From positions 41,639,562-41,703,561 of the forward strand of contig NC_054712.1 of assembly GCF_016097555.1 (NCBI RefSeq): a stretch of DNA of 64,000 nucleotides, written 5' to 3'. This DNA is from Gigantopelta aegis. Lineage: Eukaryota; Mollusca; Gastropoda; Neomphalida; Peltospiridae. Under the pieces are notes generated by a model, which searched no databases, was not told the DNA's origin, and saw only the letters and a program-made list of their open reading frames with translations. How positions within the stretch are numbered: the stretch's first letter is position 1; each line of letters opens with the position of its first letter. Position numbers and translations under genes: made by a program. Positions 1-64,000 of the stretch are shown here, in pieces.

Positions 1-52
1 TAATTGGATGTAAGCACGAAAATAAGTCGAAAAGAAAAAGAATGAAAAGAAA
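1..52 (+). mobile_element. 3' end of a type-B SINE, cut by the window edge
   Basis: The first ~50 bases match the 3' end of the type-B SINEs at 5688-5950, 12545-12815 and 44448-44722 (TTAATTGGATATAAGC followed by GAAAATAAGT and an A-rich tail). The rest of the copy lies before the window. Confidence 0.75.
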
Positions 53-95
53 GGCTATATATGACACAATTATATTACATTCTAAAACAAGCACG

Positions 96-128
96 CACAA
101 ACGCACGCACGCACGCACTCTCTCTCAC

Positions 129-223
<95 letters not shown>

Positions 224-238
224 TTCTCTCTTTCTCGC
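96..238. repeat. (CGCA)n then (CT)n microsatellite
   Basis: Short CGCA repeat followed by about 115 bases of nearly pure CT. It produces spurious Leu-Ser and Arg-Glu reading frames on both strands, which are not genes. Confidence 0.95.
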
Positions 239-939
239 ACACACACAAACACATTATATATAATATATACACACGTATATGTAAATGTACAAACAAGCAC
301 ACCAGAAACACACAAATTAATATGCATACACATACGTGCATACACATACACATAAACTAATTAAACATAAAGGTAGCCTAAAAAAAAATTATAAAAAAAA
401 ACAAAATTGAAAATCAGTAATATTATTTCTATTTATTTCATGTCAAATTTGAAAATTAATTTATAAAACAATACATAATATTTATTTACACTGGAAACAA
501 TGAAAAAGAAACTCTTGTCACCAGAATCCTCTCGGCGCATCCCGTGAGATAAATGTCGGAACACTTCGGCTTATTCCGTGAGACAACATCCGTGGCGCTG
601 CTTTAGTCACTTCCGTTTACCTGTACAGGTAGATTTACAGGTGCGTTTATTTGATTTCGCTTTGTGAAGCGTGGCAGTCAGGTACAGTGAGTGTATTCAA
701 AGTGAAACATTTATAAAAGTCAATAATCCTCGACACATCAGTGTGATCTGATTTGTTGGAGAGACGTCCGAAACCTTATGTACAGGTTTAGCAGGTAACG
801 TAGGTTATGTCGTGGGGGAAAAGGCCTTTAATTATAAAAGGGGAATCGATTTGGACGGCAGGTGCCGAGGTGGACTTGAAATGACAGTTGTTTGTCACAA
901 ATTATTACCTTAACGAGTAGGCGACTACCCGGAAAAGTT
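239..939. other. No gene seen
   Basis: AT-rich sequence with short CA/TA tracts up to ~360, then unique sequence. No exon with flanking splice sites, RNA gene or known repeat was recognised. Confidence 0.5.
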
Positions 940-1085
940 AACGTTTGTTTTGTTTAACAACACTACTAGAGCAACATTGATTTATGAATCATGATCACTG
1001 GGCCGATCGGCTATTCAACTATTGGATGTCAATTATTTGGTAATTTTTGACAGTCTTAGAGTTAGAGAGGAAGCCGACCACATTT
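940..1085 (-). mobile_element. SINE 3'-tail fragment (tail type 2)
   Basis: Reverse complement of the tail-2 module (GTTAAACAAAACAAACGTT, 'TTGACATCCAATAG'-like segment). It is degraded and carries an internal extra segment of ~25 bp. Confidence 0.6.
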
Positions 1086-1270
1086 TTCAATTAGTGGCTG
1101 TGGCATAGCGTGGATTGCCAGCACCCGGGGGATTGTATGTCTGGTAGGAATTTCCACCATTTGTAACCCCTGATAAATCATATTCCGATTCAGGTGTTTT
1201 CACTATAATTCTACCCGCTCCCACACCCCGCCCATGTGCCTGACATGTATTTGCTTGATTGGTTGTAAAC

Positions 1271-2739
1271 TTAAAGGGGCATTCCTGAATTTGCTGCATT
1301 GTAAGATGTTTTCGACTAATAAAATATTTCTACGATTAAACTTACATATTAAATATATTTTCATGTTTAGAATATCAGTGTCTGTATATTCAATGTGCAA
1401 ATAACTAATGTTTATAAGAGATCGGTAAGTTATTTTTTATTTATTGTTTTCAGCTGGTTTCCTGTTAATATCTGTGCAACAAAACCTATATAGTACTTAA
1501 TAGCGACCACTTCCCCATTATATCGAACAGTCTAAAACCATTTGGAAGCCTACGTCGGTTTTGATTTTGTATTCAGAAAACCTCGGCCACATAAATGTAT
1601 TCGTAGGTTCAATCGGAACACCTCGGCCATGTCCGTCTTTACTTTCCATTTAGTTACAATTGGAACAACTCGTCACATTCCGCTACGCTATGTTTCGCAA
1701 ACAGATTTTGTTTACGAGCCTGAGGTTTTCCGAAGTTACATTTTGTTGGAACGTTTTCGTTTCTTACGGAATATACAGAGTCTACTATATCAAACACCCA
1801 ATCGTCACTGCCAACGATGTCCACAACAGCTATAATTGCCTGTGCACGTATGAGTGTTACTTGTTAATTGTGACAAAATTAAAAATCACCGTCTACAACT
1901 TATAATAATCTATTACAATGAACTGTCAAGCCTAATGTAACAACGTTTTTGAGTTTGTCCCTTATGTCCTTAAAGGGATGATCAGGCAAGGCTTTTGGAC
2001 TCCGACTGGTGTACATATTCAACAATATTTAATGCACATTGTCATTAGCTTAAAATGTTGGTATATTAATTTTCAAAATGGTAACGATATGAGTTGACTA
2101 AACAGTGGGGGGCGAGTTGACCAACTTGGGAGCGAGTTGGTTTTGAGGCGAGTTGACCTACTCCCGTTAAATAGTGATAATTATGCCTTTAACTTGTTTT
2201 GTATGTTTATTTCTGTAGTGGAATATATAAAATATATTGTTTGTATAGATTGCTGTCATTTCAGTAATTTTTTTCTAATTTCTCATCATAAAAGTACCTT
2301 GTTCAATCCAAGACCGGACTTTGGTAAAACATTCCAGATGTTTGACTGTGTGGGTCCTGTGACAACATAATAATTAGAATTTAATTACAAAAGTTTGTAA
2401 TAAAACTAAAACAAGTTATGTTTCCTTCTCTTGTGTTGTTATTATTGTTTGATAACATGTTTTTAAAGTGCAATTTAACTAAGTTCTTTTTTTAAAACGA
2501 AATTCAGTCGTGGGCCATTCAAAAGTTGTACGGGCGAGTCAAAGTGTTGCTGTGAGTGGCCCGATTGGCCAGTCAAAAAATATCCCAAGTGCATACCCTG
2601 GATCAGAAACACGTTTAATATACGGCCACTAATATTTTATGCAGAAAAATATATTTGATATGTAATTACAATCGTTAAAAAGTCTCTGTTAGTCGATAAC
2701 ATCTTAAAAATTGCAGCAAACTCATGAATGTCCCTTTAA
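1271..2739. mobile_element. TTAA-flanked DNA element with long inverted ends and 1.2 kb of extra interior
   Basis: Both ends match the 391-bp MITE at 62268-62658. The left end starts TTAAAGGGGCATTCC and continues ~130 bp; the right end is ~140 bp and finishes GAATGTCCCTTTAA. In the short copy these ends are joined by ~110 bp; here they are separated by ~1.2 kb (about 1398-2600). That interior is either a longer family member or a later insertion. It contains the module GGGCGAGTTGACC near 2107-2155, which recurs in altered form at 30945-31070. No transposase was recognised. Confidence 0.6.
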
Positions 2740-2749
2740 AGCACCACGG

Positions 2750-3075
2750 GAAGGATTTAACTCAATTGGCAGAGTGCTCGCTTGAGGTGCTTGCCTCGCA
2801 GGATTGGACCATCTTGGTGGATCTATTCAACTGATTGGTTTTTTTTATCTCGTTCCAGCCAGTGCAGCACAACTGGTCAGAGGTATGTGCTTTCCTGTCT
2901 GTGGGAAAGTGCATATAAAAGATCCCTTGCTACATTAGGTAAAAAATGTAGCAGGTTTCCTCTGATGACGAATAGTTACTACGTGTCAGAATTACTGAAA
3001 TACTTGACATCCAATAGGTGATGATTAATTAGTGAATGTACTCTAGTGGTGTCATTAAACAAAACAAAGTTTGTA
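2750..3075 (+). mobile_element. Type-D SINE with tail 2
   Basis: The tRNA-like head (CTCAATTGGCAGAGTGCTCG, then a B-box-like region near 2806) is followed by the shared body (AAAAGATCCCTTGCTAC) and the tail-2 module (ACATCCAATAGGTGATGATT, then CTCTAGTGGTGTCATTAAAC). It lies just upstream of the exon at 3108. Confidence 0.75.
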
Positions 3076-3107
3076 AAGCAGCATTCAATGTTGATTATAT
3101 TTTTCAG

Positions 3108-3413
3108 TCGATGGCAATGAATCTGCCAAGATGACACAATTAGATGATGTACCAGGGGAGACAACCACTACACTTGTACCAAGTGTAGACAACTCTAGTG
3201 ATGACGGGGGAGGTGGAGATCTACCACTACCGCCGGTAGACGACTCTTCATCGGTGACAGGTACCATCGCCGCGGTAACCGTTGCCGTGTTGGCTTGTGT
3301 GTTGCTATTGACGATGGTTATGATTTGTCGTGCGCTGCGTAAACGTCGAAGAGCTAGACAAGGGGAGAGAATTGATGACATTCCAACTATATCAACCGGC
3401 ATAATGGGGACAG
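3108..3413 (+). CDS. Penultimate coding exon of an unrecognised single-pass membrane protein
   Basis: The exon is bounded by an acceptor (TTTTTCAG at 3100-3107) and a donor (GTAAAC at 3414). Its frame starts two bases in, at 3110 (DGNESAKMTQLDD...). It encodes an acidic Ser/Thr/Gly/Pro-rich stalk, then a hydrophobic segment of ~25 residues (about 3258-3335, TIAAVTVAVLACVLLLTMVM) and a basic stop-transfer run (RALRKRRRAR). This predicts a type I topology with the C-terminus in the cytoplasm. The reading phase joins exactly to the exon at 4802. I do not recognise the family. The ectodomain must be encoded further 5', and I found no other exon of it in the window. A type-D SINE ends about 30 bp upstream of this exon. 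Confidence 0.7.
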
Positions 3414-4045
3414 GTAAACACATACTGTTAGTGGTTTTACTAGATATTTGACACGGCATTGTAGACTAAACACTTTAGGGGCATTTTCGTCATTTCCAGG
3501 GCATTTTTTTATGTTCATTAAAAACAAAACAAAAAATTGAAATAAAAATAAATGTCATTGATGTGTTTGCTTCAATAAATGAATGGCAAAATATATAACA
3601 GGGATATATTATTAATTAATAATAAATGTTTTGAGTGTTTTATGAAGGCACGTTTTTTAGAATTAATTGTTAAAAAAGGCTTGTTTGATGAGGCATGGTG
3701 CCACACCATGATAAAATGAGCAAGGGAAGACAATAACTTTTAATCTCACCACTTCATGACAGTCGGCCCAACTTACTTTTGATAACTTTGTATCAAGTGT
3801 AATGCGTCTGGTTAATAGGGCTGTTTGAAATAGGAGTTGCTGATTTGTAACACGTTTTCGACCGACAGAGTATTTTTAATCACTAAAATTACATAAATAA
3901 TGCATTTTCTTGTTGATACATGTAGCTTGAGTGTAAATGTAGATACAAGGTTTTTCTGATCACCTGAATCTTTCCAGAAGCCAATACCAGATTTTATCTC
4001 AATAATTTTGTATGCACAGAAATATATATTTTGACACATAGTTAC
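3414..4045. other. Intron of the membrane-protein gene, first part
   Basis: AT-rich intron. The segment near 3830-4040 is weakly similar to the interior of the TTAA MITEs (GTTTTCGACCGAC, TAAAATTACATAAATAAT) but is too decayed to delimit. Confidence 0.4.
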
Positions 4046-4256
4046 CAGAGGAAACCCACTACAGGTTTTCCTAATGCAACAAGGGATCTTTTAAATATGC
4101 ACTTTCCAACAGACAGGAAAGCATATACCATGGTCTTTGACCAATTGTGGTGCAGTGGTTGGAACAAGAAAAAACCAACCAGTTAAATGGATCCACTGAG
4201 GTGATTTGATCCTGAGATGCCATCACCTCAAGCAAGCACTCAACTGACCGAGCTTA
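4046..4256 (-). mobile_element. Type-D SINE, reverse orientation, 3'-truncated
   Basis: Reverse complement of the type-D body and head: GGATCTTTTAAATATGCAC, ACAGACAGGAAAGCATA, then CATCACCTCAAGCAAGCAC and CAACTGACCGAGCTTA. The tail module is missing. Confidence 0.7.
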
Positions 4257-4353
4257 ATCCTAATCCTATGCAGGAGTAACTCCCATGTATATACCACCAA
4301 ATAGCCATATATTACAAAAATGCTGAGAAATGTCATCAAATGCACATTCATTT

Positions 4354-4762
4354 ACCGGCCTCGGTGGCGCAGTGGTTAAGCCATCGAACTACAGGCTGGT
4401 AAATACTGGGTTCGGATCCCAGTCGAGGCATGGGATTTTAATCCAGATACCGACTCCAAACCCTGAGCGAGTGCTCCGCAAGGCTCAATGGGTAGGTGTA
4501 AACCACTTGCACCGACCAGTGATCCGTAACTGGTTCAACAAAGGCCATGGTTTGTGCTATCCTGCCTGTGGGAGGTGCAAATAAAAGATCCCTTGCTGCC
4601 TATCGTAAAAGAGTAGCCTATGTGGCGACAGCGGGTTTCCTCTAAAAAAAACCCACCAAAACCCCAGTGCAGAATGACCATATGTTTGACATCCAATAGC
4701 CGATTATAAGATAAAAAATCAATGTGCTCTAGTGGCGTCGTTAAATAAAACAAACTTTACTT
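4354..4762 (+). mobile_element. Type-A SINE with tail 2, flanked by an 18-bp target duplication
   Basis: The tRNA-like head (ACCGGCCTCGGTGGCGCAG; B-box-like GGTTCGGATCC) is followed by the shared body (AAAAGATCCCTTGCTGCC) and tail 2 (GTGCTCTAGTGGCGTCG). It is flanked by TCAAATGCACATTCATTT at 4336-4353 and the same sequence with one change at 4763-4780. The insertion sits 39 bp before the first base of the last coding exon (4802), so the right duplicate is part of the pyrimidine-rich acceptor region. Confidence 0.9.
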
Positions 4763-4801
4763 TCAAATGCACATTCCTTTCTTCTTTTCTATTGGATCTA
4801 G

Positions 4802-4980
4802 GTGTAGCAGCTTACAGCAACATCCGAGTGAATGGCAACATCACGTGGGAACCAGTGAACAACGCAAACCATCAGGCTACAGCCTCATCATCTACAGCAT
4901 CATCATCACATCAAAATCAGATTTCCAGAAATAACCAGAGAGGGAGACGACCACGGCATTCACGTTCTTCTAGAAGTTAA
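4802..4980 (+). CDS. Last coding exon of the unrecognised membrane protein
   Basis: The acceptor is TTGGATCTAG at 4792-4801. The split Gly codon (G at 3413 plus GT here) keeps the frame of the previous exon, giving GVAAYSNIRVNGNITWEPVN and so on, to a TAA stop at 4978-4980. The tail is Ser/Asn/His-rich and ends in a basic stretch (RNNQRGRRPRHSRSSRS). It should form the cytoplasmic tail after the transmembrane segment of the 3108-3413 exon. No catalytic motif is visible. The stop-codon region is itself the first unit of a degenerate repeat that fills the 3' UTR. Confidence 0.7.
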
Positions 4981-5190
4981 CCTCTCTAACCTCACTGTTA
5001 TACGTGAGACTGACTACATTGCCATTATTCTCGGTTAACCTCACTGTTACCTGTGTGACAACTGGACTACATTGCCTACACTCTGAGAAATTAGCCTCTC
5101 TAAACTCATTGTTATGAGTGAAACAACCGCTCTACATTGCCATCATGCCAGAAGTTAACCTCTGTATCCTCACCATTATATGTTGTGTTA
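4965..5190 (+). repeat. Degenerate ~55-65 bp tandem repeat beginning at the stop codon (3' UTR)
   Basis: About four diverged units share AGAAGTTAACCTCTCTAACC, CTCACTGTTAT and CTACATTGCCAT. The first unit contains the last two codons and the stop codon of the membrane-protein gene; related copies of that junction recur near 5024, 5090 and 5151. Confidence 0.6.
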
Positions 5191-5687
5191 ATGTAAGGTG
5201 ACAAATTGGGTGCTTCTCCGTTGTGTATATGCTGTTTCAAGGGTCAGTGAACGGGGTGTAAGCGAAGGGGGGTTCTTATGAATTACCAGGGCCATACCCT
5301 GATCAAAATCCTAAGGGGGCGGCACTACTTTTTATAAACAAATGAAACTATACATATTAAACCCTGAAATGTGTATGTTATTTTTTGGGGTAAAAAAAAA
5401 AAAATGCGATTCTCACCCCTCCTGTGGGTAAGGCCCTGATTACCTGTGTTTAGGTTTTGCCAAATTAACAGTCACTATTTATTTGGTGATTTGATATCTA
5501 TTTAATAAGAAAAGCTGAACTCGGTTAGAAAAGTTGACAGTAGTATATCATTCCAACATAAGAGTCACTTCGTTTTTTTTTGCATTTCAAATCAAGTCTA
5601 ATCTACTTTGTAAAATGTATTTTTTTATTAGTTATTTACTGTTAGATCTGCTGTTCTGTGTATGTAAACATGTGTACAGGGTAACAA

Positions 5688-5950
5688 CCAGCCTCAGTAG
5701 TGCAGTGGTTAAGCCATCGGACTACAGGCTGGTAGGTACAGGGTTCGCAGCCCGGAACTGGCTCCCGCCTAGAGCGAGTTCTTAAGGGCTCAATGGGTAG
5801 ATGTAAGGTCACTACACCCTCTTCTCTCTTGCTAACCAACTAACAACTAACCCGCTGTCCTGGACAGACAGCCCAGATAGCTGAGGTGTGTGCCCAGGAC
5901 AGCATGCTTGAACCTTAATTGGATATAAGCAAGAAAATAAGTTGAAATGA
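5688..5950 (+). mobile_element. Type-B SINE
   Basis: tRNA-like head (ACCAGCCTCAGTAGTGCAG, GGTTCGCAGCCC), body with CTGTCCTGGACAGACAGCCC and AGGTGTGTGCCCAGGACAGC, and 3' end CTTAATTGGATATAAGC plus an A-rich tail. Essentially full length. Confidence 0.85.
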
Positions 5951-6453
5951 ACAGGGTGATGTCTCAAGTGTTGTAACTTGTTTACCGACAGACTGTGTTG
6001 CATGATTGTTGTTTTAGACATCTTGCACATCATGAGCTAGGTTTATGAAAGGTGATTATTTTTCTTTATTTTAGGTATATTGACTCTTTGACAGCAGACA
6101 AAGTATATGTGCACATGCAGGATTTTAATTTTACCACAGCAATGACAGCAAGTAACGTAGTTGCCTTCCAGACTTGACGTTGTGCCCCGAAATCTGATGT
6201 TATCGACGACAAGAAAAATGCTATGGTGCCCTTCCAGGCTTGCCACTGTGCCCTTGCCATACATTCCATGCTGAACATGTAAGAAATAGTACAATTATCA
6301 TTGGTAGTATGGTAAATGGCAGCAGTGTCCAATACATGGCATACGCTAAACCTCAAGGCACGAAGGTGAAATATCATTTTCGTCTTACAAAACTTAATAC
6401 AAACTAAGTTGCATCCATGCCCTTTTTTGAAGAAAATGTTTACTTTGGGTCTC

Positions 6454-6643
6454 AGGGCAAGCTCTGGCAGTCGCCAAATTCGGCAATTGCTAATTTTGAA
6501 AACAATTGGTGGAAGAAAGAAAAATTGGCAAAAGAATTTCAAGTATTAATTGATATTTTGTTACAAAATAACTGGGTATCTATAAAATTTTGAAGTTTAA
6601 TATATAATTTGGCGAAATTTTCTGCTGATCAAGAGCTAGCCCT
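6454..6643. mobile_element. hAT-like MITE with 7-bp target duplication
   Basis: Imperfect inverted ends AGGGCAAGCTCTGG and (reverse complement of the right end) AGGGCTAGCTCTTG. It is flanked by GGGTCTC at 6447-6453 and 6644-6650. Related termini occur at 43876-44050 and 57103-57302. Non-coding, 190 bp. Confidence 0.65.
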
Positions 6644-6683
6644 GGGTCTCATCCAACTTGTCCTGGTACCCTAACTTCTTGTA

Positions 6684-7062
6684 TTAAAGGGACATACCCT
6701 AGTTTTCAAACACTAAGGCATATTTTTGACTATTAGAGCATTTTTTGATAACTAAAATCATACTTTACTTAGATTTTATGAATTAGAATATCAATTTCAG
6801 TACATTTGAAGTGTTTTTTGTCATCCAGGTGTTTTTAATACCACAAAATGCATTTCTCATATTTAAAAAAACGCACATGCGTCTGAGAAGTAACATTTAT
6901 GGAGTCAAGTTGTAGTCTATTTTTAGAGGGTATTTCACTATTTCAAAGTCACAGACTCATGTTTCACTCTATTGTAACTTTATTCAAATGTGTTTCAGGT
7001 TTGTAGATTAACTAAACTTAGTGTTAATTTTCACGGGCTGAAACTAGGGTCTGTCCCTTTAA
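6684..7062. mobile_element. TTAA-flanked MITE
   Basis: Inverted ends TTAAAGGGACATACCCTAG and (reverse complement) TTAAAGGGACAGACCCTAG include the TTAA at both ends. Length 379 bp. It shares the outermost TTAAAGGGACA with the family at 62268-62658 but has a different interior. TTAA targets are typical of piggyBac and Kolobok transposons; which one drives this element is not shown. Confidence 0.75.
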
Positions 7063-7544
7063 AGGCAACACTTGTTATTCCTCCAAGAGTGTGTGCTACA
7101 ACAGCCTGTTCTGAATGTGCACATTAAAACCTATGACCTGACCTGTGTGCCCCCTCCTCCCATGAAAAATGACCTTTGACCTCTGCACCTGACTAAACAC
7201 CTGAGGTTTATTGAGGAGGGCAAGCGATTGCTAAGTAGACTGGTGTTTACACTGAATGTTGGTTGAATGTGATGTGACAGAAGACAATGGCACCAGTCAA
7301 ACTGTATTTATTGTAAGTTATTAAATATACACAGCAGTTCAGGAATGGGACTTAAGGGATGAACACCTTTCATAAATTTGCCCTTTTATGGCCAGCATTT
7401 GTCTGCTATTATAGATTGAGTAACATATTAAAGTGAGTTATACATGATTTATATTTGTAAATAATGACATGTTAATATATTTTCAAGTCTACACCACAAC
7501 CTAGGTCTGTTAGATTGCAGTCCTATTGGATATGTTTGACATCT

Positions 7545-7870
7545 GTAGATACATGTGGACACTGGGAATTATAGGTGGGACACTGGTTGAGACACTGAAT
7601 GTGATAGTGGGGACATAGGGTGTGATAGGTGGGACATAAGTTGTGATGGGTTGGACATATGGTGTGATGGGTGAAACATAGTGTGTGACGAGTGAGACAT
7701 AGGCTGTATTGGGTGGAATGGGGTGGGACATTGATTGACGGGTGAGACATTGGGTGGAATGGGTGGGGCACTGGTTGAGACATGGGATGGGTGGGATACT
7801 GGGTGTGGTATGTGGTACATTGGTTGTGATGGGTGGGACACTGTATTTGGGGTGAGACATTGTGTGTGAC
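7545..7870. repeat. GT/GA-rich minisatellite (variable ~19-25 bp unit)
   Basis: Degenerate units of the form GGTGGGACATTGGGTGTGAT. The Cys/His/Pro-rich frames read on the other strand are by-products of the repeat. Confidence 0.85.
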
Positions 7871-8828
7871 ATGAGTGAACCCTGGAAACACAAGATGTGT
7901 CCACATTTACTGCCACAGAGAGCTGTGCATGGTGTGTGCTGTCTGCCAGCTTGCCATTTAACTTAATTTTCTAGTTGCATATCTCTTGGTGTGTGGATTG
8001 TAGTGTTTCTTCCAACAGTGGAATACAGAAAGTGTTTTATATATACAATATATCATGTAAGTAGGTTTTATGTTTGTATATTTATATATAATATTGAACT
8101 ATGCAAGATTTCAGGTTCATTTGAACTGAGGTGATAGCTTGCAGCATTTATTTGTAACTTTTATTATCATCTACAGTGATATTCAAATCTCTTTACAAAG
8201 GCTACAAAAAAGAGTCCCTTTTATACGGGTTAATAAACATAATTTATTTCACTGCACTGTCATAGACCAGTGGTAGCATTATCTGCTTTCATTATAAATT
8301 ATTTAATGCTTATGATTTTTTTTCTTTAATTTTTACTTTCCGAATACATATAAAATGATGTGTCTGGATAAATCTGAATGCATTTATTAAATATTAATTG
8401 AAAGGAATCATGTACCCAAAGAATCATTTTAATTTTTTCATGTTCGCCTGCAGTTTAGTTTTATTGATTTGTAAAATTAATTATTTTTATCCCCTTCTTT
8501 TCTTTGGTGGTAATTTACTTTTATCTTTTGTGAAAATTGTATTTTTATATAGTTTCAAAGAGTCATCAGTTATCGGCATATCTCGCCTTATTAATCATGT
8601 TTCACAAACAGTTGCCAAGTATAAAATAGTCTGTATTATATTATATCAGTGTATTTTCTCATACACCCAGAAGCATAATGCTTTGCATATACATGTACAC
8701 AAACCACATTTGATGGTTTTCATTTTACTGATGGCAGCCGATCTACTTACTGTTTGAATCAGCAGGGGTGGGAATTCTCCTCGGATCCACGGTTTTCCTC
8801 TTATGGAACATTGTATTTCCTTGCGCCC
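7871..8828. other. No gene seen
   Basis: AT-rich sequence. An open frame near 8398-8757 is hydrophobic, but it has no codon-level or splice support and no recognisable family. Confidence 0.4.
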
Positions 8829-8973
8829 CGGACCCCTCTAGATTTCCTCTTTTTTACAGTTCACCACCCTGGACCCCTCCAGATTTCCTCTTTTTTTACA
8901 GTTCACCACCCTGGACCCCTCTAGATTTCCTCTTTTTTTACAGTTCACCACCCTGGACCCCTCTAGATTTCCT
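8829..8973. repeat. 47-bp tandem repeat, about 3 units
   Basis: The unit contains GGACCCCTCTAGATTTCCTC and a T-run followed by ACAGTTCACCACCCT. The units are nearly identical, so the array is recent. Confidence 0.9.
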
Positions 8974-9725
8974 CCTCTTCTCCTATCAGTCTTATATATT
9001 GATGGGTATAAACATCAGTTTACAGGCCCATAGCAACAATATCTGAAGAGGAGGAGGGGGTAGGTGGGGTTTTTTTTTTGGGGGGGGGGGTCAGTCTCTA
9101 ACAGGACTCACACTGGAAAGAATTTAGTTTTAACCAATTTTGAAATGTGTAGAATATTTTCTTGAACATGATTAAAAAATGGCTAATCTATACAAACGTT
9201 TATTATCCAAAGTCAAGACTAAATGTTATTGTCACTGTCTGTAAAATTAGCTGTTGCATAATTTGGCAATGGCTAGGGTGAGCCCTGCTCTAGTGTGGGG
9301 ATGGGGGTACGTGTCAAGTCAGATTTTATGTTTATTTTTATAGAGTTGGAAAACAAAAATCCTGCATACATTTTCATAGTCATGTGGGGCCCAGCCATCA
9401 CTCTGACCCTGTTCCTACTGGAAACATCATGTACCCAGTTTATTGACATTGTAGGGAATTTGAGAAGTAATGTCAGTTTTCGAATACACCCATGTACTGA
9501 CATCCAAAACTATCTATAATGTGAGACATGATATGCTGGTCTTATTTGTTTTATCCAAACCTGTTAAACTACATGTAATTAAATTGTCTGTTTCATATTG
9601 AGTTGAGAATATCGTTTACATGTAACTGTCAGTATATTGTTATTATTCACAAGTGTACAAAAATATATACGGTACTTTAAAAAGGTCAAAGAAAAAATTG
9701 TTCTTATTTGTCAAAATAATATATA

Positions 9726-10719
9726 CAGTTGAATCCCATTGGCTCGAACCCCGTCGGTGCTTGTGAAAGTGTTCAACCCATCGGGTAGTTCGACTGAGTC
9801 ATTCGGTCAACATCGGACAGAAAGTTAGAAAGTTGAATGAGATACAAATTATGTATTAAATCAGGGCTCGAAACTGCCTGTGGCCGGGTCGCCAAATGCA
9901 ACCAATGTCCCCTTTGGGAGACTTAAATATTAAAAAATAATGGCGTTAGTCTCCCAAATAATATTATTATCTTCTTTAGAGCTGTAACACACGAGCCACT
10001 ATTAATATTTGTATTGCATATAATTTATTCCACATTAAATTCTTATTCATGGTTCGCTTAACTTAATTTGTCAACATCCATTAATATTTTTTGGTGAGTT
10101 TCGAGCCCTGTACATGTAAGTGCACTGAAATAAATAAATGGCAAATTCATAATTTGTATTTACATGAATTTATTACTAAACAATTTCAATATTTCAACTA
10201 CAAACAAACCCAGCACTGTCCAGTTTCCAGAAATGTTGTGTTCAAAGTAATGCTTTATGCTGAGGTCTGTTTGTGCACTAATTGGTATCAGGGTTCATCT
10301 CACGGTTACCATAAAACGAGCTGTAATTGAAAGATCATAACCGATAGTCATGTAACCAACAACATGACAAGTATGATAATGAAAGAATTGCATGGCTATT
10401 GTTGTGATTCCCCAATTTATCTATAGTTTGTTCCACCTAAATAATTAATCCGAAGGTTGTAATGACCAACTGTAGCAAAGCGTAGCAATTGTTGGTTCTG
10501 TTTGGTGGTTTACCATTTGATATTTGATGGATCACCAGGTCGAGGGAAATATAGCTATTAACACAGATGGGACTGAAAATTTAGTTAGAGCGAAGGCTTA
10601 TATTCGACCCTGGAGCAGTTAATATAAGGGATCACAGAACAATAAACTTGAGACTTCGTTTTTGGTTCGAGCATTGTGGTGTCTTTGACCCTTCCGAGGT
10701 CGAGCCGACGAGATTCTGC
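9726..10719. mobile_element. Possible pogo/Tigger-type non-autonomous element carrying a nested MITE
   Basis: The left end after TA is CAGTTGAATCCCATTGGCTC. The reverse complement of the right end is GCAGAATCTCGTCGGCTCG, next to TA. The ends are similar but imperfect. No coding capacity is seen. The hAT-like MITE at 9862-10110 lies inside it. Confidence 0.4.
9862..10110. mobile_element. hAT-like MITE
   Basis: Inverted ends CAGGGCTCGAAACT at the left and AGTTTCGAGCCCTG at the right. CAGGG ends are typical of hAT elements. The 8 bp on each side do not match, so the target duplication is lost or diverged. Confidence 0.65.
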
Positions 10720-12345
10720 TATATATAAAAATACTGTTAGAGGTTTATTGTAAATGAAGCAAAAACAGTGTGTGAAAATTGTCCATCATAATTTAACCTT
10801 AATACCCAAACCACATTTACCGGTATATGCTATACATGTACGTAATTAATATGGGATATAATGCATGTTTATATTTCAGATATTAGCAAAATATGTGGGA
10901 TACACCACTTTAAGGAATGTGTAATGTACCAGTACTAGTACGGTATGTCATTGTGTTCATGTTATAATGTACAGGATAAATGTGACAAATTTAGGAAACA
11001 CTTGTGTCATTGTAATATGTAGGGAGAGGTCCTGATATAGGCTTTCGCCTGTCAATCGGTTCCACCAGCTACAGAGGTGGAATAAATATTGTTTAAATGT
11101 CTAAAGTCAAACTGCCATCACAGATCACGTCACTGTTCAGACTAAGGTTCTGATTTAATCATAGAGATCAGTAGTTTTGACAAATCAGTCTCGGAGAAAG
11201 CTATGGCAAACTATATTAATAGTTGTACTTAATCTGCATGCTCATCAGGATTATCAGGGTATATATATATATATTTATACCCACAACGATTCCATGTTGT
11301 TACTACTGGTATGTTACATGTGTATATGTTAATAATATTCTACCATGCATAACTTACATTAACATAATTATGGTTCAGTCAACCGATTCTGCACACTTCT
11401 TGTTTTTGTTCTGTTTGTTTTGTTTGGGGTTTTTTTTTTTTTGCATGGGGCAGATCTACATTCCATGAAACTTACTATTCCTCAATGTATGCTCTATTTA
11501 ATGGGAAAAGATTATACTCTTCCAAAAAAGTAGGGGAATCTGAAATATTAATGTTAATATCAACTATTAGACCTAACATACATTTTGACCACAGACATCC
11601 TAGTAAAGAACGTTCAGGTCTGTCTATCAATACACCAAAACACATTCCATAGTTTGCACATGCATCACGTAGTTGCCTCGTACATGTGCATGGGGTGTCA
11701 TTCTCGATTTTGACAATTTCCAGGAAGGTTGATTAATCACTGTGGAACATTATTTCTGTTAATCGTTTTCATTCTGTTGATCATACAGTTGTTATTGTTT
11801 TGTTTTTAGTCATTTTTATTGTTTGAATTTACGATTTACTGATTAAAAAAATGTCAACTTTCAAATTTCACTTCTGACACCCAATCATCCTTCAAGATCT
11901 TTGGTGGTCGTAAAACTTACAGTAATATTGAACTACCGGTTGTAATGTTTGCCCAATTAATTCACTATTATCATATAACCATTCCCCATAGCTAATATAC
12001 CTTACAATTTTGGCAATTGTAAATTCATATTACAGTTCCCCTACGTTTTTAAAGAGTATATATTTGTCTCATCTGGACAACATTGTATGGTTTGTTACTG
12101 TTCTGACATTGGCAGCTTTTTCATTCAGCTCAATCTTACATTTTTGCATTATCTCATTTGACCATAGACCAGTGATACCTGCTTTATGATTCCATTGATG
12201 GATGTTAATCACTTTGCAGGCTTTGAGAAAGTAAATTACAATTCTAATTAATTACATATATTAAATTAATCATGATTTTGCATCACAAATACATGTAATT
12301 GACTTTTTAAGTTTATAAAACATTTTAATTTAACATGCATTAAAA
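10720..12345. other. No gene seen
   Basis: AT-rich intergenic sequence with a short TA tract near 11261-11275. No exon, RNA gene or bounded repeat was recognised. Confidence 0.45.
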
Positions 12346-12354
12346 TATTCAAAG

Positions 12355-12385
12355 GTAAAGTTTGTTTTATTTAACAACGCCAGAG
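12355..12385 (-). mobile_element. 31-bp severely 5'-truncated SINE insertion with 9-bp target duplication
   Basis: The insert is the reverse complement of the last ~31 bases of tail 2 (AAGTTTGTTTTATTTAACAA, then CGCCAGAG). It is flanked by TATTCAAAG at 12346-12354 and 12386-12394. Confidence 0.75.
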
Positions 12386-12472
12386 TATTCAAAGATAGGC
12401 AGATCCAGGAAATATTGGGGATGAGAGTAGGGGGACGTGGACAAACTAGAGAAAAGATCAAACAATCTCCTG

Positions 12473-12499
12473 CCCCCCCCCCCCCCCCCCCCCCCCCCC
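12473..12499. repeat. Poly(C) tract, 27 bases
   Basis: Uninterrupted C run. Similar pure G/C runs occur at 16481-16508, 24964-25010, 31509-31535, 47816-47836, 59853-59873 and about 61427-61443. Confidence 0.95.
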
Positions 12500-12544
12500 G
12501 AAACAGCCTCTTAGAGGTGCTCTTAGAGGTGCAGTTGAGTGACA

Positions 12545-12815
12545 CTGGCCTCGGTGGTGTCATGGTCAAGTCATCGAACATAAGGCTGGTAGGTACTGGG
12601 TTCATAGCCCGGTACCGGCTCCCAACCAGAGTGGGTTTTAACGACTCAATGGGTAGGTGTAAGACCACTACACCCTTATCTCTCTCTCTCTCTCTCTCTA
12701 ACAACTAACCCACTATCCTGGACAGACAGCCCAGATAGTTGAGGTGTGTGCCCAGGACGACATGCTTGGACCTTAATTGGATATACATTTAAACGTGAAA
12801 ATAAGTTGAAGAAAG
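12545..12815 (+). mobile_element. Type-B SINE
   Basis: Head CTGGCCTCGGTGGTGTC with B-box-like GGTTCATAGCCC, an internal CT microsatellite near 12680-12699, body CTATCCTGGACAGACAGCCC, and a 3' end related to CTTAATTGGATATAAGC with a short internal insertion. Confidence 0.85.
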
Positions 12816-13383
12816 AGTGACACTATATAAGTTTATAGTAAGCTAGAGAGTTTAATCCACATAATTAAATTTTTATATATATATATACAAATAATCTACA
12901 TTCCAATATAAAATGTTCTACTCAGGTGGAGGATGTATTACATTATACTAAATGTATAACATTTGTCCGAGAGCTGTATCATCTCTATGGGCGACATGAA
13001 ATAAACATTTCTGAACTTTACTTTATGAATTTCTTACACAATACATGTACATGTAGGTAATGTAAATATCTCAAATGTATGTAAGTAACTGAACCATGTC
13101 TATAAAATTCATTTATGTTAATATATACTAGAATATGTTGTTAATATTCAAATTGTATGCATTTATATAACACCTGTTGTATATTTGAACCTTTTTTTTT
13201 ATTGTTGACATTTTAAATTTTGTGAACATTTTTATATAAATATATGTATATTATTAAGAATGGTTATTGTGTTACTTATATTTTTGAGAATGTTATTTTA
13301 GTAACATCCGTTTATGAAATAATTGAGGAAAACGTTTTTTTCTATCCCAGTGCTCCCTTTCCTTGAATTTCATCTATTTTTTC
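12816..13383. other. No gene seen
   Basis: Strongly AT-rich sequence without recognisable features. Confidence 0.5.
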
Positions 13384-13612
13384 CAGCCAGGACACCACGA
13401 CTGGTATATCAAAGGCCGTGGTATGTACTACCCTGTCTGTGGGATGGTGCATATAAAAGATCCCTTGCTGCTAATCGAAAAGAGTAGCCCATGAAGTGAT
13501 GACAGTGGGTTTTCTCTCTCAGTCTGTGTGGTCCTTAACCATATGTCTGATGCCATATAACCATAAAATAAAATCTGTTGAGTGCATCATTAAATAAAAC
13601 ATTTCTTTCTTT
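13384..13612 (+). mobile_element. Type-C SINE, 5'-truncated, tail 1
   Basis: Begins in the body (CCAGCCAGGACACCACGACT), continues with GCATATAAAAGATCCCTTGC and ends with tail 1 (GCATCATTAAATAAAACATT, then CTTT repeats). The tRNA-like head is missing. Confidence 0.85.
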
Positions 13613-13969
13613 CTTTTCTTTCAACTCATTTCTTCCTGATCTGACAACTCGTATCTGTCAGCTTCTTTCCCTGTCCACCTCCACATCCCAGTCCTTGTCT
13701 CTCCTACTGCAACAGGTGCCCCTCTCTTGTCACTATACATGCCACACACCTGCCATTTCTCATCCACTTTAGCTGTGGACTTATTCTGACCAGTTTGGAG
13801 TGTTTTGTGGTTACAAGGCAGTTGTAACCACCTACTACCGGTGGTCATTAGTTAATACTGTGCCAGCTTTATTAGCGGAAAAGGACGAGGATGCATGATG
13901 GGTAAAGGGTAGTACACACACTGTACTAATTGAGGGAACTGAATTATTGTTTAAGAATTGTGCGATAGG

Positions 13970-14572
13970 AAGGAAATGTTTTATTCAACGACGCACTCAA
14001 CACATTTCAGTTACGGCTATTTCTTACACACCCGTTGGTGAGAACACCATGCATTATTTTTGGTAACATGGGTTGTTAACACACGAATGTGTCTTAACAA
14101 TTTCATGACATACGACTGGCTGCTCCTAGGTGATGACCAGGTCACCAGTGCCAAGCAGCCAGTGAAAAGCAACATGGTGGAAATAGATTACATTGTGACG
14201 TATAGTTAACCTGACAATCATGTGTCTGTGATGTGTAAGTTCGCTACAAATGCAACGGCTGTAAATAACTTTTAGTCCAAAAAGATGTTAAAACCTGGTA
14301 TTTGCGGATATGTAAGAAATAGAATAATACATTCGTGTCCGTTAGATACCATTTATCTCACAACTCGTTGTTTAAAAACGTATCAAACTCGCTTTCGCTT
14401 GTTAGATACATTTTAAAACAACTCGTTGTGAGATAAATGGTATCTAACGGTCACGAATGTATTATTCTCTATATGGCATCAGACACATGGTTAAGTACCA
14501 CACAGATATTGAGAGGTGTAACCCACTGTCGCCACATTATGGGCAGCTATCTTCAATTAGCAACAAGGGATC
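13970..14572 (-). mobile_element. SINE (tail 1, reverse) split by a nested 450-bp element
   Basis: The tail-1 reverse complement (GGAAATGTTTTATTCAACGA) runs to 14020. The SINE resumes without a gap at about 14470 (ATATGGCATCAGACACATGG) and ends near 14572 (AGCAACAAGGGATCC). The piece between is the element described next. Confidence 0.75.
14021..14469. mobile_element. Nested element with a long terminal hairpin, inserted in a SINE
   Basis: It interrupts the SINE at CTAT/TATA, leaving TA or TAT on both sides. The right third is a near-perfect palindrome with arms about 14316-14377 and 14412-14472 (TTAGATACCATTTATCTCAC paired with GTGAGATAAATGGTATCTAA). A second short inverted pair (TATTTCTTACA near 14018 and TGTAAGAAATA near 14309) may mark an internal unit. 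Non-coding. Confidence 0.65.
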
Positions 14573-14739
14573 CTAGACCAACTGTGGGATTGTGTGATAC
14601 AGTTACAAGAAAAGGAATATTTTTTCAGTACTTAATTTTTCAGGGTCTATTGGGGAAAGAAAAGGAATGTTTTACAACACCACGTGAGGTTTTATCTTTA
14701 TTGTGTCTCTTGGTCTAGAGAATAAACTTTCTGGGGGGG

Positions 14740-15070
14740 GCGGGACGAAGCCCAGTGGTAAAGCACTTGCTTGATGCGCAGTCGGTTTAGGATCGATCCC
14801 CGTCGGTGGCCCCATTGGGCTATTTCTCGTTCTAGCCAGTTCTTCACGACTGGTGTAACAAAGGCTGTGGTATTTACTATCCTGTCTGTGGGATGGTGCA
14901 TATAAAAGATCCCTTGCTGCTAATCCCATGTGACGTCCCATGAAGTGGCGACAGCAGGTTTCATCTCTATATTATCTGTGTGGTCCATAACCATGTCCGA
15001 TGCCATAAACCATAAATAAATATGTGTTGAGTGCATTGTTAAACAAAACATTTCCTTCCTTCCTTCTTTC
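14740..15070 (+). mobile_element. Full-length type-C SINE, tail 1
   Basis: Head GGGACGAAGCCCAGTGGTAA with B-box-like GGATCGATCCCC, shared body GCATATAAAAGATCCCTTGC, and tail 1 (GTGCATTGTTAAACAAAACA, then CCTT repeats). Confidence 0.9.
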
Positions 15071-15438
15071 TGGGACGGATGTAGCCCAGTGTTAAAGCAC
15101 ATCTGGTCTAGGATTAATCCTCGCTGGCGGTGTCCTCAACTGGGGTGGGACGGTAGCTCAGTGGTGATGTGCAGTCAGTCTAGGATTGATCCTTGTCAGT
15201 AGGCCATTGGACCATTTCTCATTCAGACGAACTGCACCAAGACTGGTATATGAAAGGTTGTGGTATGTGCTATCCTGTCTTTGGGATGGTGCATATATAA
15301 GATCCCTTGCTGCTAATGGAAAAATGTAGCGGGTTTCCTCTCCAAGTCCAAATGTCAGAATTGCAAAATGTTTGACACAGTGATTAATAAATTACATGTA
15401 TTGTGCTCTAGTGGTGTCATTAAAAACAAAAAAGTTTT
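15071..15438 (+). mobile_element. Type-C SINE head fragment (to ~15145) followed by a type-C SINE with tail 2
   Basis: A 75-bp head fragment (GGGACGGATGTAGCCCAGTG) abuts a second head at 15148 (GGGACGGTAGCTCAGTGGTG). The second copy has the shared body and ends in tail 2 (GTGCTCTAGTGGTGTCATTA). With 14740-15070 this makes three SINE units in a row. Confidence 0.8.
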
Positions 15439-15774
15439 TCTATTTGTTTGGATCTACGACTAGTGTTCCATGTTTCACAACTCTCCCAGGCAGGCACCTC
15501 AGTTATCTGGACTCTCTGCCCTGGAATGAAGGTAATAAATTGGTTTGTCCAGTATTCAGGAAAGGGATGGAGGGAAGGGATGGTACCTAAAATTTGCAGG
15601 GTACAAGTACTTCGAAAATGTCTTGTAAACGATGATGAACCCGATTACTCTGGTAGTTCAAGACGATGACACGACTTGTGATTTTGGATGGCGGCCTAAA
15701 TAAATGGATGACGGATATTACTATCGCTGCCAATGGATGGCGGGCGTATTCGAAATTAGTGTTTAAGACTTGAT

Positions 15775-15950
15775 AAAATGGATCTACATACAACTGTCAC
15801 TTAGGCCCAACAGGGGGGAACAAAAGGATAAAATGGATCATCATACAACTGTCACTTAGGCCCAACAAGGGGGAACAAAAGGATGAAATGGATCATCATA
15901 CAACTGTCACTTAGGCCCAACAGGGGGGGGGAACAAAAGGATAAACACAA
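15775..15950. repeat. ~61-bp tandem repeat, 3 units
   Basis: Unit contains ATACAACTGTCACTTAGGCC and a G-run followed by GAACAAAAGGAT. The units differ at only a few positions. Confidence 0.9.
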
Positions 15951-17679
15951 AATGTGAATAATAGTCTTTTATTGTGATACATGTAAAACTATTAACCTGA
16001 AAACAAGTTGTAAGTGATTTCTGTATATACTACAATTCAAATATTATACATTCTTTCACACAGTCTTCTCTTTGTTTTTTTTACCGGTAATTATTCGACC
16101 ATCTAAATTAAATATCTCAGAATCAAAGATAATAACAATGATACAATGGAAGGTCAAAAGAAAAATGATTTTTACAGTTCTTTCTCAGAGGGGACAGACC
16201 AATTTTAATGTTTAATAATTTGGCAATCACGGTTTGCCAAACTACTAGTCATATTTAGACATGTGCCGTTGGTAGCTTCAATAGATGTTGTGAATTCTTT
16301 TGGTGGATTTTTCTTATAAAACAAAACATCTGTACAATTGCTCAGAGGTGGATCTAGGGGGAGGGGGCCCAGGGGCCCCCTAAATTTTGTGACAGTTATA
16401 ATTTTATCATATATTAATTTTCATTTTTTCTACGATCCCCTCTAAACCTCCCCCAGTTCTATTGGCATTCCACCTCATGTCCCCCCCCCCCCCCCCCCCC
16501 CCCCCCCCACCCACCACTAATGGATTTTCTGGATCAGCCACTGCTGCTGGTCACAGGTGTACAGATACAAACCAAATGTTTACTCTTCAACAACAGCCAA
16601 TAGTATAGTGATGAGTAGAATCTGTCACAATGCACATTATGACTCAAAATGCACCAAAGTTATGCTATGAGCAGCACTTTTTCTATACAGCATACTTAAA
16701 CAGTTACATCGTGCAGTTCTCAAATACACATAATAAAACTCAACTCTGGTTTTAATGTATAAGGGTAGCCCATAATATTAATACACGGTAGGTATGGTTA
16801 TACATGTGCGTAGTATTGATAAAATAAACTATACATTAAAATTTAGTCATATACCCCTAGTTACTTTAATTCAGACCCATCCTTTTAGAAAAACAATAAA
16901 AATGCTGAAAGCCAATGGAAAAAAAGAAGTTACATCTGAAAATTGTGCGTGTTGCTTGTACAAATCTTGATTTGCACACCCATTTTGTGGTCTGCATTAA
17001 ATGTAGGACATCATTTAAACGTCACAATGGGTTACACATAACCCATAAATGGTTTAGGCCAGTTTACAATCCCCCCTCTTACCCGGAGGCCCCAGCTTGG
17101 TGTTAGTAGGGTTTCCTTCAACAGCAGATTATGCCGGGACGTGAGACATTGGTGTGAAGAGCAGAGTTCAAAATTGACAGTTAAAAAGAAAGCAATTGTG
17201 ATTCAAAGTACACAATATGCTTTCTGACATCAGCTTTCAAGCTTTTTGCGCATTATACACATTACAGCTATAGAGTTCCTATCACTACCCGTGTTTTACA
17301 ATGGCTTCTCAAGTTCAAGCTTCTGCTTCAAGATTAAAATGGCTTCTCTTTTCACAATGTGTGCTACAGTTGTGGTACAATGCTTTCAACACTGGAGTCC
17401 ATAATGAAGTTTAGTAAAGTCTCACACACACATACAAACCGTTTATTGCTCAGGTCTTGGGGTCTCGATTTTAACCTTTACAAGTATGGGCTGTACTCAG
17501 TGTGCCATATCGTAGGACACTTGAATCACTCTGAAGGTGATCCGTAAGCAGGACATCCAAAAGCTACGTCATGCTAACTTCATGATCAGTCACCTGCCAT
17601 ACACAAAATCTCGCCATGCAGCTACATGTACATCATGGTTATACAAAGTCTGTTGGTGTTTTTAGGTGCACTGAATACA
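15951..17679. other. No gene seen; contains a 28-base poly(C) tract
   Basis: Poly(C) at 16481-16508. A short open frame at 16915-17106 (63 codons) has Cys and His residues but no recognisable domain or splice context. Confidence 0.45.
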
Positions 17680-17789
17680 GGCCTCATGCTTATAAATCTT
17701 AAAGTCTAGACTTTAACGTCATTCAAATAGCATTACGTTAAAGTCTGGACTTTATTAAAGTGTAGACTAAGTTTTGTAAGCATGGGCCC
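17680..17789. mobile_element. Palindromic MITE with GGGCCC-type end
   Basis: Imperfect hairpin of ~110 bp: CTCATGCTTATAAATC at the left pairs with TTTTGTAAGCATGGGCCC at the right. Internal TTAAAGTCTAGACTTTAA is self-complementary. Confidence 0.6.
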
Positions 17790-18117
17790 TGGTTAACAAA
17801 GAATAAAGATTCCCTGAAGTTTTTTCTCAGGAAATCTATTTTGCTACATGTATTTTGAAACAAAATGTGAAACATACTAATATGCTAAAAATATCAACAT
17901 ATCATGGTATTATAAGACGACAAACGACAAGGCAAACAAATACAAATTTATTATACTTCAGTTTAGCTTAAGGCTCAAACAAAATAATTATGCAGATTTT
18001 AAACTGTACTTGTACATTACTGAACATGTGGAGCATTTAACATATTCAGTATTAGACTTATATTTGACGAGTACACAACTTCTGATACATTTGTACATTA
18101 CAATAAACAACTGAACT

Positions 18118-18235
18118 TTCCTGTCCTGGACGGAGGAGCCAGCCAAAGCTGACATATGTGCCCAGGACAGGCGTGCGCTACAACAGCTTGCTCTGAATGT
18201 GCACGATAATTCTCTTGAATAGAATAGAATGAACT
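18118..18235 (+). mobile_element. Fragment of a SINE related to type B
   Basis: It contains CCTGTCCTGGACGGAGGAGC, TGTGCCCAGGACAG and a 3' part CTACAACAGCTTGCTCTGAA. A shorter piece of the same 3' part is at about 7089-7135. Confidence 0.5.
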
Positions 18236-18959
18236 GAACTTGCAACAATTTAGTTGACAAAACTAGAAAATGTATTGGTTCTTACGAGGAAGCATCCATA
18301 AGTATGTACATCACAAGGGGGATGAGGGGAGAATTCTGACATGGTATACAAAAAAGGTGTACACTGGGTGAATGGGTTTTTCTGACAGTACCTGTATGTA
18401 ATATACTCCCATAAAAATGTGCCAGTGTTATAAAATAAGGCCTAAAGTAGGATAACAGGTGTTTAAAAATTTTTATTAACAAATTAGAGTTGTTAAACCC
18501 AGTACATCTTAAAATTTCAAGAATTAAAATGTACAATTTTCCAGGTTTTAACATTCCTCAATCTACTTTTCAGTGTGGAGGATCTATGTCTTCCGTTTAC
18601 ACTGTTGGGGGAGGGAGCAGTGATGACTTATATGGAGGCAGAGGGGTCAAAACAAATGCCTGATTTTCAGCGCATGTACTTTATTATCGGCACACAAAGT
18701 ATTTGAGAAGACTGGCTGTCTCGATCCCGATTGTCCTGCGTTTATGCTCAAAAGGCCGTGTAGGCATATACTGCTACAGTACGCAAACCAACAACAAAAT
18801 CATCAGGGCAAAGGTGGTTCGCTGGCTGATTTCCAGCCCATTACACTGACTGCCAGAGTAACCCGAATAATGTGTAGTCCAGGTAGTTGGAAGAACAAGT
18901 CCTTAGACAACTGCACTGACAGCCAGTTCATTTTAATTTACTATTTGTGTCTACATGTA
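18236..18959. other. No gene seen
   Basis: Unique sequence downstream of the cytochrome b5 stop codon on the - strand. It could in principle hold 3' UTR, but I cannot place a poly(A) signal with confidence. Confidence 0.35.
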
Positions 18960-19160
18960 TATCCAGTTCAAGCATGCTTTCCTGGACACCCACACCTTAG
19001 CTATCTGGGCTGTAAGACAAGGACAGTGGGTAAATGATTAGTGAGAGAAGTCTTCTGTAGTGGCCTCATAACTACCCCCATTAAAACTTGAGTTGGAGCG
19101 AACCCAGTACCTACCAGCCTCAGGTCTGATGGCTTAACCACTATACTGCAGAGACCGTTT
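18960..19160 (-). mobile_element. Type-B SINE, reverse, diverged and 3'-truncated
   Basis: Reverse complement of type-B segments: TTCAAGCATGC, CTATCTGGGCTG, ACCCAGTACCTACCAGCCT, TGATGGCTTAACCACTA. Confidence 0.7.
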
Positions 19161-19202
19161 TGGTGAATTCTCTGGGTAATTATTCTAGTAAACCAACCAT
19201 GG

Positions 19203-19345
19203 GTTACTAGTTGATTTTACAGTTGGTTCACGGTCTGTAGCTACTAAAACATTACAGAGACTGGCCTAAACCAACTACTGGTTACTAGTTGATTTTACAG
19301 TTGGTTCACGAACTGTAGCTAGTAAAACATTACAGAGACTGGTTT
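19203..19345. repeat. ~72-bp tandem duplication
   Basis: GGTTACTAGTTGATTTTACA, AGTTGGTTCACG and AAAACATTACAGAGACTGG occur twice in the same order, with flanking GGGTAATTATTCTAGTAAA at both sides. Confidence 0.8.
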
Positions 19346-19619
19346 GGTGCATTCAGCTGGGTAATTATTCTAGTAAAATAGTAAAACAACTGTTGGAGAG
19401 AAGCATCAAGGAAAACAGGTATCAAATCATAACACAACTGTGAACGTGAATGATTTGATTTTATGAAAACCCAGTAGCCAAGCACAAATATTTTAGAATG
19501 TAACTGCATATAAAGACCGATATAAAAATATGGTATCAGACTTTTCTTTTTCAGGGCAGCAACCATAATTTAATTCCACGAGTATGAAATAGTTTTCGGT
19601 TTCCAAAACAAAAATCTGA

Positions 19620-19745
19620 GATACTAAATAAATAAAAATATGCAGTATTTAGTTAATTGAATACTAAATAAATAAAAATATGCAGTTATTAGTTAATTGA
19701 ATACTAAATAAATACAAATGTGCAGTATTTAGTTAATCAGTTGCT
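19620..19745. repeat. 40-bp AT-rich tandem repeat, 3 units
   Basis: Unit: ATACTAAATAAATA, AAAATATGCAGT, then TTTAGTTAATTGA with small changes. Confidence 0.85.
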
Positions 19746-21647
19746 AAATATATAAACAATCCCAGTCTTCGACACTGTGTTGAGATTAGATATAAACATG
19801 AGTGATTGATAATGTTAAAATGTTGGGTGTTTTATTTTTACTCTACACAACTCACAGAATTACTGGTAATAAATTTTATAATGCCCAAAAATGAAATGTA
19901 TTACTAAGTTTATATGAGGGTACAAATAAAATATGCTACAAATTATACAAATAAATGCAATTATTCTAACAAAATCTGGTATTTGATTAATGGATAAAGT
20001 GTAGTAATAAGATAATGTAATATATAACAACATTCTGATGATACAAGCCTTACAATGTCGTTCACTAAAAAGTAACCAAAAGTATTTCAAGATGGTGGAC
20101 TCTATTCTAAACTGGATTATTAAAGGGGGAGGATGGCGGGACTGTCAAAATGCACTGGTATACACAGATGGATTATGCCAATTTCACCCAAGCTATTACC
20201 ACTAAAAGGCTCTGTGTTGGTACCAGTGAAATCGGAATCACACAGATGCCGGTTGTAATGATGGAAAAGCTAAATGACCAATTTGCAAGGTTTTAGGTTG
20301 CAAGTTTAGGGCCAACAATGGACAAAAATTAAAGTCTTAAGAAATCTGGTTACTGTGAGACACACATTTAGGGTAGGGCTAAAATTAGGATTTCCAGAGA
20401 AAATCACATGATGTTCATATCCATAAATTGCTAGCAATATTGTGAGACTACCTGTAACACTACAATGGTTAAAATATTACGGCATTATTTGTACTTTTCT
20501 AAAACAGGTATACCTTTCTGATTAATAAATATAAAAATTAAAATAACAAAAAGTAGGGAAATAATTTCATATTTATAATAATAATAATAATGATAATAAT
20601 AATAACTACTTTTAATGAACCCAGAGAAAACCATTACCTATTTTTTGACATGATTTAAAGTTGAATTAGATAAATGCACTTTATAACGAAACTTAAAAAA
20701 AAAATACTGGGTTTCTGCCACAGGGTAAAATGGGTATGGCCCCATACCCAACATTTTTTGCAGATTCATCTTTTTAAGTTAACTGTTTGATAAAATTAAT
20801 GACTCTTATCATTACTGTATGATTTTCTTAACCCTAACCATAAACGTAACCCATTTTCTTTCTAACCTCCGGTCTACTGCGGTTGCATTCAGCACACACA
20901 TTGTAATTATTCAATTCTATAGCGCCATACCCAAAAACAAATTTCTGCCAGAAACCCTGTTTGAACTTAACTACTTGTACTTATTTTTAAAAAACATGCT
21001 AAATTGGCAACAATGATTTGTCCAGCTAAAATACAAAGACATGGAAAAGAAACAGACCGTGTTATTTTGTCACATTCTGCCAGAATTCATTTGGATTCCT
21101 GCAACTTTCTATAATAATATGAGAATCCAATTTTTTTCTCATATATTTTTGACACCATACCAAGTGACTAATCAATTAATAATAGAAATAGAATTCATAA
21201 TTTTTTCTTTCTAGGGAATATTATGGCAATTGCAGTCTTGGGTTCCTTTTGAACAGGCCCTGCGACAGCAACACATCTGCACATAACAGAAACAAAGAAA
21301 TCTGGTTGAACCCGAATAGAAAAACTGCTACATTATTCATTTACACTTTCTCAAAATCTACCGTCTCTTAAGATGAAATCGTCTATTGATTTATATACAA
21401 AATATTCCCCTACCTAACTACCTCAAACATCCTGCTCAATACTGGCAGAGATAGTTGCTAGATATGGCCGTAGTCTTTTCTAAAATGTAGAATGTCCCTC
21501 GAAGCACTGAACCTAGCATTCAGTGACTGGCACTAACGTTATTTTTGGTCCATTTTTCGTGGATTTGCCGTCCGATAGGCAGCCGCACACAACATTATTT
21601 TATCACATTGTCTTGTTTGTCTGTGTGTTTCTCGTCCTGTCTGCATG
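19746..21647. other. No gene seen; includes (TAA)n near 20575-20605
   Basis: AT-rich sequence downstream of the cytochrome b5 stop codon on the - strand; part of it is probably that gene's 3' UTR. No poly(A) site can be fixed from sequence alone. Confidence 0.4.
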
Positions 21648-21738
21648 CTAGTTCGCTGCCGGGGCTATCACAAATCTGTAAAGGAGAGCGGCAGCTATAG
21701 CAATTCCCAGCGGCAGAAGCCAGCTACTCCACCCTCCA
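21648..21738 (-). CDS. CYB5A: Cytochrome b5 exon 5 (membrane anchor and stop)
   Basis: Acceptor CTCTTGTAG before 21738. Completes Asn, then [29 protein letters not shown] and a TAG stop at 21648-21650. A single hydrophobic helix close to the C-terminus is characteristic of microsomal and outer-mitochondrial b5. Confidence 0.9.
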
Positions 21739-24700
21739 CTACAAGAGAAAGAAGAACACAAAGCCATCAGTGATAATGAAAACTAGAATTATGATGATGG
21801 TAAGGATAATGATTTATGATGCAGACTTCGCTGTTTGAGGGAAGCTGTCATACTGGCTCCCCATCACTCCCCCGGGACTAAAGTCGATGACAGTCACTTT
21901 TCGCACCCTTGTTTTGGCTTCGTACACAATAAATATAGCATATCTTACCGTAATTACACTTGAAATCCATATTCCGTAAAAGGTACAATTTTTTAATCAC
22001 AAGACTTTGTTCAAACACATTCAGGTGCATTAGTAATGTTAAAATTTTTTTTTTTAAATTCAATAGCAATTTTGCATTGGAATTTTTCCAATATTGTTAA
22101 AAAGGAAACATCGTGTACCCAGTTTATGGTGATTATAAGGAGGTGCAAAGTGACGTTACAGGAATACTGACGTCATTTAAATTCAAAATTAGCTATATTA
22201 TTACAATTCTACTCCACATTAAAATAAAAACTAGTCTACTAACCTTGACCCCTGTCAAATTCTTATAGCAAGCAGACAATGCTGTTTACAGGTCGGTATT
22301 TTTTTTTTCTTCATAATCCTGGACAAAATATTAATTTTAAGTTTTAAAAAGTACCTTTTGTCAAATATATCATATCAGAAAATTACCGTTGGATATGTTT
22401 TATTTATTGTGTACGAAGCCAAAACAAGGGTCCAAAAAGTGACTGTCGTCGAACTTAAAGTCCGACCCAAACTGTTAACAACTACAATAAATTGCTCTCC
22501 TACATGTACCTTTATTTCTCATTAGATTTTACCCACAAGATACCCAGACAGAAATCTTGAAAAAAACATTACAATTACACAGATTCACATACCAGATGAT
22601 AACTGTCACCAATATCGACTTCTCTGGGATCGCATAGGGCAAAAAGCATGTAATTTTGTGCTGGTTGCCATTTTGCCTTTTTATGGAATACTCTCCATGA
22701 GGGGTGAAAGGATATGACTTAATCATCTTGTAAGGAAAGGAAAGGAAATATTTTATTTAACGACACACTCAACACATTTTATTTACGGTTATATGGTGTT
22801 GGGCATATGGTCAAGGACTACACAGATATTGAGGGAGGAAACAAGGTACTCTTTCTGATTAGCAGCAAGAGATCGTTTATATGCACCATCCCATAGGCAG
22901 AATAGCACATACCACAGCCTTTGAATTACCAGTCGTGGTGCACTGGCTGGAGAGAGAAATAGCCTAATGGGCCCACCGACTGGGACCGATCTCAAACCGA
23001 CCGCACATTAAGCGAGTGCTTTGCCACTGGGCTATGTCCCGTCCCTGTCTTGTAGGATGACTATTGTCATTTGCTTTGTTATTCATCTATAACACATCAA
23101 TCCTCTGTTATTGACATTTTCAATACTAATACTTGGTGACAGTCATCATCAATAAAATAAACAAGTTTTGTCATCTCTATCTGAACACAAAATGTCACTG
23201 GCATTCATGTACAGTACCGAAATTTAACAATTTAAAGAGTTTATAATCAAAAATCTACTTTGAAATAATCTAGTCGAGTCAGGATTATGTCATTATTATA
23301 TATGTAGTCCCCGACACCACTAGAGTACATTGATTTATTAATCATCAGCTACTGGATGTCAAATACATGATCATTTGGACACTCAGAGAGGAAACCCACT
23401 AAATGTTTTCATTAGTAGCAAGGAATCTTTTATATGTACCATCCCACAGAGGATAAGACATACCACTGCTTTTGATATACCAGTCGTGGTGCACTGGCTG
23501 GGACGAGAAATAGCCTAACTGACGGGGATCGATCCTAGACCGACCACTGGGCTACGTCTCACCCCTATAGTCTTAGAGAGGCAACATGCTACATTTTCCA
23601 TTAGTAGCAAGGAATCTTTTATATGTACAATCCCACAGACAGCATAGCACATACCACAGCCTTTGATATACTAGTTGTGATGCACTGGTTGGAATGAGAA
23701 ATAGCCCAATGGGCCCACCAAGTGTGCGCTTTACCACTTGTCTCCATCCCGCCTAGCTGTCATGTATGAAATACAAGCCTTTCCCCAGGATATTTTTAAA
23801 GGCACTTAAGAATTCAGTGTCAGTTTAACGCATATATACAAGTATCTGTTCTCAATCAAGCCAAATTAAGACAGGTGTGTTAGTAGTCAAACCTGTCAAT
23901 GTTTAGTCGAGAGAAAGCTGATGTTTGTTGAAAAAGCATGAGCAGAGGTGCAGGAATGGATAATTATTTCACTAACCTGCCGGACCAAAATCAACTAAAA
24001 TGTACTAGCCTGCCAGTATTTCTACTAGTTCGCCAGCCTATAGAACAATATATTATTGTTTAACAATATTATAATGTACACTGGTCTTCACTTCAAACGA
24101 TAGATATATATATATATTTGACAAAAACAATATTAAGGACACTTAGTGATCAACATCACATGGCAAATAAAATCAAGTCCTAAACCTTGATTGACAAAAA
24201 AATAAATTTTGAAATAGCAATCGACCGTTGTCAAAGGAAAGGGTGTTGAGGGTCTTGCACCTAATTAGGTATTAAGGACATGTTTCATCTATTAGAGTTG
24301 TGGATACCAGTGTACTGTTATGTTTCATCTATTAGAGTTGTGGATACCCGTGTACTGTTATGTTTCATCTATTACAGTTGTGGATACCAGTGTACCGTTA
24401 TGTTTCATCTATTAGAGTTGTGGATACCCATGTAATGTTATGTTTCATCTATTAGAGTTGTGGATACCCGTGTACTGTTATGTTTCATCTATTAGAGTTG
24501 TGGATACCCGTGTACTGTTATTTTTCATCTATTAGAGTTGTGGATACCTGTGTTATGTTTCATCTATTAGATTTGTGGATACCCATGTACTGTTATGTTT
24601 CATCTATTAGAGTTGTGGATACCAGTGTACTGTTATGTTTCAAAAGTTGTTACAACCAACAACTAATTGTCATCCACGTCCAATTAACGCTAAGCGGCAA

Positions 24701-24959
24701 TTGATTTAAGATGCTTACACCTCCCCAACATGCTTACACGCCATATGCCTCTGGGAAAAGCCTGGATGGAATTGTAGGATAAAGCAAAATAACAGTGATA
24801 TCATAGCTAAGAGCACACTTCAAAACTTTAGTTTCAAGCAATTTAAATGACCTACACAACATGTAGCTTTGTTAGAAAATAACAGATGGGTAGGAATTCC
24901 TTTTAAAATGAAGAAGCTTGTGCTACGTTAAACTGACAGGGCAGGTGACAAAGGATATA

Positions 24960-25010
<51 letters not shown>

Positions 25011-28000
25011 ACAATTGTATCTTGAGAATCCCACCCTGGTGACCCTGGTGTTACCAGAATACATGATATCAAGCACTGAATTATGTTACGCTTTCATGTA
25101 CCTACTTGCTTTTAGGTGCAGCTGGCGTGGGACCAGTGTTTGGCTGAAAAAGAAAGAAATTTGTTTATTCATTATAAAAAACACTAAAATATTTTTTTAA
25201 AAACCCAAGACTTGTTACATTAATAAAAAAAAACATCCACCTAAAATAGTTGATCTGTTTTCCCCTGGATTGATCTGACTATCCCAACAGCTTTTAAAAC
25301 AAACATGTAACTGATACACCTTCAGGAGTGGGAGGGAGGAACCATATGCCAACACAATAAATCTAGACATAAACCATGTTGTGAATTACTCCCCCCTCTC
25401 CCCCAACTTCCCATACCATAACACAAAAAATCTAGACATAAACCATATTGTTAATTACAACCCCCCTCCTCACCGCTTCCCATAGCTTAATACAATAAAT
25501 CTAGAAATAAACAATGTTGTGAATTACTTCCCCTTAACGGCCCATGGCCCAACAATAAACCTAGACAAGCCATGATGTAAATACCTCCCTTCACATCTCA
25601 TAACGCAACAGCAGGGTTTGAACGTAATATAAATTGCTGCAGGTCATGAGTATCACCAACAGCACAAAAGTGCCGTCATTAGCTCCTCATTGATGGCAAA
25701 ATGTTTACGCCTGATGTACATTATCTGCCAGTATATAACATTAATACATTTAAAATATTTCTACAAAAAAAAAAAAACCACCTTTCAGTCTTATTTATTT
25801 GCTGCAAAGAAAAAAAGAAAGAAATGTTTTATTTAATGATGCACTCAACACATTTTATTTACGGTTATATGGCGTCAGACATATGGTTAAGGACCACACA
25901 GATTTTGAGAGGAAACCCGCTGTCGTCACTATATGGGCTACTCTTCCGATTAGCAGCAAGGGATCTTTTATTTGCGCTTCCCACAAACCATGGCCTTTGT
26001 TGAACCAGTTATTGATCACTGGTCGGTGCAAGTGGTTTACACCTACCCACTGACCCTTGCGGAGCACTCACTCAGGGTTTGGAGTCGGTATCTGGATTAA
26101 AAATTCCATGCCTCGACTGGGATCCGAACCCAGTACCTACCAGCCTGTAGACCGATGGCCTAACCATGACGCCACCGAGGCTGGGGCCCTATTTTCGAAG
26201 CCATCTTAGCACTACGAAATCGTAAAACCGTCGTAGGTTGTGACGTCACTACAGCGCACGCCATAGTGACGTCATAGCTTACGATGATTTCACGATTTCG
26301 TAGGCTAAGATAGCTTCGAAAATATGGGCCCTGGTTATTATTTGCTGCAAAAGTCAGTTTCAAAGATACATTGCTGTGGGCAGACTTTAAATTGCCGTCA
26401 GTGGGGCTTTTCAACCATGTCAATTTTGAGACAAATTCTCAAGTTTGAGCCCTGCAAAACCATGACGCATGTTGTAAAATACCTCCCCTCACTTAATAGT
26501 AGCCCAACATAATAAATCTAGGAACAAACCATGACAAAAGTTGTTAATTACCTCCCCTCATTTAATAGTGGCCCTACATAATAAATCTAGGAACAAACCA
26601 TGACGAAAGTTGTTAATTACCTCCCTCATTTAATAGTAGCCCTACATAATAAATCTTTATACAAACCTGTATATCTTCGTTCCTTTTTTCTGACTGAAAG
26701 AAACAAGAAAAATAGGAGTAACTTCATGTTACAGCAATCTCGACAAACTAAAACATAAAAAAAGACCACTCACTTTAGGTTTTTTCACAAACAATGAATG
26801 TAATTTAATTAATTTTAAAAATAAGAATTAAAAAATACTGATTTGCAATGGACATTATGGCCAATTCATATTTACAACAAACTCACAGTTGACTTTCCAA
26901 GAAAAATAAGAATTGTGGGAATACTGCTACAGAGAAATACATACTGTACAGAGTTTCATAACTCAGTCAAAAATGGGAGAATCGCTATGAAAGGCAAACT
27001 TGATCTGCTACTCTACAATGTACATGATAAAGCTAAACACACAATTTTAGTCCAATATCTGGAGGCATTGCAAATTTTTCAGGGTTTTATCACCTGTTTC
27101 TAAATCACCTACATGTATGTTTCTAGACACCGATAATGGGCACCATTCCCCACCATTCTACAGAGGCTATGTCGTTTTTCATTCCCACTTTTGGAGTAAA
27201 AAATTTCCAATCTGAATGTAAATCTCTTTCACTTGATAAACCTTCCTTCCCCAATAACATAATGCACGATAGATATATTTATCTGAATACACACAAGTAC
27301 ATGTATATACATATATACAGTATTACTTGTTTAATTCTAAATTGGTTTAATAAGATGTTTCTGAAATGAAACAAAGTTTCCAATGTTTATTAAAATGATG
27401 CTAAAATTCCCAATTTCATAGCCATGGGTGTCAAATCAAATTTTATAAATAAAATCCTGATTAAAAATAATAATTGAAGTCTGCAAAACTATATGTGGGA
27501 TGAACCAAAACAAACCCTAAAACCATTCAATTAAAATTTTTAATTTAATGAATTTAAAAAAAAAAATTACATTCATAGATGTACACTCATAGATGTAACT
27601 ATAAACCACTTTCATTGATCTAGAACTTAGTTTTAAAATTGAGCTAAATGCATAATTCAACACTGACACAGCGTCGTCAGAAAAGTGATCATACTCAAGG
27701 TTTGCTTTTTTACTTTGTAAAGGCAAGAAAAAAATGGGAAAGATAACATCTAAAACTTACGGCCTGTACTTCACCAACATAATAATCCTTCATCAATTCA
27801 CGAGCATCGGCAGAATGGCCTACATCTTCGAATGCTTCCGTCGCATCGCCACCTGTAGATACAAACACTGTTATAGCAGTGAGCAGACTATCACCAAATG
27901 AAGAAAGAAGGAAGGAAATGTCTTATTTAACGACACACTCAACACATTTTATTTATGGTTATATGGCGTCGGACATATGGTTAAGGACTACATATATATG

Positions 28001-31000
28001 GAGAGAGGAAACCCACTTTTGCCACTTTGTGGGCTACTCTTTTCGATTAGCAGCAAGGGATATTTTATATGCACCATCCCACAGACAGGATAACACATAC
28101 CACAGCCTTTGATATACCAGTCGTGGTGCACAGGTTGGATTGAGAAATAGCCCAATGGGCCCACAGACAGGGATCGATCCCAGACCGACCCTGCTTCAAG
28201 CGAATGTTTTACCATTTGGCTATGTCTCGTCCCTATATCACCAAATGAAGTATAAATTAATTAGGGTTTAAGATGCATGCCACAAATTAATAGAAATGTT
28301 CTATCTTGATCAAAAAAATCTGTAGCCAAATTCAAGTAATATTTAGCTAAAGATAATTATTTTTTAAAAATAGCTATACACATACAAACGGCATACAGTT
28401 TTCGAATTAACTTCTGGCGAACGTCACATTCCCTAATCAAATGAAGTCATCAATCACATCACATGAGTCGCATTTCATAAAGATAAAATGACAACATTCA
28501 GGAGTAATATTTTAGTAGTCTAACAGGTACATCCATAAAATATCATCAGACAATGTTTACCAAATTCCTTTTTGAGACCAGACCTGCACACTTCTACCCA
28601 CCTACCCGTTCATCAGACAATGTCTACACAAGACCTGCACACTTCTACCCACCTACCCATTCACCAGACAATGTCTACACAAGACCTTACACTTCTACCC
28701 ACCTACCCGTTCATCAGACAATGTCTACACAAGACCTGCACACTTCTACCCACTTACCGGTTTATCAGACAATGTCTACACAAGATCTTACGCTTCTACC
28801 TACCTACCCATTCATCAGACAATGTCTACACAAGATCTTACGCTTCTACCCACTTACCTGTTCATCAGACAATGTGTATACAAGATCTTACACTTCTACC
28901 CACCTACCTGTTCATCTGACAATGTCTACACAAGATCTTACACTTCTACCCACCTACCTGTTCATCAGACAATGTCTACACAAGATCTTACATTTCTACC
29001 CACCTGCTTGTTCTATCAAAACTTCTTCTCCTCCAGGATGCTGCAAAACAAAAACAAAAATACACAAATATAAAATAAAACATTCATTAGCGAAAAAAGA
29101 TTACGATAAATCCTTACAGGGAATTATCCAGCCATTCTAAAAATTCCAAATATAAATTTAATTATGTTTGTTGTAAGAAATAAAGTTAACAGTTGTGTAC
29201 TGTATTATTCAGTGGCCTGAAAAAATATCCCAAATTGATTTACTTGCCCTAATTTTCCCACTCCCTGCAAATATGGCTCCCTGGCAAAAAAAATCCTGGA
29301 TAAATCTCTGCCTTGAAGAGACATCTTCCTCGATCAGAGGCCACGTCTCAAAAAGAAAAAGATACACCACTTGTCATTTGTCTATCCAAACCAGGATTCA
29401 AACAATGTTAAAGGGACATTCCCGAGTTTGCTGCAATTTTTAAGATGCTATAGACTATCAAAGACTTTTTAACGATTGATGACTTTTTACCACCAAGCTT
29501 TATCCCGCCCCCTGTGCATGTGCAATTCATATCCTAAACTTGAGTCGCACACAAAACGTGCATATAGTGATAGTACTGTTGTCACGTGAGATAGAACAAT
29601 ACACCATGCTGCACGGAATCGTTCATTACATGTTTATAAAAAAAATAACAATAATAATAATAAAAAAACAAAAATAAGGACATGTGCGGACACATTATTT
29701 AAACATAATTTGGTGGTGGGGGAGGGAGGAAGGAGTTTTTTATTGAACGAAACACTCAGCATGAAACACTTTTCCACAGACAGGATAGTACATTCCACCG
29801 CCTTTGATAAACCAATTGTGGGACACTGGTTGGAACAGAAAAAAGCCCAGTGGTAGACATCTACTGAGCTGGATAGATCCTGCGACCGCATCACCTAGGC
29901 GAGGGCTTTTACCACCGAGCTTTATCCTGCCCCCTGGCCATTGGGTTTCACAAGTATATATTTTATTTTATCACAGAATGCTAAAACAACATTACCATCA
30001 GACCAATATAGGCATATATAAACTTAATATACAATTTTTTTTTAGATTAGTGCCCATCTTAATACATTTCAATTTTCAATACATGTGATAGACCACCCCA
30101 CCCACCCCCAACTCTTTTGAGATGTTCGTAAGGTTGACACGAAAGGCAAATGTTTAATATTTTTACAAGACACGGGGAAAATAAAACAAACTACAAATAA
30201 GAATAAATGAATAAAAAATTTGAGATATGAAAAAAAAACAGCGTTTTGAAATGCATGTTTTATGTAACATACATTGTATGTCGCTTAGCACGTGCAAGTC
30301 TCTACCTGCATGCTAATGTACTGTACTGACAAGCTGTCAATCAATATCATGCTACAAGTTCGTTATTGGATGGGCTGCTACAATTCATTATATTGGGGAA
30401 GCACCGTATACAGCATACAGTGTCGACTGACGTGACATCGGGCGAGATATCTCGCCTGCAGTACTCAGAAGGTTAAGTGAGATTGACAGGTCGACCTTAC
30501 CCCCTCCCTCCCCTCAAAGAAATTACGGTTGGCTAGTTTTTAGTAATTTGGATTGTATAAAATTTAAAAGAAAACTTATTTTGTAAATTATATTTATATG
30601 CACTAAGTTAAAGTTATTGAACACCCCTCGAAATATCGAGTGAGACCCGAGTCAGACCCATCCAATTACTTTAACTTAGTGCATATAAATATAATTTACA
30701 AAATAAGTTTTCTTTTAAATTTTATAAATATAATTTACAAAATAAGTTTTTGTCAAAGTCTGTTACAAATTCAAGAAATGTATTTTAAATGTTTAATCCC
30801 CTAAAATATAAATACCTGTCTCAAAATCGTTTCGGGACGTTTAGGTTAAGGTGGGACTAATTCAATACCAACAAAAACACATTCTTTTATTTCAGTGAGA
30901 AAACTTTAATTTAAAAAACAACACTTGTCCAACAAGTTGTCTCTGAACTCCGGGCCGAATTGTCTCGCGGTGGGCCGGGTTGTCTCAGAACTCTGGGCCG

Positions 31001-31347
31001 AGTTGTCTCGACGTGGGCCGAGTTGTCTGGGCCGAGTTGTCCTCCGGGCCGAGTTGTCTGGCATTCAGTCTAAAGGTTAATAATGAAATGGCCATGTGAC
31101 GTGTTTTGACAGTCGGTGTCTGTACAACAGCACGTACGCATCACTCGTTCGAAAAGTGGCACTCCAATAAAAAGCCCTTAGTCACGCCTACACAGAATGC
31201 ATCCCCAGGCGCCAGGCGCCTCCTTACCTCTTCCAGAAACTTGGCCACGTTGTAGACACTGTCGTGGATTACTAGCATCGGCTCCTTGCTTTCCTTCACA
31301 TCCTTCAGGCTAAATGTTTTCGTCTCCTTTGCTTTCGCCATGCTCAC
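21648..31347 (-). CDS. CYB5A: Cytochrome b5, complete five-exon gene (coding exons 31347-31228, 29040-29004, 27852-27761, 25143-25106, 21738-21648)
   Basis: Small haem protein that carries single electrons from NAD(P)H reductases to membrane enzymes such as fatty-acid desaturases. The five exons join in frame with canonical GT-AG borders to 125 residues. Residues 1-40 are the N-terminal part ([15 protein letters not shown]). [20 protein letters not shown] carries the first haem ligand His41. [11 protein letters not shown] carries the second, His65; the spacing of 24 is as in vertebrate b5. The linker [13 protein letters not shown] is followed by the C-terminal anchor ([20 protein letters not shown]), which predicts an ER tail-anchored form. 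The start is [10 protein letters not shown] at 31347; the Met two codons later is equally possible. The gene is intron-rich (9.7 kb), with SINEs, a minisatellite starting at exon 2's donor, and a 47-base poly(C) tract near exon 4. The symbol CYB5A versus CYB5B cannot be decided here. Confidence 0.93.
21874..22465. mobile_element. MITE with ~60-bp inverted ends in cytochrome b5 intron 4
   Basis: The left end (GATGACAGTCACTTTTCGCA, CCCTTGTTTTGGCTTCGTAC, ACAATAAATA) matches the reverse complement of the right end over ~60 bp. Outside this both ends carry a GGACT(TT)AAAGTCGA-like sequence. Part of the interior (GGAAACATCGTGTACCCAGT) recurs at 9419-9442. Non-coding. Confidence 0.75.
22731..23046 (-). 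mobile_element. Type-C SINE, tail 1, reverse
   Basis: Full-length reverse copy: AATATTTTATTTAACGACAC (tail) to CTATGTCCCGTCCC (head). Flanked by CTTGTAAGGA (22721-22730) and CTTGTAGGA (about 23049-23057), an ~10-bp target duplication. Confidence 0.85.
23305..23752 (-). mobile_element. Two adjacent type-C SINE copies, reverse, the first with tail 2
   Basis: 23305-23577 runs from tail 2 (CACCACTAGAGTACATTGAT) to the head (GGGCTACGTCTCACCCC). 23578-23752 is a second copy lacking the tail, ending TCCATCCCGCC. Confidence 0.75.
24281..24642. repeat. 40-bp minisatellite, about 9 units (cytochrome b5 intron 4)
   Basis: Unit: TGTTTCATCTATTAGAGTTG, then TGGATACCCGTGTACTGTTA. One unit is shortened near 24550-24560. 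Not similar to any exon in the window. Confidence 0.93.
24964..25010. repeat. Poly(C) tract, 47 bases
   Basis: Pure C run ending 95 bp from the donor side of cytochrome b5 exon 4. The gene is on the - strand, so its pre-mRNA would carry G47 shortly after that 5' splice site. Confidence 0.95.
25106..25143 (-). CDS. CYB5A: Cytochrome b5 exon 4 (Pro/Ala linker, 38 bp)
   Basis: Acceptor CTTTTTCAG before 25143; donor GTAGGT after 25106. Encodes [12 protein letters not shown] plus two bases of Asn, phase-matched to exons 3 and 5. Its short, low-conservation linker makes it less certain than the others, but the phases leave no other reading. Confidence 0.82.
25803..26183 (-). mobile_element. Type-A SINE, tail 1, reverse
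   Basis: From AAATGTTTTATTTAATGATG (tail) through AGCAAGGGATCTTTTATTTG to ACGCCACCGAGGCTGG (head). The palindromic MITE at 26184 directly abuts its head. Confidence 0.9.
26184..26331. mobile_element. 148-bp palindromic MITE with GGGCCC ends
   Basis: Arms pair over most of the length: GGGCCCTATTTTCGAAGC at the left and GCTTCGAAAATATGGGCCC at the right, with ACTACGAAATCGT against ACGATTTCGTAG. It has the same GGGCCC terminal style as 17680-17789. Confidence 0.75.
27761..27852 (-). CDS. CYB5A: Cytochrome b5 exon 3 (second haem ligand)
   Basis: Acceptor ATCTACAG precedes 27852; donor GTAAGT follows 27761. Encodes [18 protein letters not shown] (first Gly split with exon 2), then [14 protein letters not shown] type-C SINE inserted 36 bp upstream of the acceptor side. 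Confidence 0.93.
27904..28235 (-). mobile_element. Type-C SINE with perfect 15-bp target duplication
   Basis: TATCACCAAATGAAG flanks it at 27889-27903 and 28236-28250. Reverse copy from tail 1 (TGTCTTATTTAACGACACAC) to head (CTATGTCTCGTCCC). It lies in cytochrome b5 intron 2, 36 bp plus the duplication from the exon 3 boundary. Confidence 0.92.
28545..29003 (-). repeat. ~50-bp minisatellite that starts at the cytochrome b5 exon 2 donor
   Basis: About 8-9 units. On the gene strand each unit reads ATGAACAGGTAGGTGGGTAG, AAGTGTAAGATCTTGTGTAG, ACATTGTCTG. The exon 2 end and donor read GAACAAGCAGGTGGGTAGAA against GAACAGGTAGGTGGGTAGAA in the units (two substitutions in 20). The array therefore includes ten exon bases and repeats a donor-like site. 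The Thr/His/Pro-rich frames on the + strand are repeat artefacts. Confidence 0.93.
29004..29040 (-). CDS. CYB5A: Cytochrome b5 exon 2 (HPGG haem-ligand exon, 37 bp)
   Basis: A micro-exon encoding [12 protein letters not shown] plus one base of Gly. Acceptor TTTTGCAG lies at 29041-29048 and donor GTGGGT at 29003. The last ten exon bases (GAACAAGCAG) and the donor are the first unit of the minisatellite that fills 28545-29003. Confidence 0.92.
29408..29490. mobile_element. Left end of a TTAA MITE, truncated
   Basis: TTAAAGGGACATTCCCGAGT then TTGCTGCAATTTTTAAGATG, as in 62268-62658. It stops near 29490, where a short SINE-D head fragment (ACCACCAAGCTTTATCCCGC) begins. Confidence 0.65.
29735..29938 (-). 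mobile_element. SINE (type-D-like), reverse, diverged
   Basis: TTTTTTATTGAACGAAACAC (tail), ACAGACAGGATAGTACATTC (body) and ACCACCGAGCTTTATCCTGC (head). Confidence 0.6.
30556..30726. mobile_element. Palindromic MITE (58-bp arms, ~55-bp loop) in cytochrome b5 intron 1
   Basis: The arms TATAAAATTTAAAAGAAAAC...GCACTAAGTTAAAGT and their reverse complement are virtually perfect. After the right arm, 28 bases of it (ATAAATATAATTTACAAAAT...) are repeated once directly to about 30751. Confidence 0.8.
30945..31070. repeat. Short modules of GGGCCGAGTTGTCT
   Basis: Six or so imperfect modules with variable spacers. A related module, GGGCGAGTTGACC, is found at 2107-2155. Lies in cytochrome b5 intron 1. 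Confidence 0.7.
31228..31347 (-). CDS. CYB5A: Cytochrome b5 exon 1 (start codon, residues 1-40)
   Basis: ATG at 31345-31347. The exon ends ...AKFLEE and the donor GTAAGG follows at 31227 in phase 0. A 27-base poly(G) lies ~160 bp upstream of the start on the + strand. No TATA box is evident. Confidence 0.92.
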
Positions 31348-31508
31348 GGAACCTCAGCAGACATGCAATGAACAATCGTAGACTGGTGTCCCGAGCTTGA
31401 TAATTTTCAATAGAATAGTGTATTGGACCAAAACCGTCAGGTGATGCAAACCGTTAATCAGCTTGCGTCAGATGATGAGTAGATTTCTCAAACACTGGCG
31501 TAGGAAGC

Positions 31509-31535
31509 GGGGGGGGGGGGGGGGGGGGGGGGGGG
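31509..31535. repeat. Poly(G) tract, 27 bases
   Basis: Uninterrupted G run upstream of the cytochrome b5 start codon (C run on the gene strand). Confidence 0.95.
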
Positions 31536-31539
31536 ATAT

Positions 31540-32836
31540 TTTAAAAAAATATTTCTGCATGTATTTATATATATATGTGTGTGTGTGTGCCCCTCCCCTC
31601 CCCCCCACACTTTTTGCCACCTTTCTACGCACGTGGATTCTGTTAATAAAACAACACAGACATTTATATTACACACACACGTGCGCGCACGCTCACACAT
31701 TAAATAAAACAATTAAATAATAATAATAATTTTTAAAAATTCTAATAATTTATTTATATTATATATATGGATCATATAAAATGGCATGGCATACATTAGA
31801 CAACATAATAAGAACATAAAAAGCTTAGACAAATAACAAAATGTAATATCAAGATAACAAAATCAAATACCACAGAACGCACCAAATTCATTTTATAAAA
31901 TACAATATTTTTGGGATGGGTGTAAAGGTGGAGAGAGTTCAAAGGACGTTTGACTATAGAACATTTCTGACGTATTGTTGGGGAAAATAAAACTTTACGT
32001 GTTAACGGACAAATAGCCAATTTTGAACGCTATCGCAGTGACCGATCGCATACCAGTCAAAACTGCAAAGACCTATGGGAGATTTGTATTATTTAATATA
32101 ATTATTAATTTGTTTAATGCAAATTAAGATCATGGTCCCATAATTGCTCATTTTTATCAATATTATAAACATAACAGGAATAAAGTCCTATTTTATAAAC
32201 CAATCGAATGTCACAGATAAGGACCTGCCCACGTTATTAACCAATCAAACACGAGAATTACTGAAGTAGTAAAAGTCAAGGTCGTGAAGACCTACACGTT
32301 TTCCCTACTCAGATTCTGATACACATCATACAGCTACAGAACACAGGTATATTTCCATTCATTTAATTGTTGTATTTTAATCGGCAGCTAACTAGATTGT
32401 GTAAATATTTATTCATAGTAAATGCCATGCCATAAAGATTAATGTTTCATTAGAAAATTATGGAATGGGCTTCGTTTATTAACTGCTTATCTTAATGTTT
32501 ACATTATGATATCGTCCAAAACAGGCCCAATGATGGACAAGGTTAGTGAAATAGGGATTTATGTTTCGTCAGACACATATCGATTTTAATTCATGTATTT
32601 GAAATCGTTTTTATACGTTTATTTCTCAATGCCCTTAACAGTATCATGCACTAATATTTATATAAGTGTCTGATTCTCGGAACCGGCGTGACGTCACACG
32701 GCCTAGTTACCGATCATTCGGGTCTTTGGGGGTGAAGCAAAGCCTTAGTGATTACTGGTTTACATAGAATAAAGTTATCATATTAACTTTTTACATGCCT
32801 TACATATTGTCATTTATTTTCTGTAGCTAACACATA
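31540..32836. other. No gene seen
   Basis: CA/GT and TA tracts near 31570-31690, then AT-rich unique sequence. No exon was recognised. Confidence 0.45.
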
Positions 32837-33755
32837 GCCCGAGTACTCTGACTGTAAGAGAGCTAGATGGACATTTGGACATAAACACGCTCTCATTACA
32901 GTCAGAGACCAACCTATGTCTTTTTTTGGCAATTCCTGACTACCAAACGGTAGGCAACGAGTCCCGCTCTAATACCACAACAATCCTATGTTTGACGTCA
33001 AATACCTTTACATCAATCATTTTCGAGTTAAGTGATACAAAAAAATCCACATATTAATCACTAATACACTTACTACAGAAAGAAACCCGACAGCACCCAC
33101 ATTCAGCTACGCTTCGTGACACTCCGTCGCAACAATTGCAAAGCTCGGCGATCTATTTCGAGACTGGGCGATTCCGCCTTGTGCAGCAGTTACAGGGGCC
33201 GTCTCATATCAAGCGAAGTTACATGGAAGAGTTGGCTAATGCCGTTTTGGATGAATTTGGATTTCATTACGTCATTAAACCAAAACAATTACACATTATT
33301 GATTCCATTTTGAATTTGAAGGATACATTTGGGGTGTTATCGACAGGATACGGCAAAAGTATGTGCAACGTACTGCCTCCTCTTATGAGACGACCCCTGT
33401 AACTGCTGCACAAGGCGGAATCGCCCAGTCTCGAAATAGATCGCCGAGCTTTGCAATTGTTGCGACGGATTGTGTCACGAAGCGTAGCTGAATGTGGGTG
33501 CTGTCGGGTTTCTTTCTGTAGTAAGTGTATTAGTGATTAATATGTGGATTTTTTTGTATCACTTAACTCGAAAATGATTGATGTAAAGGTATTTGACGTC
33601 AAACATAGGATTGTTGTGGTATTAGAGCGGGACTCGTTGCCTACCGTTTGGTAGTCAGGAATTGCCAAAAAAAGACATAGGTTGGTCTCTGACTGTAATG
33701 AGAGCGTGTTTATGTCCAAATGTCCGTCTAGCTCTCTTAGTCAGAGTACTCGGGC
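32837..33755. mobile_element. Foldback element with 371-bp near-identical arms and a captured helicase fragment
   Basis: Left arm 32838-33208 and right arm 33384-33754 are reverse complements with only a handful of differences (for example ACTGTAAGAG against ACTAAGAG near the tips). The arms start CCCGAGTACTCTGACT, or one base further out if a terminal G/C is counted. The 175-bp loop encodes part of a RecQ-like helicase. TAGCTAACACATA(G) flanks both sides (32824-32837 and 33756-33769), a 13-14-bp target duplication. No transposase is present. The element family is not one I can name: the duplication is longer than is usual for known terminal-inverted-repeat superfamilies. Confidence 0.8.
33209..33383 (+). 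pseudogene. Fragment of a RecQ-like DEAD/DEAH helicase (Q region to Walker A) inside the foldback loop
   Basis: Reads MEELANAVLDEFGFHYVIKP, then KQLHIIDSILNLKDTFGVLS and TGYGKSMCNVLPPLM. FGF..(I)KP.Q..IID.IL..KD with the Walker A loop STGYGKS resembles the N-terminal ATPase lobe of RecQ-family helicases. Only ~58 residues are present; the DEAH box and second lobe are absent. The open frame runs on into both arms, starting at 33136 and stopping at 33400-33402. This is a captured fragment, not a working helicase. Confidence 0.7.
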
Positions 33756-33769
33756 TAGCTAACACATAG

Positions 33770-34717
33770 TTGCAATACGTCTTATGTGTATTATAACAGC
33801 TTGGGTTGCCATATAAGAGAAACGAACAACGAGAATCTGAATTAGTATAATCTATATTTAGTACCGATGTGTTTCCGTGTACTTTGAATGTCGAGGGGAC
33901 AGGGCAGGTTGGGCAGAATATAATTTTTGTTGATGCAATTTTAAGGTAATGTTAATTATAAATTTTAACAATTTTGAAATGATAAGATAATTATTAATAT
34001 AATAATTATGATGTGGGCTACAAAATATATAATTTGTATTTATAATAAAATTTGTATGTATGATTAAGTTAATTATTTTTATGATTTAATAATTATTTTA
34101 TTTCCAAGTAATATGTAATAATTAAACAATGGCAAAGTTGTTACTTTACAAGTTCAAAATTACAATAGTATTATTGTCATATCTTATTATATAGACGTGT
34201 TGGCAACAGTATAATGTTCCACTGAATACATTCTTTTATTCTTAAAACAAAATACAGTTTCTTGAAATAATGAAATGCTTTTGTTTTTACAGATTGCAAA
34301 ATTACCACATGATGTTGCCCTTCCTTACCGGTTTAATGCAGGCAACAAAAAATAGCAATAATAAAATATAGCCATCCTCAGACCTTGACATCTAGGGGGA
34401 GCAATATCTCTCTCTACTTACCCATCACATCTGAGATTAGTTTCAAGGAGAATAATATATAGTTTCCTTTGGCATGTGAATTTATATACATGTAGTATCA
34501 ATATGGTAATATTTTAAATTGCCCCCCATAAACTACATTATGGAGCAAATAATCAGTTCCCTCAGTTATTTTCATGTCGAGGTCTACAACCTAATAAAAC
34601 TTAAGTGTTGCCTCGTCAAACGAACATGCAAATGTTTTAATAATAGGGTTTAACCTGGTATATTTAGTAATAAAACACAAAAACTTGCCTGAGTAAATAA
34701 TGGTTAATATATATATG
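33770..34717. other. No gene seen
   Basis: AT-rich sequence with many short TAAT and ATTA stretches. No exon, RNA gene or bounded repeat was recognised. Confidence 0.45.
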
Positions 34718-34721
34718 TATA

Positions 34722-36215
34722 CTCTTCAAAAGAAGAAACGCAAAACCACATTGTCGTAACATTTGGAGAATTGATTTAATTATTGAATGGTGAGTCCGAT
34801 AATTACCAAATATTGCAGGATTGTTCACAATTCACTCTAGTCCATTGTGAGTAAGTGATAGGACACACCACCAAGGTCAAGGTCATCTGGAGTCAATACC
34901 GGGTGTGGCCTCCGCGTGTGTTGACAACTGCCTGGCACCGCCTGCCCATTGAAGCAACCAGAGTACGGATGACGTCCCGGGGGATGGTGGCCCACTCGGC
35001 CTGCAAGGCTGCTGCCGGCTCGGGCAGGGTCTGGGGCTGTGGTTGTCGCTGTCAGAGGCGTCGGTCCAACTCGTCCCATAGATGCTCAATTGGGTTCAAA
35101 TCCGGTGATATCGATGGCCAAGGAAGGACATTAATGTTGTGGTTCTGTAGGAAAGCCGTTGTGAGACGTGCTGTGTGAGGCCTGGCGTTGTCATGTTGGA
35201 ACACTGCGTTGGCGTTGGCCATAACTGGAACGATGTGTGGCCGGAGGATCTGGTCAATGTAGCCCTGTGCATTCAGGTTGCCCTGCACGTGGACCAGGTC
35301 AGTTCTGCCAGTGTGTGAGATGGCTGCCCACACCATGACACTACCCCCGCTGAATCTGTCCACTTCCTGCACGCAGTTTGCCGCATAACGTTCACCACGA
35401 CGCCTATACACGCGACATCTTCCATCATGACGTCGGAGCAGAAATCGGGACTCGTCACTGAACCACACCTGTCTCCATCGCAGTTGAGGCCATTGTCGAT
35501 GAATCTGGCACCACTGCAGTCGGAGTCGACGGTGTTGTGGTGTTAAGATGACACCTCGAACTGGACGTCTGGCACGAATTCCTACCTCACGTAGGCGGTT
35601 CCGTACGGTCTGGTCGGATATCCTGCGCAAACCTGGTATTGCTGCGGCTGTGGAGGTGGCAGTAGTCAATCGTTCCCGAAGGTGGCGTACCCGGATGTAG
35701 CGGTCCTGCCCGGGGGTAGTGACCCGTGGTCGACCGGATCTAGGGAGGTCACGTGTTGATCCATGTTGCTGGTAACGGTCCCACAGTCTGGAGATGGTGC
35801 TTGGGGACACATGGAATGCCCTGGCAACGGCCGTTCTGGATTCGCCTGCATCTAGTCGGCCGATGGCATTGTTTCTCTGCGGTTCACTGAGACATGGCAT
35901 GTCCTGGATTGTCAACTGTCGGCCAGATACAGAGGCCAGGCAAGCGAACACCCTGCACTTTTATACTGTCAGTGTTCATGTTGCACGTGCAGACAACGCA
36001 CGTGCAGTGGTGACATGGTTTGCATGTGGCTGCGTTTTTGCGAATATTCACATTTTGGAACTTTATTGTACAGTAGCTGCGTTTTATCGAATGTAACCGT
36101 GGGAATGTGTTTGGGACATGCAATGACCTTATATTCACAAAGCATGAACCGGTAGGAAACATAAAATCGGAGTTATAACCCATTTGTACCCTTTTGCGTT
36201 TCTTTTTTTGAAGAG
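34722..36215 (-). mobile_element. Tc1/mariner transposon, near-complete, TA-flanked
   Basis: Inverted ends CTCTTCAAAAGAAGAAACGC at the left and (reverse complement) CTCTTCAAAAAAAGAAACGC at the right, followed by AAAA. TA lies on both sides (34720-34721 and 36216-36217). The length of 1494 bp is usual for the superfamily. It encodes a DD34E transposase on the - strand. Confidence 0.93.
34893..35951 (-). pseudogene. Tc1-like DD34E transposase with one in-frame stop
   Basis: Cut-and-paste transposase. The N-terminal bipartite helix-turn-helix DNA-binding region (VARAFHVSPSTISRLWDRYQ; later RISDQTVRNRLREVGI) is followed by the catalytic domain. Acid one is in VWFSDESRF, acid two in VFQHDNARPHTA, and Glu in SPDLNPIEHLWDEL, 34 residues after the second Asp. 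The frame runs 299 codons from 35951 to a TGA at 35052-35054. It then stays open for ~52 codons to the natural-looking end NTRGGHTRY and TGA at 34893-34895. A CGA-to-TGA change would explain the single stop. All catalytic residues are intact and the ends are nearly identical, so the copy looks young. Confidence 0.92.
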
Positions 36216-36339
36216 TATATAATATTGGTGGTGTTTTATATCTAGTCACAATGGATATTGCAGATATTTTCTTGTTCAGTCTTGTGCTGTATTGGAATTG
36301 TTATTGCAGTTCAATTTAAGTAATGTCTACAAAAATAAT

Positions 36340-36374
36340 ATTGTATGTATGTATATGTATACATATACATATAT

Positions 36375-36429
<55 letters not shown>

Positions 36430-36580
36430 TATACATATACATGTTACTGCAGGCCTGCTACAGACACATTTGCCAAAAAAAAATTAATTAAAGTTTAAAC
36501 AAGAATTTATTTTCTTACTGCAGGCCTGCTACAGACACATTTGCCAAAAAAAAAAAAAAAAAAGTTTAAACAAGAATTTA
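36340..36580. repeat. TA/CA microsatellite followed by a ~72-bp tandem duplication
   Basis: TA/CA tract at about 36340-36430. Then CTGCAGGCCTGCTACAGACA, CATTTGCC, an A-run and AGTTTAAACAAGAATTTA occur twice (36446-36510 and 36518-36580). The A-runs differ in length. Confidence 0.85.
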
Positions 36581-36974
36581 GGCCTATATTATAATTATTA
36601 TATGTGTGTAATTTAGCAGTATAAACTTTTATTTTAAAATTGAAAAATAAATAAATAAGATGTAGTAGCTGTGGTATGGCAAAATAAATACAAGTATAGA
36701 TAATATCCAAGCAACTAAGATTAAATGAAAAATAAAGACCACACAAATTTAATGATAAAGGAATATACTCTTTATTCAAGAACTGGATGCATCGTTTTGT
36801 TGGGGGGGTTTTCATGGAAGACGATGGAATTGTGTATTTTATTTACAATATAATGTGGGATTTTTATCACTGCACATGTTTTAACCTTTTTGTTTGCTAA
36901 ATTAATCTCTGTTGGTGCCAACAAGCAACAACATTAAAGTCTGTGAGGGAAGCCATGGAATTCCATCAGGTTTG

Positions 36975-37098
36975 TCATTTTAATGACCCTACCCACAAGC
37001 GGCGCAGAGTCTCTTCTTTTGGAAATTTGTAAAACGATATATTTTTTTAACATCATGTTATGGTTTATGCAGCCAACTGCACAACATGTGTTAGGCAT
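36975..37098 (-). pseudogene. THAP zinc-finger domain remnant
   Basis: A Met start followed by PNTCCAVGCINH matches the beginning of THAP domains (C-x-x-V/A-G-C-x-N). Further on, in another frame, ISFYKFPKEETLRRLW matches the conserved F-x-F/R-F-P-K...RR-x-W core. The frame changes in an A-run between them, and a stop follows soon after. The final C-x2-H of the domain is not seen. THAP domains occur in host chromatin proteins and in P-element and Kolobok-type transposases; which source this had is unclear. Confidence 0.6.
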
Positions 37099-37784
37099 CG
37101 TGACCGTTAACTGTTGTAAATGATCGACCAAAGTTGCCTCATTTCACTATCAAACCATACGTAACTAAGGAGAAGCTTCACCTTGTCACATGATAAACAA
37201 TGGCGGCCAGGGGTCGAAGTACCCGTATGTTCAGTTCCGAGAATTAGGCTTACATCACAAGATTATTAATCCAGTCGTTATAGGGTATGTCTATTACTTA
37301 GTCTTTTAAAGCATTTTATGTTGGGGTGAGCTGTAGGGTCTCATCACTCCCGTGCAAAGCCAGAACCTAGTAACTCATTTTTAAAATCAAAATTGAGTTG
37401 ATATTATTTTTGAAGTTACTGGGTATATGACTTCCCTTTAGTGTATTGTGTATAGCGATATTTTCCTTCATTACGAAGTTATTAGCATGGCAAAACCTAG
37501 CCACTCCACCGTGACCATTGTTCTAGGATACCACAGTAAAACCTAGTATCTCAACCAACCAATCAGATGCCAGCTTTGAAGTCCAAAACAAGATGGCTAC
37601 GATGATTCATCTGTTACTCTGAAAACATAAAACATAAACATAGTATTATACATTTTTAAATACGGTAATATTTAGATTGGCAAAGATAAATATTAAATTC
37701 CACTGGTGCTTTACAATTTTGGCCTCCAATTTTTAGTGATTACAGGGCTTTAGATTGCTCCAAACCTGAGATGATAAAGGGTGT
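37099..37784. other. No gene seen
   Basis: Unique sequence without recognisable coding or repeat structure. Confidence 0.4.
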
Positions 37785-37855
37785 GCCCAAAATAAATAAG
37801 CCTAAAATAACCAAACCGAAAATAACCAAGCCAAAAATAACCAAGCCCAAATTAT
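37785..37855. repeat. ~16-bp tandem repeat (AAAATAACCAAGCC)
   Basis: About four imperfect units. Confidence 0.75.
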
Positions 37856-37972
37856 GTATAAACATGCTAACCTCAAAATCAGTGGAATGTTTAGGAAATA
37901 ACCAAATGGAGTTTTTAGATTTGTGGGTGTTATTGTCTATTTGATCCCACAAATGTCATTTTTGACCGAAGG

Positions 37973-39315
37973 TCAAACCCCCCCTGGTATGCAGGTATAT
38001 TTTTCACAATTTATTTTTTCTTCTCAACTTTGGACCCTAACTACACATTAATAAAAAATTTGATTCAGATAAGCTTTCTCATTAAGAAACACTGGCCTCG
38101 ATGGCGTCGTGGCAGGCCATCGGTCTACAGGCTGGTAGGTACTGGGTTCGGATCCCAGTCGAGGTATGGGATTTTTAATCTAGATACCGACTCCAAACCC
38201 TGAGTGAGCGCTCCGTAAGGCTCAATGGGTAGGTGTAAGCCACTTGTACCGACCAGTGATCCATAACTGGTTCAACAAAGACCATGGTTTGTGCTATCCT
38301 GCCTGCGGGAAGCACAAATAAAAGATCCCTTGCTGCTAATCGGAAGAGTAGCCCATGTAGTGGCGACAGCGGGTTTCCTCTTAGAATCTGTGTGGTCCTT
38401 AACCATATGTCTGATACCATATAACCGTAAATAAAATGTGTTGAGTGCGTCGTTAAATAAAACATTTCTTTCTTTCATTAAGAAACATCTATAGGTATAT
38501 ACCTCAAATCAAATAACAATTTGTATCTGTGATAAATAATCAGGGAGTAATAGTCCCCCAAAATTTAAAAAATATAATTTCTGAATGATAAAAAAATTAA
38601 TCTTTAGGGGTTTCCAGAACAGAAACTATGACAGATATGTACAAAATGAGTACAATTATAGATTCTCCATGTATGAATTGGCTAATACAGCAAATTGTAG
38701 CTTGATATCTTTATAATTAAAAAAGTTACTAGCATCCAAAAAGCCTCCGAAATCACTTGACAGTTTCATGAGCTCTTGTACGGGGGTTTAAATGTAAGTT
38801 CATTTAACTATCAAGGAGTTGAGCCACACAGTCAAAACGTGGTACATGTATAGCATATGCACATGAGTTATTCCTGTTAAAAGCACATGATGCTGGGTAA
38901 TTGCCCACGTGGTCAAACCACCCCTGGTATGCAGGTATATTTTTCACAATGTATTGTTTCTTCTCAACTTTGGACCCTAACTACACATTAACATTTCATT
39001 TGATTCAGATAAGCTTTCTCATAAAGAAACATCTATAGGTATATACTTCAAATCAAATAACAGTTTGTATCTGTGATAAATAATGAGGGAGTAATACCGG
39101 TAATCCCCCAAAATTTAACAAATATCATTTCCGAATGATAAAAAAAACTAAACTTTAGGGGTCTCCAGGACAGAAATTATGACATATGTACAAAATGAGT
39201 ACAATTATAGATTCTCCATGTATGAATTAGCTAATACAGTAAATTGCAACTTGATATCTTTATAATTAAAAAAGTTACTAGCATTCAAAAATCATCCGAA
39301 ATCACTTGACAGTCG
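37973..39315. repeat. Direct duplication of a ~400-bp segment; copy 1 carries a SINE
   Basis: Copy 1 is 37973-38766 with a SINE at 38092-38475. Copy 2 is about 38914-39315 without it. They share GGTATGCAGGTATATTTTTC, CTTCTCAACTTTGGACCCTA, CATCTATAGGTATATAC and GATTCTCCATGTATGAATT, in the same order and orientation. By eye ~90% similar. Confidence 0.9.
38092..38475 (+). mobile_element. Type-A SINE, tail 1, with 12-bp target duplication and a local empty site
   Basis: Full-length copy from CTGGCCTCGATGGCGTCG to GTGCGTCGTTAAATAAAACA and TTTC repeats. CATTAAGAAACA flanks it at 38080-38091 and 38476-38487. The unoccupied paralogous site (CATAAAGAAACA) is in copy 2 near 39021-39032. Confidence 0.95.
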
Positions 39316-39955
39316 CGAGTGCAAAAAATGGGTCAACAGGCCCTGCATTTGACCAGTCATAATTTCAAAACTACTCAGTATTTGGACTTGAAAGTTTGCA
39401 TGCATCCATCATTTATATAGATGCACAAATGGGTGAAATTTCATCAAAATTGGAGATGGTCACCCGGGAAGATTTCTGGAATTTGGTTGTTTTGGCGTGG
39501 AATGACCCCATGTCCATTGTAAACTGAATCGTTTTTCTACGGAACTAACTGTATATTTGGGTTGTTTTTAAAAAATAACTGGCTATAATCTAACTGTAGA
39601 CCCTTGAATCGTCAACTTCGCCTGTTCCAATTGCTAATGACGTCACTTTCTAATGATGTCATTAGCTTTCCGAGTGTTATTTTCATTTGATCCCGGAAAA
39701 AGAATGTAATCAACCAATCACAATACAGAACACATTCGCTATCAGTTTACAATAAGCTGTAATCCAATTAAAATTACTTGAAAAGCATTAGAACTGAATA
39801 TTTACAACACCAAAATTACCATCTTTTATCAACATTACTGAACTAAAATACCTTGGCATGTCTAGTACAAACAAAAAGCCTGTTGAGCCCATATTAGTGT
39901 TATTGAAAACACTGGATTACATAACATGGGAAGAAGACCAAACTGCCTTGTTTTG

Positions 39956-39957
<2 letters not shown>
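39316..39957. other. No gene seen
   Basis: Unique AT-rich sequence; no supported exon. Confidence 0.45.

Positions 39958-40009
<52 letters not shown>
39958..40009. repeat. (TA)n microsatellite
   Basis: About 26 TA repeats followed by a 16-base T run. Confidence 0.95.
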
Positions 40010-40025
<16 letters not shown>

Positions 40026-40029
40026 GTTG

Positions 40030-40148
40030 GTCCTTATCTTCATCTTATTCATAAACTTATTTTTAATGGATTTTTTGTTAAATTAATCTTTCTCAAGGTA
40101 CCGGCCTCAGTGACATCGTGGTTAGGCCATCGGTCAACAGGCTGGTAG
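40030..40148. repeat. First copy of a 120-bp segment duplicated at 43680-43800
   Basis: TTCATAAACTTATTTTTAAT, GGATTTTTTGTTAAATTAAT, then a type-A SINE head (CGGCCTCAGTG.C.TCGTGG) is present at both places. Homology thus covers the SINE head and ~70 bp of its 5' flank. Confidence 0.85.
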
Positions 40149-40750
40149 CAGCGCCCTCAATAGTTTAAGAAGTAGCAGGCTACAACAGTGATGATAGCAG
40201 GGGGCAAAGAAACATTTGAAAAATCGAACCTCTGAGATGCATTCTCATGGCCTCTGTTAGCGCAAATCAGTCACCATCCATTAAATGCAGCAACTGAACA
40301 ATTTTACTCGAAAAGTAGGCAGCGGCAAAAGCTGTTTCAGGCGGCGATTACTTTTGAGGGCTCTGGCTGGTAGGTACTGGGTTTGGATCCCAGTCGAGGC
40401 ATGGAATTTTTAATTCAGATACCGACTCCAAACCCTGAGTGAGTGCTCTGCAAGGCTCAATGAGTAGGTGTAAACCACTTGCACCGACCAGTGATCCATA
40501 ACTGGTTCAAAAAAGGCCATGGTTTGTGCTATCCTGCCTGTGGGAAGCGCAAATAAAAGATCCCTTGCTGCTAATCGGAAAGAGTAGCCAATGAAGTGGC
40601 GACAGCAGGTTTCCTCTCAAAATCTGTGTGGTCCTTAACCATATGTCTGACGCCATATAACCGTAAATAAAATGTGTCATCCAGTAGCCAATGATTAATA
40701 AATCAATGTGCTCTAGTGGTGTCATTAAACAAAACAGACTTTTAACTTTC
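40102..40750 (+). mobile_element. Type-A SINE with both tail modules, split by a hAT MITE
   Basis: Head 40102-40148; remainder from 40366 (GCTGGTAGGTACTGGGTTTG). After tail-1 sequence (ATATAACCGTAAATAAAATG) it switches to tail 2 (CATCCAGTAGCCAATGATTA, GTGCTCTAGTGGTGTCATTA). This is a composite 3' end. Confidence 0.85.
40149..40365. mobile_element. 217-bp hAT MITE with perfect 8-bp target duplication
   Basis: Ends CAGCGCCCTCAATAGT and (reverse complement) CAGAGCCCTCAAAAGT. GCTGGTAG is duplicated at 40141-40148 and 40366-40373, where the SINE reads straight across. Eight-bp duplications and CAG ends are the hAT signature. Confidence 0.93.
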
Positions 40751-41168
40751 ATCACATACACAAACACAGGACATGAGCATTCATGGCAAACTGCCAATGA
40801 ATTTAATGTATTTGCCGGATGTCCAGTAATTCAGTGGTTAAACAGCATGTAACCAGCATATGGTTTAATTTTATGTCACAGATGTCCACAATGGTTTAGT
40901 ATTACCGTATTTGACCGGGAATAAGCCCAGGGGGCCAAGACAACTCATTTGTAGCTTTGTTGGGGGTGGGCTTATTTCCAGACATGGGGCCAGTTTTGTT
41001 AAAAATTTCCAATGTTCACTAATGAGTAAAAGAACCTGGAAATTATCAATAAATAAAACAACAAAAGCGGTAATAAATTTAATTTCAACATCCAAAGAAT
41101 ATCGTTTTTTAATTTATTTTACAACGTATGAACACACATAATCCAGCACACAAAGTGAAAGTACATAA
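40751..41168. other. Flank and 3' region of the pogo-like element
   Basis: Holds the left copy of a duplicated segment (40844-40909; right copy 42496-42594). From 40910 comes a sequence with opposed GGAATAAGCCC (40919) and GGGCTTATTTCC (40970). These are probably the 3' end of the pogo-like element, but a matching left end was not found. Confidence 0.4.
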
Positions 41169-42510
41169 TCAGATGTCAAGTTCATCCTGGTCCCACCCAA
41201 CAAACTCGATGTCCTCAGTGTCGTCATCCTCATCATCGAAATGAACTCCAGATTCGATCTCTTCATGTGGTGGCACTTCCTCGATTTCCAGTCCAACATC
41301 GTCAACCAAGCGAGAACATAGCAGATAGTTTCTGCTTCCATCCAATGGTAGCGAAATCCCACAGGACTTAAAAGCCCCCCGGATGGTTCCCTTCTCAACA
41401 GCTTCCCACGCGACACTTATCCAGTCTATAATGTTCTGTCTTGTCGGTTGTACATAATTTCCTCTGCAGTTCCGCTTTGCCAACTTGAACCACTCGCACC
41501 ACTGTTGCTTTATTCTCTCTTTGAACACCTTGTTCACGTGAGTATCCATTGGCTGGACAAGTCCCGTGCAGCCTGAAAAATAAATATTGAATACTGTAAA
41601 CCATTTGTTTATTGCTTCACGCAATTAATGTATCATCAAAATAATGAGACTGACCAAATAATTGCTAGTTAATTTGATTACATTTCATAACATATTTAAT
41701 AGTAGATGACTAGGTAAAAACCGCTGTGAATAAATAAATAAATAAACAAATTTGAATATCAAATTACAAAATATCAAATTAAAAAAACATTTTTTACGTA
41801 CCTCCTGGTACTGTTACTATGTCGGTCTCGTACTCGTCAAAACGATCTGTCGATGACTGGCACGTGTGTGGCTTGTATGCATCCAATATGAGAAGTCGCC
41901 GAGTGTCGTCGTCGTTTGGTCCCCAGACATGTCGGATGAAATGGTGTACTTTCACTGTTGTCATCCAACCGTTCTCCGTAGCAGTAATCAATACATTGTC
42001 TGGCACTTTCAACATGGGTAGCACTCGTGGGCCGATAACACCATTTTTCTCCTTGAAGATGATCAAAGCTTTCCGTTTGTCCCCATTAGCACTCGCCGTC
42101 AAAGCTACTGTACACCCCTTTTTAGCACCGCCGGTGTGAGAGATTCGCACAGTCTTTGCTCCTTTGACCTCATTTGTGTATTTCGGTACAGTGTCAAATC
42201 TAACCATCGTCTGGTCCATATTTGCTATGTTGTAATCGGTGTAGTCCCATTTCTGTCTTAAAGCCCGGATTGCTGAATGAAAACCTGAAATTTTCTCCTT
42301 GTAATCACTCGGGATTTTCTGTGCGTCGTTTGTCCCCCGTCTGATTTCCACCGAATATCCCTGCTTCCACCTACGTAGCCACCCGTTTGATGCCTGGAAC
42401 TTCTGTACTCTAATCTGACTGGCAACTTCTCTGGCCTTGCTTTGCAGAAAGTAGTTTGACACGCATCTACCTTCTGCCCGCTCATCCTTGAACCAGCATG
42501 TAACCAGCAT
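41169..42510 (-). pseudogene. pogo/Tigger-like (POGK-like) transposase, 5'-truncated, two exons
   Basis: DDE transposase related to the pogo group that gave rise to vertebrate POGK and CENP-B. Exon 42510-41802 holds the end of the CENP-B-type helix-turn-helix (FQASNGWLRRWKQGYSV), then NMDQTMVRFD (first Asp) and RRLLILDAYKPH (second Asp). A 229-bp intron (donor GTACGT, acceptor TTTTTCAG) follows. Exon 41572-41169 holds GCTGLVQPMDTHVNKVFKER, with the third Asp 35 residues after the second, and an acidic C-terminus to TGA at 41169. The split Gly codon fits exactly. The N-terminal half of the DNA-binding domain is missing. The apparent start (MLVTC) lies in duplicated flanking DNA, so this is a truncated copy, though its two exons are open throughout. 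Confidence 0.88.
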
Positions 42511-42654
42511 ATGGTGTATGAAAACAAATGACAGCTGTAAATGACAGGTTTAATTTTATGTCACAGATGTCCACAATGGTTTAGTATTACCGTACCTCCA
42601 CCAAATAAAACAGACAGGCAGGTTTGAGGAAATCATCAGCTGCTACATAAAAAG

Positions 42655-42745
42655 TAAAGCTTGTTTTATTTAACAACGCCACTAGAGCACATTGATTTTT
42701 TTATCTTATCATCAGCTATTGGACGTCAAACTGATGTCAGTGGTC
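42655..42745 (-). mobile_element. SINE tail-2 fragment, reverse
   Basis: AGCTTGTTTTATTTAACAAC, CACTAGAGCACATTGATT, TCAGCTATTGGACGTCAAAC. Confidence 0.8.
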
Positions 42746-43157
42746 CTTATCAATGACACATTGATTGCATCTTTATACGATAATATGGCAACACTGGTTA
42801 TTTGGTCTATGTAGGTATAACTGTGTTTTGTTAAAAGCATGTCTGCAAAAGCTATTTAAAGAAATCTATGTAGACCTTGACATGCAATAATAGCGTTTTT
42901 AAATGCAGTGAGCAACTTGTTACAAATATATCCTTATGTCAATTTTTTTATTTGTTTGTTCCTTTATTTATTTATTTCTTTTTATTTATTTCTAATCATT
43001 CTCTCTTTTTTTTTCATTTCTTGATTTCTTTTAATTATTTCATTTATTTATTTTAAATTACATTTGGGCATGATATTAAATGGTACAAATACTATATATA
43101 ATAGAAAAAAGAATAGGATTTTTTTTATGATCCAACCTTTTGTAAAACATTTTAATA
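42746..43157. other. No gene seen
   Basis: T-rich sequence with TTTA repeats near 42960-43060. Confidence 0.5.
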
Positions 43158-43365
43158 GTTAAAGTTTGATTTCATTTAACGGTGCCACTAGAGCATATTT
43201 ATTTATTAATAAGTGGCTATTGGATGTCAAACATTTGGTAATTTTGAAATTTTGTCTTAGAAGAAAAAAAAAACACCCGCTAATTTTTTCCTTTAGTAGC
43301 AAGGGATTGTTTATATGCACCATCCTATGGCACATACCAATCGTTTTGCACTGGATGGAACGATT
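43158..43365 (-). mobile_element. SINE (tail 2), reverse, diverged
   Basis: AAGTTTGATTTCATTTAACG (tail), GGCTATTGGATGTCAAACAT, then body fragments (AGTAGCAAGGGATTG, CATCCTATGGCACATACC). Confidence 0.7.
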
Positions 43366-43679
43366 TTTTTAAAATAGTGTCTATATTTAGTACATTAGTA
43401 CAATAATCTCGCATACTGTTTCATCAAACATCCAAATTTAAGAATAATAAATTTCGGTTTAGAAATTGATTGTCCCCCTCCCTCCAAAAACGTTTTGTAT
43501 ATTAAAACCAGCATAGATATTTCTACATATATGATATTTATGAATGTGAAAAATTCGATCATATTCAGCACTTGCCTCAAAAATATGATTTCCGCGTTAA
43601 AAATGCCCTACAATTAAATTAGCGCCCTGCCCCATCAACATCCTAGCTAGAACACTGATATATATATATATATTTTTAT

Positions 43680-43832
43680 TTTCTTTCTTCTTCACCTTAT
43701 TCATAAACTTATTTTTAATGGATTTTTTGTTAAATTAATTTCCTCAAGGTACCGGCCTCAGTGGCGTCGTGGTTAGGCCATCGGTCAACAGGCTGGTAGG
43801 TACTAGGTACTAGGTACTAGGGGGGGGGGGGG
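43680..43832 (+). mobile_element. Type-A SINE head in a duplicated segment, cut off by ACTAGGT repeats and poly(G)
   Basis: Second copy of the 40030-40148 segment. The SINE stops in the head at GGTAGGTACTAGGTACTAGG and a 13-base G run follows. Confidence 0.75.
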
Positions 43833-43875
43833 GGCATGGCTCTCTAACCTTTCCCCATTACTGTGTTCGTTTGAA

Positions 43876-44050
43876 CAGGGCTAGATCTAGGTGAGCAGAA
43901 TTAACTGTTGATCTTCAAAAGTTGCAGAAACTGTGTTGTAACAAAATATCAATTATAACATGAATTATTTTGCCAAATTAAAATAAAATTTGCCAGTTGT
44001 TTTTAAAATTCGCAGTTGGTGAATTTGATGACAGCCAGAGCTAGCCGTGG
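43876..44050. mobile_element. hAT-like MITE, diverged
   Basis: Left end CAGGGCTAGATCTAGGTGAG. Right end (GACAGCCAGAGCTAGCC) resembles the inverted end seen at 6454-6643 and 57103-57302. Confidence 0.45.
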
Positions 44051-44235
44051 TTCAGAAGGCTGGGAATGCTGTATTTTAACACCTGAAATTAAAAATGTCT
44101 CAAGGGAGCATGCCTAGATGTGGTTCGTAAAAATATATATAATTTCATCACCCAGACTCCTAAGTCCTAGAAAGAGAGAGTCATCCATGTTCCTTTGAAA
44201 CATTTCTAATTTCATTTTCTTTTTCTTTTTTTCAG

Positions 44236-44399
44236 GCACCGTAACTCAACTATGGAGCCGAAGACCAAGAAAGGCAAAGCATCATGGGATATTTCTCTTT
44301 CCATGACAGCCAACAACACGTTCAATCCGATTCGGAACATTGTTGACGGGATGAAGCTGACGCCAAACCCCGACAAGGACATGATTGCTCTGTCCATAG
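44236..44399 (+). CDS. TAT: TAT exon A (N-terminal part)
   Basis: Acceptor TTTTTTCAG ends at 44235; donor GTGTGT follows 44399. The first in-frame Met is at 44252 ([18 protein letters not shown], then [17 protein letters not shown]...ALSI). It ends in phase 1 with the G of Gly. Confidence 0.88.
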
Positions 44400-45635
44400 G
44401 TGTGTTCTTGTTTTTACACCACAGTGTAATGTAGGTTGTAGCATTCAGACCGGCTTCGGTGGCGCAATGGTTAACCCATCGGACTACAGGCTGGTAGGTG
44501 CAGGGTTCGCAGCCCAGTACCGGCTCCAACCCAGAGCGAGTTCTTAAGGGCCCAATTGGTAGGTGTAAGGCCATTACACCTTCTTCTCTCTCACTAACCA
44601 ATAACCAAGTAACAACTAACCCACTGTCCTGGACAGACAGCCCAGATAGCTGAGGTGTGTGCCCAGGACAGCATGTTTGAACCTTAATTGGATATAAGCA
44701 TGAAAATAAGTCGAAATGAAATGAATGTAGCGTTGATAACCATCGATGGTACATCAAAGACCACTTGATATCTCTATTAATCCACAGTTACAGGTTGAAA
44801 TTTCGGCAGTTTTCCAAACTTGGACCAAATTATGTCAACAAAAGGGATAGTACTATAGAGTAAAAAGTTTATTTTGTTTAACAATGACACCACTATAGCA
44901 CATTGATTTATGAATCATCAGCTATTGGATGTCACACATTGGTAATCTTGTTATCTTTAATCCTCGATTGCTTAGGTTGACTTGGACGAAAATAATATCA
45001 GCAAAATGGATAGTACTGTAGAGCAGGGCTTCTAGAATTTTTATAGAATTCCCCAGCCATGGGATCAGTGATTTTTAAAATGTACTAGCCACGATTACAA
45101 ATTCACTAGCCCTACTTTATTTAAAGTTAATACAGTTTTACTAAATACTAGTAATAATCAAATATGTTTCTTAACAAGGGAGATCGAGCTTAAAAACACT
45201 AACATTGGGGGGTTGGTTGGTTGGCAAGATATTTATATTTACAAAATAGATGTAACTGCAACATTTGACCCAAAACATTCACTAGCCGTCGGGCATAGCA
45301 ATAGTAGTTATTTACTAGCCCAACATGGAATATCACTAGCCATGGGGGTGGGGCCACCATAATCTAGAAGCCCTGTGTAGAGTAAACATATCTGAGGCTG
45401 TAAGAGTTAAGGTAGGCCATGAAGTGTGTGGTGGGGATATGACTGTGTGATGTTTAGGTCATTTTGAAACGTGGATTTGTTTTTGTCATCATATCATATG
45501 GGTTATTATCTACTTGCAGGGGCGAGACTGAGCCTAGTGGTAAAGCATTTGCTTGATGCTCAGTCGGTCTAGAAACGATCCCTGTCGTGGTGCAGATTAT
45601 GCTATTTCTCATTCTAGCCAGTGCACCATGACCCA

Positions 45636-45704
<69 letters not shown>

Positions 45705-48700
45705 CAGGGGTTCAAAAAATTTCAAAAAAATTACTTGCCACAGGGCAAGTGCCAATCAGATATTCACTTGCCCCATATATTTTTCCACTTGCCCATACTT
45801 CTTAAGGTAACCAATTGTGTTACTCCTATTTAATTTAATACAGTGCTTAATAGTGTAATAATCTTGAAAGTAATTGGTTTAATTCCACAAATAAAGAATT
45901 TTGCCAATAGGTTACAACACTTACCTAGGAAGTACTCAATGTATACGTCTGTCCAGTAGTATCAACTGTCTGCTCTATTGATTTAAACTTTATTTTTTAA
46001 ATAGTGTCCATTTGTTGATTTAAACTTTGTTATTTGTTTGGTAGTGTCCACTTGTTCATCTAAATATAATTATTGTTTCGATGTATGCCTTAGTGAACAC
46101 TTGTATGACCGTGGATGTTGTGAGATCCCTTTCCACTCATGAGCCATTCTTTTATGGCTGGCATTGGTTTAAAAATGTTTAGGAATTTTGGCCCATGTGT
46201 CATTATTGTGTGTATATTATTTTAAATTCTTTGCCCCTGAACACTTCTCTGGGGGTGTTTTTACCCTGTTAATAGCTGAGAAAAGTCTCTCGCAAACAGT
46301 CGTGGCTGGGCTCAAAGTAAACATGAGCTCTGTTACTTTGCAAATGTGTTTAAATAGTGCAGGCTTGGTAAACAACAGCCGGGAAAGGGGTGTACATCGA
46401 TTGCAGCCTTGTATTTTTAACTTATTGGGCATAATTTATTTGTTAAAAACTATTAATAAAGCAGAAAAAAATGAATATATTCATGTATGCTTAGAGGGCA
46501 TCGCACCATCACGATTACCCGTTCATTTTACACGAATGTAGACTTACATTTGCAAAGTACACATTAAGTATTTTCTGCTACAAGGTTTATTATATCTAAA
46601 CTAAAATGTCTTGCATCTTTTATAAGCATACAGTTCATAATATTTATGCTCTGTTCAAGTGAACTCGGAAATTATAAATTTGCTTTACAGCAAAGAGCAG
46701 ATTCCGGAACCACATTAACGTCTAATTTAATTTGAATATGACATTTTTAAACTGCATCCCACCTCATTTACCATGTTTGCAAGGATTAAACATTATGATT
46801 GCACACACAAGGCATGTATACTTTATTTTTATGTGAGCCGTAAAGCGTATTGGATGTTATTCCTAAGTTTGAAGATCATCGAACCGATTGCGTTCAGTGG
46901 CGAAAATTATCTATCTTAGTCGATAGTAAAAGGGGAATAACGCTAAAATTGTTATCGAACTTTTCAACACATTGTTTTCAGTTTTGGTGTGTCAACACAT
47001 TGGCAAGAGTTCCGATCATTCCAGCATTTAGGGTTAGGGTTAGTTATCCTTAGAGCATGAAAATTCCACTTGGCACGGGCGTCGGGCGATGGGATTTTTG
47101 AACCCGATATATATGGCCGTGGTATGAGCTTTCCTGTCTGTGTGATGATGTATATAACAGATCTCTTGCTACTAATGGAAAAATATAGCAGGTTATCAAA
47201 ATTACCAAATGTTTGACAACCAATAGCTGATGATTAATAAATCAGTGTACTCTAGTGGTGTCATTAAACTTTAACTTTGAACTTTGATCAGTTTCAAAAA
47301 TCAAGTGTTGAAATGAGCACATGTTTGATACCTAACGACTGTAGTTTAAACATAATAATGTGCTGAGGTGGGTTTTTTTTTTTTAACAGGAGATCCCACA
47401 GTGTTTGGAAATCTTCCCAACTGCGTGGTGGCCGAAGATGCCATCATTGAAGCTGTTCACAGCAGGAAGTGGAATGGTTATGCCCCTTCCATCGGTAAGT
47501 GGTCATTTAAGGTAGTACTAAACCAAATAACTTCCGGCTGGGTCAAAGTTCGAGGTGCACCGAACTTTTGATAGAGAAGTGAACACCACAAGTCCTGTGA
47601 TTGGTTATAAATGTGAGTGTGTTGGTTGTAAAAAATAATAGTTTCATCTGGGTAAAAAAAAATAAGCAATTTTATTTCATCTAGTACCAATGTGTCAAGT
47701 AGCCTTGTGCTTGAAACATGTATGGGGTATCTGTAAAAAAAAAGGTACTCGAATTTTGTGCGGAACTAGGGTAGTCATAGGTGCTACCCATTGTCTCAAA
47801 AACGAGCAGCGTGACCCCCCCCCCCCCCCCCCCCCCATTTTTTCTGATTCACTTTAAGTGTGAGGGGTGGTAGTATTTATATCTGTGGCATTTATGTCGG
47901 TTGATACGTTGCAGGTAGGAGTTTTAGTCTATGGGATTTAATTTGATAGTATACACGCTTAAAGGTGCACCATCATCATTATATGTGTCATGTTTCAATC
48001 TGCCTCTTCTGTCAGTAAATGGTTCATTTCAACGTGCACCATCATCATTATAAGGGTCATGTTTCAATATGCCTCTTCCATCGATAAGTGGTTCATTTAA
48101 AGGTGCACCATCATCATTATAAGTGTCATGTTTTATTCTGCCTCCTATTCTGTCAGTAAGTGGTTCATTTAAAGGTGCACTATCATTATTATAAGGGTCA
48201 TGTTTCAATATTCCCCTTCCTTTGGTAAGTGATTCATTTAAAGGTGCACTATCATCATTATAAGGGTCTCTATTCAATATGCCCCTTTCTTCAGTAAGTG
48301 GTTCATTTAAAGGTGCACTATCATCATTGTAAGGGTCTCATTTTAATATGCCCCTTCTGTTAGTAAGTGGTTCGTTTAAAGGTGCACCATCATCATTATA
48401 AGTGTCATGTATCAATCTGCCTCTTTTGTCAGTAAATGGTTCATTTAAAGGTGCACCACCATCATTATAAGGGTCTCATTTCAATATGCCCCTTCTGTCA
48501 GTAAGTGGTTTATTTAAAGATTCACTATCATCATGATACGGGTCATGTTTTAATATGCCCCTTCCTTCGGCAGGTGGTTCATTTAAAGCTGCACTATCAT
48601 CATTATAAGGGTCATGTTTCAATATGTCCCTTCCTTATGTAAGTGGATCATTTAAAGCTGCACTGTCATCATTATAAGTGTCATGTTTCAATCTGCCTCT

Positions 48701-51700
48701 TCTGTCAGTAAGTGGTTTATTTAAAGGTGCACTATCATCATTATAAGTGTCATGTTTCAATATGCCTCTTCCATCGGTGAGTGGTTTAATTAAAGGTGCA
48801 CTATCATCATTATAAGTGTTATGTTTCAATATGCCTCTTCCATTGGTGAGTGGTTCATTTAAATGTGCACTGCACTATCATTATAAGGGTCATGATTCAG
48901 TATGCCTCTTCCATTGGTGAGTGGTTCATTTAAAGGTGCACTGCACTATCATCATTATATGGGTCATGTTTCAATATGCCTCTTCCATCCGTTAGTGGTT
49001 CATGTAAAGGTGCACTATCATCATTATAAGGATCATGTTTCAATATGCCTCTTCCATCGGAGAGTGGTTCTTTTAAAGGTGCACTGCACTATCATGCCCA
49101 TTCCATCGGTAAGTGGATCATTTAAAGGTGCACTATCATCATTATACAGGTCATGTTTCAATATGCCTCTTCCATCGATAAGTGGTTCATTTAAAGGTGC
49201 ACAGCATTATCATGATATGGGTCATGTTTCAATATGCTTGTTCCATCGGTAAGTGGTTTATTTAAAGATGCACTATCATCATTATAAGGGTCATGTTTCA
49301 ATATGTCCATTCCATTGGTAAGTGGTTCATTTAAAGGTGCACTATCATCATTGTAAGTACAATAATTAATTTTTTTTTTTTTTTTTTTTTACCAGTATTT
49401 GGGATAAATAACTGAAAATTAATTTAAGCAACACATAATCTTTGCATGCATACTTTAACTCTGGAATGTCAGGATTGCAATCTGTGCTCACTCGACAGAA
49501 ACAGTAGGGGAGAAGTGAATTACTTGCAGTCTCCCGACAGTTTTGTTTTTCATGGTGAGGTCTGTATGTTTCTTCACACTGTTAAGGCCCAATTACACTG
49601 AAGAGTCGGAATAAAAAACTTCAGGGTGAAACAATAGAACTAACTAGTGTATTCCATAGATCCAACTACGCTAGACTACAGATAAGCTCAACAGTAGAGC
49701 AGTAAAACACTTATATAGAACTAGTGTATTCCATAGATCCAACTACACTAGACCACAGATCAGGTCAACAGTAGAGCAGTAAAACACTTAGATAGAACTA
49801 GTGTATTCCATAGTTCAACAGTAGAGCGGTAAAACACTTAGATAGAACTACGCTAGACCACACACTAGACAGATCAGGTCAACAGTAGAGCAGTTAGATA
49901 GAACTAGTGTATTCCATAGATCCAACTACACTAGACCACAGATCAGGTCAACAGTAGAGCAGTAAAACACTTAGATAGAACTAGTGTATTCCATAGATCC
50001 AACTACACTAGACCACAGATCAGGTTAACAGTAGAGCAGTAAAACACTTAGATAGAACTAGTGTATTCCATAGATCCAACTACACTAGACCACAGATCAG
50101 GTTAACAGTAGAGCAGTAAAACACTTAGATAGAACTAGTGTATTTCATAGATCCAACTACACAGATCAGGTCAACAGTAGAGCAGTAAAACACTTAGATA
50201 GAACTAGTGTATTCCATAGATCCAACTACACTAGACCACAGATCAGGTTAACAGTAGAGCAGTAAAACACTTAGATAGAACTAGTGTATTCCATAGATCC
50301 AACTACACTAGACCACAGATCAGGTTAACAGTAGAGCAGTAAAACACTTAGATAGAACTAGTGTATTTCATAGATCCAACTACACAGATCAGGTCAACAG
50401 TAGAGCAGTAAAACTCTTAGATAGAACTAGTGTATTCCATAGATCCAACTACACTAGACCACAGATCAGGTTAACAGTAGAGCAGTAAAACACTTAGATA
50501 GAACTAGTGTATTCCAGATCCAACTACACTAGACCACAGATCAGGTTAACAGTAGAGCAGTAAAACACTTAGATAGAACTAGTGTATTTCATAGATCCAA
50601 CTACACTAGACCACAGATCAGGTCAACAGTAGAGCAGTAAAACACTTAGATAGAACTAGTGTATTCCATAGATCCAACTACGCTAGACCACATCAGTTCA
50701 ACAGTAGAGCGGTAAAACACTTAGATAGAACTAGTGTATTCCATAGATCCAACTACACTAGACCACAGATCAGGTCAACAGTAGAGCAGTAAAACTCTTA
50801 GATAGAACTAGTGTATTCCATAGATCCAACTACACTAGACCACAGATCAGGTTAACAGTAGAGCAGTAAAACACTTAGATAGAACTAGTGTATTCCATAG
50901 ATCCAACTACACTAGACCACAGATCAGGTTAACAGTAGAGCAGTAAAACACTTAGATAGAACTAGTGTATTCCATAGATCCAACTACACTAGACCACAGA
51001 TCAGGTTAACAGTAGAGCAGTAAAACACTTAGATAGAACTAGTGTATTCCATAGATCCAACTACACTAGACCACAGATCAGGTCAACAGTAGAGCAGTAA
51101 AACACTTAGATAGAACTAGTGTATTCCATAGATTCAACTACACTAGACCACAGATCAGGTCAACAGTAGAGCAGTAAAACACTTAGATAGAACTAGTGTA
51201 TTCCATAGATCCAACTACACTAGACCACAGATCAGGTCAACAGTAGAGCAGTAAAACACTTAGATAGAACTAGTGTATTCCATAGATCCAACTACACTAG
51301 ACCACAGATCAGGTTAACAGTAGAGCAGTAAAACACTTATATAGAACTAGTGTATTCCATAGATCCAACTACACTAGACCACAGATCAGGTCAACAGTAG
51401 AGCAGTAAAACACTTATATAGAACTAGTGTATTCCATAGATCCAACTACACTAGACCACAGATCAGGTCAACAGTAGAGCAGTAAAACACTTATATAGAA
51501 CTAGTGTATTCCATAGATCCAACTACACTAGACCACAGATCAGGTTAACAGTAGAGCAGTAAAACACTTAGATAGAACTAGTGTATTCCATAAATCCAAC
51601 TACACTAGACCACAGATCAGGTTAACAGTAGAGCAGTAAAACACTTAGATAGAACTAGTGTATTCCATAGATCCAACTACACTAGACCACAGATCAGGTT

Positions 51701-53318
51701 AACAGTAGAGCAGTAAAACACTTAGATAGAACTAGTGTATTTCATAGATCCAACTACACAGATCAGGTTAACAGTAGAGCAGTAAAACACTTAGATAGAA
51801 CTAGTGTATTTCATAGATCCAACTACACAGATCAGGTCAACAGTAGAGCAGTAAAACTCTTAGATAGAACTAGTGTATTCCATAGATCCAACTACACTAG
51901 ACCACATCAGTTCAACAGTAGAGCAGTAAAACACTTAGATAGAACTAGTGTATTTCATAGATCCAACTACACAGATCAGGTCAACAGTAGAGCAGTAAAA
52001 CACTTAGATAGAACTAGTGTATTTCATAGATCCAACTACACAGATCAGGTCAACAGTAGAGCAGTAAAACTCTTAGATAGAACTAGTGTATTCCATAGAT
52101 CCAACTACACTAGACCACATCAGTTCAACAGTAGAGCAGTAAAACACTTAGATAGAACTAGTGCATTCCATAAATCCAACTACACTAGACCACAGATCAG
52201 CTCAACAGTAGAGCAGTAAAACACTTAGATAGAATTAGAAGTGATTTTTCTAAAATGCTGTGTGCCAATAAAATAAAAAATTTAATCAATCAGTATCATT
52301 TGTTTATACATGTGTATGCATGTGTGTATATGTTTATATGTGCATAAATATGCAAAGGTATACATATGTAACATGCTTAACTCTGTTTCTAGGAATATTC
52401 GCTAGAAGGGGATCATAGTAATATTATCTGTCGTCCGTGAATGGGTCTTGCAATCCCTTGCCAAAGTCTTAAGTTTATAACATTGATTCACTCAGGACAG
52501 ATAACCTGTAATTGCCATAGGTCGTTAGTTATTCTCTACACAATACCCAGTGAGTATGATCTAGAACTGTTCGTGTTGCAGGGTACGAGGTGAGCCGAGA
52601 AGCTGTTGCTAAGTATGTATCTACACCCAACGCCACAGTTGAGGCAAAGGTAGGTGTACCCAGGTAGTCCATAGTCTGTCCAGCTGTCCATGTGTATGTC
52701 CAATGTATATGTCCATTCAACTATCTGTCTGTCTGTCTGTCTGTCTATCCACCCACCCACCCATCCATCCATCCATCCATTCACCATCCATCCACCCACC
52801 ATCCATCCATCCATCCATTCATTCATCCTTCCATCCATCCATTCATCTATCCATCAATCTACCATCCATCCATCCATACTCCCACACACCCAAAACAAAC
52901 CCACTCACCCATCCATCCATCCATCCATCTTACCAGCCTCGGTGGCATCGTGGTAGGCCATCGGTCTACAGGCTGGTAGGTACTGGGCTCGGATCCCAGT
53001 CGAGGCATGGGATTTTTAATCCAGATACCGACTCCCAACCCTGAGTGAGTGCTCCGCAAGGCTCAATGGGTAGGTGTAAACCACTTGCACCGACCAGTGA
53101 TCCATAACTGGTTCAACAAAGGCCATGGTTTGTGCTATCCTGCCTGTTGGAAGCGCAAATAAAAGATCCCTTGCTGCTAATCGGAAGAGTAGTCCATGTA
53201 GTGGCGACAGCGGGTTTCCTCTCAAACTCTGTGTGGTCCTTAACCATATGTCCGACGCCATATAACCGTAAATAAAATGTGTTGAGTGCGTCGTTAAATA
53301 AAACATTTCTTTCTTTTT

Positions 53319-53350
<32 letters not shown>

Positions 53351-55354
53351 ATCATCAGTATATTCATTCATCCACCCACCCATCCATCCATCCATTCATC
53401 CATCCAATCATTTAACTTTTTTTGCATTTACCTTAGTTTGACATTCTTGCTGGGGTGTTAAATATTCATTCCTTCTTTCTATCCAATTATCAATCTATTT
53501 ATCCATCAATACATTCATCAGTCCATTTACCTAACCAACCAGCCATTCATCCATCCATCTATTAATCCACACATCAATCCATTCATCCAATCATCCATCT
53601 ATCCATCCATCTATACATTCATACATCCATCTATCCATCATCTTGTTTGATTTGGGGATATCTTTTGTTTGCTTTCATGATAATATTGTTTGATTTCAGA
53701 ATATTTCAGGATATTATCTTGTGTTTCATTTAAGGATACCGTCTTGTGTTTGTTTCAGGATATTATTCTGTGTAATGGGTGTTCTGGCTCTCTGGAGATG
53801 TGCATCACGTGTCTGGCTAGTCCGGGTCAGAACATCCTCATCCCTCGCCCGGGATTCTCTATCTACAAAACGCTGGCCGAGTCTGTCGGGATCGAAACGA
53901 AGCCCTACGATCTTCTGGTAAGTTATTATATTATTCTGTGTCTATCTCTCTCACTTGCCGGGGATTCTCCATCTACAAAACACTGGCCGAGTCTGTCGGG
54001 ATCGACACGAAGCCCTACGATCTTCTGGTGAGTTATTATATTATTCTGTGTCTATCTCTATCACTTGCCGGGGATTCTCTATCTACAAAACGCTGGCCGA
54101 GTCTGTCGGGATCGACATGAAGCCCTACGATCTTCTGGTGAGTTATTATATTATTCTGTGTCTATCTCTCTCACTTGCCGGGGATTCTCTATCTACAAAA
54201 CACTGGCCGAGTCTGTCGGGATCGACACGAAGCCCTACGATCTTCTGGTGAGTTATTATATTATTCTGTGTCTATCTCTCTCACTTGCCGGGGATTCTCT
54301 ATCTACAAAACGCTGGCCGAGTCTGTCGGGATCGACACGAAGCCCTACGATCTTCTGGTGAATTATTATATTATTCTGTGTCTATCTCTCTCACTTGCCG
54401 GGGATTCTCTATCTACAAAACACTGGCCGAGTCTGTCTGGATCGACACGAAGCCCTACGATCTTCTGGTGAGTTATTATATTATTCTGTGTCTATCTCTC
54501 TCACTTGCCGGGGATTCTCTATCTACAAAACGCTGGTCGAGTCTGTCGGAATCGACACGAAACCCTACGATCTTCTGGTGAGTTATTATATTATTCTGTG
54601 TCTATCTCTCTCACTTGCCGGGGATTCTCCATCTACAAAATGCTGGCCGAGTCCGGAGGGATTGCCACGAAGCCCTATGATCTTCTGGTGAGTGCATGTC
54701 ATTGATGTATCTCTGTGATAGCCAGTATAGACAGGTGGCTGGTAAACGAGATGTTTGATATTCAGTCCACTTAGCAGAGGTTTTTGAGTTTGCCAGTTAA
54801 TAAGTTTTATACTTTCTCCAGGGCTTTTAAATTATGGTAGCCCCACTCCCATGGCTAGTTATATTCAATGTTGGGCTAGTAAATAACTACTATTGCCATG
54901 CCAGACGGCTAGTGCAATTGTGTGTTAAATGCTGCAGTTAGGTCTATTTTGTATATATATATATATATCCTGCCCCCACCACGACCAAGTGTTTTTTTTA
55001 GCTCTATCTCCCTCTTTATGTGACATATGTGATTATTACTATTAATTAGTAAAATTATATTAACTTAAAGTAAGGCTGGTGAATTTTTAATTGTGGCTAT
55101 TAACATTTTTTAATCACTGATCCCATATGGCTAGTGGATTTTATAAAATGTTTAGAAATCCTATCTCTATCATTTTGTCTCTTTTTCTGTCTATTTGTTG
55201 CATTAATTAAAATTTAAAAAATTTGATGTGCTGTTAAACAAATATTTTCTTTTCTATGAGCAAGTTTTACTAAAAAACAAAATTGTTTTAAATTATGACA
55301 CTATTGCTGATATCATCTCTTCATGTATGTTTATTATTATTATTATTATTAATA

Positions 55355-55402
<48 letters not shown>

Positions 55403-58400
55403 CTCTTCACATATGTATAGAGGATAATAAATGAGTTGCCAGTTATTATAAAATTTATGTCCTAAGTGAAATGAAAATTATTTCACGAGGAACATAAATT
55501 TGATAATAACTGGTGCCGAGTTTGTTATTCTATTTATTATCTGAGCTATTTTTTCTCTAAAAGCCTTTATTTTTGACACATATGCACGTACATGTATAGA
55601 AATTATATAAACCACTTTATGCACTGTTCTGAGTATTGCTATAACTATAACTTTGTAATTTAATCATGTTCATAGATAATTTTCAAAAACAAAAGTTATC
55701 TTTATTCTGCTACAAAATGTATAATGAATTGCATTAAAATGACATTTTGTTATAAATTTAAAACCAAAAACAGACAGCCATAAATGCAAACTCTTTAAAA
55801 CTACATGACGTCATTTTGTGTGTTTGCCAAATCGTGATGATGTCATATTTAATACCGACAAGGTCATTGGTTTGTAAGCACCAAATCATCCAGTAGTATT
55901 CTTTTTTTAGACCAATGCATGATAATTTCTCAATGAGAAATTATGATTTTTATTTTCCCCGTTATGAGTGCTTGCTGGGGTAATAAATGGGAGAACTGGA
56001 AGGTTGACCTTGCAGTGCTGTATGTTTAATATTATTACTATATATTTACTCCCAGCCGTCGAGGAAATGGGAGGTTGACCTGGCAACGCTGGAGAATCTG
56101 ATCGACGCCAACACGGTGGCCATTGTCGTGACGAACCCGTCGAACCCGTGCGGCTCCGTGTACAGCAGGCAGCACCTGACTCACATCCTGGCCATCGCCT
56201 CCACACACAAGATCCCCATCATCGCTGACGAGATCTACGAACACTTCGTAAGAGTCTTTACCTATACACTGTATATCAAACTATAGCCTCCACACACAGG
56301 ATCCCCATCATAGCCGACTAGATCTATGAACACTTCGTGAGAGTCTTTATTATATTACATTTAGTGAAATATCTTAAAATATCAGTGAAATAAAAGTGTT
56401 ATCAGTCACTTAGTGACGAAACACATTTTAGAGTGAAAATTTCACTATTTCACTCTAAAATGTGTTATCGTCACTGTAGAAAGTGTTATCTTCACTGTAA
56501 GAAAGCCGGAACTATTTTGCTGCCGGCATTTTAAAACTAAAGGTAAATTGCCAAAAGTTATATAATAAATAGAAAATTTCATGTTTTTTGTCAAATATGA
56601 TTTATATCTCATCGTGTGAAGTTTGCAATCATATGACACTCGTCGCTTGTGTAACTCTTGAGATATGATTGCAAACTTCACTCAATGAGATATAAATCAT
56701 ATTTGACAAAAAACATTAAATATCCTCTATTTACTTACATGTATACACTGTATATTAAACTATCGCCACCACCCACAAGATCTTTACCTATACATAATAT
56801 ACACTGTAATACCATCTACAAATACCATTTTGGATGTCTAACTGTATATTGTACATTGTACAGATACAATCCAGTGTCATGGTATTTCTACAATATACAC
56901 ACGTACCTTTTATTTTAATTAATTCAGCTCATTTTTATTGTGGGAAAATATGAATATTAACTGAAATTTTACTAAAACTGTTTTTATTTTCTGTAAGTTT
57001 ATGATATATTAAACCGTGAACATGTTTTAATGCAGGTGTAAATTCGAGTGGATCGAGGGTTATACACCCAAATCAGTTTAGCAGTGTCTGTAACATCCAT
57101 TGCAGGTCTAGCTCTGTTGCTCACAAAATCTCGCCAATCGCCATATTTAAAAACAGATGGCTACTTTTATTTTAATTTGTCGGGGAAAAAATATGGCAAT
57201 AATTAATTGATATTTTGTTGAAAAATAGCTATATATTTTGTATTTTTAAGATAATTAATTTGTTGGGAAAAACCCCAAACTGATCACCCGGAGCTAGCAC
57301 TGCACTGTTTAACAGATGAATATAATAGGCTATACATTTATTTATTTATTTATTTATTATTAATATTTTATTATTATTATTATTATTATTATTTTCATTC
57401 ATTCATTCATTCATTCATTCATTCATTCATTCATTTATTTGTGGAGGTAACATGTCTTGATCAACTGAAAGAAAGAAAGAAATGTTTTATTTAACGACGC
57501 ACTTAACACATTTTATTTATGGTTATATGGCGTCAGACATATGGTTAAGGACCACACAGATATTGAGAGGAAAGCTGCTGTCGCCACTACATGGGCTATT
57601 CTTTCCGATTAGCAGCAATGGATCTTTTATTTGCGCTTCCCACAGGCAGGATAGCACAAACCATGGCTTTTGTTGAACCAGTTTTTTTATGGATCACTGG
57701 TCGGTGCAAATGGTTTACACCTACCTATTGAGCCTTGTGGAGCACTCACTCAGGGTTTGGAATCGGTATCTGGATTAAAATTCCCATGCCTCGACTGGGA
57801 TCCGAACCCAGTACCTACCAGCATGTAGACCGATAGCCTAACCACTACGCCACCTAGGCCGGTTTGATCAAGTGAATGTTTACGGTAAAGATTGCCAGTT
57901 ATATATAATGCTTTGTACTTTTGTAGTATATAATGGAATGCTGTAGATGCCATTTTTAAAGTTGTATGTCCTAATGCCGCTCTCTAAAGATGGCGAGACG
58001 TAGCCCTGCGTCAGTGGGCCCATTGGGCTATTTCTCCCTCCAGCCAGTGCATCATGACTGGTACATCAAAGGCTGTTGTATGTGCTATCCTGTCTATGGG
58101 ATGGTGTATATAAAAGATCCCTTGCTGCTAATCGAAAAGAGTAGCCCATGAAGTGACGACAGCGGGTTTCCTCCTTCAATTTCTGTGTGGTTCTTAACCA
58201 TATGTCCGATGCCATATAATCGTAACACAGGGATGGATCTTGGGTATTTTGCAGGGAGGTATAAGCACTTTAAAATAAGTAAGAAGGTGGGGTGGGGTTT
58301 TTTTCAGAACCCTCCACCCCCCACCCCCCACCCCCCCCCTGCCCTGCATTTTATCTGCATTTCTTAACATATTTTCATACAAATGTATCATTAGTTTTAT

Positions 58401-58494
58401 TTTCTCATCAGGTTTTCCCTGGTCTCCAGTACCACTCCCTAGCTTCCCTAACTGATGACGTTCCAATTCTGTCTTGTGGAGGTCTCACTAAGCG
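44252..58494 (+). CDS. TAT: Tyrosine aminotransferase, six 5' exons (44252-44399, 47390-47494, 52582-52649, 53759-53917, 56056-56247, 58412-58494); 3' part not in window
   Basis: PLP-dependent class-I aminotransferase that starts tyrosine breakdown (tyrosine + 2-oxoglutarate to 4-hydroxyphenylpyruvate + glutamate) in the cytosol. The six exons join in frame to ~251 residues. Key blocks are [64 protein letters not shown] (PLP-ring Asn), [11 protein letters not shown] (Asp binding the pyridine N) and [10 protein letters not shown], with the PLP Schiff-base lysine as the last full codon. The order and spacing fit vertebrate TAT up to about residue 281 of ~454. The N-terminus is ~29 residues shorter than human if Met 44252 is the start; the frame is open upstream to the acceptor, so an earlier exon is possible. 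The remaining exons (GWRLGW region onward) were not found before 64000. Introns contain very large minisatellites, several derived from the exons. Confidence 0.93.
44448..44722 (+). mobile_element. Type-B SINE in TAT intron
   Basis: Head CCGGCTTCGGTGGCGCAATG; body CTGTCCTGGACAGACAGCCC; end CTTAATTGGATATAAGCATG plus an A-rich tail. It begins ~50 bp after exon A. Confidence 0.88.
44858..44955 (-). mobile_element. SINE tail-2 fragment, reverse
   Basis: AAAGTTTATTTTGTTTAACA, CACTATAGCACATTGATTTA, CAGCTATTGGATGTCACAC. Confidence 0.8.
45024..45375. mobile_element. 352-bp hAT-like MITE with 7-bp target duplication
   Basis: Ends CAGGGCTTCTAGAA and (reverse complement) CAGGGCTTCTAGAT. TGTAGAG lies on both sides (45017-45023 and 45376-45382). 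A second copy in the opposite orientation is at 54819-55163. Confidence 0.8.
45635..45704. repeat. (ATGT)n/(ATATGT)n microsatellite
   Basis: Sits exactly at the interruption of the SINE, next to the hAT element. Confidence 0.95.
45705..47106 (-). mobile_element. Decayed hAT transposon
   Basis: Left end CAGGGGTTCAAAAAATTTC; reverse complement of the right end CGGGTTCAAAAATCCCATC. The - strand carries a hAT dimerisation-domain remnant. Target-site duplication is not clear because both flanks are TA/TG repeats. Confidence 0.65.
46217..46432 (-). pseudogene. hAT transposase C-terminal (dimerisation) remnant
   Basis: The frame holds [20 protein letters not shown], which matches the conserved C-terminal hAT motif (ER-x-FSA-x-N/R-R-x-KT). 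The upstream part ([17 protein letters not shown]) fits the same domain. Only 71 codons are open; the catalytic core is not recognisable, so this is a fossil. Confidence 0.72.
47390..47494 (+). CDS. TAT: TAT exon B
   Basis: Acceptor TTTTTAACAG ends at 47389; donor GTAAGT at 47495. Encodes [28 protein letters not shown] and NGYAPSI, phases 1/1. Its last ~14 bases plus donor (CCTTCCATCGGTAAGTGG) are the seed sequence of the minisatellite at 47955-49360. Confidence 0.92.
47816..47836. repeat. Poly(C) tract, ~21 bases
   Basis: Uninterrupted C run in TAT intron B. Confidence 0.9.
47955..49360 (+). repeat. ~65-bp minisatellite, ~21 units, derived from the 3' edge of TAT exon B
   Basis: The unit reads TATGCCTCTTCCATCGGTAA, GTGGTTCATTTAAAGGTGCA, CTATCATCATTATAAGGGTC, ATGTTTCA. 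Its first ~36 bases align with exon B and intron start (TATGCCCCTTCCATCGGTAA, GTGGTCATTTAAGGTA) with about four differences. Many units keep GTAAGT or GTGAGT. Frames with repeated His/Asn/Asp are artefacts. Confidence 0.93.
49361..49599. other. Intron sequence, no feature beyond a ~21-base T run at 49370-49390
   Basis: Lies between two minisatellites of the same intron. Confidence 0.6.
49600..52240. repeat. 77-bp minisatellite, ~34 units (TAT intron B)
   Basis: Unit: CTTAGATAGAACTAGTGTAT, TCCATAGATCCAACTACACT, AGACCACAGATCAGGTTAAC, AGTAGAGCAGTAAAACA. A shorter variant lacks the CTAGACCA segment and appears in patterned runs (for example 50150-50400 and 51740-52110), indicating higher-order duplication. 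Unit not similar to any exon seen. Confidence 0.95.
52582..52649 (+). CDS. TAT: TAT exon C
   Basis: Acceptor GTGTTGCAG ends at 52581; donor GTAGGT at 52650. Encodes [20 protein letters not shown] then EAK, completing the Gly split with exon B. Vertebrate TAT has SSREEIASYY...PLEAK here. Confidence 0.88.
52725..53645. repeat. (CTGT)n then (ATCC)n microsatellite, interrupted by a SINE
   Basis: ATCC-type repeats run from ~52745 to 52930 and again from 53318 to ~53645, with decay to ATCA/ATTC. The His-Pro-Ser-Ile frames are artefacts. Confidence 0.93.
52932..53314 (+). mobile_element. Type-A SINE, tail 1, inside the ATCC microsatellite
   Basis: Full-length copy from ACCAGCCTCGGTGGCATCG to GTGCGTCGTTAAATAAAACA and a CTTT tail. 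The flanks are microsatellite, so a target duplication cannot be told apart. Confidence 0.92.
53651..53758 (+). repeat. Degenerate ~35-bp repeat of the exon D acceptor region
   Basis: TTTCAGGATATTATCTTGTG, TTTAAGGATACCGTCTTGTG and the true TTTCAGGATATTATTCTGTG follow one another. Decoy CAG acceptors lie at 53697-53699 and 53707-53709, before the true one at 53756-53758. Confidence 0.7.
53759..53917 (+). CDS. TAT: TAT exon D
   Basis: Encodes [40 protein letters not shown] and [13 protein letters not shown], in phase 0 on both sides. Donor GTAAGT at 53918. Its last ~69 bases are repeated seven more times in the intron. Confidence 0.93.
53918..54700 (+). repeat. 110-bp tandem array: seven extra copies of the TAT exon D 3' end plus donor
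   Basis: Each unit has the exon part [20 protein letters not shown] then LL, a donor GTGAGT (last base of the exon part before 54031, 54141, 54251 and so on), and ~41 intronic bases ending in a pyrimidine tract (TCTATCTCTCTCACTTGCC). There is no AG acceptor before the exon part. A unit of 110 is not a multiple of three. The last unit (about 54619-54700) is the most diverged and is followed by a different intron sequence. Confidence 0.96.
54819..55163. mobile_element. hAT-like MITE, second copy (reverse of 45024-45375)
   Basis: CAGGGCTTTTAAATTATGGT, AGCCCCACTCCCATGGCTAG, TTGGGCTAGTAAATAACTAC is the reverse complement of the other copy's right half; the far end is decayed near TAGAAATCCTA. Confidence 0.75.
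55329..55401. repeat. (TTA)n microsatellite
   Basis: About 24 TTA/ATT repeats with one interruption. Confidence 0.95.
55420..55920 (+). mobile_element. ~500-bp repeat, copy 1
   Basis: Starts AGAGGATAATAAATGAG, has an inner inverted pair (CCAGTTATTATAAAATTTAT against ATAAATTTGATAATAACTGG), then AAAGCCTTTATTTTTGACAC and CATTTTGTTATAAATTTAAA; ends near GACCAATGCA. Copy 2 is at 58519-59066. Non-coding; the family name is unknown to me. Confidence 0.75.
55983..56024 (+). repeat. Diverged duplicate of the 5' edge of TAT exon E
   Basis: AAATGGGAGAACTGGAAGGT then TGACCTTGCAGTGCTG resembles exon E bases GGAAATGGGAGGTTGACCTG then GCAACGCTG. Confidence 0.55.
56056..56247 (+). CDS. TAT: TAT exon E (PLP Asn and Asp exon)
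   Basis: Acceptor TTTACTCCCAG ends at 56055; donor GTAAGA at 56248. Encodes [60 protein letters not shown] and YEHF, in phase 0. NPSNPCGS and ADEIY are the diagnostic aminotransferase motifs. Confidence 0.95.
56283..56350 (+). repeat. Extra copy of the TAT exon E 3' edge plus donor
   Basis: CCTCCACACACAGGATCCCC, ATCATAGCCGACTAGATCTA and GAACACTTCGTGAGAGTCTT match the exon's last ~50 bases and donor (...GAACACTTCGTAAGAGTCTT). The copy is non-coding because GAG became TAG. A third, shorter remnant (ATCGCCACCACCCACAAGAT then CTTTACCTATAC) is at about 56762-56797. Confidence 0.93.
56355..56735. mobile_element. MITE-like region with two hairpins
   Basis: A short palindrome is at 56427-56463 (TTTTAGAGTGAAA against TTTCACTCTAAAA). 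A second, with ~65-bp arms, is at 56568-56720 (TTTTTTGTCAAATATGATTT against AAATCATATTTGACAAAAAA). Sits between the duplicated copies of the exon E edge. Confidence 0.6.
57103..57302. mobile_element. hAT-like MITE, diverged
   Basis: Ends CAGGTCTAGCTCTG and (reverse complement) CAGTGCTAGCTCCG; interior TTAATTGATATTTTGTTG is shared with 6454-6643. Confidence 0.55.
57340..57440. repeat. (TTTA)n, (TTA)n and (ATTC)n microsatellites
   Basis: Three adjacent simple repeats. Confidence 0.95.
57465..57863 (-). mobile_element. Type-A SINE, tail 1, reverse, with 8-bp target duplication
   Basis: AAATGTTTTATTTAACGACG (tail) to TACGCCACCTAGGCCGG (head). TTGATCAA at 57457-57464 and 57864-57871. Confidence 0.9.
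57990..58226 (+). mobile_element. Type-C SINE, 3'-truncated
   Basis: GGCGAGACGTAGCCCTGCGT, body GTATATAAAAGATCCCTTGC, end GATGCCATATAATCGTAAC without the final tail. Confidence 0.85.
58412..58494 (+). CDS. TAT: TAT exon F (Schiff-base lysine)
   Basis: Acceptor TTTCTCATCAG ends at 58411; donor GTAAGT at 58495. Encodes [20 protein letters not shown] then SCGGLTK plus two bases of Arg (phase 2). The Lys corresponds to the PLP-binding lysine of vertebrate TAT. No duplicated edge follows this exon. Confidence 0.92.
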
Positions 58495-58518
58495 GTAAGT
58501 AATTTCTCTGTGAAATAA

Positions 58519-59066
58519 ATAGAGGATAATAAACGTGTTACCAGTTATTGTCAAATTTATGTCCCGAGAGAAATAATTTTCAGTTATCATGAGCTTTAGC
58601 GAGTGACAACTTAAAATTATTTCACAAGGGACATAAAGTTGATAATAACTGGTACCGAGTTTGTTATTCTATTCATTACCTCAGCTATTTTTCCTCGAAA
58701 AGCCTTTATTTTTTACGCACATGCACAAAGACCAACCTGTATAGAAACGATGTAAACCACTTTACGTACTGTTCTGAGAATTGCTATAACTTGTAATTTA
58801 ATCAAATTCATAGATAATTTTGAAAAAGAAAAGTTCTTCTTATTTTGCTACAAAATCTATAATGAATTGCATTACAATGACATTTTGTTATAAATTTAAT
58901 ACCAAAAAACAGAGAGCCATAAACACAAACTTTAAACTACGTATATACATGACGTCATCATGTGTGCTTGCCAAATCATGATGACATCATATTTAGTACC
59001 CACAAGGTCATTGGTTTGTAAGCGTCAAATTGTCCAATAGTATTGTTCGTGAGACCAATGCAGAAT
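58519..59066 (+). mobile_element. ~545-bp repeat, copy 2 (see 55420-55920)
   Basis: Begins AGAGGATAATAAACGTG, 25 bp after exon F. Same order of segments as copy 1, with a longer central hairpin (AATTTTCAGTTATCATGAGC region). Ends near GACCAATGCA. Confidence 0.75.
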
Positions 59067-59726
59067 ATTTCTTACTGACAAAACATGGAAAATATTTTTC
59101 CAGTTATTGGTGACCACTGGTGTAATAAACCCTAATTATATGCGACTTTATCTGTAGTTTAAATTCTTGCTTCTTACTATAATATTGCTTTGTTTTTCTT
59201 TTTATTTCGTTATTGGCATGCTTTTCAGTTTGTTGCTCTGTATATCGTAAGCCATGATACATACATGTTGTCTTGTCTAGTGGAAAGCCAAAGTTCTAAA
59301 TGTGCAAATGTTTTGTTAAACAAATATCTTATCTCTTCTGGGAGTTTTAGACTGTCATTAAATGTTTTTTAAATGGAGTTTATCTGATGAAATATTGTAA
59401 ATAATTACATATCACAAGCAGAGTAAGTCACTGTTTATTTATTGACCTTTTGAATTTTATATATATTTTATATATCAAGGGGTTAGTGCCAGCACCCATT
59501 TTATGGTAAATTATACAAAAATGAGTTAATCACCTTGTCAGCATCATGGGAATGTGTACTATCATTACACAATGTCTTATTCAAATCAATCATTTATTTA
59601 TGCTTTTATACATCAGAACCCAAACCAATTATCTTTTATGTCCATTACCACAAAAGGGCAAAACCATGTTTTTTGCACTACCTTATTCTGTCTCTCTAGA
59701 ATTTTGTTGTATTACCCATAGCTGAC
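59067..59726. other. No gene seen
   Basis: AT-rich intronic or intergenic sequence; no TAT exon (GWRLGW region) found. Confidence 0.5.
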
Positions 59727-59852
59727 AGATAGATAGATAGATAGATAGATAGATAACTATTTTAACGTGCCCATATACCACTAGGGTTTCGAACACGCCC
59801 ATCCAGAGTCCGACCTCCGATAAGATCTAAGATCGGTGGCCTGACTCGGGAT

Positions 59853-59873
59853 GGGGGGGGGGGGGGGGGGGGG
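59853..59873. repeat. Poly(G) tract, 21 bases
   Basis: Inside the repeat-like unit at 59727-61145. Another G run of ~17 is at 61427-61443. Confidence 0.95.
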
Positions 59874-60407
59874 TGTGCAGTAGAGTTGAAAATGGGCAGA
59901 ATTTTGAAAATAGCAATTAGTGAAGAAAAGAAAAAAGTTAATAGAATTAAAAATAAATAAATAAAAAGTTACAAGCCAAAAATAAAAAGAATTGACTGCT
60001 CGGTCAAATATTTATATAATTTGGAGCATTTTAGAAGGACAGTCCAAAAATAAATAAGAGAAAGAAGAGAGGATCGGACTATTTAATAATATTTGTAAAA
60101 AAAAGTAATTTCTACATAAAATTTTGAACGAAGATCTAAAAGTTTAAAGTCCGATTTATATGTTCACGTGAGTGGCCTCCTTAAGGCTGTTTTGTTCTTG
60201 AGGAGGTTGGCGCCTACAGAGACAAGATGAACTGCTTGCCGTTGAAGTGTGGCACAAGTTTCCTCCACCTGTGACCTAGCAGGGTTTTTGCTAGCTCGAC
60301 GTAATGGATGCCGGCGATGATCTTGAGTACTCTGTGGACAGTGTTGTTGTCCATATCCCTGAAAAGGATTCCTTGTCTGTACAGACCCTCCCGGCATGTC
60401 GTCACCA

Positions 60408-61130
60408 CTAAGCAGAGCGTCCCATCTCGTAAGTCCGTATCGTGGATGGCCACCTCACTGCAGTCGGGGAAATGCTTGAAACTTCCCTCTTGGATACCTC
60501 CCGGCAGTAAGCCCACGTTGTATCACCAACCAAGTACTTAGAGTACTGGCTCTTGATCTTGCTGACAGCGAGACTCCATGCGGCAAAGTCCCTGCCTTGG
60601 CCAGAGGCGGAAGCCCGTGCCTTGGCTGGCTGGTCACTCGGGGGAGTGACGGCCTTCTGTTTCGCAACACCAACTTCCTTGTTCGTCTCAACGGAGTTCC
60701 CCGTGGGTGGGGGTCTCGACGGAGTCGAACATGAAGGTGCAGGAATGGGAGACGCCGGCCGTGGAGTCTCGCACATGGCAATGTTCAGCTCCTCTCCTGG
60801 CGTCGACTCGTCAGACTTCGCTTGCTGGGTTTCCTCAGCTGGCTTGGCTGGCTTGTCCGGTTGGGCTAGGGGCGACAACGCAGAAGGGACCGCCGCTGGC
60901 GGTTGAGCCGCCAGCTTTGTTCCTCCCTGTGCCGCCCCTGGCGCACGTTTCCTCTTCCTCGGTCCTCTTCCCTTCTTTTGTGGAGCAGGGTCGCCGTACA
61001 CCAAGGTTACGGTTGCCCGTGACCCGGTGTACGTGACACGGTACTCTATCAGCGTCCCATACGAAGCAATTAATCCCCCCAGGTGGGGAGGTAACATGAG
61101 AGAGCATGGAATAGCGTCCGTCTTTATCAC
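60408..61130 (-). CDS. Unknown 240-residue basic, Pro/Ala-rich protein frame
   Basis: Starts MIKTDAIPCSLMLPPHLGG. It has a short ordered-looking part (YRVTYTGSRATVTLVYGD), then a basic patch (KKGRGPRKRKRAPGAA, possible nuclear-localisation or nucleic-acid-binding segment) and a long low-complexity Pro/Ala/Ser/Glu stretch. Composition is much more GC-rich than the surroundings. A 100-codon frame in another register (60214-60516; PDCSEVAIHDTDLRDGTLC...) overlaps its 3' end and also looks protein-like. I do not recognise either. It could be ORF1 of a retroelement or a host-type gene carried in a repeat. Confidence 0.4.
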   Translation of the reverse strand: MIKTDAIPCSLMLPPHLGGLIASYGTLIEYRVTYTGSRATVTLVYGDPAPQKKGRGPRKRKRAPGAAQGGTKLAAQPPAAVPSALSPLAQPDKPAKPAEETQQAKSDESTPGEELNIAMCETPRPASPIPAPSCSTPSRPPPTGNSVETNKEVGVAKQKAVTPPSDQPAKARASASGQGRDFAAWSLAVSKIKSQYSKYLVGDTTWAYCREVSKREVSSISPTAVRWPSTIRTYEMGRSA

Positions 61131-61145
61131 TAGCTCGAGTAGGGT

Positions 61146-61732
61146 GTAGCTGACAGACTTAACATGTTAGCTCACAACACTGGATTGTTGTGGGCTGTAA
61201 ACTTTCTGAGAAGATTGAATCCTAGGTGCCATACCGCATGACAAGCTAATGACACATGCTAGCTCTAAGTGTTTACATCTAGCAATGGTGTTTTATGTAA
61301 ACTATCTCTGGCTGGGTGTTTTGGCTTACAAAGAAATAACAATGCTGGCAGAAGTAGCTAGAAGTAATTGTTTACACATCACAATGACTGGTCCGTTGGT
61401 GGTAATCTGAAATGGACTGTGGACAATGGGGGGGGGGGGGGGGGCTGGAAGTGTGTAGTGCTTAGACATCTGGAATGTGTGTGTGTGTTGTTAACTAGTT
61501 GCTGAATAAATGCCGGTTATGCATGTAAATAGTTTAATCAGAAGTGATTGCAGAGTTCATTTAGTTCTACAGAAGAAACACGCAGTTGAGAAAATATTAA
61601 CTGAACAGAGACATAGAGAAAGTAGTTAAACAAGAAAGTTGTTTTCCCTTATTTTAGTCTGAATAATTAATCTGTTTATTATAAATTAATTTTTATTTTT
61701 TATTATTATTATTTTTTAATTAAATTAATTTG
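61146..61732. other. No gene seen
   Basis: Contains the G run at 61427-61443 and AT-rich sequence. Confidence 0.5.
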
Positions 61733-61850
61733 CCGGGGGCAGGACGTAGCCCAGTAGTAAAGTGCTGGCCTGGTGTACGGTCAGTCTAGGATCAACCCCT
61801 GTTAGTGGAATCATTGGACTATTTCTATTTATATATGATAAGACTAGTAG
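61733..61850 (+). mobile_element. Type-C SINE head fragment
   Basis: GGCAGGACGTAGCCCAGTAG, GGTCAGTCTAGGATCAACCC, TCATTGGACTATTTCTATTT. A more diverged tRNA-like SINE fragment follows at about 61890-62010 (AGCATAGTTCAGTGGTACAG). Confidence 0.7.
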
Positions 61851-62267
61851 CTAGAGTAGTTCATTCCTGTACATGCATGCAGTATATGACCCATGTCAGC
61901 ATAGTTCAGTGGTACAGATAGATGGGATAGGATATATGATTGAATTCCCTTAGTGGACCCATCGCCTTTTATCTTACTTCAACCAGTGCCCAGAACTGGT
62001 ACATTAAAGATTGTGATAATTATAGTTTAAACAACTTCCAGATCAGGTTGCCGGGGTATGGATTGAAAATTAACGTTGAGGAAAGACACTGGCTTAAGAT
62101 GTGATAATAATCCAGCTCAGATTTCAAGATATCACTTGCCGGATTCCTTTCGAGTTGTGCTGTGTCATAGCCAGCTTTGTTTTGTAGATCCACATAGTCA
62201 CGATCACGGGACACACACACCTTCCCACCTCCGCTATACTGAATTCTTAGGGGAACAAAAATAACAG

Positions 62268-62658
62268 TTAAAGGGACATTCCCGAGTTTGCTGCATTGTA
62301 AGATGTTTCCGACTAATAAAATATTTCTACAATTAAACTTACATATTAAATATATTTTCTTCTTTAGAATATCAGTGTCTTTATATTCAATGTGTTTCTG
62401 GTCGTCTTAATATTTGTAAGAAGCCCAAACTGGATTTTGTCTTCAAATAATTTCGTACGTACGACAAAATATTTTATAGGAAATAAAATGAAATTTAACT
62501 AGCTAGTACAAATATTAGAACAATCAGAAACATGTTTATTATACAGCCACTAATATTTTATGCAGAAAAATATATTTGATATGTAATTACAGTCGTCAAA
62601 AAGTCTGTTAGTCGATAACATCTTAAAAATTGCAGCAAACTCAGGAATGTCCCTTTAA
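62268..62658. mobile_element. TTAA-flanked MITE, complete reference copy
   Basis: 391 bp. Left end TTAAAGGGACATTCCCGAGT and right end (reverse complement) TTAAAGGGACATTCCTGAGT, followed on both sides by TTGCTGCA; TTAA at both borders. Copies or ends at 1271-2739 and 29408-29490. Confidence 0.88.
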
Positions 62659-64000
62659 AACTTAATACACAACTATCCACAAACACCAAACGCCTAGAGT
62701 TTGAGGATTAAAAAACAAAAAACAATGCACTGAACATGGAATAGGTGATTTTAACAATTCATTAGCCATATAGTAAAACACCTACCAGCCCTTCTCCTGT
62801 GTGTACTGTACACTGGTGCTAATAATATTACAAGTAGAACATAAAACCAGAATCCAACATGACCAAAACACTTTTATAATCACTCTAATAATTAGCACGT
62901 AATTTGTGAAATATTTGTGCACATACTATGTTAAAACTATCCCAGTAAATTAATTCCATTTAATGTACAATTGCAATGCATCTACAGTTCACCTGAGGTT
63001 GACATTAGTTTAAGACAAAATTTAAAAATACAAACTTTACTTTCTACAAAATTGGGGGTTTCTAATTAACACATTTATTTTATCTCAAATGCCATGAGAC
63101 ACCCTACGTTTTGCTGGTAAATAAAATGCAAGGTACCACACGTTATAGGTGTTGCCTGAGTAAATCGATACATTGTTTTAATCAGATAAATGTTTTATTA
63201 CAAAATGTTTACGTACATTATCAACAACGAAATCTAATTTTGTGAATTTGACTGTTGACCATTTGCGTTTCGCCTACAGTGTATTACTACGAATAACACA
63301 TGTTTGAGTACCAGTGTCAATAAAATGGCGAGTTTTATTAGGAATCATTTTTGTCTGTTCAAGTATAGGCTAGAAGGCATTAAAAATATATGCTGACGTG
63401 CCATTAAATATTTCTTTCCCATCCATGCCAATATCCAACTAGTCAATAAACCCTAACGGGGCATATATATATATATTTTATGGTAGCCAGGATTGTTTAT
63501 TGGGGGTGGAGTGGAGATAGTGGGCACTGCTTTTACTCATGTTATGACATGCATTATAAAAGTTGGTATTGTGAAAAAAGAAGTATATTCGAGAAGGCAA
63601 GGTCCTCTTGTGCCCAATCCCTGGCTACCTGGATACGCCAGTGCATATATGTGCAATTTAAAATATATCAATCAAAAGACCTTTAGTAGTATTACTTGCA
63701 TATTTAAAATGTACTCAACACAATGAATTAAGGGACAGTAGAATTGTGGTAATTATTTGCTAATGTCATATTATTTTAGTAAGTTTTAATCACATATAAC
63801 TTCTAAACATTGTTTCAGTAACATCTGACCTATGTTACATGCAAACATCTTACACACGATGAGATTTTTGTGCATTTTTGTAAAACCTACGAAAATGCGT
63901 ATTCTGCTAGGAATCATTACACATTGATTGTAAATATATTTGTCATTTTATTCTCTCTAAATTGCTGTTTAAAGCATTAAGTTGAAGAACATTTGTTTTA
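62659..64000. other. No gene seen
   Basis: AT-rich sequence with a TA tract near 63465-63478. Open frames at 63480-63726 have no recognisable domain or splice context. The missing TAT 3' exons are not here. Confidence 0.5.

What the first reader, a model, noticed from the sequence alone, without database searches (positions are those of the whole stretch)
21648..58494. Hypothesis: a genome-wide process that amplifies exon-intron boundaries into minisatellites
Four of the intronic arrays in this window (TAT B, D, E and CYB5 exon 2) include the exon's 3' end and donor, although exons make up only ~3-4% of these two genes. All extend downstream of the exon. Two TAT exons show weaker 5'-edge copies upstream (53651-53758 and 55983-56024), and a 3' UTR repeat starts at a stop codon (4965-5190). 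A mechanism coupled to transcription or splicing (for example R-loop or nick repair at exon ends), or selection that retains the original exon copy, could explain this. I know of no described system that does this repeatedly in one genome.
Basis: inference. Interest (0 to 1): 0.88.

Follow-up and report, generated by a model that had tools for sequence, protein, structure and literature searches.

The report
Repeated exon edges in snail introns
In two neighbouring genes of a deep-sea vent snail, several short DNA repeats in the introns are copies of an exon's own end and its splice signal; the same thing was described in amphioxus as "mirages", and whether this snail does it unusually often across its genome is still untested.

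Summary
The window is from the vent snail Gigantopelta aegis. Introns after TAT exons 2, 4 and 5 and CYB5 exon 2 carry copies of the exon's 3' end plus donor. So 5 of 11 donors in the two genes have downstream copies and 6 show none. The claim that no such system is described is wrong: minisatellite-like duplications of exon-intron boundaries ("mirages") are reported in amphioxus Adh, globin, troponin C and PGBD5 genes. The "genome-wide process" is not shown. Arrays cover 26% of these genes, so counting edges inside arrays gives no excess. The own-genome search did not complete. Best reading: mirage-type arrays in a mollusc, made by ordinary local duplication and minisatellite turnover, tolerated because the first donor still serves; a donor bias is possible but unproven.

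The parts
53759..53917 (+). TAT exon 4, master copy; its last ~70 bases are in the array unit
   Evidence: splice sites and protein match; units printed
53839..54693 (+). 110 bp x 7.7 array: exon 4 tail + donor + 39 bp of intron; 7 downstream donor copies
   Evidence: TRF; de novo; units and donors; divergence
56056..56247 (+). TAT exon 5
56190..56365 (+). duplication (offset 89 bp) of exon 5 3' end + donor; reading through into the second copy meets stop codons
   Evidence: not found by TRF
56754..56782 (+). truncated third copy of the exon 5 tail
   Evidence: de novo cluster 56190-56782, alignment
47390..47494 (+). TAT exon 2
47953..49358 (+). 69 bp array whose unit holds a copy of the exon 2 end and donor; 458 bp of other sequence lies between exon and array
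   Evidence: TRF; exon-anchored alignment 28.1 against shuffle maximum 14.4
29004..29040 (-). CYB5 exon 2
28572..29013 (-). 50 bp x 8.3 array starting in the last 10-15 bases of exon 2; 9 GTRRGT sites counting the true donor
26667..26693 (-).
   Evidence: G. aegis cytochrome b5-like protein P0121 and sequence
26456..26667 (-). 69 bp array that begins at the last exon base (donor GTTTGT)
   Evidence: alignment 34.5 against shuffle maximum 13.8
53643..53773 (+). weak 21-25 bp repeats over the TAT exon 4 acceptor
   Evidence: TRF
55983..56024 (+). weak upstream copy of the exon 5 5' edge
4969..5157 (+). about three degenerate ~60 bp units over the stop codon of the left gene

Best explanation
These are 'mirage'-type arrays. 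A short tandem duplication of 50-110 bp happens to span an exon's 3' end and donor. It is tolerated because the first exon copy with its donor is still spliced normally and what follows is intron. The intronic copies then expand and homogenise like any minisatellite, while selection holds the master exon copy. Shown: the copies, their position, the annotated TAT protein using the first copy, similar inner units with a divergent terminal unit (TAT4 array), and TAT exon 4 copies with no AG directly before the exon part. Inferred: slippage or unequal exchange, neutrality, and use of the first donor in vivo. A mild mutational bias toward donors may or may not be added.
For: Three of the five junction arrays that span or abut an exon end by exon-blind search are also TRF arrays (TAT4, CYB2, CYB4), and TAT5 was found exon-blind too. 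Inner TAT4 units differ from each other by 2.6 of 70 bases on average, from the master by 2-5, and the last unit differs from the inner ones by 8-11; copies 2-7 alternate CACTGG/CGCTGG, a sign of a two-unit expansion step. Amphioxus mirages show homogenised inner units, an excluded boundary unit and, by the authors' account, regular splicing. The G. aegis TAT protein model contains the first copy. Using the second TAT4 donor shifts the frame (269 nt), and later ones or the TAT5 copy add stop codons, so the copies are expected to be harmless only as intron. Six of 11 arrays in these genes resemble none of the 12 exons, so such arrays also arise without exon edges.
Against: The master differs from the inner units only slightly more than they do among themselves. 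No transcript data were available.
Confidence: 0.62

Rival explanations
1. A mutational process favours 5' splice junctions: breaks, nicks or R-loops at exon ends during transcription, or the donor motif itself, seed tandem duplications there.
Confidence: 0.2
2. Chance plus dilution: much of each intron is transposon, so old unique sequence, and with it old arrays, sits near exons; the first reader also noticed an extreme window.
For: Published repeat content of G. aegis is 64.17%. With 64% of the gene space closed, P is 0.02 for spanned donors, 0.07 without TAT5, 0.09 without TAT2, and 0.05 for any edge. Array coverage of edges is as expected.
Against: Nearness to exons alone does not explain units that include exon bases. 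The closed fraction is a genome-wide figure, not measured in these introns.
Confidence: 0.13
3. The repeated donors are functional: decoy U1 sites that regulate splicing or suppress early polyadenylation in long introns (the U1 idea is recalled, from no call).
For: 7 of 7 TAT4 copies keep a donor matching 7-8 of 9 consensus bases by my crude count, and the CYB5 exon 2 array has 8 GTRRGT sites besides the true donor.
Against: Homogenisation explains this without selection; 3 of the 10 TAT exon 2 units listed have lost the GT; no expression data.
Confidence: 0.05

Closest known systems
[quoted passage not shown]
   Same: Tandem units spanning an exon-intron boundary, several genes in one genome, copies carrying splice signals, homogenised inner units and an excluded end unit (passages of PMC3087553; PMC3902484).
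   Different: The amphioxus cases include clear 3' (acceptor) duplications, length polymorphism and RT-PCR data; here a mollusc, donors mostly, no allele or RNA data. The original 2002 paper (doi 10.1093/nar/gkf386) was not available to read.
Intron gain by internal tandem duplication containing splice sites (potato RdRp, PMC4974935; discussed for Drosophila, PMC2809761)
   Same: A tandem duplication places extra splice sites inside a gene.
   Different: There the duplication makes a new intron; here the copies lie in an intron next to the border they copy. I did not compare intron positions with relatives. PMC4974935 seen as search listing with the start of the abstract, PMC2809761 as passages.

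Membership tests
amphioxus-type mirage | tandem units span an exon-intron boundary | tested here: met
   4 of 11 donors spanned, 1 more abutted
amphioxus-type mirage | minisatellite-size unit (10-160 bp in the amphioxus cases) | tested here: met
   50, 69, 69, 89 and 110 bp
amphioxus-type mirage | inner units homogenised, boundary unit excluded | tested here: met
   tested on the TAT4 array only
amphioxus-type mirage | many copies carry splice signals | tested here: met
   TAT4 7 of 7, TAT5 1 of 1 full copy; TAT2 7 of 10 units listed keep GT
amphioxus-type mirage | normal mRNA, copies not used | tested here: inconclusive
   the annotated TAT protein uses the first copy; no RNA evidence
amphioxus-type mirage | length polymorphism, somatic instability | not testable with these tools
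   single assembly only
intron gain by tandem duplication | a new intron lies inside former coding sequence | tested here: inconclusive
   the spliced TAT part is covered at full length by relatives such as P0002 and P0003 (71% identity), so no coding sequence seems lost; intron positions were not compared with relatives

The most novel reading that the evidence does not exclude
Gigantopelta has a genome-wide mutational bias that seeds tandem arrays at 5' splice junctions, an independent counterpart of the amphioxus mirages, pointing to a shared animal mechanism coupled to transcription or to the donor motif.
Probability: 0.2. Interest if true: 0.78.

Novelty: new member of a known kind. Interest (0 to 1): 0.45.

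Why it matters
In the papers that my searches listed, mirages are reported from lancelets only. Finding five junction arrays in two adjacent genes of a snail suggests that the phenomenon is broader among animals, that it supplies raw material for cryptic donors and new introns, and that a simple genome-wide test of a junction bias is worth running. If there is no bias it is ordinary minisatellite biology.

Tried and rejected
Coverage nulls: random positions lie in a local repeat 17.4% of the time (score 20 or more) against 4 of 10 donors (one of them in the left gene) and 0 of 11 acceptors (before CYB5 exons 4 and 5 were known). Circular shift of edges against TRF arrays: donors 3 of 11 within 15 bp, expected 3.07, P 0.65; acceptors 1 of 10, expected 2.79, P 0.98. 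Arrays touching an edge: 4 of 12, expected 3.0, P 0.33. With TAT2 and TAT5 added by hand, a biased addition: donors 5 of 13, expected 2.8, P 0.08; any edge 6 of 13, expected 3.2, P 0.048. I think coverage nulls understate the effect, because array growth inserts sequence and does not overwrite an exon.

Founding-unit null: it used 12 clusters that I chose, and one search placed the edges at random. I dropped the clusters 22858-23719, 29481-29936, 43751-44499, 44827-45023, 53478-53639 and the 21 bp TRF row 56450-56505 as dispersed or simple repeats; with rough lengths for these six added the expectation is 0.52 and P 0.002. The TAT2 link was found only by an exon-anchored search; without it 3 donors are spanned, P 0.007, or 0.09 with 64% of the space closed.

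Rejected: reading the TAT4 copies as alternative exons (no AG directly before them). (a self-BLAST count) was not used, and the last line printed the wrong columns. Rfam gave no match at its gathering scores. Literature searches: each seen as a capped listing. One search listed 2 papers: the PGBD5 lancelet paper and a Conus gene-structure paper (PMC3862624), whose two passages on repeats speak of microsatellites in introns, not of exon edges.

Full report
What the window is. The spliced TAT exons match a Gigantopelta aegis protein at 100% over 252 aa, and the CYB5 query's best hit is the cytochrome b5-like protein of the same species; both hits carry the same longest contig, 59,883,994 bases. 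The window therefore comes from a hydrothermal-vent snail whose published genome is 1.29 Gb with 64% repeats (passages of PMC7736800).

The observation. A repeat search that knows nothing of exons finds local repeats that begin at or inside exon ends at TAT exon 4 (53839-54693), TAT exon 5 (56190-56782, which includes a truncated third copy), CYB5 exon 2 (28572-29013) and CYB5 exon 4 (26456-26667). TRF finds the same ones except TAT exon 5. The 69 bp array in TAT intron 2 (47953-49358) carries the exon 2 end and donor in its unit (28.1 against a shuffle maximum of 14.4), a link found only by aligning the exon; 458 bp of other sequence now separates it from the exon, perhaps a later insertion (inference). 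Of 11 donors of the two genes, 5 have a downstream copy and 6 (TAT 1, 3, 6; CYB5 1, 3, 5) have none (4 and 6 of the 10 tested; TAT4). The donor of the left gene's exon at 3413 has only a weak match (9.5). Acceptor copies are weak. The stop-codon repeat is real. In the reverse test, 11 arrays against 12 exon regions, these five match their own exon region (CYB4 marginally) and the other six match none.

Anatomy. TAT4 inner units differ by 2.6 of 70 bases on average and alternate in a two-unit pattern, the master exon copy differs from them by 2-5, and the last unit by 8-11: this looks like ordinary minisatellite turnover with an excluded end unit. All 7 downstream TAT4 donors look usable (7-8 of 9 consensus bases by a crude count), yet using the second gives an exon of 269 nt that shifts the frame, and later ones add stop codons. 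The units have no AG directly in front of the exon part, so they cannot easily act as exons on their own. The annotated protein uses the first copy. Hence the copies are most simply intron.

Chance or not. Arrays cover 26.4% of the 23,961 bp of the two genes, so edges inside arrays are expected, and by coverage there is no excess (for random positions). But an array grows by inserting copies; it cannot take in an exon edge unless its founding unit spanned it. Collapsing each array to one unit gives 12 units, 719 bp in all, in 18,009 bp: 0.38 donors should be spanned, 4 are (P 0.00025 by simulation; 0.0006 Poisson). With TAT5 removed it is 3 against 0.34 (P 0.004); with only the exon-blind links it is 3 against 0.38 (P 0.007); with the six dropped clusters added, 4 against 0.52 (P 0.002). 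If 64% of the space, the genome's repeat fraction, is closed to seeding, P is 0.02, or 0.07 without TAT5 and 0.09 without TAT2. Acceptors show no excess (1 against 0.35, P 0.29). All of this is post hoc and from one window. It justifies a genome-wide test and does not replace it.

What is known. [quoted passage not shown] PMC3902484). In the rows listed by searches I saw no report of it from a mollusc; the listings are capped and the library holds open-licence papers only.

Conclusion. This is a set of mirage-type arrays in a snail: a known kind in a new phylum, as far as my searches show. The genome-wide, splicing-coupled process is possible (about 0.2) and was not tested, because the own-genome search did not answer in 21 tries.

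Noticed in passing
26456-26667 and 25342-25533: Two arrays with 69 bp units that look related by eye lie towards both ends of CYB5 intron 4, the first starting at the exon 4 donor; the second matches no exon clearly.
   Followed up: partly
53949-54608: TAT4 copies alternate CACTGG and CGCTGG, suggesting that the array last grew in steps of two units.
   Followed up: partly
56580-56718: A long inverted repeat, seen by eye, lies between the second and the truncated third copy of the exon 5 tail, as if a hairpin-like element had split an older array.
   Followed up: no
35052-35957 (-) and 41169-42546 (-): Tc1/mariner-like transposase ORF (DDE_3, HTH_Tnp_Tc3_2) and a split Tc5/pogo-like transposase (HTH_Tnp_Tc5, DDE_1).
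   Followed up: partly
4354-4770, 25815-26180, 52935-53310, 57475-57860: Dispersed SINE-like element, seen by eye, with a shared motif close to GGATCCCAGTCGAGGCATGGGA, in both orientations.
   Followed up: no
60408-61163 (-): Open frame of 251 aa with no Pfam match at E 0.001.
   Followed up: partly
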